Below are positions 1-64,000 of a DNA stretch of 64,000 nucleotides, piece after piece. The DNA is from Brachypodium distachyon (lineage: Eukaryota; Streptophyta; Magnoliopsida; Poales; Poaceae). The DNA is taken from assembly GCF_000005505.3 (NCBI RefSeq), contig NC_016131.3, positions 43,113,355 to 43,177,354 of the forward strand, in the 5' to 3' direction. A program made the translations under genes and the position numbers. The notes under the pieces are model-generated. The model was not told the origin of the DNA. It saw only the letters and a list, made by a program, of their open reading frames with translations, and ran no database searches. Each line of letters begins with the position of its first letter. Position 1 is the first letter of the stretch.

Positions 1-285
1 CCGCTGCTGTTTGGCCTTAGGTCGGCACCGCGGGTCTGTCCCGGGTCCCTAGTCTGGCCAAGCGTGTAGTTGGCGAGTCCCCGGACACGCAACGATAAAA
101 CGCGACAAGGACATAGCCCCTCCCCGGCAAGCTAGTCTTAGACAAAGAAGCGAGTAAAAGTAGCATTGGATATATTGAAGTTTGAGCAAACGAGTTGACA
201 AGTAACACTTGTGATGATAAGGGAAATCTCACATAAAAAGTTCTAAGGCGCCATGCGCATTTTGCAGGAAAAAAAAAACAGGCAA

Positions 286-3200
286 TCACGCAGGAGGTGC
301 TCCCGGGGCGGCTGCGTAGGTGTCAGGTGCATCCTCGGCATCGGGGGCTTCTCCGGCAACCTCCTCATCAGCGGCTTTGGCTTCATTGACCTTTCCCTGC
401 ATCCGCGCCATCATCTCGTCCACAACGCCCAGCACTGCTTCCCGGTGGGTCTTGGCCTCTTCCTCGTCCGACCAAGCGTCGAAGACCGACTCGAACGGGA
501 AGTCGGGGTGGGCGGAGTGGACCCAGGTGAGAATTTGCCCCGCGACCTGCTCGGCTGAAAGGCCGACTTGCCAGTCCCCGAAGGCCGTAACGCAGATCTG
601 CAGGCCGCTCAGCCGGCTGATGAAGTCCGCGAAGAAGGAGGTGAAGCTGCCCATGTTCGCCCCGTCGAAGGAAGCCACCGGGATGTCGAACCCCTGCAGC
701 GCCTCCACCACCGAGTCCGCCAGCTTCTTCATCCTGGCCACCTCCCCTGTCCTGCAGGCCCGCAGCTCGGTGCACACACCGCAAGGCTGGGCCTGTAGAT
801 TGTGTTCGCGGCACTCGGACTTCAGCCTGCCGATTTCGGACGCCTTCTTGGCGTTGTCCTCGTCGACTAGCTGGAGTTCCTGCTGCGCCATGTCGAGCTC
901 ATACTTGGGCAGCCTTGAGCTGCCCCACAAGCTCGCGCTCCCGAGAGCGAGTCTGGTCCTGCAGCTTCTTCTCCCGGCACGCTGAGGCTTCGGCTGCTGT
1001 TACAGCCGCCGTCTCCAGCTTTCCGACCTCGCGGCGGAGGCGCTGGATCTTCGGGGAGTAGTTGGACAGTAAGTCCATCTTCTCCCGGAGACGCCCCTGG
1101 AATGAGTCCAGAGCCGCTTGGTGCTCCTCCTCGCTCTTGGTGTATGTGGCCTTCACCAGCTCGAGCTCCCGCTGGTGCTCTTGCTGGAGATCCCACAGCT
1201 GCCGGAGGACTTCCGCCTCCGGCACCCCTTGCACAGCAAGCATCGCCCCGACTTGCCGCGCCTACTGGAGCTCCTCCCGTAGCCGCTGCAGCTCCGCATG
1301 CTGCTCCTCTGCCTCCTGTCGCGCTGTGCCCAGTTCCGCTACCCCGCGGGCGTGGTGCTGCTGCGCGTCGTTGAAGAAATCAACGAACATCCGCTGCTGT
1401 TGTTGGATGTTGTCGATCACTTGGTGTCCCTGCTGGAACACGCTGGGGTCGAAAGTAATCCGACCCCATTTCCGCCTGGTGAACTCCCCTGCTCCCGGGC
1501 TGAAGGCGGCTCCGGCGGAGGAGGAGGACCCCGCCGCAACCGTCTGTGATCCTGAGGGCGCGTCGGGATTCGACGACGCACCCCCGGCCTGGCCAAGCCC
1601 CTCTGATCCTTGCCCGTCCAAAGGGGCAGGCTGGCTCGGGGGCTTCTCCAGAGCATCACCGCCTGCTCCGGTGGGCGGAGGCTGCTCCGTGTCACCTGCC
1701 ATAGATGGCGCCCCCTACGTGGCGTCACCTGCGGTAGCAATCACGGCCCCGGCAGGTGCCGTGGCCGATTGCTGAAGGGCTCCGCCGGAGCATCGTCGTC
1801 GACCTCCCCGGTGAGGTCGATTACCCGCACCTTAGTGGGCGCAGACGCTGCTGGAACATCCCAGGCAACTACACGAAGAGTACCTGCGTCAAGTATGGGA
1901 GATGGCGCGAATGGGTAAAAGAGATGTTGGAACTCGCACATACCTGCCGCCGGGCCGGTGCCCTGCGAGCTCGAATCGGGGACCCTCGAGTCCCCAGCGG
2001 CAGTTGCCGCCGTCACAATAGCCGCGTCAGCGGCATCACGGTTGCCCCCGCACGATGCCGGGCGAGGCTGCCGGTGACATGCTGGTCTGCCCCCTCTTCC
2101 TCAAAGAACTGGAAAACGCAAAAAACAAGTTAGTCAGGCATGCAAAAAATTCACGAAATCTAAAGTGTTCTGGACAACGTGGAGTTCACCCCGCCGGTTT
2201 GAGCTTGAGCATCATGTCCGCCGGGATGCTCCTCGCCGGGGGGCCGCTCCGCGCGGGTGGGACTGGAGGAGCCGCCGGGTAGTCGGGACGGTTGTTGCAG
2301 CCGCATCGCTGCCGCCAGACGCCCCAGCCCCCACGTTGCCGTGAGCCTCCTGAGGCTGCAGGCTGGCCTCCTGCCTGCTTGCCTGCTCCGCCGCAGACTG
2401 CCTCACTAGGGGGACGTCGTCTTCCTCGTCGTCCCTCTCCGGTGCGACCCCGCTGGCCGCTGGGGGAGCGTCGTCATCGTCGTCTTCACCGTCGTCGCTG
2501 AGGTCTCCTGCGACGCCCAGCGAGGAGTCGTCGGAGTCCGAGTCCTCTGGCCTGGCGGAGGCCTGACCTTGGCCCCCTTCCCCGAGTCGTCCGCCGGCTC
2601 CTTGCCCCGGCAGGGCCTGGGCTGCGGGGGGGAGGGTTGCGCCGAGGGGTCCTCCACGATCCCCCACTCGTCACAGAGTGGGAGATCCCGGCTCCCGGGT
2701 TCGGGATCCCGGCGTGGAGCAGGGGCAGCCGGTAGTCTTCGTCCTCGCCGATGATGCCCTTCACCCAGAATTGCACTTCCTCCGAGAGGAGGTTTGTGTG
2801 CTGCAGCCGGGTGCGGTCGCCGGACCCGATGTACACCCACGTTGGATGTGCGCCCCGCTGCAGGGGAGCCACGCGCCTCCCGATGAAGTGGCGCGCAACA
2901 TCCGTGTCCGTGAGGCAGCCTCACGGAGTGCCTTGATCTTGGCACAGATTGGGGCCAGCTCCTCGTCCTTCTGGTCACGGAGCGTCCAGTCATCAGAGCC
3001 CTTCGGAGGCCCGAGGGGCTCCACGTGAAACTCCTGGAGCTCATCGCTCCGCACCCAGCACCAGTCGCGGCGCCACTCGTGCTCGATCTTCTTCTTCCCT
3101 AGCTCGATGAACTCCGACTTGATCTTGTCGCGGAACCGGAACACCACTCCTGAGGACAGGGGAGCCTTCTTCTCCACCCTCGGGTAGTAGTAGTGGCGAA

Positions 3201-3763
3201 ATAGAGCCACCGATGGCATCACCCCACGAACGCTTCAGAAAGGTGTTGGAAGACAGCCAATGTGAAGAACGACGTGGGGTGAAGTTGCGCCATGATGAGC
3301 CCGTAGGCTCCATGATGGCTGAAAGGAAAAAAGAGTGCGGCGGCACGAACCCGGATAGGATAAATCTCCCAAAGATCCGGAAGTACTGCGGGTCGCGCCC
3401 CGCGCCGACGAGGAGAATCCGCGTCGGCCCGTACTTGTTGTGCTAGGTGGCAAGCGCCAAGACCAGCTTGTCGACCCCCTCGCCGTTGTACCCGGGGGGG
3501 AAGAAGGCGAACTTAGCCCGCATTTCCTCATCCTTCCGGGCTCGGTCCGACAGCTCCCTCTTGTTGACCTTCTCGCGCTTTTTTCCTTTGCTGGTGCTCC
3601 CCTTGGGACGGTTCTGGCCCTTGGAAGACATCGACGGAGGTGGGGAGGTGATTTGGTTGGAGTTGGGGCGCGGAGAGGTTGGGAGGAGGCAATGGCAGGA
3701 GCAAGACGCAATGGGAGTGCCCGCCGCCAACCTTGGGTATTTATCAGGGCTGGCGTGCTGCAA
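286..3763 (-). pseudogene. Antisense 'putative gypsy-type transposon' domain gene, degenerate
   Basis: Read on the minus strand, pieces of one protein appear in several frames. The N-terminal part (3443-3700) begins MSSKGQNRPKG and is basic. The middle (about 2930-3340) contains VMPSVALFRHYYYPRVEKK and continues into FRFRDKIKSEFIELGKKKIEHEW, which is typical of the plant PF04195 family. After a Pro/Ser/Asp-rich acidic linker the C-terminal part (286-1243) is a long Glu/Gln/Arg-rich coiled coil that ends in DEMMARMQGKVNEAKAADEE. A TAG stop near 3445 and at least two frameshifts (about 3320 and 3215) break the conserved part, and others split the linker. Function of this family is unknown; these genes are generally retrotransposon passengers. 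Introns may account for some breaks but not the frameshifts inside conserved blocks. Confidence 0.6.
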
Positions 3764-3933
3764 CGAACACCCCCACGATCGGCAATAAAGTGCCCTAAAG
3801 AATCGGAAATTAAGAGGAGGGTGCGTGACATGGCCTTAACTCTCTGGTAATTAAGGGGGATAAGGCACGAAATCGTGCGCCTGACCGTTCCGGTCGGAGG
3901 AGTGGAACTGTAAATGCGGCCCGCAAGGCCGGG

Positions 3934-4895
3934 TGCCGGGGGACTCCCCTTGGGACCCACGCGTCGGATAGGGCGTAGCCCGGCAACTGACCGAGGATAG
4001 CACTTGCTGGGAGCTTCAAGGCTGCCGGCCCACGCCCGAGGGCTACTGTCGTACCAGTGGCCCTTGGGGTCCCACTGATACGGGACGCGTGGGTCGACAG
4101 TGACGAAGCACCGTCAGGAAGGCCTCCCGGGAAGCAACGAGTCCGGGAAGCCTGCCTCAAGGAGACGGTCCTTGGTGAAGGTGAAGCTAAGGGCCAGAAT
4201 AGAAGAAGCCCCCGGGAACCCCGGTCCCGGGAAGCGAAAGAAACGCCTCCCGGCAACTAGCCGAGTGCGCTAGCCGGGAAGGGGCACCACAGCAATCCAC
4301 GCTCGGGCATGCAGGCGGGGCCCGCGGAACAGTGAAGACAGGACAAGACGCCAGGCGCAATGCATTTAATGCCCCGACAGGAGTCTTGTCGGCAGGCCTA
4401 GGCTTGCTTACCAAGGCTAGGGCGACTACTCTACGAACCATTTTTTCTACCGTGTACAGTGGATCGGGTGGTGCATGGCGTCCAGCATGGATCAGCGGGA
4501 GTGTATTTCATGTGGCTGTGACACGCATCTAGGAGACGTGTCACGCTGCATGCGTTGGAACCTGTGGTATCCCCTTGTCTATAAAAAGAGGACCGATGCC
4601 ATCGGTCAAAGAGTTCTGTTCCGATCAGTCTTAGTTTGAGCCCTAGTTAGAGCCATCGCCAAGTAGCTCCCCAGGAACTCCCGGGACACCTTCTAAGCAA
4701 CATATGCAATCTTGAATACAACAAAACGCAGGACGTAGGGTGTTACACCTCCGGGTGGCCGGAACCTGGGTAAATTCACGTGTCCACACTTCGTGTCTAT
4801 CGTCACGCCGGCGATCGCCGGAGCGATCGCCTCACCCTCCATCGAACCAAAAAGGGGGTGCTCGGCATCCCCGGTGCCGGAGACCCGTGCTCTGA
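3934..4895 (+). repeat. Probable 3' LTR of the gypsy element
   Basis: The stretch begins TGCCGGGGGACTCCCC and the likely right border near 4867-4895 is rich in the complementary CCCCGGTGCCGG / CGGCA. A TATA box (TATAAAAA, 4580-4587) on the plus strand is followed by a leader-like stretch and by sequence (4740-4800) of the kind found in U5 of grass gypsy LTRs. The other LTR lies outside the window, so neither the exact ends nor a target duplication could be confirmed; borders are accurate to tens of bases only. Confidence 0.5.
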
Positions 4896-5241
4896 CTGAG
4901 GGCGGCAGGGACGGCGCAGGGTGGTGGCCGGGGCTGATCTCGTAGGCTGCGGGGGCGGAGCTTGGCGGGTGCAGCGCGAGCCGGCGGCAGGGGGCGCTGT
5001 CGAGCGGGCGGCGTCTAGCACATCGAGCGCAAGAAGCGGTCGGGGCAAGACTGAGTGGCCTGGCTAATTAGAAGCGGTTGGGTTGACGACTTGACGTGGG
5101 AGTATTTTTTTTTAGGGAAAAACATGGGAGTATAGGACATGGGATGCTGACGTGGACGCAGATGTGGATAGCCTGCATGTTAAGCTTGCTAAATTAATTG
5201 CAGTTAGTGGGCTTCAACTTTATAGAGTTTACAAATAAAAC
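4896..5241. other. Short unassigned stretch between LTR and CACTA-A
   Basis: About 350 bases, GC-rich to about 5060 and AT-rich after that. No conserved coding sequence seen. The bases ATA at 5242-5244 are the left target-site copy of the neighbouring CACTA element. Confidence 0.4.
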
Positions 5242-5260
5242 ATACACTACTCCAGAAAAC

Positions 5261-5575
5261 CCCTCCAGTGGCGGTCAAAAAATGGGGTTGGTGGCGGTGA
5301 TCACGCCCACGACCAACTCTTGGTCACCGGAAGTTTTAGCACCGGTGGCGGTAAAATACCCGCCACTACTGCACCGAGATCACCAATGGCGGGTAAAATA
5401 CCCGCCACCGAAGACCTACAAACCGCCATTGTAAATACCTCCAGCACCACCGAAAAGTGCGTGGAGTACAGCAGTGGCGGGTGAAGTACCCGCCACTGGA
5501 CTTTTCCAGTGGCGGTCTGTGGCCACCGCCACTGATATATGTTCAGTGGCGGTGGTTTATAACAGCCACTGGTAC
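5261..5575. repeat. CACTA-A left subterminal repeat array
   Basis: At least ten copies, in both orientations and irregularly spaced, of a motif around CCAGTGGCGG / CCGCCACTG. Examples lie near 5265, 5343, 5384, 5401, 5474, 5491, 5508, 5526 and 5545. In En/Spm such subterminal repeats bind the TnpA protein; the same role is inferred here. Confidence 0.85.
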
Positions 5576-5786
5576 TATTTTTTCCCGAAAAACTGAATTA
5601 TTTATAAAAATAAATATTCCTGTAGCACAGAAATAGCAGGAATACAGCAGCACAGTACACAACACCAAAGAAACAGAATAGCAGCAAATATATTACAAAG
5701 TTCCACAGGAGTTAAACATTCAAGTCACACGCATGTATACAAAGTGTTTGAAAGAATGAGCCACAAATAAAAGTGTTCCACACAAT

Positions 5787-8700
5787 TTAACCACTTTTGG
5801 TGACAATCCCGTCGCCGTAGTAATCCCCGCTCATTTTGATGACCTCCTTGTTGAGAATTTCGTTGATGTCCTTCTGGATCTCGTACACGAGAATTTCTGA
5901 GTTGTGCCCTAACTCGGCGTTCGCCAGAAACCAATTCCTCACTTCTTCGAATGTCTTCTTCCCCTTCGGCTTGAAGTCATTCATGAACTGCCGAATAGTG
6001 TGCGCGCAGTAGTAACCATAGTAGACGGATCCTTCAGGCTGTTGCTCGTAGGGGAACCTGAAAGTGTGCTTGAGGGAAGCATCAGGATTGCGGCTGAAGC
6101 CAGGCATCGCGTACCATTTCACCGCGTCGCGATAGGCTGCGTCAATGACATTTTTGATCGGCTCAAAGTCGCGTTGTGGTTCATTCTCCTTGCGTCATAG
6201 TGGATCAAAATATGTGAACCCTCAAAGATCGAGGCAGATGGTGATTGTCACCGAATGGCTGCTGTTTCACAAAAGAACGCACATTGTATTAGCCAAATAA
6301 TATAACAAGCAAATCTTCCGACGGAAAAAGATGTATGTATTCACGCGAATTGAAAACAAGTTACTGTAGATAGTACAATATCAATATAAAACGGCACACT
6401 TGGTGCTTCAACATGAATTGAGTGAGGTATTCAATCGCCAACCTTCTACTTTCGACCAACAATGGGTCTGGACCAAGCAAAGTGGCGTTGAAGAGAAGGG
6501 GGTCGGCGACGGCCATCCCATATTGCTTCACCCTATAGGCCTCCCTCGTGTAGAGTACACACCATAGTCTTAATATGATGTTGTCGAGGCACTTGCGGTT
6601 GAAGAGGTGAAACAAGTCGAGAAAGTCAATACCGAAGGTAACGTCGTTTTCCCTCTGGATTTCCCCCGTATTGGAGTCGAACAAGCCATAATGCTTTGGC
6701 ACTCGAACCCTAATTTCTAGATTTGTTAGGTCTGTGCCTGATGATGCCACATTCATGTATTTTTCATGGAGCTCTTGCATCTCCTGTGGCAGGCGATACA
6801 GGTCATCCTGGGACACCATCGGTTGTCCGAGGTGGAACAATTTTTTTTGGGAGAATCGCATGTCCATGAAATAATATCCATCAGGCAATCTATCTCCAAC
6901 ACGGGGGTGGGTGGGCATCTTCAGAATGTCTGGTCGCTCTTCCCAAATCCCTTCTATTTGTGGCGTCGTCTTTGGTTGTCTTCCCGTAGAAGACGACTCT
7001 TTTCCCTCCTTGGAGGAGCCCTTGATTGCCTTGCCGCATGTCCCCCTTTTGTTTTTCCTGCGTCTCAGGAAATCGGAATTGTCCGGTTTATGGGGGACCT
7101 GCATCCCAGATGGGGCACTTGGACGGGGCTCCAACGGGGCCGATGCTGCTTCGGATCTCCGAGGGACGGGTCTAGGTACGGATGGCTTCGGGGCTTCGGG
7201 TTTGGGCGGCGATGGAGGATTTTGGCCTGCATTGTCGTCGGTGCACTCCGCCGCAGGTGAGAAGTCTCGTTTCGCGGGCTCGTTGTCCAAAGGACCGGGT
7301 GAGGCGCCAAGCGGCGACGGAGACGTCAGGCGCCGGGCGGGTGGAGACGGGCCGAGGCGGGGTGACGGAGATGGAGACGGAGAAGGCTCCGTAGCGAGGA
7401 CCACCAACCTCCTAGGCAAGATGACGTAGGAGTTGACGCAATCCCTTAGGGTCGTCGCCTCTTCGTGCGGAGGATAAGGGAAAGCCCTTGAGCACGGAGT
7501 CCACCTGCACCCTGAGCATGTCGTCTCGCAGGGTCACGTGGTGCACCACGGCCGTACGCGGCATCAGCAACCCCCGTGCGCACAGAGGATTCCCCGCCGT
7601 CGGCATGTGTAGCTGGCATTTGACGCCCTTCTGCGCATGACAAGCATGGCAACATCATTAATAGATTGGAGCATGATAGTGGTATTTCACTATTTTTCGT
7701 AGTGCGCGAAGACACTTACCGTGAGGTTCTCGTCGGGTGGCCCAAGCGGGTCAAGCTGGCACTCGGTGCCGGAGCATGAGGTGCTCTTATTCCCCAGCGG
7801 GGACGGATCCGGTGTGGGTGGGGTTGGTTGGATGGGCGCCGGCGGGAAAACACCGTGATCAATGAAGTTGTCGACGCCACGCTGGTCCCTTGCATGCCGC
7901 ATGAGCTTCCTGAGCTCCTCCCTCGCCAACACCCGAATCTTCTCATCTAAAGGGCCCGGAACCGACACCTCGCATATGGCCCCCGTGCTCATTTGGTTGC
8001 AGAGCGTAGCTGATAGGCATCATCCCACTGTTGGTTGATAGACGAGTGGGAGCCATCCGACTCCCACTCTGCCATTGCACCCTGTATACAAAAAACAACA
8101 TGCTCGGTGTTAATCTTATATGTGAGTATAAGAAGCCCAACGATAAAAAATGATATCAGGACGAGGCCTTACGAGTGCAGCCTCTTGCTTCTCTGACATA
8201 GGTTCCAGGCCCGCCCACTGATTTGCGGTCATGGACGACCGCAGCCATTTGCTGGAGCGCTCACTGCGAAGCAAAATTGGGACCCTTGACTATATCCCGG
8301 CTTGGTCCAATGCGGCGTCCTCCTTCACCCACACCTTCTCCTTTCCGGGGCGTCCACGACTGCCGAGGCGGTGGTCGAAGGGCCTTTTCTCTCGAAGCTA
8401 CTTGTACCATTTTTTGCCGGCCTTGAATTCAGGGGACATGACCCACACCTTGAACCTCTCCCAGTCCTCCTCCGAGATCCCCTTCCAGTGCTTGTTAACC
8501 ACAGTCTTCCAGTCTTTGCCGATGAGCTTCCTGCAGTTATATTGCCACGTGCTCTGGCCCTTCCTCATGACTTGGTGCATTCGCCACTCCAACCATGAGC
8601 AGATCTCATCATTGGCAGGCACGAACCGCTTCCATGCCGCCTCGTAGCAGTCCTACTTCACAGCTTCAGGGACGTCGCTCCATCTTTGATAGATCCGAGC

Positions 8701-9961
8701 GCGTCCCCGTACGATGGCGTTGCATGTGTTGGAGAATTTTTCTGCAGTCTCCACCAGTTCCTCCGGGTAGCTTTCTTTATTGAGCTTGGTGACGACCCAC
8801 GACTCCGACGACACCTTGTTCGCCCCCCCGCTTGGACTTCGACTAAGTAGTCGACGCCGTAGCCTGAGACGTTGCACCACGGGCTTCTTCCTCGTTAGCT
8901 GCTCCTTCAAGGAGCACCTGCTCCTTGACTCCTTCTTCGCCATGCTCGAAGCCATCGCTCATGGCAATTTCCGAGTCCGAGGAAGATGCCCCCGCTTCTT
9001 CTTGGACTTCTCCCTCCACAACCGGTGGCTACTCAAGCACCTCTTCAACGCGAGCCTAAGGTTCCTATCCAACACATATAAAAGTAATTTAAAAGAACGG
9101 AAAAATTTGGCATGACCTATGCTGCAAAACAAGAAAATTTTGGCATGACCATTGCTGTAACACAACAAATGAGTCTACCCGAATTTTATACCTGCATAAA
9201 AAAATTTCCCACCCACATACCCTTCTCAATGACCCGGCACGATGGCCGGGCCCACATTGCTCATATCAACTGACACAATGGTCGGGATCACATGCACCAA
9301 TAACAGCACCAACAACAACATATTTATCAAATAAGCATCAAATTATCTTAAGCACCAGCAAGTTAACCTAACTAGCCGCAACATATACTAATAAGTGAAC
9401 AGAAATAAGCACTTATAAGTTATATAACAAATTAATCATTTAACTAAACTAACAGCAACCCTAAACAACAAGAAATTTCTGTTTTGCCTAAGATTAATCA
9501 AATTAACCCTTATAAGTTATATACTAAACAACAACCCTAAACGGAAAATTAAACCTAAACAAACAGCAACCCTAAACATCAATTGAACCTAAACAACAAC
9601 ACTAAACAGAAAATTAAACCTAAACAAACAACATCCTAAATAGAAAATTAAACCTAAACAAGCAACTTACCTCGACAGTGGCAATGGCGGGGTCGGCGGT
9701 GGGGGCCGCAGCGACGGTGGTCGGGGTCGGGGCGGCAGCCGTGGCCGGTGGGGTCGGGGCAGCGGGGGTCGGGGTGGCCGATGGAGGCGGCGGCGTCGAG
9801 GAGGCCCGGCCGCGCCCTCGGCGATGCGGGCCGGACCGCGGCAAGGCGGGGCTGCCGGATCCGGATCCGGCGGCCTGTGGCGGCGCCTGCGGGGCGAGGG
9901 GCTTCCCGCTCCTCGTCGTTCGTTGCGACCGCCCACCGGAGCTCGGGTCGTGTGACGACAT
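5787..9961 (-). pseudogene. CACTA-A gene B: TNP1-like protein with C-terminal Ulp1-type protease, broken
   Basis: Exon 1 (9671-9961) starts MSSHDPSSGG, is Pro/Ala-rich and ends at a good donor (GTAAGT on the minus strand). A TNP1/Ptta-like block follows (about 8300-8960; KLNKESYPEEL ... WSDVPEAVK, then RKLIGKDWKTVVNKHWKG). Next come a Pro/Ser-rich linker (7000-7400), the EGIWEERPDIL region (6360-6960), and a Ulp1-type C-terminal domain (5787-6280). Lesions visible: TAG at 8653-8655 (shared with CACTA-B), a stop in WYK*LREK near 8400, a deletion of about 80 bases near 7947 and one of about 14 bases near 7473 relative to CACTA-B. In the protease the expected HW is HS, two stops follow within 15 codons, and the presumed catalytic Cys is Tyr (VYYGYYC). 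Ulp1-family enzymes cleave SUMO-like conjugates; this copy should be inactive. Confidence 0.8.
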
Positions 9962-10080
9962 GCCGGCGGCGGCGGCTAGGGTTAGGGTTTGGGAGGCGAG
10001 GAGAAGGGCGGCGGCGTGGGAGGCGCGAGGGAGGGGATGGGAGGCGCGGGAGAAGGGCTGCGGCGGTGGTGCGAGATTTT

Positions 10081-10140
10081 GGCAGGGCTTCGCCGTCGGG
10101 GAGAGTGAGGAAGCGCTGCTGGTCCAAAATAGACACGCGC
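10081..10140 (-). promoter_or_regulatory. Conserved leader module of CACTA-A gene B
   Basis: On the minus strand this reads GCGCGTGTCTATTTTGGACC, then AGCAGCGCTTCC, and ends GGCGAAGCCCTGCC. The same pattern lies in front of gene A in this element and of genes A/B in CACTA-C and gene B in CACTA-B. The original TATA-like box (about 11033-11042) is now about 0.9 kb away because of the solo LTR. Confidence 0.65.
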
Positions 10141-10178
10141 TTCAGATACGAAATTTTCGCCAAGTCCCGTTCTGTAAT

Positions 10179-11029
10179 TGTTGTAGTAAAATAAAACCCT
10201 TATATGGGCCGGGCCAAAAATCCTACGTGGGGACGACTAAGTCAACATTTCCCTACAAGAGTCAAGATGCCTACGTGGCACGGTCAGTCCTAAGTGGCAA
10301 CAAGCAAGATTAGTCAACAAGTCAAGCCTCTCATGCCATGGTCAAAGGGAGAAATGAGTTTGAGTAGGGGGCAAGAAAGGTGTGAGAAGGGGACCCTTAG
10401 TCCATGGTGGACCATGGACCAAACCCCTCTTTTCCCACTTGGTGCACACAAAATCTATGGACCAAGAAGCTACTTTTACCATTTTGCCCTCACTTTTCTC
10501 TCTTCCCCAAGGGTAGCCATGGTCTTTTGTCATGGACCCCTAGGCTATAAATACCCCCATGGGGGCATGTACCATTCACTCTCACTTGAATAAACTCAAG
10601 GGGAGAGGGGTAGAGAGCCTCTTTGAGAGGAGCTCTAGTTTCGAGATCTTGGGAAGCCTCGTTCGGTCTGAGCCCGAAGGAGAGGGGATCGGGTTAGAGT
10701 CCTAAGGATACCTCGACCTCGCTACTTGGGAAGCCTCGTTCGGCCCAAGTACGAGGCGGCCCCTTTCAACCTCTCGCTAAGTGATTCGGGGAGCCTCGAT
10801 CGACCCGAAACACTTTGGCTAACGATTTCCTCAAAGCCTCTCCTAACATAGGACTAGGTCGCACCCGCAGGGTCGACCGAACCTATTAAAAAAATATCGA
10901 CGTGTCAACTTGTCCAAGTGTACGACGACCTTCGCTATAAGGCCGGCGTACACGCCTTACCTTTGTACTCGCACTTGTGCCATCGAGGTTTGGCACCCCT
11001 TACTCTAATTGTTGTCGAGAACAACAACG
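10179..11029 (+). mobile_element. Solo LTR inserted in CACTA-A
   Basis: About 850 bases that CACTA-B lacks at the matching place. It starts TGTTGTAGTA and ends ...GAGAACAACAACG. The 5-bp duplication GTAAT flanks it (10174-10178 and 11030-11034). A TATA box (TATAAAT, 10546-10552) on the plus strand is followed by a leader rich in GGGAAGCCTCGTTCGG-type repeats. The 3' end lacks the canonical CA by three bases, so the exact border is uncertain. No internal retrotransposon sequence is present, as expected after LTR-LTR recombination. Confidence 0.75.
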
Positions 11030-11030
11030 G

Positions 11031-12120
11031 TAATATATATAGGGAACATCACCAATGGCGGGTATTTAGTGGATACCCGTCACTGGTGACCCCTCCTAGG
11101 GTTACTGGTACAGGAGACCACCGGTGGCGGGGATTTCCGGATACCCGCCATTGGTGATCCACCAGTGGCGGATATATGAAAACCCCGCCACTGGTAATTG
11201 GAACAAGAGTGAGGGTTCACCACATTCCTGTTCCACGCACCAGTGGCGGTGATATTTTATATACCCGCCACTGGTTAATATTTTGCCTCTAGTATTATAT
11301 TCTTATTATATTCCGTGTCTCTTTGAAAATTTTAGCACCTATACTTTCAAGTGTATAATAATTATTTCTTGTCTCACTAAAGTTTTCAATGCTAAATACA
11401 TTGCTGAAAATGAAATATTTATGCTTTTGTAGTGTTTACTGTGGTTAAAACTTGTTATAAATTACAAAATTGCTCAGAATGGTCTGATATTTGGCATGGA
11501 AGCTTCTCACACAACAATATGCCTGCACATGAAGTTTGGTGTCAAAATTCCAAATGAAGCCCATAAGAATACCATATGGAGATCATCTACGTAGCTATCT
11601 CTCATACCTTCTAAACCAACATCCAAATTGTAACATTAAAACAACTTTGAGCTTGATCTTTTCAATGTGGCTTCATTAGACAGAGAGGTGTTCCCATGCA
11701 AAGTTTTAGCTCATTTCGATGAAAATTGAATTTTATGAAATTAAATTAGCAGAAAAGCCACACATAATCACATAAATTTGTATGAAATATTATGAATTAA
11801 TGTCTAAAACTTGTATTGGGAACAAACAATATTATTATACACCCAAAACTACAACTGCTATATTTTTTGGGAACGCAGAAAATATAACACTGCATTCTGA
11901 AATCATTACCAGTTGCGGGTTTCACACAAATCACTGCCACTGGTGAGCGGGACAAGATTTCGGAAATCCCTAGGTCTTGTAGCACTCACCAGTGGTGGGT
12001 TTCAGGAAAATCACCGCCACGAGTGCCCCCTTCCGGTGGCGGGTTTTCCTGTAATCACCGCCACCAGTACGACTTCCAGTGGTGGGTTACTGTGACGCCA
12101 CCGCCACAGGTGGCCTTCTC
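11031..12120. repeat. CACTA-A internal array of subterminal-type repeats
   Basis: Two clusters (11046-11275 and 11905-12120) of the CAGTGGCGG / CCCGCCACTGG motif lie between gene A and gene B, far from either terminus. About 600 bases of AT-rich DNA without coding signal separate them. The right-hand repeats of the first cluster sit immediately upstream (minus-strand sense) of a TATA-like box at about 11033-11042. CACTA-B has the same arrangement. Confidence 0.8.
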
Positions 12121-12209
12121 CGGGCTGCTGTGCGAGGCGAAGTGGGAGTTTAGTCCCACCTCGCTAGTTTACAAGCGTTTCGACCAGCATAAAAGAACTT
12201 CTCCGAGTT

Positions 12210-14642
12210 ACTGTTACGCACTCTTCTGCATGATAGCCTTCCATGATGCTTCCTTCGGGACGCCCTCTGTTACGAACATATCGCTTCAGCACCCCGTTGT
12301 ATCGTTCGGGCCCAAACATGTTGTGCAAGAACGATGGCCCTAACAACAAGATCTCATCGGCGACGTGGACCATCAGATGGACCATAATGTCGAAGAACGT
12401 TGGGGGAAAGAACATCTCACATTCGCACAATATGTGTATCATTGCGTCCCTCAGTAGCAGGCAACGGTCCATCGTAATCGACTTCTGGCCGATCGTGTTG
12501 AAGAAGTCGTAGAGAGCTTCATGACCGTATCTCTCACGCATGGCTCCATGCAGCCTCATATTGCAACCGGAAGTAGCTGCGTGAGAATCACGTGGCAGTC
12601 ATGAGACTTCATGCCAACCAGCTTGTGGCTCTTCATGTCAATGGGTTTCTTGATGCTAGATGAGTAGTTCGATGAAACTTTGATGCCATGGAGACACTCG
12701 CACATTCTATGCAGCTTGGCTTTGCTCAGACTGTAACACGCAGGTTTGCATCGTATATATATCGTGCGTTCACCATTCTTGTTTTTCTGCGGTGCCTCTT
12801 CCTCTATCGGCCACAGCTTCTCCCTTATCCCCATCCACTGCAGGTCCTTCCGTGCCTTTGGTCCATCTTTTGACTTGCCCGCGTGGTGCATCATCAAGTG
12901 CAACAGGATGTCGCACACGTTCTTCTCGACATGCATGACGTCTATGGTGTGACGGCTCTATAAGAACCTCCAGTAAGGCAGGTCACAGAATACGGACCTC
13001 CTCTTGTACGTAAGGCCGCCATCTGGACCAGCAGCCGACAGTGCTTTGTCGGCCACGACTTCGAGGTCCCTGACAATTTCGTATACTTCATGTCTAGTCA
13101 GTTCCCTCGGTTTGTGCTGCCTCTCTGCCCTCCCGTTGAAGTTTTTATTATCATCCCTCCACGAGTCCTTCATCTCCAGCCACTTACGGTGTCCCATGTA
13201 CACAATCTTTTTTGATTCTGGCAGAAACAACCCTTCTGTCTCGTCCCTGCACTTTGTACACGCTTTGTACCCATGTGTTGACTGGCACGATGAGTTCCTG
13301 TTCGCCGGGTAGTCATGCACACATGTCAGGAGAGCTGCTCGAAGGGTGAACTCCTCCTTCTTATGAGCGTCCCAAACCTTTTGACCCTTCTCCCAAAGCT
13401 CCTTGAGCTCATCCTTCAGCAGCTCCAGATACACGTTCAGATCAGCTCCAGGCTGCTTAGGGCCTTGTATGAGCATTGATATGTGGATGTACTTCCTCTT
13501 CATGACAAGCCACGGGGGAAGGTTGTATATGAACAGGATCACCGACATGTGCTGTGTTTGCTGCTCAAGTTTCCGACCGGATTGATCTCGTCCGTACTCA
13601 TCCCGAACCTGATGTTCCTGGGCTCTGCGCCGAACTCGGGGAATTCATCGTCCAGAGTCCTCCATTGAGCCGCATCTGCGGGGTGTCTTAGGACTCCATC
13701 ATCGTTGCGGTACACGCCCTCGGAATCGATATCCACCTGAGTCGCGTCGTGGTAGACGAACCACCTGGCCTCCTTCTCGTTCTAGAACCAACGCTCCAGC
13801 CTGGTGCCACATGGGAGATACCAGACCGTCTTTGCCGTCGGACCACGCTTCACTTCTTCCTCCTCGCCGCCGTCAGGATTGGGGTCTTTCTTCCTGTATC
13901 AGAATGTTTTGCATACTGGACAACTGTGCATGTCTTTGTAGTCGCCCTTATATATGATGCAGTCCAATGGACAAGCATGGTATCTGATGACCTCTAATTC
14001 GAGGGGGCCTGTAACTTTCTTCCCCTCGTACGTACTCTTAGGCAACTTGTTGCCCGGAGGAAGTACCGTACATAGGTAACTTAGAATCTCCGTGAATCCT
14101 GAGTCCACGATGTTGTATTTTGCCTTTATACACAAAAGCTCGAGCGTTACTTCTAGCACACTATTATCCACCCCGGCATTTTCATATAACGGTGTCTCGG
14201 CATCCTCCCTCAGCTTCTCGAACTTACGGGACACGCTCTCATCCTCGGGGTCATCCAACTGATTCTGCAGATGCTGATCGTCCAGCGTTTCAACCATCCT
14301 ACCGGTTGGAACGTCCTGTACTGGATCCTCGCCACGGTATGCTTCTTCACCAGGCTGGTCGTCAGACTTCATGTTTTCCATCTCAATGCCTTCATCGACT
14401 TCAATGCCATCCTCCCCGTGAGATGTCCACTTTGAATAACCAGACACAAATCCCCGCATGAGCAAGTGCATCCCGACATCCTCTGGCTCGTACAGCTTGC
14501 TGTTCCGACATCTCACACAGGGATAACACATCTTATCACCCCCTTTCCTATGCATATCTTCCACGCCGGCATCGACAAAAGTCTTCAGCCGCTCTATCCA
14601 CTCAACATGTAACCTGTCCTCGTACATCCAAGCACGGCCCAT
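12210..14642 (-). pseudogene. CACTA-A gene A: TNP2-like transposase, truncated and broken
   Basis: Start MGRAWMYEDRL at 14642 is a typical opening of the TNP2 transposase-associated domain, which continues through CYPCVRCRNSKLYEPEDV. The transposase_21 region follows, with GVLRHPADAAQW, NLPPWLVMKRKY, LRAALLTCVHDYPAN and HTIDVMHVEKNVCDI. Then comes the DUF4218-type region with GPERYNGVLKRYVRNRGRPEG. Breaks: stops in KTF*YRKK (about 13900) and ERWF*NEK (about 13780), a frameshift after SSKHSTCR (about 13540), a stop after WRFL (about 12958), and a frameshift after LLPVAI. Compared with CACTA-B, the C-terminal part and its flank (about 1.4 kb) are deleted at about 12205-12215. Family members cut DNA at CACTA termini as a DDE transposase; this copy cannot make the protein. 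Confidence 0.85.
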
Positions 14643-14949
14643 CGAGCTACAACACAATTTTAAAAAAAAACGAATCAGCTTGATCGACAAAAATGGAAAA
14701 TTTCGGCATGACCTTTGCTAAAAAGTTAGCATTTTGCACTACGAAATTCGATGCTTGTATCAAAAACAAATTACCCCGACCCACATCGGCACGACGACCG
14801 GTATCACATCACATAATAAATACACGGCACGAAGGCCGGTGTCAACACACATTTAATATGCTTGAACATACACGTACACCGATCCTGAGGTTAAGCTTAA
14901 CCCTGGGGCTAACCCCCAGGGGCTAAGCTCCCCCATAAGCAGCAGCGGC

Positions 14950-15060
14950 CATGGACTCCAGAGAGAGAGCTAGAGAGAGAGAGCTGCAGAGAGAGAGCTA
15001 GAGAGAGAGGGAGCTCATCGGAGCAAAATTAAAGCGAGAGAGAGAGGGATTCGGGAGGGA
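14950..15060. repeat. GA-rich simple sequence in CACTA-A
   Basis: Interrupted GAGAGA runs with AGAGAGAGCT units, just upstream of gene A in its leader. Simple-sequence expansion; no coding signal. Confidence 0.8.
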
Positions 15061-15272
15061 GGGCCCTCACTAGGGTGAGGGGGAGCTCTAGAGACAGCGG
15101 GGGCAGCTCGAGAGAGCCGCCAGAGAGAGATCGGGGCCGGATTTGCCACCACCGACCACCGCGCCATTAATGGCTTTTTGGCCAAATTGAAGAAGAAGAA
15201 GCGGATGAAGAAGGGAGAGAAAGAAGAAGGAGAAGGGGGGAGAGCTACCTTGGAGCCGCCGCCATCAATTTT

Positions 15273-15370
15273 GGCAGGGCTTCGCCGCCGGTGAGGAGCA
15301 GAACCGCAGCTGGTCCAAGACAGACGCGCGAGCTTGAACAGCTTCGAGCTCGCACAATAGTTACATATAG
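15273..15370 (-). promoter_or_regulatory. TATA-like box and conserved leader module of CACTA-A gene A
   Basis: On the minus strand a TATA-like CTATATG (about 15364-15370) is followed about 34 bases on by the leader module (15330 down to 15273): CGCGCGTCTGTCTTGGACCA, GCTGCGGTTCTG, ending GGCGAAGCCCTGCC. Repeats of the CACTA-A subterminal array lie directly upstream. No start site has been measured; the promoter call rests on the repeated architecture. Confidence 0.6.
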
Positions 15371-15374
15371 GAAG

Positions 15375-15900
15375 GTCACCAGTGGCGGGTGTATGGATAA
15401 ACCGCCACTGGAGGCCTCAGCAGTGGTGGGTAACTTGAGACCAGCCATTGGAGATCGCCCACCTATTTCCCCGCTTTAGTCCCACCTCACTAGTTTACAC
15501 GAGTTCCGACCAGCATTAAAAGGATTCCGCCACCCCACTTACCGGTGGTTACTACTCAGTGCTCAGTGCGTTCCTCGTTCCGGTGGAGTACTAAACTAAT
15601 GATCGGGCGGTGCTTAAGGGGTTCAAGGAAGGTCACTGAGACTGAGTAGTACCATCATGTATCGGGCGGTCTACCAGTGGCGGGTCTTTTTTAAGGCCGC
15701 CACTGGTGGTTGCTAGGTGTTCCATGGGCTTTTCCAGTGGCGATGACAAACACGGCCACTGGTGATGGACCACCAGTGGCGGTGACTTGTTTCGGGACAA
15801 TATTCACCGCCACTGGTGGCGCTCGTGGATGCCTCGAGAGGCCTCTAATGGCGGTGTGTTTTTTTGTCCGTTTTAACCGCCACTGGAGGGGGATCACGGA
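15375..15900. repeat. CACTA-A right subterminal repeat array
   Basis: CAGTGGCGG / CCGCCACTGG motifs near 15379, 15402, 15672, 15697, 15733, 15752, 15771, 15807 and 15878, in both orientations. A separate module (15475-15521, TTTAGTCCCACCTCACTAGT... ending CAGCATTAAAAGG) lies inside and recurs at 12149-12195 and 59826-59873. Confidence 0.8.
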
Positions 15901-15923
15901 TGGGGTTTTCTGTAGTAGTGATA

Positions 15924-17002
15924 TAACTACAGATTAACAGTTATAAAAAACCCGAGTTGACAATCCATATCTATTTGTTATAGCCTTGTATGAAACATTA
16001 GATTACCAAAGATACGTAGCACAAAAATCATCACAAATATACATGCAGATTTTGGTGAGGCATTTACAAAAAAATATAACTATATATTTGCTAGTGATCT
16101 GTATTTCTATGAGACTTATTATAGCCGCCTTGTTATGAGCACTCGTAAATATTAAATTGATTCCCAAAATCAATACAAATTCACCTATTCAAATATTAAA
16201 TGTTGAAAAATACAATGTCATACAAATTATTAAAAAGCTAAAAAATATATCAAAATACATTGTTGCAACAATAAATAAATATTACATGTTATGTGTATAG
16301 ATATTAGATCGCCCTACCTCAAAAAAGAATTGTGCTTCGCATAGACGCGAGGACGAGGGACGAGGAGTTGAAGGGGGCGGCGCGCCGCCGCTTCGCTGTG
16401 TTTGCCGGAATCGAAACGAAGGTGAGAGAGGTTTCCAGCCACACTGTGGCCGCCGCGTGTTAGGGCTTCCCCCTCGGCGTTGGAGGGGAATGGAGCCGAG
16501 ATGGAACAGAGGGCGACATTGGGCCCGGTGGCGTGAGTTCGAACGAAAATAAATGAACCGATCAGGGAGGAATCTGGGCCTTATTTTTAGCCCACGGGCC
16601 AGGAATTTAAACTCCAGAAAGCACTTCATTTGGTACGGATTAATTCGCATAATTTTGAAAGCACATGAATAAAAAAAACATAAATATTGAATGTTATACT
16701 ATGATGAGTTGTACAAGAATTCAAAACATAAGAATTTGCAATAGAAGCTGCTTGATTTCACTATAGGAAAATACCGTAACTTGCTTGAAGGATTAGATAG
16801 CCATGGTTGTGATAGGAAACAAAAGAAGCTTTCCTTTGGATTGCAAGCAAACTAGCCCACAAGAAAAATTATGGGCCTCATTATGTTTTCATAGATTAAA
16901 ATACAAGATTTCAGCCGTTAGGTTTTTTTCTCTGTGTCTATTTCATAGGAATATAGATGCTAGAGGTATGTTTGGTTTTACCCCTATTTTGCCATGCTAA
17001 AT
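15924..17002. other. Intergenic, AT-rich with a GC-rich island
   Basis: Mostly AT-rich non-coding DNA. A GC-rich stretch at about 16300-16560 is open on the minus strand for 122 codons, but its composition (Arg/Pro/Ser-rich) and lack of any recognised motif do not support a gene. Confidence 0.4.
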
Positions 17003-17011
17003 TTTTGTTGA

Positions 17012-18318
17012 GAGAAAATTACTCAAAACCACCACATCTAGGGCACATGTTTAGGAAAACCACCTTTTTTTTCTTTTATTTTCAAATTACCACCACTTTC
17101 TTGTTCCGTTGTACTCCCGCGCACTGATTTCGCTGTTGATCTCGTTTTGACGGAAAAACTGACAGGTAGGCCCACCTGTCGGTGCCACCGTGGTGCCACG
17201 CTGGACAAAGGGTGTGAACCGGCCGCTCCCTGTCCCTGTCTTTCTCAGACGAAGCTGCCGCCGCAACTCTCCGGGTCCTCCGCGACTTTCCCTCCGCCCA
17301 CCCTTTCAGGCAAGTACTTTTCTCGTCTCCTTCGCCGGTTCGCCGCCCCTCGCCTCCGTCTCCTCCTCCTCCCAACCCCGACCCTCCCACCCGCGGGCTC
17401 TCGGCGGCTACCGCGGCCGCGGCAGGGCAAGCGGAGCGTGTGGATGCCACGGAGCGCGCGCGGGAGCTCATCATGCCGAAGTCAGGCTCCGATGCGGGGC
17501 GGTTGGGGCTCGCGGGGATTGAGGCCGAGGGCTGCTGGAGAGGCTGGAGGATGGAGATCCCGGCGCCGTTCATCTGTAGCGCATGCCATGGCGACCAGAT
17601 GGGGCGTAGGCGGGCGGCAGGATCCACGGGAGGGCTGCAAACGGATCCAGAGGTGGGGGGAGACGGTGGCCAGGGCGGCGGGATCTCAAGGAGGCTGGGG
17701 TGGCGGCGGCGGGATCTCGAGCGGGCTGGGGAGGAGGTTGCGTCGGGGTTGGGCTTCTACGCGAAAGGGCGGAGGAGGTACGTCAGTGCATGGGCCCATG
17801 TTGCTGGTGGCATGCGGACCGGCTGCATGCCGACAGCGTCTGTATTCACGGGGACGGCGGCGGCTCGTTGGGTGCACGACGAATCTCTGGAGGTGCATGT
17901 TGTCAGGTAGTTTCTGTACTCGCGGAGATGGCGTCGGGCGGAGCGGCCGAAGTCGGGCTAGAGAGTCGACAGGAGATGCGTGGGGCCATCTCGGTGCAGG
18001 GGAGGCTTGCAACGATGCCGGGGAGGCGTTGTAGCGGTGCCTTTGGCGGCCACAGAATCGGCCGGAGCTGAGGAAGATGAGCGCGCGGCTCGGGTGCGGT
18101 CTGGTTCGGCCACTGTTGACTTCTTGTGCCAGCATGGAGCCAACGTGGACCTGACATGTGCCCCCGCCTCCCCCCCCCCTTAATTTCCGTCCAAACGAGA
18201 TCAACATCGAAATCAGTGCGCGGAAGTACAACGGAACAAGAAAGTGGTGGTAATTTGAAAATAAAAGGTGTTTTCCTATACATGTGCCCCAAATGTGGTG
18301 GTTTTAAGTAATTTTGTC
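17012..18318. mobile_element. Mutator-like element (MULE) with long terminal inverted repeats
   Basis: Ends are inverted copies of each other over roughly 130 bases: left GAGAAAATTACTCAAAACCA, right the complement of GACAAAATTACTTAAAACCA. Both continue through a CACCACATxTxGGGCACATG block and a ...TTTCGxTGTTGATCTCGTTT block. A 9-bp target duplication flanks it: TTTTGTTGA (17003-17011) and TTTTCTTGA (18319-18327), one mismatch. The interior (about 17180-18180) is strongly GC-rich, unlike the TIRs, and has no MuDR transposase. This is the make-up of a Pack-MULE that carries captured genomic sequence, but I do not recognise the source gene. Confidence 0.85.
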
Positions 18319-18327
18319 TTTTCTTGA

Positions 18328-19758
18328 AGATTTTGATTTTCCATGAGTTGGTCAAAATTGGCAAGAAAAATAAAGTAGAGTTGCCAAAAAGTCGTTGGGT
18401 TGCAAAATCATTGGCTACAATCCTTAATTTATAGACTATCTCAAGAGCGATGAGAAATAGAAAAGATAGATACAAATAATGAATGAGCTAATTTTGGTTG
18501 TTGAAGAGCGGATGAGTACAAAACGGAGCACGAGAAGGAAGTGTTTGCCAGCTAAGCTTGATAGACCGGATTCTTTGTCTATTCGGTCAAAAAAATTCTA
18601 TCTTATTGGAGGCACGGGTTTAGGTTCCGTCTTTGACATTCAAAACCTAGACCAAATACCCGTGACATATGTAGAAGTCACTAAAACTCTTAAACCAAAA
18701 CGTAACTCCTAACTTCTCATATTTTTCTCCAGCAATTCGTTTGGCACCACCATTTGGGTCTAGAATTTATTTTGAATTTCAAAAACTAACTTGTTTGGTT
18801 GGCACGGAATTGGTCACGGAAATTCAATTTCAAATTTCATGAAATCGCACTATAACAAATCTTAATTTCTTTCTAAAACCAATTATTTATTTGGAATTGT
18901 CTCTTCATCTACAAACCCCATGTGGCAGACAAACATCATTTTGAACCAGGAATTCAAATTCAACGAAGTGAAATCTGATCAGAAAATAGATTTCATTTCA
19001 TTTCCACCAAATGAAATGGAATGATGGATGGCAAACCAGCTGTAATGTCTTTTGCATCGTTCCTCTCGTCATGGGGTGAGCGGATGATTATGATTTAGGT
19101 GCGTGCATGAATATTCTTTGTTGGCGTCTTTTCTTAAGAGCCCTACTACTGCCCAGAGCCACGCTTTGGGTTCGTCAGCTCGTACCTCGTAGCACAGTCA
19201 CACAAACAAAGAAAAAGGATTGAGACAGAGCCAACACTCCCGATGCCCAACTTTTGTTCGGAACCCATCACGCCATGACCTTACTCAACGTCAGATCATG
19301 CATGCGATCGAGCGTGCGACGTCTCTGGATCGAGTTCCCTTTGGGCCAAAGGCACATCAAATTAAGAGCCCGGCTGCCCAGAACACGATCGACCTCGCCG
19401 GAATCCAAAAAGGCTGCAAACAACAACGATATGGGCGTTACAGCGTACCGTCAGGGACGAGGAGTCGAGCAGGAAGAACACACGGAAACATGCGCAAGTA
19501 GTGGATCAGTGGGCATGCAGATCCAGTGCATGGGCGCAGCCTTCCGTTGCATGCATATACGGTCTCTGCAGCGGCAGCAGGGCAAAGGCCCTTTCGCTTT
19601 CAGGGGTGCAGAAGCAGAACGGTGTTCCTGGCTTTGGGTACGCCAGGCAGCCAGTACGTGTTAGCCCAAACCACTTTGGCAGGTCAACGTAGCGACCACT
19701 AACTAGCTAGTGATCCACTTTTACCTTGTGAGCTGCTTTGGGCTACTTGCTTGCTTCA
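18328..19758. other. Intergenic, no gene recognised
   Basis: AT-rich to about 19130, with TTTGGCACCA / AATTCAAATTTCA-rich sequence at 18720-19020 that resembles decayed MITE DNA. 19200-19700 has moderate GC with short open frames on the plus strand that match no family I know. Confidence 0.4.
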
Positions 19759-19760
19759 TA

Positions 19761-19846
19761 CTCACTTCTTGCGTCTCATAGTTATTGTCGCTGTTTTAAT
19801 ATTAATTTAAACTAAAACAACGACAAGAACTATGAAACGGAAAGAG
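19761..19846. mobile_element. Short Stowaway-like MITE
   Basis: An 86-base near-perfect hairpin flanked by TA on each side. The arms carry TCATAGTTATTGTCGCTGTT and its inverted copy AACGACAAGAACTATGA; the right end CGGAAAGAG is a worn Stowaway terminus. Confidence 0.7.
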
Positions 19847-19848
19847 TA

Positions 19849-20576
19849 TATACTGGTTCAGGGTATTATTGCGAGGTTGTAGCAACATGGCCCGATGCCC
19901 TGATGTCGTTTAATTGATCTGTTGCGCCACGGCTGAAGCTATTATTCAGAGTGCTGGACACCTCATGTTCATTTAGTTCAGGTGTGGGCGCCTGATTTAC
20001 GGGATCTTTCGCTCCCTTCGTTTTCCTACTAGCTCCATATATGCAGAATCTGCAGAAACGTTATAGAATTGCAGATATGCTTTGCTTCCAACACATACAA
20101 GTGTGGATTCCAGCTCCTCTGGGGCGATGTATCATTGCGGTACAACCATATGATTGCAAACTCTAGGCACTCACCAAGATCCTATGATTGCAAAGTCGGC
20201 ACCAAGAAACAATAATTGAAGTACACAACCACAACAAGATCCTCAAATGCTATCTGCGAAGAGATGTACTTTCTGCTTTGCATCTTAACTGAATATACTA
20301 GTACATCAAACTGCTGGTCGTTCAACATTTCTATCCGGCCCAACGCTGAGATGAAAAGGCACCAAACGAGAGAGATATAATCTCAATCTCACTGAAATGA
20401 CGTGAGCTAGACCGGTCATTTCTCACATGCGTTGGTCCCAACTCAGAGTCTAATCCAATCCTTGGACAATAAGTGTTCATCTTCCACTATTGAGATGTTG
20501 AACTTGAATCTAGCAACCAACTGATGAACATGAACTCTAAAAACACAGACCATTTCATTGCCTACTGACGGTCCCA
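19849..20576. other. Intergenic / 3' flank of the PADRE gene
   Basis: AT-rich sequence with no coding signal. The end of it (about 20480-20576) is likely 3' UTR of the minus-strand gene that stops at 20577. Confidence 0.5.
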
Positions 20577-22268
20577 TCAGCTACTGACTTCGGCGATGCT
20601 GTGCAGAGAAGGGCGCCATTGGCGATGCCTAGAACTTGTTGCCGAGTTGCTCCGGTGGTGGCTGTCCCTGTCTTGGTGCTCCAACTGCAAAAGGGTGGGC
20701 CGCCGGCAGAGTAATTAGAACATGGCACTTTGTCAAGTTGCACTAAGTTTAATTAAAGATTGAACGAGTGACGATTGCTGTATGTCCAGAGGATAAATGG
20801 CGGATGATTCCTTGTCCATCAGTTGTTAGGAATATTGGTTGGAACCATTCACCATTTATTCGACTGAAGAATGTCAAACTTTCAGGTTTTATTAGGAGGT
20901 AACAGAAAGTTTAGCATCCAAACCTACCTTTTCCATGTGGTGTGAGCAAAGCAAGATGTGGCCTACAGTATAGTTTAGTTTGGGTTGGGAATCATTTACA
21001 AAATATATGTATAAGCAGCTATCATATCATGTTCAGAGTACATTATTCAAGTTATGCATGTATCTTTATGAGCTATCATATGATATCCTTGGTATAATCA
21101 AATTGATTGGGTGGTTAGGTACCGGTGTGTCATAACTCACAAGGTATAAAAGTTAGGAGGGCGGCCAACTTAGCAAAAATAATAATAAGTGCAATGATCT
21201 ATGTCAAAGCTATCTCAAGTTCAAAACAAACTGCAGGATTAACCAACTAGGTAGGCAGTTACATACTTATCAGTTCTCACGATGAAGACAAACTGTTTGC
21301 ATATGAAAATAGGATAAGGACTAAATATCCTTGTGAACTGGCAGAAAATTCAAATCACAAAAGAATAAGCCTGAAGAACAGGGGGTTGGGAGCAATAACA
21401 TCCTCCTTTTGTTTTGTTGAAGTTGCACCCACTTGCCAATAACATGTACTAATCAAATTCATAATGGAGTATAGTAGTGAAGAAAAGCTGAGATGAGGGG
21501 GGGAACACCAATGTGTAGGGAACTATTTTACAAACAAACAAAGTACTAGTACTGGCCATTATGCAGAACATGCAAATAAAACATGTGCTATCGATGAATA
21601 CAGTTGAGTAGTACAGTATGATCGAATCCATATATGCTATCGGTGATCAAATTTTTACGAGAGCTAGTAGCAGTGAAGGAGCAGCTTCTGTGGACGAAAG
21701 AACAGCAAGCAAAACAGGGGAGAAATTAAGCAGCTGATTCTATCGATGAAAGAACAGCAAGCAAAACAGGGGAGAAATTACTACTAGTAATAAGCAGCAG
21801 CGGAGGATGGTCAAGAAGGTTAGTTACCTGATCAAGGCTCTCATCGGCCAGCGCCTGGTCATCGCCAGCGGAAGCAGCAGAGCGCCCGCCCGCAGCCTGC
21901 TTGGATTCTCCTAGAAGCTGCTGCTGCTGCGCTCTCCTGGTCTTCTCCTCCTTCCTGGCCTGCACGGCCCTGGAGACCTCGGCGACGGCGATGAGGCGGT
22001 AGGCGTGGCCGAGCTGCAGCGTGTCCCGGGGCTTGAGCAGCTTCACCCGCGTCAGCCGCACCGTGCCGCGCCGCTGCTGTTGGTGGCCCGGGTGCGGGTG
22101 ATGCGGGGGCTTCTCCTCGACGACGCGGAGGGTGACGACGGCGACGTAGTGGCCCGGGTTGGCGCGCATGACCTCGGCGGCGCTGGTCGCCCAGTAGAGC
22201 CGCTCCACCCGCCCGCCCGGGTGCTGCACCACCACCGTCGCCTCCTCCGCCGCCTGGCAGTTCCCCAT
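20577..22268 (-). CDS. PADRE (DUF4228) domain protein, two exons
   Basis: Exon 1 runs 22268-21828 and exon 2 20684-20577, with a 1,143-base intron (donor CAG|GTAACT, acceptor TTTTGCAG) in phase 0. This gives 182 residues. The start MGNCQA fits plant PADRE proteins: Gly2 suits N-myristoylation and Cys4 palmitoylation, so the protein is probably membrane-anchored. The conserved block follows: a VVQHPGGRVERLYW strand, SAAEVMRANPGHYVAVV, LTRVKLLKPRDTLQLGHAYRLI (motif split here across two lines of evidence) and then an EVSRAVQARKEEK helix. The C-terminus QWRPSLHSIAEVSS is the short conserved tail of the family. PADRE genes are often induced by pathogens and abiotic stress; their biochemical role is unsettled. 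No lesion is seen. Confidence 0.9.
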
Positions 22269-23510
22269 TCCCCCTGCCTGTGCTGCGCGCGCGCGTGCGA
22301 AGGGAGGATGAATGTGCGGACGGAGGGGGGAACAGGGGAAATTAATCGGCGGCCGCGCGCGCTGGAGCGGAGGCGATATGTGATTTGATTCAAGGGGTGG
22401 TGGAGGGAAGAGGCCGCGCCGGTGGTGGTACTACTAACAACGATCGAGACGATACGGCATCTGCATGGCAGCGCCCACTCTCCTCCGGTCGGGTTCTGCC
22501 TGCGTCTGCCCTCTGCGGCTCTGCCGCTCTCGCAGTGTTGGCGCTAGTGTTTGGCTGAGAGGGTCGTGTCAGGTCGTCGTGGTGTTTGTAACTTTGTACC
22601 TCCTCGGCTCCTCCTGGTGTCCTTGGAGGCTTTGGAGCGGCACGGCACGGCACGGCTAGGCCACGGCTGCAAGTTAGTTAGAGACCTTGACCTCACCTCC
22701 TGAATTCGGACTCTAATCTTACGAATTTAGTTATTTTGCACCCGAAAAAATATGTGTATTTTTCACGTGTTTCCTTACAGGTGGGTTCCACGTCGGCATC
22801 GATCCGACTCGACCGAACCCGTTAACCTGCAACTAAGCCACCCGAACACCCCTTCTACTTCATGTGGTCGCAGTTTTCTCGACTTGTAACGAATCACATG
22901 GCATCCGACATGTGGGCCACGTGAAAAGGCAAAACCACTTGAGACAAACTGGCTCAAAATGTATGATTTTGCAGACGGTTTTGCAATAAGTGTGTCTCGG
23001 CGATACGATTGCCCAAAAACTATGTTTCTATTAAATTTATTACTCTAATTAATACGCAAACATTGTGCGTGAGGCCAAAACTTATACGAGCACGATGAGT
23101 ACTTGGCAGTGCCGGTACAAGAGGAATGTTTGGTAGTTCGGGTTACAGATTTATACAGCTTACAGGTAGCTCCGTACCTAGAAGGGGGAGGGGCGGGGGG
23201 TACGATGGAGAAGGAATTCGAGTATAAAGAAGAAGTCGCCCTTGCCAGGGTTCTTCGGTTCACTTCAGATTCATGCTCTTCGATACCTGATCTCATTCCC
23301 GTTGATGCGTATATATGCAGCTCTTTTTTTTTTGAGCGCAAGCTCTTTTTTTTTTATGCAGCTTTCTCTAGGCTCATGGGCTTTTTCAACCCTTCTCGGT
23401 GTTCTTGATCATAAGGCCCATGACACACGTATCAGCCCCGGACTCCGATCCTGTTTAGTTTACGCTTGCTGTTTCTCAAAAAAAAAAAAAAGAGTTTACG
23501 CTTGCTTGCT
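22269..23510. other. Upstream region shared by PADRE and P2 genes
   Basis: The two genes point away from each other, so this 1.2 kb holds both promoters. 22270-22660 is GC-rich leader/promoter DNA of the PADRE gene. 22740-22990 contains weakly inverted pieces (TTTCACGTGTTTCC... and ...GGCCACGTGAAAAGG) that may be a decayed MITE. A poly-A run lies at 23478-23491. Confidence 0.45.
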
Positions 23511-23515
23511 CTACA

Positions 23516-23522
23516 TATAAAT
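23516..23522 (+). promoter_or_regulatory. TATA box upstream of the P2 gene
   Basis: TATAAAT, about 120 bases before the start codon at 23642, which is a normal spacing for a plant gene with a short leader. Confidence 0.55.
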
Positions 23523-23641
23523 ACACACGCACCCTGCACGGCCCGTCGACACCTTGGACGTACAGCGAATCGATCTAACTAGTTAGGTTCCGTCGCCGAG
23601 GTTCAATTCCGATATTTATTCCGGAGACTCTTTATTCCGAG

Positions 23642-23976
23642 ATGAAGTTCGTGGCAGCGTACCTGCTGGCGCACCTGGCCGGGAACCCGAGCCCGACCAA
23701 GGACGACGTCCGCAAGATCCTCGACTCAGTCGGCGCCGAGGTGGAGGAGGGAAAGCTTGAGCTGCTCTTCAAGGAGGTCCAGGGCAAGGATCTAGCGGAG
23801 CTCCTCGCCGCCGGCAGGGAGAAGCTCGCCTTTGCGCCCTCCGCCGGTGCTGCCGTGGCCGCCGCCGACGGCAGCGCACCTGCTGCTGAGGAGAAAATAA
23901 GAAGGAAGAGAAGGCCGATGAGAAATTGGAGTTGGAAGAGGAGGACGACGAGAACATGTTCAGCCTCTTCGACTAA
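23642..23976 (+). pseudogene. 60S acidic ribosomal protein P2, frameshifted
   Basis: Residues 1 to about 86 read MKFVAAYLLAHLAGN... through the dimerisation helices (DDVRKILDSVGAEVEEGKLELL, split; GKDLAELLAAGREKL) and the Ala-rich hinge, which is a clear P2 match. At about 23897-23901 (GAGAAAATAAG) the frame shifts. In the other frame the normal acidic tail follows, with KKEEKADEK, EEEDDEN and the hallmark end FSLFD before TAA at 23974. The original protein would have been about 110 residues, the usual P2 length. P2 forms the ribosomal stalk with P1 and P0, and the FSLFD tail recruits elongation factors; the frame as read here loses that tail. No intron is visible, so a retrocopy is possible, but a TATA box and leader-like sequence precede it. 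A sequencing indel is the main alternative. Confidence 0.85.
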
Positions 23977-24919
23977 GCATCCATGCACATCTATCAATGG
24001 CGTCCAAATTAATCGAAACTATATCATCGATCTAGCTAGTACTAGTATATGTGTAGTCATCCGAAAAAAAAAATACGAGGTATATGTGTAGTCCTTTTTT
24101 CCTCGTAAAAACATTTATATTCGTATATCTGTAATCTGTTTACCTTTTGTGTGTTTGGGGTCTATATAGTACTCCACTATTATATACTCCTTTTCCTAGT
24201 AATGATCTGATTTGAGCAGTAGGAATATGGTTTATCACTTTTTTCGCCTATTATGTCGATTTTTTCATTGTGCATTAGTAATACATGAAATTTCAGGTCA
24301 AAATGAATTACAGGATTTTAGGCCCGAATGATTAGATCCAACGAGTTTTAGTAAGTTGCAAAGGAAATCCGTCGAGAGCCTCCACACCTCCGTCCGTCGG
24401 TCTACTTGTGAGGCTAGACTAGAATTGTTCTAGCTCCTTGGGTCAATTGGATCGATTAGTAATAAATGAAAGATCTTATGTGTGAAGCGATCGAATTGGT
24501 TAGAATGTCTATCGATTGTTCCGCCATGGATAATGCATGTACATGTGTTTACCATCAAAACATGTCATAACTGTAAGGAATTTTGCTAGGCGGGATTCCC
24601 TGGGCTAGGCTCTCGCCGAGGACGAACATTGGTCAATGATCTGTGTCTTGTCAATCCGTTTTTGGGATGACGCATAATTCCTAACAACATGTTGAAGTAC
24701 TTGATTAATAGTATAATGCTAAGTCGTGTCATCCGGAAGTAAGAATTGTACATGGAAAAGTTATTTGGTGCTCGTGCACTGCAACGTTACCGCTAGAATT
24801 GCTCAAATCCAGTAATTCACCGTAGTATAATCATTGCTACAGAGGTACAAGTTAATTTTCTGTAAAAGTTCATCATTAAGGAGCAAATTAAATCACATAA
24901 AGGTAGGCCTGGAAATTTA
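23977..24919. other. Intergenic, AT-rich
   Basis: 3' flank of the P2 gene and AT-rich DNA; no gene, hairpin or recognised repeat found. Confidence 0.5.
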
Positions 24920-24921
24920 TA

Positions 24922-25139
24922 CTTCCTCCGTCCCCCAATTAATTGGCACCGGTCATTTTGCAAAAACTCTCCCTGCTATTTCCCGAAATCAACCTGCAGT
25001 CCACGTTCCACCGGAATTTTTGCAAAAAAACCTGTAGTTTTTCGAAATCAACCTGCAAGACTGCACGTTGATTTCGTAAATTAATTAATAATTTTTTTTT
25101 GCAAAATGGCCGGCACCAATTAATTGGAAACGGAGGGAG
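24922..25139. mobile_element. Stowaway MITE
   Basis: Starts CTTCCTCCGTCCCCC and ends GGAAACGGAGGGAG, inverted copies of the Stowaway terminus, with TA on both sides (24920-24921, 25140-25141). The two AATTAATTGG blocks and GCACCGGTCATTTTGC / GCAAAATGGCCGGCACC arms make it a long hairpin of 218 bases. Confidence 0.9.
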
Positions 25140-25181
25140 TATCATTCATTATAGATGAATGCCTTGCAATAAAATTACTAA

Positions 25182-26568
25182 CTCCTTCCGGGTTTACAAG
25201 ACCCTCTATTGAGTTTTGAGTCAAACTTTGATAAAAAATTATATAAATATCATTTAAGATGTGTATATGAAAATTATCACTACACCACGCCCCTTGATAG
25301 CCAGCACACACGTCTGTTGTCAAAGGTGGTCTCTGCGGGCACTATGTCTGTCGGCAAGAGCTTATGCCGACAGCCGCGTTTGTTGGGAAGCTGTCCGTCC
25401 TCTAAAATCTATGTCGATAGACACTGTGTTTACCCACATACAATCTGCCAGTTCGTACACTAAATGTTGACAGACGCTTTGCCACCTTTGTCCAATAATT
25501 GCTGACAGACAGTATGCCAGGTTTTCTGTAATTGCTGACAGACTGTGTATCACCTATTTCCCAAGCTATTGTGACAGACAGTTCGCCACAACTTCTCCAG
25601 TTACCGACAGACAGCTACAAGTAAAGGATTTGAGATTCAGATGTAGAAGGATTAAAACAAGTAAAGGATTTGATTCAAACCTCACAACGGGTCAATAGTG
25701 GCAAGCGGCGAGGGAGCAAAAACCAGCAACAGAGAGGGAAGTCGAGTGGATGGACGGGAATGGCAGCAGCGACGACGCACGACGTGGCCTTGAACCTTGG
25801 ACCCGGATATGCAGCAAGGGGTTAGGGCAGGAGGCTGGAGCGGAAAAGGAGGAGGATGCGAGGTTACCTTGAGATAATTCAAGCTTGCACGGCGTCGAGC
25901 GGCGCAGCACGAGTGCGAGATCGAGGGGAGGAAGGGGACAACTGCAGCGAGGACACGAAGTTGAGATGCAAGAGCGATTTAGCAATGGGGAGCGAGGACG
26001 AGGCGCCGGATGGGGGAATCAGTCAGGTGAGGGTCGGCGGCGGCTGCCATGGGAAGCGAGTCCTGTGGGGAGATTTGGGGATTTTGGTCTAGGGTTGGGG
26101 ACTCGGGGGCAGCATATAAAAGAGCGCGCAGGATTACTTTGGGTTCGCGCTCTGGCCAAATATCTGCGCGCCTTCTTTTCACTTGGCCCGCGTACACCAG
26201 CTCAATTTTACTTGGCCCCACACCATAACATGCCGATGGACACGTTGTTATCATTTGTTCTCTGCTGGCAGACTAGCTGTCAATACCTTTACCGTGAGAC
26301 AGTTTGTGGGCTTAAATTAGTTGTGCCGACAGACAGTTTGCCAGTAAGGCTAGTGGCAGATTGTGTGCCATCTAAAGTCTACTTTTGCCAACAGACAGTT
26401 CGAAACCTATCATGGGGCGTGGTGTAGTGTATACCGTTAGAATGAGTTTTCCAATACGATTCCAACGATATCATTTTTCTATCACGATAGACTTGTATTA
26501 CTAATATAATTTTTGTCAAAGTTCGGCATAAAATTCCGTTCGAACCTTACGTACCCGGACGGAGGGAG
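25182..26568. mobile_element. Stowaway-like MITE split by a CACTA insertion
   Basis: The left arm (25182-25277) begins CTCCTTCCGGGTTTACAAG; the right arm (26430-26568) ends CCCGGACGGAGGGAG followed by TA. The arms are inverted copies (CAAACTTTGATAAAAAATTATAT against its complement near 26505). Without the insert the MITE would be about 232 bases. The left TA is displaced by one base. Confidence 0.75.
25278..26429. mobile_element. Non-autonomous CACTA element nested in the MITE
   Basis: Left end CACTACACCACGCCCC, right end GGGGCGTGGTGTAGTG, perfect inverted copies. The 3-bp duplication TAT lies on both sides (25275-25277, 26430-26432). Subterminal regions (25300-25620 and 26240-26410) carry repeated GACAGACAG / TTGCCGACAGACAG motifs. 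At 1,152 bases it has no transposase; the middle (about 25680-26200) is GC-richer and may be captured DNA, not recognised. Confidence 0.92.
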
Positions 26569-26570
26569 TA

Positions 26571-27131
26571 GTTATGTGTATTGATGGATGATTGGATGTA
26601 GACGTCGAATCTCTCTGTTTTCAAAAGAAAATTATAAAATAAATGGCTAGATTTTGGCTAGTTTTTTAGATGGATTTGGGCAAGATTTGAGCAATGTCAA
26701 ACAATAACATCGCAGTACAACGTTCCACCACGGCAAGAGGTCCATGGCCCCGGCGCTGCTTGGATTGGAAGCTCTCCTGTGTGAACCGTAATGGAAGAAC
26801 CAAACTGCTCACGAATGGGTCAATTTTGTGAATGATGAAGCATAGAAGAAGGTAGATGAACCGGGCCTGGATTGAGCTAATGGATATATGGGCTGTGGCA
26901 TCTAGATGGGTCTAACAAGAAGCCCTTTGGGGTTCCTCTCAAAAAAAGAAAGCCTGTGGGGACAGCCGGCCAGCCACTCCCTCAAAATAAAAAAACAAAC
27001 AAATACTTTTTTATTCCCAACCATTATTCCCCTTTCCTCGATCCCCTTCTTGACTTGTGCGTCCTCGACCTCGTGCCTTGTTCCTCCTTGCCATGGCTTC
27101 CTCTTCCTGAGCGCAAACATTGCTCGCGGCC
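26571..27131. other. Promoter and leader region of the first TBL gene
   Basis: No coding sequence. Non-repetitive AT-rich DNA passes into a C/T-rich leader (27020-27110) in front of the start codon at 27132. No convincing TATA box was found. Confidence 0.5.
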
Positions 27132-28859
27132 ATGGGCACCAATCCCTCACAGAACCACCATCTCCAGGTCACCCAGTTCTCGCTCCCCAAGAAGCAATTC
27201 GTCGCCTATGGTCTCTACGCCCTCATCCCTCTCGCGCTCCTCCATTACCTGCTCTTCTACCCATTGGCCACAGCCAAGCCGCCAGTACAGCTGCCGCAGC
27301 TGCAAGAGGATGCGCCAGCCTTCGTCCCGTCTCAGCACGGCCATGCGCCGGTGAATGCGGATGAGCAGCTGCCACCGCCCTCTCCCCACCGACAAGACGA
27401 AGTATTGGGGAATAGCCCAGGTACGGCATTAGGTTTTCCAATTGATTCGCCAAACTGGCTGTTGCAATGTGCTGAAGGAATTTGTCTCTGGGCGATTCAG
27501 ATAGCCATTGAGTTTTCCCATGAGCAGATTTCATTTTCCCTTGAATGGTTATTTTAAGAAAAAATCTTGTCATTCTCTCAAGTACTGTATTTTCCACCAA
27601 GCAAAGCATAAAGCGTTCTTCAGTTGAATAAATAGTGATCCTGACGCTTTCAGTGTTCAACTAATTTGGCCTATGATTTCTGTTGTTTCTTATGGAGACC
27701 TCGTTCTAGATGATTCCTTAGACAAGAACTGGCATTCTTGGATACTAATCTTGCCGTTGCCGTGTTTCCCTGAGCAGCCGGAGAAGCAGTGTCGGCATCT
27801 CCGCCATGTGACTACGCCGATGGCGAGTGGGTGCCGGACGCGCGCCCGCCGCTGTACAACGGAACAAGCTGCGGCACTATCAAGGACGGCCAGAACTGCA
27901 TGGCGCACGGCCGGCCGGACACCGGGTACCTCTACTGGCGATGGCGGCCGCAGCGGTGCGACCTCCCGGCCTTCTCCCCGGCGGCGTTCCTCCGGTGGCT
28001 CCGCAACAGGCACCTGGCCTTCGTCGGCGACTCCCTGGCGCGCAACCAGGGAGAGTCCCTGCTCTGCCTGCTCTCTTCCCACTCCACGCCCGAGCTCGTG
28101 TACCGGGACGGCGAGGAGAACAAGTTCCGGCGGTGGGTGTTCCACGAGTACAACGCGACCGTGTCCATCTTCTGGTCGCCGCTGCTGGTGAAGGTCGTCG
28201 AGAAGGCGGAGCACGCCGGGGTGCGGCACAACAACGTGTTCCTGGACGCGTTCGACGAGCGGTGGATGTCGCAGCTGGGCGCCCTGGACGCGGCCGTCCT
28301 GTCCGTCGGGCACTGGTTCCTGATCCCAGGAATCTACCACGACGCCGGGAACGTCGTGGGCTGCCACGACTGCGCCGGGCTGAACCACACCGAGACGGAC
28401 TTCTTCGGCGTGTTCAAGGAGGCCGTGCATCGGACGCTGGCCGAGGTCACCCGGCGGCAGGTCGCGGACACGAGCAAGAAGAAGAAGGTGATCGCGTTCA
28501 CCACGTTCTCGCCCGCGCATTTCCAAGGGGATTGGGACAAGACCGGCGCGTGCCCCGAGAAGCGCCCGTACAAGGAGAAGGAGGTGGGATACACTGAGAC
28601 GGCGATGAGGAAGACAGTCGTGGATGCGGTCGCCGCGGCCAATGCCGATGCCGATGCCGGCGGGCTGCGGTTCGCGGCGCTTGACGTGACGAAGCTGGCC
28701 AACCTGCGGCCGGACGGACACCCCGGGCCGTACATGCGCAACGACCCGTTCGCCGGCGGCGGCGAGGACGCCCGGGTGCAGAACGACTGCGTGCACTGGT
28801 GCATGCCGGGCCCGATCGACACGTTCAACGAGATCCTTCTGCAGACCGTCGTGGGGTGA
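27132..28859 (+). CDS. TBL-family polysaccharide O-acetyltransferase, two exons
   Basis: Exons 27132-27420 and 27778-28859 (donor CAG|GTACGG, acceptor GAGCAG) join in frame to 456 residues, the normal TBL length. There is a short cytosolic N-terminus, one membrane anchor (about residues 22-44, FVAYGLYALIPLALLHYLL), a Pro-rich stem, the TBL domain with CDYADGEWVPD and YWRWRP, the GDS motif (GDSLARNQ, Ser about 182), and the C-terminal DxxH motif in DCVHWCMPGP (about 433-436). This family acetylates xylan, mannan or xyloglucan in the Golgi from an acetyl donor, with the Ser-His-Asp triad supplied by GDS and DxxH. The general pattern resembles the AXY4/TBL22-27 branch, but the substrate cannot be read from sequence. 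The ATG at 27132 is chosen because it gives a normal short N-terminus before the anchor. A second gene of the family lies 3 kb downstream on the same strand. Confidence 0.93.
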
Positions 28860-29850
28860 GCCGTGAGGTGAGCACGATGGCCGACACATCTCTCATCAGG
28901 GGTTCGGTTGTCCCTAGTCCAGGAAACCCGGAATTTTGGCGACGTGGGTTTGTTTTTGGCAACGTGGGTGTGAACTCTGAATCATGGGTGTGTGCACGAT
29001 GACCTTCCATCTGGCCATCTTTTTTGGGTCTGAATTCTGAATAGTTTTGTTGTTCTACACATGGTGTCGTTTTCTGAGGAATCTGTGCCTGTAACATTGC
29101 AGTCTGTAATTGTAACATTGTTTAGAAAAATAGGGGCGAAACCCCCCGGCTCCATTGATAATGAAACCAGAGTAACAAAGTTCCATTGTCAAACAGCGAA
29201 AGTAAAAACTAGCTAGCTAGTATGATCCGAATATAAGAGAAACGTCTGCACATAGTACAAAGATTACATCCCAAACCAATTTGTCTTTGCTAACAGGGAA
29301 CATCCTCTGCCCTCATCAGCCCGAAATTGGAGCAAGTTTTGATTATCTGTAATTGCTGTTAGCTCGCCTGGCATCCACCGCATTCCTCCTCGCAAGAACA
29401 GCCCTCGGTCTTCAGTCATGGGGGTGACCACGATCACCGACACATCTCTCATCATGGATGATCATGTAATTTTAATTTTCAGAAAATCAGAGATCCTTCT
29501 CCGGCTCCACTTTTATTGCAAAATGAAACCAGAATTAAAAGAAAATGGCAGCTAAAACGAAAGGAACGCAAGTCCGCTATTCAGTAATCAGACATGACAA
29601 AGCTCACAGCTAAAGGACGATGGTCATGTAATCCTTCCAATGGTTGCAGCATTATGGACTGGAACATTGATGGTTCCATTTTTTTTGTGCACTCTGAATA
29701 GTTTTGAGGTTCTACACAAGGTTTCGTTTTCTGAAGAATCTGCACTTGTAACATTGCAGTCTGTAAGTCGCAAATAAAATAAAATAAATTGCAGTCTGTA
29801 ATTGTAACATTTATTTAGGCAAACAGGGCAAGAACCTACTTCAGAAAACA
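28860..29850. repeat. Downstream flank of TBL gene 1 with an internal direct repeat
   Basis: Two diverged copies of one sequence lie in the 3' flank. CCGACACATCTCTCATCA occurs at about 28880 and 29438. A longer block with CTGAATAGTTTTG, TTCTACACA, GTTTCGTTTTCTGA-type and GTAACATTGCAGTCTGTAA occurs at 29030-29125 and 29690-29815. It suggests a local duplication of the gene's 3' end. No coding sequence is present. Confidence 0.7.
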
Positions 29851-30722
29851 AGAAAAACGAACGCCATTGATAATGACACTTCTACGCGCAGTCGAAGGAT
29901 CACAACCCAAACTAATTGGTCTTTTTTTTGACAGCAAAACTAATGGTGTCTTTGCCTCTTTTTTTGTTTAGAGGAATGATGTCTTTGCCTGATGCCCTTT
30001 TGCCGTCACTTCTTTTCTGTTTGGGCTTTCTGTTTGCTGGAAAGTGATCCAGCCATATTAGCCCATTACAACTTGGGCTGGAATATCACAAATAGTATAT
30101 AAGCTGCATTTAACAGAGGTCTCTATTTGGGCTGGGCTCTAGGCGGTCTCACTTATCTCCCCGGCCCAAGTTCTTTGTATACCCTCTGCTTCCTCGCCAT
30201 TAGGGTCGCGGACGCCGTCGGCATCTTCGGCTTAGATGGATTCTCTCTCGCACATTGAGACTGTGACCTGATCATGCTTCCGTAGGTAGATCGAATTGCG
30301 TTGCATGGTGATTCTTGCACTTTACCAAGATTTTAGCAGTAGTGTGGATATTTAATTGTGGTTTGCTTTGGCGGTGCATCGACAAGACGGAGAAACATGG
30401 AAGACGAAGAAGAAGACATCGAACTGAGTTTTGTGGTAAACCGGCTAACTTAAGTAGAGGATTGTAGGCAAAGCGATCGTGCATACATGTGGTTGCTAGT
30501 AGCATGGTCCTGGGCTCCTAGCACTGCCATCACCGTGGGTCTGAGGCCACCTGTTAGTGAATTATCTAGCTTTTGACGTTTATAATTCATACTAGCATAT
30601 TCTGATATAGCTAGTACTTAGTTTAAGAGAGACACACAATAATTCTCTGTTTGCCCTGATAAATACTCCAAAGATACAGAGAGCTGTAATTTATATAAAA
30701 AAATTCTGAAATTAATCGCATA
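29851..30722. other. Intergenic between TBL gene 1 and the tRNA
   Basis: No gene recognised. A short GC-richer block at 30140-30240 has no conserved coding or RNA signature that I can identify. Confidence 0.4.
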
Positions 30723-30793
30723 GCACCAGTGGTCTAGTGGTAGAATAGTACCCTGCCACGGTACAGACCCGGGTTCGATTCCCGGCTGGTGCA
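30723..30793 (+). tRNA. tRNA-Gly (anticodon GCC)
   Basis: A 71-base cloverleaf. The acceptor stem GCACCAG pairs with CTGGTGC (30786-30792) and A73 is the discriminator. The anticodon arm GTACC-CTGCCAC-GGTAC places GCC in the loop. The T arm contains GGTTCGATTCC, the normal B box, and the A box TGGTCTAGTGG is present. No intron. It lies between two TBL genes and is an independent polymerase III unit. Confidence 0.96.
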
Positions 30794-31365
30794 CCTTTGC
30801 CTTTTGCATTTTGCTGCCCTCTACTTACGGCAACATAAGTCATGTATCTTAGAAAAAACTAGCACGTTTTCCATTCGGTATTAACAACTTTGTCTAGATA
30901 CGATATTTTGCCTTGCCTTTCTCTCCTGAGTCTCAGTTTAAAATTGTGGTGGCGGTGCTTCTTACCGAGATGAAACTTGGGGTGGTGATGTTCTTTGCCA
31001 GGGAGGAAAAGGAAGCGGCGCGGAGAGGAAGTTCGGCGCGGCCGCGTGGGGCACCCAGCGTGGGCGCACCCGTGCGATCCGTCGGTCTGGAGCTCACGCC
31101 TCACGGAGTCACGCTAAGTATGTCTCGACCATGTATTTGGTTGATACGTGGACACTTTTACCTACAGAGTAAAATCATGTGCGCAGGATGATCATTTTCT
31201 AGCCAGATCTCCCGTACCTTAATTTAGTCTGTCATCCGAGGTCAACAGATCTCCCTTTATGAGCTATGGGCACAGGGCACCAGAAGATCTACTCTAGAGT
31301 ATCACTAGTACACGGTTGCAAAATCTGGACCTCTCCCCCTCCTCCAACATGGGCTGTGTATTTAG
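30794..31365. other. Intergenic after the tRNA
   Basis: An open plus-strand frame at 30913-31191 has Arg/Gly-rich filler and no conserved motif; I do not call it a gene. Confidence 0.4.
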
Positions 31366-31565
31366 GCCCAGTTTTTTTCGACTTCCGCTTCTCCCAGAAG
31401 CTGTCCTCTCGTAACTTCTTAGGAAGCCGCCACGTAAATTTAATTAGGCTACTAAACTAGTTTGGCCTAAACTATTTTGGGAGTTTAGCTAAATTTGTGA
31501 CGCGTCTTCTCCGGTAAGTTAGGTGAGGGCAGCTTCTAGGAGAAACCGGAAGACGAAAAGAACGC
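31366..31565. mobile_element. Hairpin MITE (family with the one at 39306)
   Basis: The two halves are inverted copies: CTTCCGCTTCTCCCAGAAGC, TGTCCTCTCGTAACTT near 31380 against the complement of AGTTAGGTGAGGGCAGCTTC, TAGGAGAAACCGGAAG near 31515. Outer ends TAGGCCCAGTTTTTTTCG and the complement TAGGATGCGTTCTTTTCG also match. No clear target duplication, so superfamily (possibly hAT) is open. Confidence 0.65.
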
Positions 31566-31801
31566 ATCCTAATCTTTTCACATGTATGGGCGGAAGAAGT
31601 CTAATACACAATCATAATATAATAGAAAAATCGAAGAAAGAGAATTAAAGCGCACAATTGATAAACCATCCGTGGAGGCCTGGAGCTGTCGGTCTTCGCG
31701 ATCACCTCGATCATCTCTGCTGGTCAACTTCCTACTATTTTCTAATCGAAGGTTCAGTGTTTGCCTAGGCTAACAGATCCGACGTTCGAGGTCAGAATTT
31801 G

Positions 31802-31808
31802 CCTATAA
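31802..31808 (+). promoter_or_regulatory. TATA-like box upstream of TBL gene 2
   Basis: CTATAAG, about 75 bases before the start codon at 31880, a plausible core promoter position. Confidence 0.4.
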
Positions 31809-31879
31809 GCAGAGCAGCAGTCCAACACATTGCATCACGCCATCACCCGGCCCTTACGATACGGTCTCATCAACAAACA

Positions 31880-33282
31880 ATGGCAGCACCACAAGAAGTC
31901 GCAAATCACGGCCATTGCAAGAAGCTCCTCGCTTGCGCTGCTCCATGCGCTCTGCTCGCCTTGCCTCTCGTCTACATCCTCCTCTGCTCTCCACCATCTT
32001 TCATCCCATCCACCGATCTCTTCGATGCATTTGAAGCTCGTCGCACTGGCACAAGCACACCCCGTCCTCAAGGTAAACATTTTTTGCACACACATATTTT
32101 CCTCTCTATCTATCACTGTACATATATATAAGCTGACATCTTTTCTTGTACTACTACCAAGTTTCACCCCGGCCGCCGGCCCAGCAAAATGTGCCGAAAT
32201 GCGACTACGGCGAGGGGAAGTGGGTGTGGGACGACGGCGTCGCCGGCCCGCGGTACGACAGCGCGAAGTGCGACTTGAAGGGCACGCAGAAGTGCGCCCT
32301 GAACGGAAAGCCGGACAACGGCTACCTCCACTGGCGGTGGCAGCCGGCTGCGGCTGGTTGCAACCTCTCGGCGCTCGACCCGGCGGAGTTCCTCGGCATG
32401 GTCCGGGGCAAGCGCCTGGCTTTCGTCGGCGACTCGACGGCCCGCAACCAGGCGGAAGCCCTCGTCTGCTTCCTCTCCACGTTCTCGCGGCCGGAGACCA
32501 CGCACCGGTACGAGGAGCGGCCCGGCGCCAAGTTCTGGCGCTGGGTCTTCCCTGCGCCGCACGACGTCATCATCTCGACTTACTGGTCCCCGTTCCTCGT
32601 GCGCGCCGACACGAACGGCACGCAGACGCAGGGCACGGCGGTGTTCCTGGACGCGCTCACGGACGAGCCGTGGGCGGCGGACGTGGACGCCATGGACGTC
32701 GTGGTGATCTCCGCGGGCCACTGGTTCCCGCGCCCGGCCGTCTACTACGAGGCCGGCCGGATCATCGGCGCCTTCTCCCGTCCAGACGTGGTTCTCAACG
32801 GGACCGACATCAGCGGCGGCTACCTCGGCGTGTACCGCAGGGCGACCCGTGCGGCGCTGGAGCACGTGGACGCGGAGTCGGGCAGGGACAAGCTCGTGGT
32901 TGTGGCGACCATCGCGCCGGCGCACTTCGAGCTCAGCTGGGATCACCGCGACGCGTGCTCCCGGACGAAGCCGTACGACGATGACGGGTGGAAAGTGGTG
33001 GGGGAAACGGAGGCGGAGATGAGGAAGGCTGTGGTGGAGGAGACGGCCATGGCGTCGGCGCGGAGGCGGCGGTGGGGGATGCGGTACGAGGTGCTGGACG
33101 TGACGCGGATGGCGGCGCTGCGGCCCGACTCGCACCCGGGCGTGTACATCTACGAGGGAGCCTACGCGGGGGCGCCCGTGCCGGAGAAGGCGCCCAACGA
33201 CTGCCTCCACTACTGCGCGCCCGGGCCCGTCGACACGTTCAACGACGTGCTGGCGCGGATGATCGCTGCTGCGCGCGGCTGA
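31880..33282 (+). CDS. TBL-family polysaccharide O-acetyltransferase, two exons
   Basis: Exons 31880-32072 and 32162-33282 (donor AAG|GTAAAC, acceptor TACCAAG) join to 437 residues. After a short basic N-terminus there is a membrane anchor (about 14-34, LLACAAPCALLALPLVYILL), a short stem, and the TBL domain opening KCDYGEGKWVW. The GDS motif is GDSTARNQ (Ser about 156) and the DxxH motif is in DCLHYCAPGP (about 411-414), where Tyr replaces the usual Trp after His. YLHWRWQP and ALRPDSHPGVY are further family marks. The intron sits at the same place and phase as in the TBL gene at 27132, so the two are tandem paralogues. Expected role: Golgi acetylation of a hemicellulose; substrate unknown. 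No lesion seen. Confidence 0.93.
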
Positions 33283-36200
33283 TCGAACGAGCTTGTTTTG
33301 TTTGACTGGGTTTTGCTTGCCGACGTGTCGTGATTCGGTGAAAGGCCGGCCGGCGCGTGATGCCAGGCGGCCACATGCTTTGCGCGCGTGATCGAGGCGG
33401 ACGGCCCTGAAGCATTGAAGCGAGGATACAAGTATAGCACGGAGCAGTGTGCATGGCCGGCGCGTTTGGTGGATCTATCGAACCGAACGATCGGTCAACC
33501 GCGAGAACTTGCTAGATACGGAGTACTTTTTTATAGAACGTTGAACAAACTGATGCTGCGGATCTAGCTAGCGGAGGAGTGCTACTAACTTACCTCCCTT
33601 CAACAATAGGTGCGTATTAGTTTTACTCATGACCAATGTTTTGATCATAAAATACTTTTTTATATATTATTATGACAGATTTATATCCATCTATATAATA
33701 TCTAATTAAAGTAGCAGATATTCTATGGTTCAGATTTTACAAAAGTTATCGGACGGTCCATACTGTTTACCGCTCAGATTTAACCGATAAGGAAAAAAGG
33801 TGTCAGTATTTGACTACGTAAAACGGTAACGCAAAACAGCCTGATATCAGATCGATCACGGACACGCCTGAATCTGATTGAGCGCGACCCTCGCCGGTCC
33901 CCTACGAGCCTGCCCGAGCCAATTTCCCGTCGGAATCGAGCCCGACAGTGCCACCCGCCGCCAGCGGCTGCCGCCACGATTTGCGCCGCCGGCGACGCGG
34001 CGCCGTCCCCCGCGACCTGCCGGTGCTCCTTCCGTGCCCGACCGAAACACCGCAACACGGTCCGCCGCAAGCTTCGATTTGCTGTCCGTCACGAGCTACA
34101 GAGTTGATCGATCGATCGATTAGCAACTGGAATACTGCTGGGACTAGCCAAGTGCCCTTCATTGCAACGGAAAGACAAAAACAACTGCATGATTAAAAAT
34201 TTGCGGACAGCAATAATGTATACATGATTAGAGATTTGCGGCTGATGAATACGAAGAAAATCGTTTTCAACAAAAAAAATTATGCATCAATAGCGAGAAA
34301 TAAAACATTCGTTCTTTTGTGCACTTTTCTAGGTACATTTTGATTTGTTCCGGGCATCTTTCAGTTTCCTACAGTGGTGGCTGAAAAGATGAACTCATCA
34401 AGTCTTGATAGCATAAAACTAATTTTCCTACCTCTAAAACATGTGGCTCAACTGTACATCCCCTTCCGTCAAGAGCTTCCTACCATGACCAATATAATGA
34501 ACCACTAACTTGACAGCATGCAGAAAAAGATTGCTATTGTGTACAAGGATATTGTACAGATAAAGAGATAAATTACCGTGGAGTATTTGATTTTGATCAG
34601 AATATGAAGATTGTTCTATTGAGTAACAAAGAAGTGAATGAATTCTTCAGTGACAATAACTCATATACTTCTCTACGGCCATCAAGTAGATATTGTGGAT
34701 CCAATTTGTTCACTAAAAATGGTCTGGCATTCGTGCAAAACGAAATCGGCGTTACAGAATGCAAGTTAACCGAAGAACATGAACAAACTAACCTCAAGAA
34801 TTTACCTGAGACCTGTGCCCACTTCAGAAAAAAAAAAGCTTCTACTACTAACAAGGCAAGGTAGTACTTATGTAGTTCTAATTTGGTAAATTAGTGGCAA
34901 AAGTATTCCTTTGACTACACGAATAACCGAAAGTACCACTTTCTCAGAACTTTCTTTTGAACAACTCATTTGTTGAAGGTTGTAATGGACTGGTAATCTG
35001 GTACCTACAGGGATCAGTAATATAACCACTCTTGTGTATTTTAAATGACAATATCTAGATACATATAGAAACTTTAATAAGACTTTAGAAACCACAACAT
35101 TGGTGAAGTTTGAAGAAGGACCAGCATAACTTTAAACATAAGCTCATCATTTAAGCATGTAGAGATATGTAAACAGTATAGGAAAATGCCAAACAGTTTC
35201 AGTATATGCTTTATTCTTTTATTCCCGGCGATAGATATTCAAACCAGCAAAAATATTTGCATGAACAACATTATAATAGGACACAGTTTTCAGACAACTT
35301 ATCATTTGGAACAAAAGTTAGTTAGGTAAAATATAAAGATGTGCCCCTACTGTAGCAAGCAAAAGAAATTTCCCACCAAACCTACGAAAACCGGACGAAC
35401 ATAAGGCAATCAAACTGACAATAAAATGTATGCCCACAAATGAAACGACCACTTATTACTTCAGATGATCACTATCATATTTTACTATTTTGCATTACAT
35501 ACACAAGAATACAAGCGAATAATACTACACATTTATCAAAGTACTTGTGTTCTCATGTACTTCGTAATTGCATGGCTAAATGTATATATGGTCTAAGCAT
35601 GTCACATGTAACTGAACAATCATTTCACATGTTTACAATGAGAGAAATGATGATCTCCATGATTAAACCAGACGTATATGACAACAATGACACACCTACA
35701 GCAATTCATATGAAAAAAAACTCTTGAAACTGATTATAACCTATACTGCTACTCGCTATGATAAGCTCCCATGTCCAACCTGAAGGATATGAAGGATACT
35801 GATCCATGTAGGCCATGCTTGTTTTTTTTTGCGAGGAATGTAGGCCATGCTTGTTGCCAACCTCCTCATAATAGCCAATAATCCTGGGCAGCTCTTACCA
35901 CTAAATATATTGTAGCCCTTCTCTATGTATAGAGGTTATCCAGCGGCACAAACAGGATCGCGCTCAACTGCAGGAATATGACCATGGAAATAATCATATA
36001 ACATCTGAAAAAACTGACTACTGAAAACCGATAGGCTAGCATGTACCCTCTTCATATATCCTAGGGAACATCTGAAAATGCTGAAGTACCTTCTGTAGCT
36101 TCTCCCTATGCCTTCCTGCACTGAAAACGGAAATAGTGTGCTTTGAACAAACAGTCATCTGAAGAATCAGTTGGATCCAAGGCAAGTTTTCAAAGTAAAC

Positions 36201-36468
36201 ATGGAATCAAGAAATCCAGATCAGGTCAGCCACAATTAAGTTCATTCTCCCTCAATTCAATGGCTCAAAATAAAAGCCACAATCTTTGTGTGCATACATA
36301 CATTGATTAGAATAGTTTGTTATCAGGTTAGCACGGCCATTACAAAAGATATAAATCTTCGTCAAGGTGCAAAGCATTGGCATAGCATCTTAAGCACATT
36401 AGTACATAACTACCTACCTCCAAGTTCATAGATTCAGTTTAAGGACCCCATAATTAATTAATATACAC
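33283..36468. other. Long intergenic stretch, no gene recognised
   Basis: 33283-33500 is the 3' flank of TBL gene 2. 33590-33680 has a worn Stowaway-like fragment (CTCCCTTCAACAATAGG). 33860-34080 is GC-rich with open frames on both strands that carry no known motif. The rest to 36460 is AT-rich DNA without coding signal. Confidence 0.45.
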
Positions 36469-36720
36469 ATGGCAATAACCTTGATACCACCACAACAGCA
36501 CAATTGCGAGGAGGTCAGAATCAGCAGCTTACCTGACGAGATGCTAATCCTGATCCTCGACAAGCTAGACGCACGCACAACAACAACCACCACCATCCTT
36601 CCCAAGCGATGGCTGGATCTTCCTCGGCGATCGCACACGCGACCTCTCCGTCCATGAACTCCTTCCTCCACGCTACCACATGCTGAAACAGACCGGAGCT
36701 CAAGGCATGGTACGAAGCAG
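36469..36720 (+). pseudogene. F-box gene fragment
   Basis: The plus strand encodes VRISSLPDEMLILILDKLDA followed by RTTTTTTILPKRWLDLPRR, a clear F-box of the plant F-box/LRR or FBD type (residues about 16-54). The reading then shifts: in another frame DLSVHELLPPRYHMLKQT, which normally follows, appears at about 36638-36695. After that the similarity ends and no LRR or FBD part is seen, so this is a truncated, frameshifted relic. An intact F-box would bind Skp1 in an SCF ubiquitin ligase. Confidence 0.65.
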
Positions 36721-39305
36721 AGAAGAACTCACAGCACCTAACTGATTTCTCGGCCGTTTGTACAAACTACAAAGAGAGAGTTAAGAGGGAGATAGGGGGC
36801 AAGCACCTTCGCTTCATGGGAAGAGTGGTGGAGATGGAGGCCAGGGTTCGGTGGCGGAGGAGCAGCGGCACTGGCGGGGCAGGCGAAGGGCTTCAGCGGC
36901 GCCAGGAGAATAGCGAGGAGAAGATGGGGCGGCGGCGCCGATCTGGAGGGCTGCGGTTCGCCGGGAGGAGGCGGCGCTGGGGGCGGAGGGGTAGGAGAGG
37001 GACAGGCGACGGAGGCAAATCGGGACAACGTCGGAGAGAGGAAGCCAGCAAGTGGCGGCGGCGCAAGAGAAGGAGGGTCGGTGCCAGTAGCAAAAGATCC
37101 GTGAAACACGGAACAACGAAAAATTCTATCAAAACTCTCAAATTAAATGTTACGTGTTTCATGAGCACATATGTATAACGACTATGATATGTTTATTTTT
37201 GTAGGCTATACTTTGGTCTCTTTCTATTTTGCACATGTCTTATTTCTATATACCGTGTAAAAAGAAAGTGACACATGTTCAAGTCTTTTGCTCTCTACCT
37301 TCAGGTTATCCCGGCCTCAGGCTCATCCCATCGCCGTCCAAATCTCGCGGGAAGCCACCGCCGCACACGAGTCGGTGGAGGCGGCGGTCAGGGCGTGCGA
37401 CAGAGCCACGGGTCCGCAGCCGCCTTCCGCACACGGACGCCGCTGACACACACGAGCTGGTGGAGGCGACCAAGAGCGGTGGCGGACGCTGACGAGATCC
37501 GGATCGGGTGGGGTGAGATTCGTAGGAGAGGAGGAGCCAAGAGGGTTATGTTGTTGTTTTTTTCTTTTTTGGACGGTACGTATTTTTTCTGCGCTTGAGG
37601 ACCACGGGAGCCGGAATTAAAAGACGTGTGAGGACAACGGTGACAGATTCGTAATTTCGGTGAAGGGACGTATCGCGACGACCATATGATCACCACCAAC
37701 TCCAATTTAATATATTAGTATATATACTGCTTTGTCTTCCCGCATTGGCATCGATTGATTGTCTGCTATCTGTTTTCCCGTGTCGACTTTATTCGTTGAT
37801 TGAGCCCTAATCAATTTGGTCCGTGACACGGCGGCGAAGAGCACGGCCGGAGCAGCGCCGTGGCGGACGACAGGGACGAGCGCGGCGCGGGCGTTGGCTA
37901 GCGGCATGGCAGCGTCAACCAGCCGGCAGCAGTACAGGAAATCGATTTAGGAGACGAGGAAGAGAGCAGGGTGTTTTAAGCCAATGACAGATGGGACCGT
38001 CCCGTCAGTTTGAAATAAAAAAAAACAGGGATTCGATTTTAGGGAACCTGCCGGAGAGCATCTCTTTTTTCTCCAGAAAATTTTCTTTCTACAATCCCTA
38101 AAAAACCAGTCTTAGGGAAAAAAAAAGATGCTCTCAGCTCTAACCATCCACGCTACCAGTAAAAGCCTGCCATAGGTCTTAGATGTATCGATCTGTATCA
38201 ATATGCAACATGATCGATTTTAATAGTTCGACGTGACTAAAGTAGAGATGAGTGGAAATATCCGCTCAAAAGAAAAGTGGAGATGATCAAACATACTGAA
38301 TTATTACTTTTAAACAAGAAAAAAGCTGAATATGGATAGAGATAAAATATATATCGTTCCGTTGCTGGGCGTACCACCGTATCTGGAACGACCATATCAA
38401 ACACCGCCAATATGAGGCGTTTGGGCCTTAGCCGTGCAACCAACTGCAAATACATCAACTACGAAAAAAAGAACATTGCAAATGATGCAAATTTATTAGA
38501 TGTCTGAGACCTCAAAATTGGAGCAAAAAGGGCAAGCTATAGGGAGCACTAGATCACGGGAGCCAAAAATACACGTCCAGACTAGAACTAGCTATTACAA
38601 CTGCCGATGACGTATTTTCACGTGCTGCCATGTCACAGCTACGGCTCATATGGAGATGTTTAGTAATTGAGCAAATAAAAAATCAATAGCCAAAAGCGAA
38701 ACGATTTTTATTAAAAAAAATGAAAACTGTGTTGTGTAGACTCTATGTATTGGATGAAAATACAAAAATAAAAATTAAATATTCCAGAAAACATTGAACG
38801 GTTCCAAATAATATATATTTAAATTGCATACAAAATAAATATTCTACTCATGCAAACATATAAATGCGTAAAATTTTCTTTCATTGTACAAATCTAGCCA
38901 CGCAATCTGCGCAGATCACCCCACTGATTATATTCTTACTCAAGAATATTTGTTTATGGTTATGATTTTGATCACATTAGTCAAATATTCATGATGTAAT
39001 TTGTGGTCAAAGGATAGGTCAACCGAAACCTAATATGCATCCTATTGTTGGACGGAGGGAGTATCTAAGAGCCGATGTTTTATGAGGAAGGCAAAGGTGA
39101 ATCACCCTTGATTTTACTGAGTTACTCCCTTCGTCTGGGTTTGTAAGACGACCACTTAATCTTATGTCAAATTTTGATCGAAAATTACACATAGGCCTTA
39201 TAAATCCGGATAAAGTAATAAAGTTTGGCTGTAGTTCTAAAAATAATGTGTAGAAAATACTATAAAATAAACAATCACAAAACATTCCGGGACGAAAAAG
39301 ACGGT
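36721..39305. other. Intergenic with MITE fragments
   Basis: 36780-37100 is purine-rich and low in complexity; its Arg/Gly-rich open frames look non-genic. 38056-38136 is a small hairpin (GAGCATCTCTTTTTTCTCC and the inverted AAAAAAAAAGATGCTC). 39051-39064 (GGACGGAGGGAGTA) and 39124-39290 (ACTCCCTTCGTCTGGG...) are separate Stowaway-like ends; the latter resembles the left arm at 25182. No gene found. Confidence 0.45.
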
Positions 39306-39470
39306 TCATTTCGGTTTACTGGACCGGCTTCTCTAAGAAGTTGTTCTCCCCTAACTTCCTAAACTAATTTGAAAGTCTACCTAATATGTGATGCGGCTTC
39401 TTCAGGAAGCTAGGTGAGGACACCTTATAAGAGAAGCCAGTGCTAGAAATGCAGCCGAAACATACAACCT
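39306..39470. mobile_element. Hairpin MITE, second copy of the 31366 family
   Basis: GGCTTCTCTAAGAAGTTGTT, CTCCCCTAACTTCC at 39328 is inverted as GGAAGCTAGGTGAGGACACC, TTATAAGAGAAGCC near 39408-39442. The centre TGATGCGGCTTCTTC matches TGACGCGTCTTCTCC at 31498. It ends about 20 bases from the stop codon of the neighbouring F-box-like gene. Confidence 0.6.
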
Positions 39471-39490
39471 TTGATTGGATTCAAGATTGA

Positions 39491-40249
39491 TTAGTCCTTG
39501 AGGCCGCCATTGAGGCCAGCACAACAGACCAGGTATTCTGGTAGAGTACAGGGCCGAGCGAGAGGCACTAGATTCAGGTCTGGAAAGGATTGCCGGAACG
39601 TTTTAAGCTCTCTGCCAGCAACGTTTAGCCTTTCGTCATCCATGGTGAACTCAAACGGTGGATCTATAGTCTTGTTCATTAGATAGCGCACGCCGATGGA
39701 AGGGAAGCGGTAGCCGGACACCCCCGGGTACACCGCGTTCCCTGAAATGCATGAAAAACCGGTGGTGGAGAGAGAGAAGCATGCCACCTCGCCGGCGAAC
39801 ACCGCACGGTGGTGTCCGATGTAATCCACCGGGAGGAGATTCTTCCCGTCCAGGTTTACCTCGCACACCTGGATTAGTTGCCACCGGAACGCCATTGCCC
39901 TGTCCTCCACTCTGATCACCTGGATGTGCACGGCGTGGCTCGCCTTGTCACGCAGGAGCAGGAGGCCCTCGACGGTGGCCTCGAGGTGGTGGCTGGAGAG
40001 CTCCGGGAGGTCGACGCCGGCGGAGGCGCCCGTGGTGAGGTTGAGGAAGCCACGGCCATCGCCGTTGGTGCGGTTGGACAGCATGATCCATCGGCGGGGG
40101 CGGAAGCTGTTGTCCAGCTGGCCGCAGCACTCGCGCGGGTCAGCGGTGCATCTCCTCCACTCCTTGCACGCGGCGCGGAGGCGGACGTACTCGGCCATGT
40201 CGTAGCGGAGCAGCCGGCCGGCGATGTCGTCGATGAGCTTCAACGTCAT
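39491..40249 (-). CDS. F-box-like plant protein, probably shortened
   Basis: A 252-codon open frame starts MTLKLIDDIAGRLLRYDMAE and continues YVRLRAACKEWRRCTADPRE, an F-box-like N-terminus typical of a large grass family with a C-terminal beta-propeller-like (DUF295/DUF1618-type) region. RPRRWIMLSNRT, FLNLTTGAS and LEATVEGLLLLRDKASHAV follow. The usual long middle part then seems missing: the frame goes straight to CEVNLDGKNLLPVDYIGHHRAVFAGEVA-like sequence and the C-terminus. The frame is open throughout, so it may be translated. An upstream exon (about 40335-40450, ...CGGHEEW) could splice in (joining as HEEWRGWPNMTLK) but lacks an obvious ATG. Likely an SCF substrate-receptor relative; target unknown. 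Confidence 0.6.
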   Translation of the reverse strand: MTLKLIDDIAGRLLRYDMAEYVRLRAACKEWRRCTADPRECCGQLDNSFRPRRWIMLSNRTNGDGRGFLNLTTGASAGVDLPELSSHHLEATVEGLLLLRDKASHAVHIQVIRVEDRAMAFRWQLIQVCEVNLDGKNLLPVDYIGHHRAVFAGEVACFSLSTTGFSCISGNAVYPGVSGYRFPSIGVRYLMNKTIDPPFEFTMDDERLNVAGRELKTFRQSFPDLNLVPLARPCTLPEYLVCCAGLNGGLKD

Positions 40250-41181
40250 GTTCGGCCAACCTCTCCTGCCCCGTTTAGACCATTAGACGAAAATCAAGCA
40301 GGAGAGAAATTAGGATAGATGACGTAGGGATTGAACTGACCATTCCTCGTGGCCGCCACAAGATGGCGGCACCAAAGGGTCTAGGCGGCTATGCCGCCGG
40401 CATCTCTTGCTCGTCACCTCGATCCGCGTCGTCGAGAGTGACGAGTAGATGTGGTCCTGGCGGCTCCAGAGTGGTGCTCTGATGCGTGGCGGCGGCCGAC
40501 ACCGCTTGCGTGCGGAGCTATACCAATTTACCCTAGGATGAAACTCAGCCGTAAGGACGAATAGGCTGATTAGTTTCGATCGTGGGTATAGAAAACCCCT
40601 CCAGCCCACGATGATGATGGGCAATGGAAGGAAATAGACAAATTGCTTTTTTTTCCTCGGAAAAAAAACGAACTTGGCTAAAATGTCTCTCCCGTTGATT
40701 AAGCTTGCTTTCTTACTTACTTAGGCGATCATGCAAATGAAAGGATTTCTATTTCTCTGTCCAGTTAGCAACGTGTTTTGCTGTTTTGGTATTGTACAGG
40801 GCATTTCGGGCTACTTCAAAATACGGTGAGAAAAAGGTCGTATTTATTGGAGTTTTTTTTAAAATAGAGAAGTTCGCCCTCTCCGGCTTCTATTAACAGA
40901 AAACCAAGTGTGTTACAAGTTCAGAAGCTGAAAAACAAAAACAAAAGAATTAACCAGACTACAGTTCATTCTGACCAATGCAGTTAAGGTTTTAGAGAGG
41001 CAAAAGCCGCTAGCCTACAACCTGACAATAAGGGGATCGCACGACTGAAGCAATCTGCGAACAAGCCCAAGACTACTGAAAGGCTAGACCACCGACCTTT
41101 CGAGCGAACACAGCAACAAAAGTAAATCACGACATCCCCCGGTATAGACGATGCCATTTCATGCGCTCTTCAAAAACCTGC
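40250..41181. other. Intergenic upstream of the F-box-like gene
   Basis: 40310-40530 may hold the possible first exon and promoter of the minus-strand F-box-like gene. 40860-41150 (CTCTCCGGCTTCTATTAACAG, then AAAACCAAGTGTGTTACAAG) looks like a decayed repeat but was not identified. Confidence 0.4.
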
Positions 41182-41190
41182 TTCGCAATT

Positions 41191-41637
41191 GAGTAAATTT
41201 CATAAAACCACACTTCTTGGGGTTAGGATTTTGACGGGTCATAGTTATGACTAATAGTCTCACAAAATCACATTTTTTCAGCTAGATCTTCTCACAGAAC
41301 CTAAATCAGGTAATTAAGAACATTTGACGGTGTTTCTGACAAGTGGAACCCACGTGTCAGATGCCAGGTCGGACGGGTCGAACTATTTTTTTGTCCACGT
41401 CAGCTTTTGCCCAACACCCCATTAAGCTCCTCTGTCTACCCGGGGAATCCCGATTCGATCTTGGCATCCGACATGTGGGTCCCACTTGTCAAAAACACCA
41501 TCGAACACTCTTAATTACCTGATTTGGGTTCTGTGAGAAAATCTGCCCAAAAAAGTGTGGTTTTGTGAGACTATTAGTCATAACTGTGGCGCTTTGAAAC
41601 CCTATCCCTAAGAAGTGTGGTTTTGTGAAATTTACTC
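41191..41637. mobile_element. Mutator-type MITE with long inverted repeats
   Basis: A 447-base element. Left end GAGTAAATTTCATAAAACCA, CACTTCTT; right end is the inverted copy. The inverted arms run about 170 bases and include GGTTCTGTGAGA, AATTACCTGATTT and GGAACCCACGTGTCAGATGCC-type blocks. The 9-bp flanks TTCGCAATT (41182-41190) and TTGGCAATT (41638-41646) differ at one base, the mark of a MULE insertion. Confidence 0.88.
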
Positions 41638-41646
41638 TTGGCAATT

Positions 41647-42197
41647 TGTTCAACCGGCTTTGTTTCCCGCAGGAATAGATTTTTGTTTTCCTCCTCTACC
41701 TGTAAAATTGACCACAAGTAAGCCAATGGCAAAACAATTTAACTGCTCCAAAAGGAGACGTCAAGCAAGCATTTCTAAAACAATCATCATTTCTAGTGTT
41801 ACAAATTGTCCGAAGCAAGCTAGCAACCCCTACTGACACCAGCTTCCTCATAATGATCATAATGGCATCTGAGCAAGTATTGGAGAGTTGGAGTGCGAAA
41901 ACTCTTTTTCTAGCGGAGCCGGCAGAGGCTGCCGCGTGTGGTGATGGGACTTAATATAGTGTGATTCAACAAAAGTATGTTGAATCACGCTATATTAACC
42001 AACAGCTTCCTGAATTTGTGCAGTTAGTTGGCGGTTAGGAAAAAAAATTAATTGGTAGATTGTTGGTGGCCAGGCCAATTAACTGTTATATGCATGGCCA
42101 CAATCCTTCATATCCATAAGCATTCAGCGGCCGGCTACACACACAAAACCCTGTGGCGCGCTGCAACAACGACATGAGTTCATGACGGACTAGAAAG
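41647..42197. other. Intergenic, 5' flank of the KCS pseudogene
   Basis: No coding signal. A short imperfect inverted repeat (TATAGTGTGATTCAACAAAAG / TTGAATCACGCTATATTA) lies at 41954-41998. Confidence 0.45.
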
Positions 42198-42711
42198 AAC
42201 CTCAAATCCGTTTACAAGCTCGTCGTGGTTGTCGCCAATTCGCCACCACGGCTTTGCCAATCGCATCGTTGTTGCGGCATGTTTTGGGCCGCCCTATGAA
42301 ATCGTCCAAGCCCTCCAGCCGGCCCACCTCTTCTTGGCCAGCCTCATCGTACTAGCTGCTGCTACGCTCATCATCTACTACCTGCGGCAAACACCAAAGG
42401 TGTAACTCGTAGACTATGCTTGCTTCGGCGGCCGTCCTCAAAACCGCGCCCCATTCGCCGCCCTCCTCGAACACGCACGCCAAATCCCTGCCTTAAACGA
42501 GCGAAGCGTTCGCTTCATGGCCCGGCTCGTCCAGAGCTCGGGCCTCGGGGACGAGACCTACATGCCTCTCCCGCGGTCGCATACGTGTCGTGGCAAAAGG
42601 AATGCACGTACGCTGGCGGCCAGCCGCGAGGAGGTCGAGCTCGTTGTGTTCCCAGCCATCGACGACTTGTTCGCCAAGACGCGCACCGCCCCTGCGGGCA
42701 TCTGACATACT
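42198..42711 (+). pseudogene. 3-ketoacyl-CoA synthase (KCS), 5' part
   Basis: NLKSVYKLVV at 42198 opens a KCS N-terminus. After a frameshift comes the second membrane part (LQPAHLFLASLIVLAAATLI), then V*LVDYACF, where the conserved Tyr codon is TAA (42403-42405). RAPFAALLEHARQI, SVRFMARLVQSSGLGDETY and SREEVELVVFPAIDDLFAKT follow, all conserved KCS blocks. An extra T shifts the frame after PAGI (about 42701), and the KCS sequence stops at 42711 where a CACTA element begins. The 3' part resumes at 52671. KCS enzymes catalyse the first, chain-length-setting step of very-long-chain fatty acid elongation at the ER. Confidence 0.88.
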
Positions 42712-42739
42712 CACACGGCTACAAAACGGTCAATATGCA

Positions 42740-43035
42740 ACGACACATCACTAACGGGTCCGGCGCGACCGTTACTAATGAACAACATCAGTGTCGGTCG
42801 CGGCCGCGACCGTTACTGATGAACAGAGCGGGGTCTGCCCGTCTCCGCCGAACCATACATCAGAGGCAACCATCACTGATGAACAATCATACCTCGCGAG
42901 ATACATTAGTGGCGGTCAGTTAAGAGGCGACCGCCACTGATGAACCACGCGTCAGTAACGGTCGCCCTAACGCGACCGTTACTGATGTACCCCCTATTAT
43001 CAGTAACGGTCGCCCAATTCCGACCGCCACTGATG
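42740..43035. repeat. CACTA-C left subterminal repeat array
   Basis: Many copies, in both orientations, of ACCGTTACTGATGA / CATCAGTAACGGTCG and related GACCGCCACTGATGA motifs between the terminus and the gene A promoter. Confidence 0.85.
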
Positions 43036-43045
43036 ATCGTCGCGG

Positions 43046-43140
43046 TTTAAATACGCTGGGCAGAGCCGCAGCTGGTCGTGTTGCGCGTCGTAACGGACCA
43101 GCTACGGCTCATCTTCCCCGACGACGGCAAAGCCATGCCG
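43046..43140 (+). promoter_or_regulatory. TATA-like box and conserved leader module of CACTA-C gene A
   Basis: TTTAAATAC (43046-43054) follows the repeat array directly. About 35 bases later the leader module starts: GCGCGTCGTAACGGACCAGC, TACGGCTC, ending GGCAAAGCCATGCC (43083-43140). It matches the modules at 15273-15330, 47518-47580, 10081-10140 and 58601-58658. A run of about 20 C lies just downstream (43184-43203). Confidence 0.6.
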
Positions 43141-43637
43141 ATTTCGCCCGTCGGCGAGCCCCCCAGGTAGCGCTCCTCCCTCCCCCCCCCCCCCCCCCCC
43201 CCCGCCGGCGGCCGCCGTCTCCATGGCCGGTCGGCCATGGCAGGCGAGCTCCATTTTTGGAGATCCGGCGGCCGGCGAGCTCCGATCTTCGAGTCCGAAG
43301 CTTCCCTCTCTCATGCGAGCTCTCTCTCCCTCCTGATCTGCCTCGCCGGCCTCCAATTTCTCTCCAAAGTTCCCCAATTTCAAATTTTTGAGCTCCGGTC
43401 ACCGGCCAAAATGCGGCCTCCTCGTTGTCGTCCGGAGCTTCCCTCTCCCTTGCGAGCTCTCTCTCCCTCCCGATCTTTCTCGCCGGCATCAAATTTCTCT
43501 CCGAATGTCTCTAATTTCAAATTTTTAGTTAGCTCCAGTTAATTAACACCTTAATCCCCTTGTCAATGATTAGGCTAACTATTTTGCTTTATTTGTTTTC
43601 TTGTGTATTGTGTTGTAAATCGAAGGACCGTTCTTAC

Positions 43638-46600
43638 ATGTACACCATGGAAAGAATCAATGCTCGATGGATAACCGAATGGACGGTCTTTTTTGGAGTC
43701 GCGAAAGGTGATATGGAATGAAAATGACTTGTGATGATGCGTTGTCCATGTCGCAAATGTGAAAACACATGCATGATGAACCCTGAAGATGTTCAGATGC
43801 ACATGCTGGCATCGAGTTTTGTGGAAGGTTATTCTCGCTGGACTTGTCACGGGGAGGATGCAGTTGATGTCGGTTGCGGTAGCGAAGATGATGATGTCTT
43901 GCGGTATGATCTGGCGAATGATTCCGAAGAAGAAACAAGGGTCGATGAGGAGGCTAATGTGGAAGGTGAAAGAGCTCCACATGATAGGATTGCCGAAATG
44001 CTAGATGACCTGTACCTACGGGACCAGCTGGAGGACCTCGAAGATGAGGCAGAGTCTGCTCAGTTCAAAAAATTGTTGGAGAACGCAAACACACCCTTGT
44101 ATGATGGAGCTGGCGAAGAAAACAACGTGCTCGAAGTGACGCTCGAACTTTTGAGGCTGAAGGCAGCATCATGCTGGTCAGACAAGGGCTTCACGGACTT
44201 GTTGAGTTACCTTGCTTCGGTTTTTCCACGGCCAAACAAGTTGCCCAAGAGCACATACGAGGCGAAGAAGATTACATGCCCGCTTGGATTAGATTGCGTG
44301 AAACATCGTTCATGTCCAAACGACCGCATGGTATGCATTGGAGAGTACGAGAACCATGAGAGCTGCCACACATGCGGTGCATCGAGATACAAGAAGAAAA
44401 ATGCCAGAGGTGGCGAAGACGATGGGGAACGAGTGATGAAGGGCAGTCCGGTAAAGACTGTCTAGTATCTTACGGCAGGTGGCCGAGTTGAGCGTTGGAT
44501 GCAGAACGTTAAGGACGCGAGGTATCTCGTCTATCACGATCCGGCGTAGGCTGCATTCGATCCTGACGGGCAATACCGTGTGGAGGAAGCTGGGGTCCTA
44601 AGACACCCTGCCGATTGGACTCTGTGGAGGAACTTCGACACGGCATTTCCAGATTTCGGGGCAGAGTCCAAAAACCTGAGGCTCGGTCTCATCACTGGCG
44701 GGATAAATCCTTTCGGAAACATGAACAACCAGCACAACACATGGCCAGTGATCTTGTTTGTCTACAACCTTCCTCCATGGTTAATCATGAAGAGAAAGTA
44801 CATCCACATGTGCATGCTCATACAGGGTCGAAAGCAGCCGGGAGCTGACCTAAATGTGTATTTGCAGCTAGTGAAGGATGAGCTGAAGCAGCTTTGGAAC
44901 CCTGGCAGAGTGGTTTGGGACGCAAACAGGAGGGAGTACTTCACGATGAGAGCAGCGCTTCTGACCTGCGTGCATGACTACCCCGCGAATGGAAATACTT
45001 CATGCCAGGTGACACATGGCTACAAGGCTTGTACAAAGTGCAGGGAAAACACGACATTGGAGAAGTTGCCCGCTTCATCCAAAATTGTTTACATGGGCCA
45101 CCGAAAGTGGTTGGATGCTAAAGACCCTTGGAGGGATGACAAGGAAAGGTTCAATGGGAAGACGCAGCACGGGACTGCGTCGAAGGAGAAATCTGGTATG
45201 CAAATCCTCGAAATTGTGAACGATCTTGAGGTTGTCCCTGAAAAGATTGCTGCGAAGAAATATAAGGAACCTAAAGGCGTCGTGTGGAAAAAAAGGTCCG
45301 TATTCTGGGACCTGAAGTACTGGGCACATTTAGAATGCCGCCACAGCATAGATGTCATGCACGTGGAGAAAAATTGTATGCGACAGCGTGCTGATGAACA
45401 TTCCAGAGAAGACGAAAGATGGACCCAATGCACGGAAGGACCTGGAACTCATGTCTATCAGAAAAGAGTTGTGGGGCAAAGATCAAGTGTCGGCAGCCGA
45501 CAAGAATGGTTTCGTGACGGTGACCACGTGGTGTCGTCTTGCATGTTACAACCTGTACAAAGACAAGTTGCATAGGATGTGCCAGTACCTGCAGGACATT
45601 AAAGTCCCATCGAACTACTCATCGAGCATCAAGCATCTAGTTGACATGAAGAGTCACAAGCTATCTGGCATGAAGTCTCACGACAACCATGTTATACTCA
45701 CTCAGTTACTTCCAGTCGCAATCAGAGGTATCATGGAGCCGCACGTAAGGGAGACAATCATGAAGTTTTCTGACTTCTTTGACAGCATCTCGCATAAGTC
45801 AATCACCGTTAGACGATGCCAGATACTGAAGGATAATATGATACAGATTCTGTGCGAGCTCGAGATGTTCTTCCCTCCATCATTCTTTGATATCATGGTC
45901 CATCTAATGATCCATGAGATCTTGTCCCTAGGACCCTCGTTCCTGCATAACATGTATGGCCCTGAACGATACAACGGGGTTCTGAAGCGCTACGTTCATA
46001 ATAGATCGGGTCTGGAAGGTAGCATCGTGGAAGGTTTTAGGGCAGAAGAGTGCATCGAGTTCTACACGGATTGGTTGGCCGATCCGAAATCAATTGCTGT
46101 TTCCGAATCACGGCACAAGGGCAAGCTCGATAGCGAAGGTGGCCTTGGACATACATACCTTAATGTCTATGGAAGAGGAAAGGAAGCTGACTTTGAAAGA
46201 GCACATTTGGTTGTGTTGCAAACTGTTGATTGCTGCCGGCCTTATCAGGAAATGCACATGGAACAACTGCGAAATGAAAACCCTAAAAGAGGAGAAGTCT
46301 GGATCCAGTGGGAGCACAATAAAACATTCGCAGCGTGGCTGAAAAATTATTGGTACGGCAGGGAGACGACCAATGTATCAGAAGAGACGGTTGCATGTTT
46401 GTCACGGGAACCTGCTTACCACGTCTCTACTTGGCAATCATATGCGATCAATGGCTATAACTTCTACACTGCGTCTCAGGACCGTAAAAGCACGTATCAA
46501 AATAGTGGTGTAGTCATGACTTCTGAGACCGCGACCGACGACAACAGCAAAACCAAAGCGTCCTTCGGTGTTATCGAGGAGATCTGGGAATTGGAGTACT

Positions 46601-47065
46601 CGATCACAAAGATCCCAATGTTCCGTGTAAGATAGACCAAAGGTGACAAAGAAGAAAGTCACAGGTTCACGACGATGGTGCTACCTCCTGAGATCCCTCG
46701 TGAACAAGTTGACGTGAGAAAACTCCCGGCAAGAGAGGAACCATGGGTCTTTGCTAAACAATGCAAGCAGGTATTCTACATAGACGACCCGGCAAATAAA
46801 AACCGCGTTGTAGTAAGAAGAGAGAAAAAAAAGCATTGTTGGAGTGGACGGAGTTACTTCATAAGAAGACTACGAAGGTTTTCATGATCCGACGACCGCC
46901 GCAGATGACGAAGAAGCGGAACGCACGATATTAACGAAGAAAAGGAGAGGGAAAAGAAGAAGTGATGGGAGCGAGAGCGAGAAAATACCACAAAAACCCT
47001 ACCTCGGAAGTAGTTCTGCGAGGAGTCAAGTTAGGACTTACCGAAGGAAGGAGAAACACTATTAG
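43638..47065 (+). pseudogene. CACTA-C gene A: TNP2-like transposase, broken
   Basis: The transposase-associated domain shows RCPCRKCENTCMMNPEDVQM, then acidic DLEDEAESAQFKKLL. The transposase_21 core has GVLRHPADWTLW, YNLPPWLIMKRKYIH, LRAALLTCVHDYPANGN-type blocks and HSIDVMHVEKN. A DUF4218-type region (PSNYSSSIKHLVDMK, GPERYNGVLKRYVHNRSG) and a DUF4216-type tail (SYAINGYNFYTASQDRKSTY, QNSG; GVIEEIWELEY) follow. Lesions: TGA after the first short segment (about 43719), TAG after GSPVKTV (44463-44465), TAG in HDPA*AAF (about 44547), a one-base insertion after HVEKN (about 45374), TAG in FRVR*TKG (46633-46635) and a frameshift near 46830. Length and domain order otherwise match the family. Confidence 0.88.
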
Positions 47066-47277
47066 TCACATTGTAAAAATGTACTCGTACTGAATCTTAA
47101 TGCAAACTTTGTACTAAGTGAAATTACGTGTGAAATTTGTATGCATGTGATGAATTTTTTGAATTTAATGTAGCACAAATACTAGAGAAATGTATGAATT
47201 GATTCCTCAAACATAATTTCAAAGGGACAGGTTTTCTAAATTTAAATTGGTACAACTGCCCTAACAAGCATAGTAGC

Positions 47278-47466
47278 ACATCAGTAACGGTCAACTACTG
47301 TGTGACCGTTACTGATGTATAGGAGCACATCAGTAACGGTCGGTCGCTCTGCCGCCCGTTATTGATGTAAGCACATCAGTAACGGTTGCTGAGCCTCCCG
47401 CCCGTTACTCATGTGTGGGTGATCATCAGTAACGGTCGCGCGGTTACGCGACCGCCACTGATGTGC
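47278..47466. repeat. CACTA-C internal array of subterminal-type repeats
   Basis: Eight or so copies of CATCAGTAACGGTC / GACCGTTACTGATG lie between gene A and gene B, some 5 kb from either end, right in front of the gene B TATA box. CACTA-A and -B have arrays in the same place built from their own, different, motif. Confidence 0.85.
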
Positions 47467-47473
47467 TTCGGCA

Positions 47474-47580
47474 TATAAAAGGAGCGCCGAAACCCTAGCC
47501 CGTCAATTTCCTCGCCTGCGCGTCGCTTTCCTAGCAGACCAGCAGTGGGCGCTCCTCCTCCCCCAGGCGAAGCCCTGCCG
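47474..47580 (+). promoter_or_regulatory. TATA box and conserved leader module of CACTA-C gene B
   Basis: A clear TATAAAA (47474-47480) directly after the internal repeat array, then about 38 bases to the leader module (47518-47580): GCGCGTCGCTTTCCTAGCAG, ACCAGCAGTGGGCGCTCC, ending GGCGAAGCCCTGCC. This is the best-preserved copy of the shared promoter unit. Confidence 0.65.
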
Positions 47581-48289
47581 GATTTTCGCGCCGCCGCCGC
47601 CGTCCTTCTCCTCCGCACCATCGACCTCCTCCTTCTCCTCCGTGCCGTCGACCTCCTCCGCTGCTGCCCCGAGCCCGACGCCGCCGAGCCGCGACGCCGC
47701 CGAGCCCGATGCCCCCGACCCGACGCCCTCCGACCGCCGCCGCCAAGCCCGACACCCTCGCGTCGTCTTCCTCCTCTGCCCCGAGCCCGCGCCTCGTCGT
47801 CCTCGCCTCGAGCGCCGCCACCGTGCCCGGAGCCCGCCGCCGCCGAGCCCGACGCCCCCGCCTCGACCACGCGCCGCCTAGCCCGACGCCTCCGCGCCGT
47901 CTTCCTCCTTCACCGTCGAACCCTAGGTTTGCATATCTCTCTCTCTCTCTCCCTGTCTCTGTGTCTCTCTAGGCCGCCGCCGACGAACCCTAGATTTCCC
48001 CATCAAATTAGCTTGCTCTGTACAGAATTAGCTTGCTGATTTCCCCATCTCTAGTTGCTTGCTATGACTATTTTCTGCAAGAGATTTTAAAATAAAATAA
48101 CAACTATATGATTTGTACCAGCAATAAGTAGTAGACAACTATATGATTTGTAGCAGCAATAAGATGTAGCAGCAACACATTGTTATTTGGATGCTTATCT
48201 TCCATCTATATGGCCCTTCGCACTAATTTGTAGCAGCAATAAGATGTCACCTTAACATGCTGTTTACTGCTGCTGTTAGTGTAATCATG

Positions 48290-48615
48290 TTTGGATATAC
48301 ATGCTGGGATACACCAAGTATATGATTTTAGCTATATACATGTTGTTTACTTATGATTTTAGAGTAATTTAGGATTTATATACATGATGTTTACTTATGA
48401 TTAATAATTCATTTCTAGACCCTTGAATAGTGAAATTTAGGATCTATATACATGCTGGGATACACCAAGTATGATTTTAGCTATATACATGTTGTTTACT
48501 TATGTTTACTTATGATTTTAGCTATATACATGCCGGGATACACCAAGTATATGATTTTAGCTATATACATGCTGTTTACTTATGATTTTAGTTATATACA
48601 TGCTGGGATACGCCA
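48290..48615. repeat. Minisatellite-like tandem repeat in CACTA-C
   Basis: Alternating units of CTATATACATGCTGGGATAC + ACCAAGTATATGATTTTAG and CTATATACATGTTGTTTACT + TATGATTTTAG, roughly five rounds with small indels, in the AT-rich leader/intron of gene B. Confidence 0.8.
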
Positions 48616-48826
48616 AGTGCTTCGTTTATGTGAATTGTGGGCCCAACCATCATGTCGGGTCATTGGAGAAGGGGCCGGCCATCGTCCCGAGGGGGTACAT
48701 ATGCGGGTGGGTTTTTTCATGCAGGTTTCGAGCTCCTAGTAGACAAAATTTGCTAGTTTTTAGCATAGGTCATGCCGAAATTTTCGGCCGATATATATTT
48801 GATGGTTTTGATGGCATAGGTACGAA

Positions 48827-51800
48827 ATGGGCAAGAGTAGCCAGAAACCAGTTCTTGATCGGGAGGAGGTAGATCGTGTCGATGAAAAGAGTCTTCATCA
48901 GGAGAGCAAATTGCCAGCTCTGGCTCAGGTAGCTCTCGTTCAGAAGAGCGCGACAACGAGCGACGGGTGGAAGAGAGTAACCCGCAGCCAACTGAAACTC
49001 CCGCTAAAAAGCCAAGGAAGAAGACGCCGAGGGGGAGCCACAACTTGAAGGAGTTCTGTTACGTGGTCACCCGGCACTCTGAGAGAGGCCGCCCGGAGTC
49101 GCCTGAGAGGGCACAGAAGGCCTTCGCAACGACCTGTGAAGCCGTTGCACGTAAATATTGCAAGATCACCGACGAGTGGAGTGACATCTCCGAAGTCGTT
49201 AGAAACACGTGCTTCGCGGACGTTGCAAGGAGGTTCCAAGTCACTGACGAGTGGCGCGAGCGATTCCTAGCGGCCGTCAACATAGCAGTGCGCAATGGAC
49301 TTGCTAATTGGAAAACCACCGCTAGAAAGTGGATGGACAAACCGTGTGAGATCATCAAGAAGAAATGGCCGTCGATAACTGATGAGGCCGAATGGGACAA
49401 AGTCAAGAAGGAATCATCTGACCCTGCCTTCATTGCGAAGAGTGAACGTATGAGGGCGTTGCGCGCGAGGAAGCCCATGAACCACAGGCTAGGGAGTGCA
49501 GGGAAAGAGGGGAAGAAGAAGGTTTGGCGCAAGCAAGACCGAATTCTCGAGGCGGCAGGCAGGGTGCCTCCAGTGCATGACATGCTGGAGGACCAACGTG
49601 CTAGAGAATATGCACGTCAGCACATGACACCAGAGGAGTGGGCGGGCATTGAGCCAATGCAGCCGCCTGTTAAAAAATTTACGGTAAGGGTTCACGCGCA
49701 TTTATTTGTTTTCGGCGTTAATTATGACACTCCTAATCCATATAGACTCACGTCATGTGTTATATGGTAACAGGAAAATGCCCACAAATGAGAGAAGAGC
49801 AAGAAGTCAGAAACATCCAACGACTCCGTGCAGAGCAAGAGGTGGGAGTCGGCTGTGACCGTCGGCTTGCAAAAGGCGGAGCACACGGGCCGTGTTTTAG
49901 GGGAAGGCGAAGGGGCCTGCTGGGATGATTATTTCTCGCCTGCTCCGAATCGAAGCAGGGTCCAGAAAAAGCTCCCCGCTTCTGCTGAAATAATAGAACA
50001 AGCTAAGGCGGAGGCGCGAGAGCAGACATCTATCGTGTCTCAAGAGGTGTCACGAGAATATGCTGTGCAAGCCGTTCATCATTTGGTGTCGGCATTGGCC
50101 AAAAACCACCCCGCCCTTGAAGCCATACTCGGGGAAGGAGTGGAAGATTTGAGAAACCTCCTTCCTCCTCTTCCCCCGCGAAAGAGCACCCCGCTGAAGA
50201 GCAGCGCCGCCTCCGACACACGTATGGACGACGAAGACACCTACACCCCAGGTTACAGCCCGGCTCCTAGCATGGACAACCCCCCCCCCCCCCCGCCCCC
50301 GCTAGCCAACCGGACTCAAGCGAGGGCATCCGGAATAACGATCCGGGTCCGAGCGACAACATCCTTGTAAGCATACTTTTCAAACTCTTTTTCACTCCTT
50401 ACCTTCATGAATAAAGATCTTGCACACATATATGCGTTCTTCTTGTTACGCGCAGGCACCGGTGAAGTGTCGTATCCACGTAGACAAGCCTGGGAAACCT
50501 GTAGGCGCCATTGGCCGCCTTATGAACGACGCACAAGTGAGTGTGATGGTGGACTCCGTCGTTGACGACCATCGTGATTATGCTATCCCGCTACCTCCGG
50601 AGGAAGGCGTGGATATCCTAGGAGGTTCTCCAAACTACCGCATTATGTGGCCTAGGAGCTTGGTATCTCTCTACAACCAGCGCCGGCCCTCTATGACCCC
50701 ATCTCCCTCCGCCCACAAAGTTACTTCTCAATCGCCGCTCGGCCTTTCCCCTAGGATACTTCCTCCTGTCGATGCCAGTGGAGATGAAGAGCGTGCAATG
50801 TCGATGCCTCCACAGCTCAAAGATAGCCAGACCACAGGGTCGACACAGGCTGGAAGCGTCCCTCCTACCTTCTCTCTCTTGAGTGCCGCTGAGTCCATGG
50901 GTGGCCGCAAGATCGATGACAAGTACAAGGCAGAGGAGCAGAAGGCATGGGACAATAAGAGGAGGCATAAAAAGAGGAGGCGCGGCGGCAAGACCATCAA
51001 GGAGTCATCCAATGTCAATCAAGATGAGATGCACCATGTGCCTGACATAACTGGAGTCTGGGAGGACAATAGGCCTAACATTCTCATAAAGAACCCCCGT
51101 CAAGGCCAGATATTCGAAGACGGATCCTATTTCGTGGCTAGGGAGTTTGACCAGGTGCTTCTTTACTATCCTGGAAGACCGATGGTCACCAAAAATTCCC
51201 TGCATGACGTGTTCAGAGAGATGCAAGAGCTTCATCAATTCTACATGCAAGCATCAGCTAGTTCTCAACAGCATGCCTAACAGATCAATGTTTGAATCCC
51301 AAAAGACTATGACTTCTTTGACCAAGAAACCGAGAACATTCAGGAACGTCCTATCACCTTTGGTGTGGAGTTCAACGAACTGTTCCACCTCTTCAACCGC
51401 CAAAAGCTTCATATCAACCTCTTAAGGCTGTGGTCTACCTACCAAATAAGAGAACTGCGGCGAATGGAGGTCAAAAAAGTAGCCATTCTAGACCCCGCGA
51501 TGTTCAACTACGGTGACATCGGTCTTGAGCCAGAAAAGGATCCCTCAAGAACCCTGGCATCTAAATACTTGGTGGCATGTCTCGAGAAATACGCGGACCA
51601 TGACTTTATCCTCTTCTTCCTTAATTTGGAGTAAATTCAATTTTATATATGGAACCGTTTGTTTTTTCTAATTCAGTCTTTCTTATACACCCTTAGATAC
51701 TAAAGTTTGTTTCTTTTGAAAACAGAGACCATTGGGTGACACTACTCATTTGTTTGCCTTGGTCCGTGATGTACTAATTCGATTCACTACTTCCGAAGAA

Positions 51801-52188
51801 GGGTGTTCGAGGTCGGTTTTGGAAACCCATCAAATCACTAATTAACACTGCCTGGAAAGTGGCGACCAAGGGAAAACTAGCTGGTAAAGGCTATAAAGAC
51901 GAGCCTCACCACAACCACAGGTTCCCTTGCCTGCAACAGCCGCCCGGCAGTGTGTTCTGTGACTACTACTACTGTCACATCCTTATGGAGAATGCCAGCA
52001 TGTTCAAACCTGACTGGAAGGAGTCAGTCGCGGCGATGGAAGAGTACTGGCGGCCCCGAATGACAATGAGACACCGACCTAAATGGGTCGTGCATAACAA
52101 TCAAAGGGAGTTCGCCCATCTCATCAACAATGAGGTCATCAAGCCTAGTGGGGGATTTCTACGAACGCGTGGAACAAGTGGTGTTTAG
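48827..52188 (+). pseudogene. CACTA-C gene B: TNP1-like protein with Ulp1-type protease, broken
   Basis: After a Ser/Glu-rich start comes the TNP1/Ptta-like block (49060-49680; KYCKITDEWSDISEVVRNTC, NWKTTARKWMDKPCEIIKKKW), then KRWESAVTVGLQKAEHTGRV (49828-49900). A Pro-run region (50281-50300) and a VKCRIHVDKPGKPVGAIGRL block (50460-50520) follow. Then come ITGVWEDNRPNIL (51040), FNELFHLFNRQKLHINLLRL (51369) and the protease: HWVTLL (about 51731), FDSL (about 51783) and QQPPGSVFCDYYYC (about 51930). The presumed His, Asp, Gln and Cys of the Ulp1 catalytic set are thus all present. Breaks: a stop after NAHK (about 49790; may be intronic), a stop after SSQQHA (51278-51280), a frameshift before NVPKDYDFF-like sequence, and a stop in VMY*FDSL. 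Ulp1 proteins remove SUMO-type modifiers; the role in the transposon is unknown. Confidence 0.8.
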
Positions 52189-52503
52189 GGTTCACCCACA
52201 AAAATAGATTCAAACTTGAAATGAGATACATTTGTATTCTTTTTATGTTTTTATGAAATTTTGACACTTTGTAATCAATGTCGTGAAGTGAGATATTTTT
52301 TAATTCTTTATATGCTTTAAATGATGCGTCTTTATATGCATTTGTATGCTTTAAATGATGTGATGTGATGTGCTGTGTGATGTGATGCGGTTTTATATGT
52401 ATTTTTATGTGCTGTGTTCTATATACATTCTGTGTTGTGCTGTATATACGTATTTTCTGTGTATTTTCTGTGGTTTTAATTATTATTTTAAATACCGAAA
52501 ATG

Positions 52504-52655
52504 TATCAGTGTCGGCTGCTCGACCGACACTGATATGGCAATGCGACCGTTACCGATGATGGTACATCAGTAGCGGTCGGAGCGACCGTTACTGATGATA
52601 CCCATCATCAGTAACACGAAGTTAATAACGGCGGTCCCGACCGTTACTAATAAGC
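52504..52655. repeat. CACTA-C right subterminal repeat array
   Basis: ATCAGTGTCGG / CCGACACTGAT and GACCGTTACTGATG motifs in both orientations up to the terminus GCATTTCCGTAGTAGCG. Confidence 0.8.
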
Positions 52656-52670
52656 ATTTCCGTAGTAGCG

Positions 52671-53544
52671 TCTGATTTCAGCCCCACGCCGTCCTTCCCT
52701 GACATGATCATAAACAAGTACAAGATGCGAAGCGACGTCCGCAGCGTGCACCTATTCGGGATGGGCTGTAGCTCTGGCCTGGTATCGATAGACCTGGCAA
52801 GGAGCCTGCGCCTCACGGTGGTGCTGCAGCAGGACGGGCATTGGTCGTGTATACCGAAATCTCCTCACGCCAAACAACTATCATGGCTCGCTCCTGTATT
52901 GCTTGTTCCGCATGGGCGGAGCTGCCGTGTTGTTGTCCACGTCCCCCACCAACGCCCGGTTCCGGCTCGTGCACACCGCGCGCATGCTGACCGCGGCGGA
53001 ACCGGTGCGAACACATGCATGGAGGAAGATGCCCTGGGTAACAGGGGCACCAATCTCTCCAAGGACCTCCAGAGTGTCGCACCGAGTGCGCTGAAATCTC
53101 ACATCACCATCGTTGCACCCCTTGTACTCCCGGCCTCGGAGAAGCTTCTGTTCGCGCTGTCTTTCAATTCGAAAAAAATGCTCAATGGCGGTGGTACTAT
53201 TAGGTTCAAGTTGAATGTCCGCCTTCGAGCACTTCTGCATTTACGCGGGCGACGAGGTTCAACGCAGCCTTGGCCTATCGGACGTGCACGTTGAACCGTC
53301 AAGGATGACGTTGCATCGCTTCGGGAACATGTCGACTAGCTCCACGTGGTATGTGCTAGCCTACGTCGAAGCCAAGGATCGGATGTGCGTGGGTGATCGA
53401 GTGTGGATGATAGGGTTTGGATCTGGGTTCAAGTGCACTACTGTGGTGTTACAATGCATCGCCCCAGCTGACCGCAAGATTAATAATGGACCGCTGTCCT
53501 GTGGCTGTACCAAGAAAATCGCAACAGCAGGCCTTGATAGATAA
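52671..53544 (+). pseudogene. 3-ketoacyl-CoA synthase (KCS), 3' part
   Basis: KCS sequence resumes with FSPTPSFPDMIINKYKMRSD and VRSVHLFGMGCSSGLVSIDL, which holds the active-site Cys. In shifted frames follow ALVVYTEIS (52839), FRMGGAAVLLSTSPTNARFR (52906), NLSKDLQSVAPSALKSHI-like (53054), PLVLPASEKLLFALSF (53116) and, from 53218, [20 protein letters not shown] and [20 protein letters not shown] with the catalytic His/Asn blocks. [14 protein letters not shown] ends it. HAGG is YAGD here, so one conserved His is lost. At least three frameshifts. About 15 bases of conserved coding sequence (around VVNCS) are missing at the CACTA junction. Confidence 0.9.
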
Positions 53545-53792
53545 TTAGATGCGTACTCCTGCGTAGGAGTACCACGTAACATATTATCCTCGCAATAAAA
53601 TGATTATATTTTAGAAAACCACGTGTTTCGAGGCTAAGGAGGTCTAAGGATTTGCAATAGTTTGCCACATGGTTTTTGTGTATTTCTTTTTAGAAAACCC
53701 AAAACGTCCGGATTGGTGCCTGTGACAGCAAAACCGACAAGATGGGCCCACATGTAAGATGCCACGTCAGATGGTCTCTTTTTTTCCCAACC
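53545..53792. other. 3' flank of the KCS pseudogene
   Basis: AT-rich 3' flank, then at 53700-53790 sequence (GATGGGCCCACATGTAAGATGCCACGTCAGATGG in part) like the middle of MULE-type MITEs. The CACTA-B element starts within it. Confidence 0.4.
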
Positions 53793-53815
53793 CCTCACTA
53801 CTCCAGAAACCCCCT

Positions 53816-54125
53816 CCAGCGGCGGTCAAAAAATGGGGTTGGTGGAGGTGATCACGCCTGCCACCAACTCTGCATCACTGGAGGTTTTAGCACCGGTGGC
53901 GTGTAAAATACCCGCCACTGCTGCACCGAGATCACCAATTGCGGGTAAAATACCGCCACCGAAGACCTACAAACCGCCACTGAAAAAACCTCCGGCACCA
54001 CCCGAAAACTACGTAGAGTACATCAGTGGCGTGCAAACCCCGCCACTAGAAATTTCCAGTGGCGGTCTTTGGCCACCGCCACTGGAACCTTTTCCAGTGG
54101 TGGTGGTGTATAACCGCCACCGGTA
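53816..54125. repeat. CACTA-B left subterminal repeat array
   Basis: Copies of CCAGTGGCGG / CCGCCACTG in both orientations (for example near 53895, 53911, 53971, 54027, 54057, 54077 and 54094), matching CACTA-A 5261-5575. Confidence 0.85.
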
Positions 54126-54342
54126 CTGTTTTTTCCCGAAAAAAATAAATGAATTATTTATAAAAATAAATATTCCTGTAGCACAGAAATAGCAGGAATA
54201 CAGCAGCACAGTATACAGCACCAAACAAACAGAATAACAGCAAATATATTACAAAGTTCCACACGAGTTAAACATTCAAGTCACATGCATGTATACAAAG
54301 TGTTTGAAAGAATGAGCCACAAATAGAAGTGTTCCACACAAT

Positions 54343-57300
54343 TTAGCCACTTTTGTCGACAATCCCGCCACCGTAGTAATCCCCGCTCGATTTGAGGACC
54401 TCCTTGTTGAGGATTTCGCCAATGTCCTTCTGGATCTCGTACACGAGAATTTCTGAGTTGTGCCCTAACTCGGCGTTGGCCAGAAACCAATTCCTCACTT
54501 CTTCGAAGGTCTTCTTCCCCTTCGGCTGGAAGTCGTTGATCATCTGCTGAATAGTGCGCGCGCAGTAGTAACCACAGTAGATGGATCCTTCAGGCTGTTG
54601 CTCGCAGGGGAAGTTCAAAGTGTGCCTGAGGGGAGCGTCACGATTGCGGCTGAAGCTAGGCATCGCGTACCATTTCACCGCGTACCATTTCACCGCGTCA
54701 CGATAGGCTGCGTCGATGACATATTTGATCGGATCAAAGTCGCGTTGTGGTTCATTCCCCTTGCGTCGCAGTGGATCAAAATATGTGACCCCTCCGATAT
54801 CGAGGCAGATGGCGATTGTCACCCAATGGCCGTTGTTTCACAAAAGGACGCACATTATATTAGCCAAATAATATAAGAAGCAAGTCTTCCGACGGAAAAA
54901 GATGTATGTATTCACGCGAATTGAAAACAACTTATTGTAGATGGTACAATATCAATACAAAACGGCGGTCTTGGTGCTTCAACATTAATTGAGTGAGGTA
55001 TTCAATCGCCAACCTTCTACTTTCGGCCAACAATGGGTCTGGACCAAGCAAAGTGGCATTGAAAAGAAGGGGGTCGGCGACGGCCATCTCATATTGCTTC
55101 ACACTATAGGCCTCCCTCGTGTAGTGTACACACCACAGTTTTAATATGGCGTTGTCGAGGCACTTGCGGTTGAAGAGGTGAAACAAGTCGAGAAAGTAAA
55201 TGCTGAAGGTAACGTCGTTTTCCCTCTGGATTTCCCCAGTATTGGAGTCGAAGAAGCCATAATGCTTTGGCACTCGAACCCTAATTTCCAGATTTGTTAG
55301 GTCTGCGCCTGATGATGCCACATTCATGTACTTTTCATGGAGCTCTTGCATCTCCCGTGGCAGGCGATACAAGTCATCCTGGGACACCATTGGTTGTCCG
55401 GGGTGGAACAACAAAAATTGGGAGAATCGCCTGTCCACGAAATAAGATCCATCAGGCAATCTATCTCCAACACGGGGCTGGGTGGGCATCTACAGAATGT
55501 CTGGTCGCTCTTCCCAAATTCCTTCTATCTGCGGCGCGGTCTTTGGTTTTCTTCCCGTAGAACACGACTCTTTCCCCTCCTTGGAGGAGCCCTTGCTTGC
55601 CTTGCCGCCTATCCCCCTCTTGATTTTCCTGCGTCTCAGAAAATCGGAACTGTCCGGTTTATGGGGGACCTGCATCCCAGATGGAGCACTTGGACGGGGC
55701 TCCAACGGGGCCGATTGTGCTGCGGCTCTCCGAGGGACGGGTCTTGGTGCGGATGGCTTTGGGGCTTCGGGTTTTGGCGGCGACGGAGGATTTTGGCCTG
55801 CATTGTCGTTGCTGCACTTCGCTGCGGTGAGAAGTCTCATTCCGCGGGCTCGTAGTCCAAAGGACCGGGTGAGGCGCCAAGTGGCGACAGAGGCGTCAGG
55901 CGCCGAGCGGGTGGAGACGGACCGAGGTGGGGCGACAGAGATGGAGACGGAGAAGGCTCTGTAGCCAGGACCACCAACCTCCTAGGCCAGATGAGCTAGG
56001 AGTTGACGCAATCCCTTAGGGTCGTCGCCTCTTCGTGCGGAGGATAAGGGACCGGTTCGTCCTCGAAGCCCTTGAGCACGGAGTCCACTTGCACCCTGAC
56101 CATGTCGTCTCGCAGGTCACGTGGTGCACCACGGCCGTACGCGGCACCAGCAACCCACGCGCGCCCAGAGGATTCCCCACCGTCGGCATGTGTAGCCGAC
56201 ATTTGACGCCCTTCTGCGCATAACAAACATGGCAACATCATTAATAGATTGGGGCATGATAGTGGTATTTCACTATTTTTCGTAGCGCGGGAAGATGCTT
56301 ACCGTGAGGTTCTCGTTGGGTGGCCCAAGCGGGTCAAGCTGGCACTCGGTGCCAGAGCATGAGGTGCTCTTATTGGGTAGCGGGGACGGATCCGGTGTGG
56401 ATGGGGTTGGTTGGATGGGCGCCGGCAGGAAAACACCATGATCAATGAAGTTGTCGGCGTCACGCTGGTCCCTTGCGTGACGCATGAGCTTCCTGAGCTC
56501 CTCGCTCGCCAACACCCGGATCTTCTCATCTAATTCCTCTGAGCTCTGTTCTTTGCTGGATGCCCTTCTGCGTTTGCGGGAACCTTGCTCTTTTGCCATC
56601 TGCCTACGAAAGGGTCCGAAACCGACACCTCGCATATGGCCCCCGTGCTATTTCGTTGCAGAGCATAGCTGATGGCATCATCCCACTGTTGGTTGATAGA
56701 CGAGTGGGAGCCATCCGACTCCCACTCTGCCATTGCACCCTGTATACAAAAAACAACATGCTCGGTGTTAATCTTATATGTGAGTATAAGAAGCCCAACC
56801 GATAAAAGAAGATGTCAGGACGAGGCCTTACGAGTGCAGCCTCTTGCTTCTCTGACATAGGCTCCAGGCCCGTGATTTGCGGTCATGGACGACCGCAGCC
56901 ATTTGCTGGAGCGCTCACCGCGAAGCAAAGTTGGGACCGTCGGCTGTATAGCGGCTTGGTCCAATGCGCCGTCCTCCTTCGCCCACACCTTCTCCTTTCT
57001 GGGCGTCCACGACTGCCGATGCGGTGGTCAAAGGGCCTTTTCTCACGAAGCTCCTTGTACCATTTTTGGCTGGCCTTGAATTCATCTGACCTGACCCTTG
57101 AACCTCTCCCAGTCCGCCTCTGAGATCCCCTTCCAGTGCTTGTTAACAACTGTCTTCCAGTCTTTGCCGATGAGCTTCCTGCAGTTATATTGCCACGTGC
57201 TCTGGCCCTTCCTCATGACTTGGTGCATTCGCCACTCCAACCGTCTCCTGATCTCATCATTGGCAGGCACGAACTGCTTCCATGCCGCCTCGTAACATCC

Positions 57301-58492
57301 CTACTTCACATCTTCCGGGACGTCGCTCCATCTTTGATAGATCCTAGCGCGTACCCTTACGATGGCGTTGCATGCGTTCGAGAATCTTTCTGCAGCCTCC
57401 ACCGGTTCCTCCGGGTAGCTTTCTTTATTTAGCTTGGTGACGACTCACGACTCCGTCGGCACCTTGTTCGCACCCCCCGCTTGGACTTCGACTAAGTAGC
57501 CGACTCCGTAGCCTGAGACATCGCACCCTCGGCTTCTTCCTCGTTACCTGCTCCTTCAAGGAGCTGCTGCTCCTCGGCTCCTTCAAGGAATAGTTGCTCC
57601 TCGGCTCCTTCTTCGCCGTGCTCAAAGCCATCGCTCATGGCAATTTCCGAGTCCGAGGAAGATGCCCCCGCTCCTTCTTCGACTTCTCCCTCCAAAACCG
57701 GCGGCTGCTCAGGCGCCTCTTCAACGCAAGCCTGAGGTTCCTATCCAACACTTAAAAAAGTAATTTTAAAAAAATGGAAAAATTCGACATGACCTATGCT
57801 GTAAAATAGGAAAAATTCGGCATGACCATTGCTGTAAAACAACAAATGAGTCTACCCGAAATTTATACCTGCATAAAAAAAAACTCCCACCCACATATAC
57901 CCCCTCGGCACGATGGCCGGACCCTTCTCAATGACCCGGCACGATGGCCGGGCCCACATTCCTCATATCAACCGACACGATGGTCGGGATCACATGCACC
58001 AACAACAACATATTTATCAAATAAGCATCAAATTAGCTTAAGCACCAGCAAGTTAACCTAACTAGCAGCAACATATACTAATAAGTGAACAAAAATAACC
58101 ACTTATAAGTTATATAACAAAAAATTAATTAATTAACTAAACGAACATCAAATTAACCCTAAACAGCAAATTAACCCTAAGATTCAAATTAACAGCCACC
58201 CTAAACAGCAAATGAACCCTAAGATTCAAATTAAACATGAGATTCAAACCCTAAGATAAAAAAAAAACTTACCTCGGCAGTGGCAATGGCGGCAGCGGCG
58301 TCATCGACGGCCGGGGTCGGGGCCGGGGACAGGGCTGGTCGAGGCGGCCCGGCCGCGCCCCCGGCGATGCGGGCCAGGCGGCAGAAAGGCAGGGCCGCCG
58401 AATCCGGCGGCCGGCGGCGGGACCTGCAGGGCGAGGGGCTTCCCGCTCCTCGTCGTCCGTTGCGACCCCCCGCTAGGGTCCTTCGAAGACAT
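54343..58492 (-). pseudogene. CACTA-B gene B: TNP1-like protein with Ulp1-type protease, broken
   Basis: Exon 1 starts MSSKDPSGGSQRTTRSGKPL at 58492 and ends at a donor near 58273, but a TGA lies in its last third (GPDPGRR*). The TNP1-like block (about 57080-57700), the DEKIRVLASEELRKLMRHAR block (56300-56590), a Pro-rich linker (55660-55960) and the IEGIWEERPDIL to LFHLFNRKCLDN region (54932-55560) follow. The protease (54343-54830) has HWVTIAICLD, YFDPLR and QQPEGSIYCGYYCA, so His, Asp, Gln and Cys of the catalytic set are intact, unlike CACTA-A. Lesions: TAG at 57301-57303 (same codon as in CACTA-A 8653-8655), a frameshift in the upstream part near 57430-57500, and a stop in VNS*LIW (about 55998). 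It retains an 80-base segment (56540-56620) that CACTA-A lost. Confidence 0.82.
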
Positions 58493-58600
58493 GGAGGCGA
58501 CGGTGGCTAGGGTTTGCGGCGGCGGCATGGGGAAGGGCTGCGGCGGCTAGGATTTGCGGCGGTGGTGTAGGGAAGGGCGGCGGCTAGGCGGCGGAGTCGG

Positions 58601-58703
58601 GCAGGGCTTCGCCGTAGGGTTAGGAGTGAGCGCTGCTGGTCTGGGAAAGACGCGCGTCTCGAATACAAAAATTTTGCAAAGTCTCGCCTTGTAATATATA
58701 TAG
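58601..58703 (-). promoter_or_regulatory. TATA-like box and leader module of CACTA-B gene B
   Basis: On the minus strand TATATATATT (about 58692-58702) follows the internal repeat array. The leader module starts about 35 bases on (58658 down to 58601): GACGCGCGTCTTTCCCAGAC, CAGCAGCGCTCACTCC, ending GGCGAAGCCCTGCC. This is the state CACTA-A had before its solo LTR arrived. Confidence 0.6.
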
Positions 58704-58709
58704 GGAACA

Positions 58710-59800
58710 TCACAAGTGGCAGGTATTTCGTGGATACCCGCCACTGGCAACCCTTCCTAGGGTTATTGGTACAGGAGACCACCAGTGGCGGGTATTTCCG
58801 GATACCCGCCATTGGTGACCACCAGTGGCGGGCATATGAAAAACCCGCCACTTGTAATTGGAACAGCAGTGAGGGTTCACCACATGCCTGTTCCACGCAC
58901 CAGTGGCGGTAATATTGTATATACCCGCCACTGGTTAATATTTTGGCTCTAATATTATATTCTTATTATATTCTGTGTCCTTCTGAAAATTATGTCACCT
59001 GTACTTTAAAGTGTATAATAATTATTTCTTGTCTCACTAAAGATTTCAATGCTAAATACATTGCGGAAAATGAATTATTTATACTCTTGTAGTGTTTACT
59101 GTGGTTAAAAATTGTTATAAATTACAAAATTACTCAGAATGGTCTGATATTTGGCATGGAGGTTTCTCACACAACAATATGCATGTATATGAAGTTTGGT
59201 GTCAAAATTCCAAATGAAACCCATAAGAATACCATATTGGGATCATCTAGGTAGATATGTCTGATACCTTCTAAGCCAACATCCAAATTGTAACATTATA
59301 ACAACTTTGGGCTTAATTTTTTTCATGTGGCTTCATTAGACTGAGAGGTGTTCCCATGCCAAGTTTCAGCTCATTTTGATGAAAATTGAATTTTATGGAA
59401 TTAAATTAGCACCAAAGCCACACATAATCACAGAAATTTGTATGAAATACTATGAATTAAGGTCTAAAACATGTATCGGGAACAAACAATATTACTATAC
59501 ACCCAAAAGTACAACTGTTATATTTTTTGGGAACTCAGAGAATATAATAGGATTATAATAGTGCATTCTGAAATCATTATCAGTGGCGGGTTTCATACAA
59601 CTCACCGCCACTAGTGAGTTGGACCAGATTTGGAAAATCCTAAGACCTGTAGCATTCACCAGTGGCGGGTTTCAGGGAAATCCCCTGAAACCCGCCACAG
59701 GTGCCCACTTCCGGTGGCGGGTTTCCCTGTAATCACCGCCACTGGTACCCCTTCTAGTGGCAGGTTTCAGGAAATCACCGTCACTGGTGGCCTTCTGCGG
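58710..59800. repeat. CACTA-B internal array of subterminal-type repeats
   Basis: Two clusters (58710-58940 and 59578-59800) of CCAGTGGCGGG / CCCGCCACTGG, with about 640 AT-rich non-coding bases between, parallel to CACTA-A 11046-12120. Confidence 0.8.
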
Positions 59801-59825
59801 GCTGCCGCGCGAGGCGAGGTGGGAG

Positions 59826-60337
59826 TTTAGTCCCACCTCGCTAGTTTACAAGCGATTCGACCAGCATATAAGGCTTTCCTCCCTTCTCCCATCAGCTTCC
59901 GAATATTACTCTCGCCTGTCTCCTTTGCTCAACGCCTGGCCCGAGGGTCCGGTACCTGTACTGTTCTTTGTGGGCTCGGATTACAGCCCTGTGGGCCCGG
60001 GTCTGCTCTGGCCTAGTAGGTAGTAGGCTGCTCCCGGGTTCGCCTGGCTTGGCCCGAACCCGAATTGCTCAGATGACCCGGGCGGGCTTAATTTTTTTTT
60101 TCTCCTTTATAATGAAAATAACATGTAATAAGATTTAAAAAAAATCCATATCTCTTAATTGTTTTCGAAATCGAAACCAGTAAATAAAATATGCATTCAC
60201 AGTAGAAAATTATTACGAACAAATTTACGGCATTTGTTTTCAAATTTGAACAAGTTAAGATTCGAACCTCATTAGAATTCAAATTACATTGAAAATCATC
60301 AACGAGCATAATTGATCAAAATTACACAAATAGTGAA
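59826..60337. other. CACTA-B spacer between array and transposase stop
   Basis: Contains the TTTAGTCCCACCTCGCTAGT module (59826-59873), then 59880-60090 GC-rich non-coding DNA and AT-rich probable 3' UTR of gene A. In CACTA-A nearly all of this is deleted. Confidence 0.5.
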
Positions 60338-63300
60338 CTATTGCACAATCTTGTCTTTCTTTTTTATTGTCTTCTCTTTCCTCTTATACGTTTGGACCTC
60401 ATCGTGGCTGCTTCTGGCGTAGGCCCCGTCTTGTGTGGGTAATTTTGATTTCTTTCTTGTCTGGATCGTCCGTCTTGCCACCTTTTCTTCTTGCCTGGTC
60501 GTGGGATCGGGGAAACCTTCATAGTCTTGTTGTGAAGTTACTCCGTCGACCCCAACAATGCTCCTTTTACCTCTCCTCACGACTACGCGGTTTTTCGCTA
60601 TCGGTTCTTCTATGAAGAAGACTTGTTTGCATTTGGAAGCAAACTGCCATGGTTCAAGCAGTGCCGAGATTCTTTTGACGTTCACCTGATGACGGGGAAC
60701 CTCTTTTGGCAGAATCATTGTTGTGAACCTATGATCTTCATGCCTGACATCGCGTGCCCATCTGATGTGAAACATGGCGATGGTGGTGAAGGTGTAGCCA
60801 AGCTCCCAGATCTCTTCGACCACGCCGTAGTACGCTTCAGTCTGGCCTTCGCTGTCGGTCGCTATCTTAGCAACGAGCACTATACCGCTGTTTTGGTACG
60901 TACTCTTGCGGTCTTGAGCCTTGGTGTAGTACGTATACCCATTCATTGCGTACGACTGGTATGTCATGACGTTGCGGTCGGGAAGCCGTGACAAATTCTG
61001 GACAATCTTCTCATCTTCATTCGCCGCAGCCCTCGGATACCAAAGATCCTTGAGCCACATGGTGAATGTAGAATTGTGTTTTCGCTGGATCCAATCATCA
61101 TTCCTGTTAGGGTTGAGGTTTCGAAGTTCTTCGATGTGCCTGTCGATGAACGGCTCGACCTCTGGCGTGAGTTGCAGCAACATTGTGTGTGCTCTTATAA
61201 AGTCATCCATTCTTTGGCGGGCATGCACATTAAAATCCTTCCGGCCAAACCCACCTTCACCTTCTAGCTTCCCCTTATGTCGTGATTCAGGGACCCCTAT
61301 GGGTTTGCGGTCCGCCAACCAATCAGTGCAGAACTCGACGCACTCTTCTGCATGATAGCCTTTCATGATGCTTCCTTCAGGACGCCCTCTGTTACGAACA
61401 TATCGCTTGAGCACCCCGTTGTATCTTTCAGGCCCAAACATGTTGTGCAGGAACGATGGCCCTAACAACAAGATCTCATCGGCGACGTGGACCATCAGAT
61501 GGACCATAATGTCGAAGAACGTGGGGGGAAAGAACATCTCACATTCGCACAATATCTGTATCATTGCGTCCCTTAGTTGCAGGCAACGGTCCACCGTGAT
61601 GGACTTCTGGCCGATCGTGTCAAAGAAGTCACAGAGCTTCATGACCGTCTCTCTCACCCATGGCTCCATGCAGCCTCTTATTGCAACCGGAAGTAGCTGC
61701 ATGAGAATCACGTGGCAGTCATGAGGCTTCATGCCAACCATCTTGGGGCTCTTCATGTCAACGAGTTTCTTGATGCTGGATGAGTAGTTCGATGGAACTT
61801 TGATGCCATGGAGACACTCGCACATTCTATGCAGCTCGGCTTTGCTCAGACTGTAACACGCAGGTTTGCATCACGTATATATCGTGCGTTCACCATCCTT
61901 GTTTTCTTGCGGCGCCTCTTCCTCTATCGGACACATCTTCTCCCTTATCCCCATCCACTGCAGGTCCTTCAGTGCCTTTGGTCCATCATTTGACTTGTCC
62001 GCGTGGTGCATCATCAAGCCCAACATGATGTCGCACACGTTCTTCTCGACATGCGTGACGTCTATGGTGTGACGGCTCTGTAAGAACCTCCAGTAAGGCA
62101 GGTCCCAGAACACGGACCTCCTCTTGTACGTAAAGCCGCCATCTGGATTAGCAGCCGGCTGTGCTTTCCCGGCCACGACTTCGAGGTCCTTGAAAATTTC
62201 GTATACTTCGTGTCCAATCAGTTCCCTCTGTTTGTGCCGCCTCTCTGCCCTCCCGTTGAAGTTTTTCTTATCATCCCTCCACGGGTCCTTCATCTCCAGC
62301 CACTTACGGTGTCCCATGTACACAATCTTTTTTGATTCTGGCAGGAACAACCCTTTTGTCTCGTCCCCACACTTTGTGCACGCTTTATACCCATGTGTTG
62401 ACTGGCACGATGAGTTCCCGTTCGCCGGGTAGTCATGCACACATGTTAGGAGAGCTGCTCGAAGGGTGAACTCCTCCTTATGAGCGTCCCAAACCTTTCG
62501 ACCCTTCTCCCAAAGCTCCTTGAGGTCATCCTTCAGCAGCTCCAGATACACGTTCAGATCAGCTCCAGGCTGCTTAGGGCCCTGTATGAGCATTGATAGG
62601 TGGATGTACTTCCTCTTCATGACAAGCCACGGGGGGAGGTTGTATATGAACAGGATCACCGGCCATGTGTTGTGTTTGCTGCTCAAGTTTCCGAACGGAT
62701 TGATCCCGTCCGTACTCATCCCGAACCTGATGTTCCTGGGCTCTGCGCCGAACTCGGGGAATTCGTCGTGCAGAGTCCTCCATTGAGCCGCATCTGCGGG
62801 GTGTCTGAGGACTCCATCATCGTTGTGGTACACGCCCTCAGGATCGATATCCGCCTGAGTCGCGTCGTAGTAGATGAACCACCTGGCCTCCTTCTCGTTC
62901 TGGAACCAACGCTCCAACCTGGTGCCACACGGGAGATACCAGACCATCTTTGCCGCCGCACCACGCTTCAATTCTTCCTCCTCGCCGCCGTCAGGATTGG
63001 GGTCTTTCTTCCTGTATCGGGATGTTTTGCATACTGGACAGCTGTGCATGTCTTTGGTCGCCCTTATATATGATGCAGTCTAGCAGACAAGCATGGTATC
63101 TGATGACGTCTAACCCGAGGGGGCATGTAACTTTCTTCGCCTCGTACGTGCTCTTAGGCAACTTGTTGCGCGGAGGAAGTACCGTACGTAGGTAACTCAG
63201 AATCTCCGTGAATCTCGAGTCCACGATGTTGTATTTTGCCTTTATACGCAAAAGCTCGAGCGTTACTTCTAGCACACTATTATCCACGCCAGCATTTTCA

Positions 63301-63758
63301 TATAACGGTGTCTCGGCATCCTCCCTCAGCTTCTCGAACTTACGGGACACCCTCTCATCCTCGGGGTCATCCAATTGATTCTACAGATGCTGATCGTCCA
63401 GCATTTCAACCATCCTACCGGTTGGAACGTCCTATACTGGATCCTCGCCACGATATGCTTCTTCACCAGGCTGGTCGTCAGACTCCATGTTTTCCATCTC
63501 AACGTCGTCATCGACTTCAATGCCATCCTCCCCGTGAGAAGTTCACCTTGAATAACCAGACACAAATCCCCGCATGAGCAAGTGCATCTCGACATCCTCT
63601 GGCTCGTACAGCTTGCTGTTCCGACATCTCACACAGGGAGAACACATCTTATCACCCCCTTTCCTATGCATATCTTCCATGCCGGCATCGACAAAAGTCT
63701 TCAGCCGATCTATCCATTCAACACGTAACCTGTCCTCATACATCCAAGCACGGCCCAT
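60338..63758 (-). pseudogene. CACTA-B gene A: TNP2-like transposase, nearly full length but broken
   Basis: Start MGRAWMYEDRL at 63758. The transposase-associated domain (CSPCVRCRNSKLYEPEDVEM), the transposase_21 core (GVLRHPADAAQWRTLHDEF, NLPPWLVMKRKYIHLS, HTIDVTHVEKNVCDIM), a DUF4218-type region (VPSNYSSSIKKLVDMK, GPERYNGVLKRYVRNRGR) and a DUF4216-type tail (SYAMNGYTYYTKAQDRKSTY; YYGVVEEIWELGY; KNRVVVRRGKRSIVGVDGVT) are all present, ending in a Lys-rich tail at 60338. Stops: GYSR*TSH (about 63541), EDPV*DVP (about 63433), QHL*NQL (about 63385); frameshifts in KGD/KDMHSC (about 63050) and after ERTIYT (about 61870). The last 495 codons (61825-60338) are open without a break. It shows what CACTA-A lost. 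Confidence 0.88.
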
Positions 63759-64000
63759 CGAGCTACAACACAATTTTTTTTAAAATAAAAAAATCAGCTT
63801 GATCGACAAAAATGGAAAAATTCGGCATGACCTTTGCTAAAAAAATAGCATTTTGCACTACGAAATTCGATGCCTGCATCAAAAACAAATTACCCCCACC
63901 CCTATCGGCACGACGGCCGGTATCACATCACATAGAAATACACGGCACGAAGGCCGGTGTCAACACACATTTAATATGTTTGAACATGCACCTACACCGG

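Follow-up and report, generated by a model that had tools for sequence, protein, structure and literature searches.

Our analysis points to a clade of two-gene CACTA elements of Brachypodium distachyon that probably carries two tandem homologous promoters per element, for whose control we propose a scheme. In this explanation, gene A is the TNP2 transposase gene and gene B the second gene, and each stands behind one unit that would act as its promoter. The unit combines a family-specific inverted-repeat array, resembling those of the element ends, with a TATA box and a three-box leader, in which GCGCGTC lies close to the predicted transcription start, ACCAGC (box1) follows 13-23 bp further on, and GGCGAAGCC[C/A]TGCC (box2) 27-31 bp later. 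Each unit would start transcription of its own gene, and the prediction that both genes possess a promoter of their own is very likely to be right, judging from the sequence features presented below.

Three CACTA elements and five leaders in the window

The window, i.e. the whole stretch of 64,000 nucleotides analysed (C1:43113355-43177354, within the 271.3-Mb B. distachyon assembly), contains three CACTA elements, named A, B and C (Table 1). The ends of element A begin with CACTA and form inverted terminal repeats (CACTACTCCAGAAAAC at 5245, GTTTTCTGTAGTAGTG at 15905-15920), with ATA on each side as a 3-bp target site duplication. The right end of element C is degenerate (GTAGTAGCG at 52662-52670), and a search for its left CACTA terminus found none. 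TNP2 transposase (PF02992) was matched in element B (E 3.2e-81) and element C (2.5e-78), and the region of element A homologous to TNP2 is 93-97% identical to B across the listed repeats that span 12.2 to 14.2 kb. As the TNP2 sequences of B and C are 65% identical (152/235 residues), these two subfamilies are well separated.

Table 1. Positions of the three CACTA elements and of the promoter module features in the window
Feature	Position	Strand	Remark
Element A	about 5245-15920	-	CACTA ends and ATA duplication
Element B	53796 to beyond window		TNP2 domain
Element C	about 42.7-52.7 kb		Degenerate ends; TNP2 domain
Element A gene A, subterminal repeat array (CAGTGGCGG units)	15373..15910	-	Limits approximate
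Element A gene A, TATA-like box (TATATGTAA)	15361..15369	-	By eye; TATA search pattern without match there
Element A gene A, GCGCGTC box	15323..15329	-	Near predicted transcription start
Element A gene A, box1 (GACCAGCTG)	15307..15315	-	
Element A gene A, box2 (GGCGAAGCCCTGCC)	15273..15286	-	
Element A gene A, predicted exon 1 coding part	15249..15265	-	ATG to donor AG|GTAGC
Element A gene B, internal repeat array	11041..11290	-	Displaced by insertion; limits approximate
Element A gene B, insertion, probable solo LTR	10180..11034	.	TGTTG...CAACA ends; boundaries approximate
Element A gene B, GCGTGTC	10132..10138	-	One mismatch to GCGCGTC
Element A gene B, box1 (GACCAGCAG)	10116..10124	-	
Element A gene B, box2	10081..10094	-	
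Element A gene B, likely start codon (MSSHDPSSGGRSQRTTRSGKPL)	9959..9961	-	
Element C gene A, repeat array (GTTACTGATG and GCCACTGATG units)	42746..43036	+	
Element C gene A, TATA-like box (TTTAAATA)	43046..43053	+	
Element C gene A, GCGCGTC box	43083..43089	+	
Element C gene A, box1 (GACCAGCTA)	43096..43104	+	
Element C gene A, box2 (GGCAAAGCCATGCC)	43126..43139	+	In-box ATG at 43135
Element C gene B, internal repeat array	47279..47464	+	
Element C gene B, TATA box (TATAAAA)	47474..47480	+	
Element C gene B, GCGCGTC box	47518..47524	+	
Element C gene B, box1 (GACCAGCAG)	47537..47545	+	
Element C gene B, box2	47566..47579	+	
Element B gene B, internal repeat array (CAGTGGCGG units)	58711..58935	-	Limits approximate
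Element B gene B, TATA box (TATATATA)	58695..58702	-	
Element B gene B, GCGCGTC box	58649..58655	-	
Element B gene B, box1 (GACCAGCAG)	58633..58641	-	
Element B gene B, box2	58600..58613	-	
Element B gene B, likely start codon (MSSKDPSGGSQRTTRSGKPLA)	58490..58492	-	In-frame ATG 36 nt upstream

The sequence-only reading of this DNA had reported five leaders with a common pattern. All of them are present, box2 (GGC[G/A]AAGCC[C/A]TGCC) lying at each of the five places, which are also the only window places within two mismatches of GGCGAAGCCCTGCC. Their similarity holds in formal alignment: the gene A and gene B leaders of element A scored 61 in local alignment, versus a best score of 29 in 2000 dinucleotide shuffles, with 48 of 58 aligned bases in agreement, and five of the six other window comparisons exceeded all 2000 shuffles, namely the four cross-comparisons between elements A and C and that of element A gene A with element B gene B. 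The leader pair of element C itself is marginal (score 25, reached by 4 of 2000 shuffles). The TATA-like box, which had been placed 34-38 bases upstream, was instead found to start 37-47 bp before the start of GCGCGTC in the four uninterrupted leaders; in the fifth, before gene B of element A, an insertion of roughly 850 bp parts the leader from its TATA box and array.

Gene A of element B lies just outside the window, where a module was predicted beforehand and then found (one case). This module comprises the TATA box TATATATA, GCGCGTC, ACTAGCTGCGG and GGCGAACCCCTGCC, of which ACTAGCTGCGG and GGCGAACCCCTGCC each carry a single mismatch; the leader is followed by an ATG and AG|GTAGCT, and CAGTGGCGG repeats lie upstream of the module.

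Recurrence and pairing of the module in the genome

The search of the B. distachyon genome for this leader retrieved the box2 pattern GGCRAAGCCMTGCC 256 times, versus 4 times for the reversed pattern, and box1 followed by box2 (ACCAGCWG upstream of GGCRAAGCCMTGCC) 166 times, versus 0 for the reversed control. The compiled place list covers 245 of the 256 box2 sites. Among these 245 places, 20 adjacent same-strand pairs were found 1.6-7.8 kb apart. Two wider pairs on the same strand (9.6 and 10.0 kb) are left out of this count, as is a local duplication whose copies lie 30 bp from each other; the nearest neighbours on opposite strands are separated by 11.0 and 13.8 kb. Read in the direction of transcription, 19 of the 20 pairs consist of an A-type and then a B-type module, and the remaining one of two A-type modules, the typing being based on fetched modules for 18 pairs and on the window for two. 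A strict partner is absent for 205 of the 245 places. When the search was relaxed in 20 long loci (L009-L028), a same-strand A-then-B partner was recovered in seven (L009, L015, L021, L022, L023, L027 and L028). The remaining 13 yielded no partner, although their 9.9-kb stretches may stop short of it.

The non-redundant set comprised 102 sequences, from which eight were dropped as non-modules (L014, L024, L090, L094, L095, L099, L100 and L108). The others were classified as A-type (42), B-type (50) or unclear (2) by a rule that is crude, at least four modules typed A (L020, L069, L071 and L079) clustering with or resembling B families.

Position relative to TNP2

Placement was assessed on 150 scored TNP2 matches out of 766 candidates. 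A strict module on the same strand was located at most 4 kb upstream of 24 of these matches (23 of them at 1.40-1.62 kb), whereas random placement gave an upstream mean of 0.27 and a maximum of 3 in 200 trials. Downstream, a strict module was found for 21 matches, at 2.86-5.05 kb; five matches had one on both sides and 40 on either side, and an other-strand module occurred within 9 kb in only two of the 150. Five leaders picked by eye, and GC-rich at that, could owe their likeness to chance or low complexity, but this constant position relative to TNP2 and the near-empty reversed controls make such an explanation barely credible.

No strict own-strand module accompanied 110 of the 150 scored matches, although strict matching misses decayed modules, and none of the 30 best-scoring TNP2 matches had one. 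The module therefore appears to mark a clade rather than all CACTA elements. The proposal of a promoter unit duplicated before both genes of each CACTA element thus stands for its structure, since array, TATA box and leader precede both genes in several families, and is too broad in the word 'each'.

Matched repeat arrays

An array of the subterminal-type repeats of the element precedes the TATA box of the module. The array motifs of A and B had been described as distinct from those of C; they do differ, but they are related, as the arrays of C mix ACCGTTACTGATG with ACCGCCACTGATG units and ACCGCCACTGATG contains the complement of CAGTGGCGG. The same family-specific array type was present in both copies of all 19 assessable pairs (18 fetched pairs and that of element C in the window), a count in which pairs of one family are not independent and from which element A of the window was excluded, its gene B array being displaced by the insertion. 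Units of ACCGTTACTGATG (at most one mismatch) occurred in both arrays of seven pairs and in neither array of the other 12. A match in family between the two arrays of an element is what a common binder of both would need, such binding being putative.

The arrays bear as well on a different history, namely the fusion of two single-gene CACTA elements, whose internal arrays would be former ends under no joint control. The resemblance of internal to terminal arrays and the 205 modules devoid of a strict partner speak for it. Fusion would nevertheless explain the origin of the second unit and not its inertness, and the presence of the same family unit in both arrays of every assessable pair would require concerted change or selection after a one-off event, so that we regard a fusion with no joint control as unlikely.

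Conservation of the leader

Eight families (two A-type and six B-type) were compared, represented by the 86 of 94 modules that fell into clusters of at least three, the eight singletons being left out. Between family consensuses, identity amounted to 100% in GCGCGTC, which was never used for the selection of modules, and to 100% in GACCAGC and 98% in box2, the conservation of box1 and box2 being partly ascertained because box2 served as search bait and the exact-box1 list also supplied 24 of the 80 short loci. Outside the boxes it was 33% upstream, 34-37% in the gaps and 46% downstream. The earlier impression that leader conservation looks selected is thus supported by this difference between boxes and gaps. 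Copies depart from their own family consensus by 0-13% on average at the box1 and GCGCGTC positions, which argues that the boxes are not merely young.

Box1 was located in 93 modules, of which 58 carry [A/G/T]ACCAGC[A/T]G exactly and 87 with at most one mismatch; for GCGCGTC, the corresponding numbers are 63 and 85. Consensus spacing, measured start to start, is tight between box1 and box2 (27-31 bp) and looser between GCGCGTC and box1 (13-23 bp). The TATA pattern was found in 79 of the 93 modules and missed in 14, and its distance to box1 is variable (51-55 bp in most A-type modules, 60-66 bp in most B-type modules).

Further motifs distinguish the two types. An inverted repeat spanning GCGCGTC, with a stem of at least 9, was found in 10 of 42 A-type modules, versus 0.6% of shuffles, and AACCCTA occurred in 37 of 50 B-type versus 3 of 42 A-type units, suggesting that each gene may in addition be tuned on its own. 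E2F-like sites, considered as another candidate, were dropped (present in none of the 42 A-type leaders and in two of the 50 B-type leaders, versus about 1.1 each in shuffles).

Since the boxes lie downstream of the TATA box, inside the predicted transcribed leader, they might act as a 5' UTR signal on the RNA (in translation, export or stability) common to both mRNAs, the promoter parts being incidental. The gene A ATG, located within about 30 nt of the box2 start and inside box2 in one family, would suit such a role. On average, however, the 30 leaders examined displayed no excess of RNA folding (mean z of -0.20 for 18 B-type and 0.05 for 12 A-type leaders, single values ranging from -2.5 to 1.8), a result that would still accommodate a sequence-specific RNA-binding protein. 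In some families the ATG and the box2 CTG are in different frames, and CTG or ATG within box2 was rejected as a universal start since the frame differs among families. We consequently hold a purely RNA-borne signal to be rather improbable, and lean towards a leader read as DNA, by a putative factor.

Gene starts and the product of gene B

Of the 42 A-type sequences, 35 contain both an ATG and the donor AG|GTA inside about 50 nt, and 34 of these 35 agree in phase. In gene A, leader and start codon share one exon. In gene A of element A, the second exon (AG|C TCG ATG GGC CGT...) stays in frame, as judged by eye. On the B side, 15 of 50 copies, mostly from one family group (A/B), carry an ATG 36-133 nt past the box2 start that opens an N-terminus resembling M..SQRTTRSGK. 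Such an ATG directly after the leader argues, for the A/B family group only, against gene B being expressed solely by splicing from gene A.

A textbook CACTA element makes two proteins from one promoter through splicing, and En/Spm has a single promoter. Alternatively spliced tnpA and tnpD transcripts of En/Spm and mosaic transcripts of a soybean element are described in passages of PMC2613891, and contiguous transcripts across a tnpD-tnpA pair are reported in lettuce (PMC8195511). With these precedents, a single promoter before gene A could serve the present elements too, the gene B mRNA arising by splicing and the second module being a remnant of an old duplication. In 21 of the 50 B-type copies, the 200 nt that follow the box2 start contain no ATG, so that gene B must start in a later exon in those families and its first exon could be spliced. 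The public protein records of the C family (P0001 and P0003) begin with MGKSSQKS, which the window encodes near 48825 in a putative later exon. A relic would nevertheless decay like the gaps, yet the boxes of B-type units are conserved between families as strongly as those of A-type units, and B-type units retain TATA box, array and leader in several families and the following start codon in one group. The sequence would thus argue against control by splicing of the En/Spm type, most strongly in the A/B family group, and we consider that control quite unlikely here.

The gene B product was also considered as a known DNA-binding protein. Neither the gene B pieces nor relatives matched a Pfam DNA-binding domain above the cut-off, and the AlphaFold model of gene B, with a mean pLDDT of 52.7, is too weak to judge and had no PDB match at E<=0.001; this candidate was not retained.

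Comparison with known systems and proposed control

With En/Spm of maize and related CACTA elements (PMC2613891 and PMC10398659), the present elements share CACTA ends, subterminal repeats and a tnp2-type transposase along with a second protein; they differ in that array, TATA box and leader are present separately for either gene, whereas En/Spm obtains both proteins by alternative splicing. The promoters of MuDR, the maize Mutator element, face each other, and the VANDAL elements of Arabidopsis are Mutator-like. In MuDR, the TIRs constitute the promoters of mudrA and mudrB (PMC8224964), so promoter copies before two genes were already known in another superfamily. The likeness would lie in two genes that each stand behind a copy of nearly the same promoter sequence. 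Apart from the superfamily, the differences are that the MuDR promoters occupy the two ends, whereas the second unit described here is internal and in tandem, the gene B unit lying on the same strand 1.6-7.8 kb away, and that repeat array and leader form separate modules. The two predicted promoter copies share array type, TATA box and leader boxes, but in most families they differ in the stretches that separate the boxes.

The VANC protein of VANDAL binds tandem noncoding motifs that differ by family and removes silencing, and TnpA binds subterminal repeats and regulates its element with feedback (passages of PMC10398659, and for TnpA also of PMC2613891). Family-specific repeat motifs are thus common to VANDAL and the present elements, read there by an element-encoded protein and here by a putative one; VANDAL is not CACTA, and the description in that source includes no common leader code. 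Two-ORF CACTA families of grasses (transposase plus ORF2), Brachypodium included, have already been analysed and have the same two-ORF layout; the passages of that study concern exons and ORFs and mention neither a shared leader nor two promoters (PMC4158355). By term search, the word promoter was absent from the Chenopodium CACTA study (PMC8978399), and our literature searches of open-licence PMC papers found no description of the shared leader.

In the scheme that we propose for these two tandem promoters, the arrays would be bound by a TnpA-like protein that the element itself encodes, possibly in gene B, and that would tune both promoters, and the leader boxes would be read by a factor common to all families, for which a host transcription factor or a reader of the downstream core promoter seems likelier than RNA structure. 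Constant boxes next to changing arrays suggest two readers, one common and probably of the host, the other family-specific and probably encoded by the element. That one putative repeat-binding protein acts on both promoters may equally prove right or wrong. The most specific version, a two-layer code per gene in which a fast-changing array is read by an element protein and a constant three-box downstream promoter by a host factor, is possible but doubtful.

If the two matched promoters are real, transposase and helper could be dosed separately, and a single repeat-binding protein could act on both genes; if the two-layer code holds as well, family-specific anti-silencing and feedback would be set on both genes at once. 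The module offers a compact, searchable tag for the elements of this clade, and its three short boxes, which can be mutated singly, may provide a route to the factor behind them.

Features of the gene A and gene B leaders

AACCCTA, a telo-box-like motif, was found in 37 of the 50 leaders typed as B (gene B) and in 3 of the 42 typed as A (gene A, encoding the TNP2 transposase), either in the last 80 bp before box2 of the module or within box2. It is possibly a gene-specific input. In some families, gene A leaders carry an inverted repeat, CCGCAGCTGGTC ... GACCAGCTGCGG, lying across GCGCGTC near the predicted start. Stems of at least 9 occurred in 10/42 A-type leaders versus 0.6 % of shuffles; a stem of 9 was also present in one of the 50 B-type leaders, unrelated to the A-type inverted repeat.

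The sole A-type/A-type pair (L039/L040) consists of nearly identical gene A leaders on the same strand, 4.4 kb apart with a TNP2 match between them, and is perhaps a tandem duplication. In element A, the gene B leader is separated from its promoter by an insertion that is probably a solo LTR; its first 21 bases had no second match in the window's plus strand at up to 4 mismatches.

Examples and positions of the features
Feature	Location	Details
Inverted repeat, A-type leaders	L070, L075, L077; window 43070-43110	
AACCCTA, B-type leaders	L019, L041, L080	
A-type/A-type pair	C4:18648247 and 18652671	L039/L040
Insertion	window 10180-11034	~850 bp, ends TGTTG...CAACA
Ulp1 peptidase (PF02902) likeness	window 54346-54837	E 0.00043, 20.6 bits (below cut-off 20.7)

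Gene B product and TNP2 copies

The Ulp1 likeness lies at the gene B end. In the public gene model P0006 (BRADI_4g26976v3), the TNP2 end is apparently joined to gene B, with the leader translated through (GGKALPEFR...); this fusion is likely an annotation artefact.

Among the 150 scored TNP2 (PF02992) matches of the whole genome assembly, the strict module was found on the own strand of none of the 30 best-scoring copies, several of which have long open frames. Other CACTA clades of this genome may use a different start signal.
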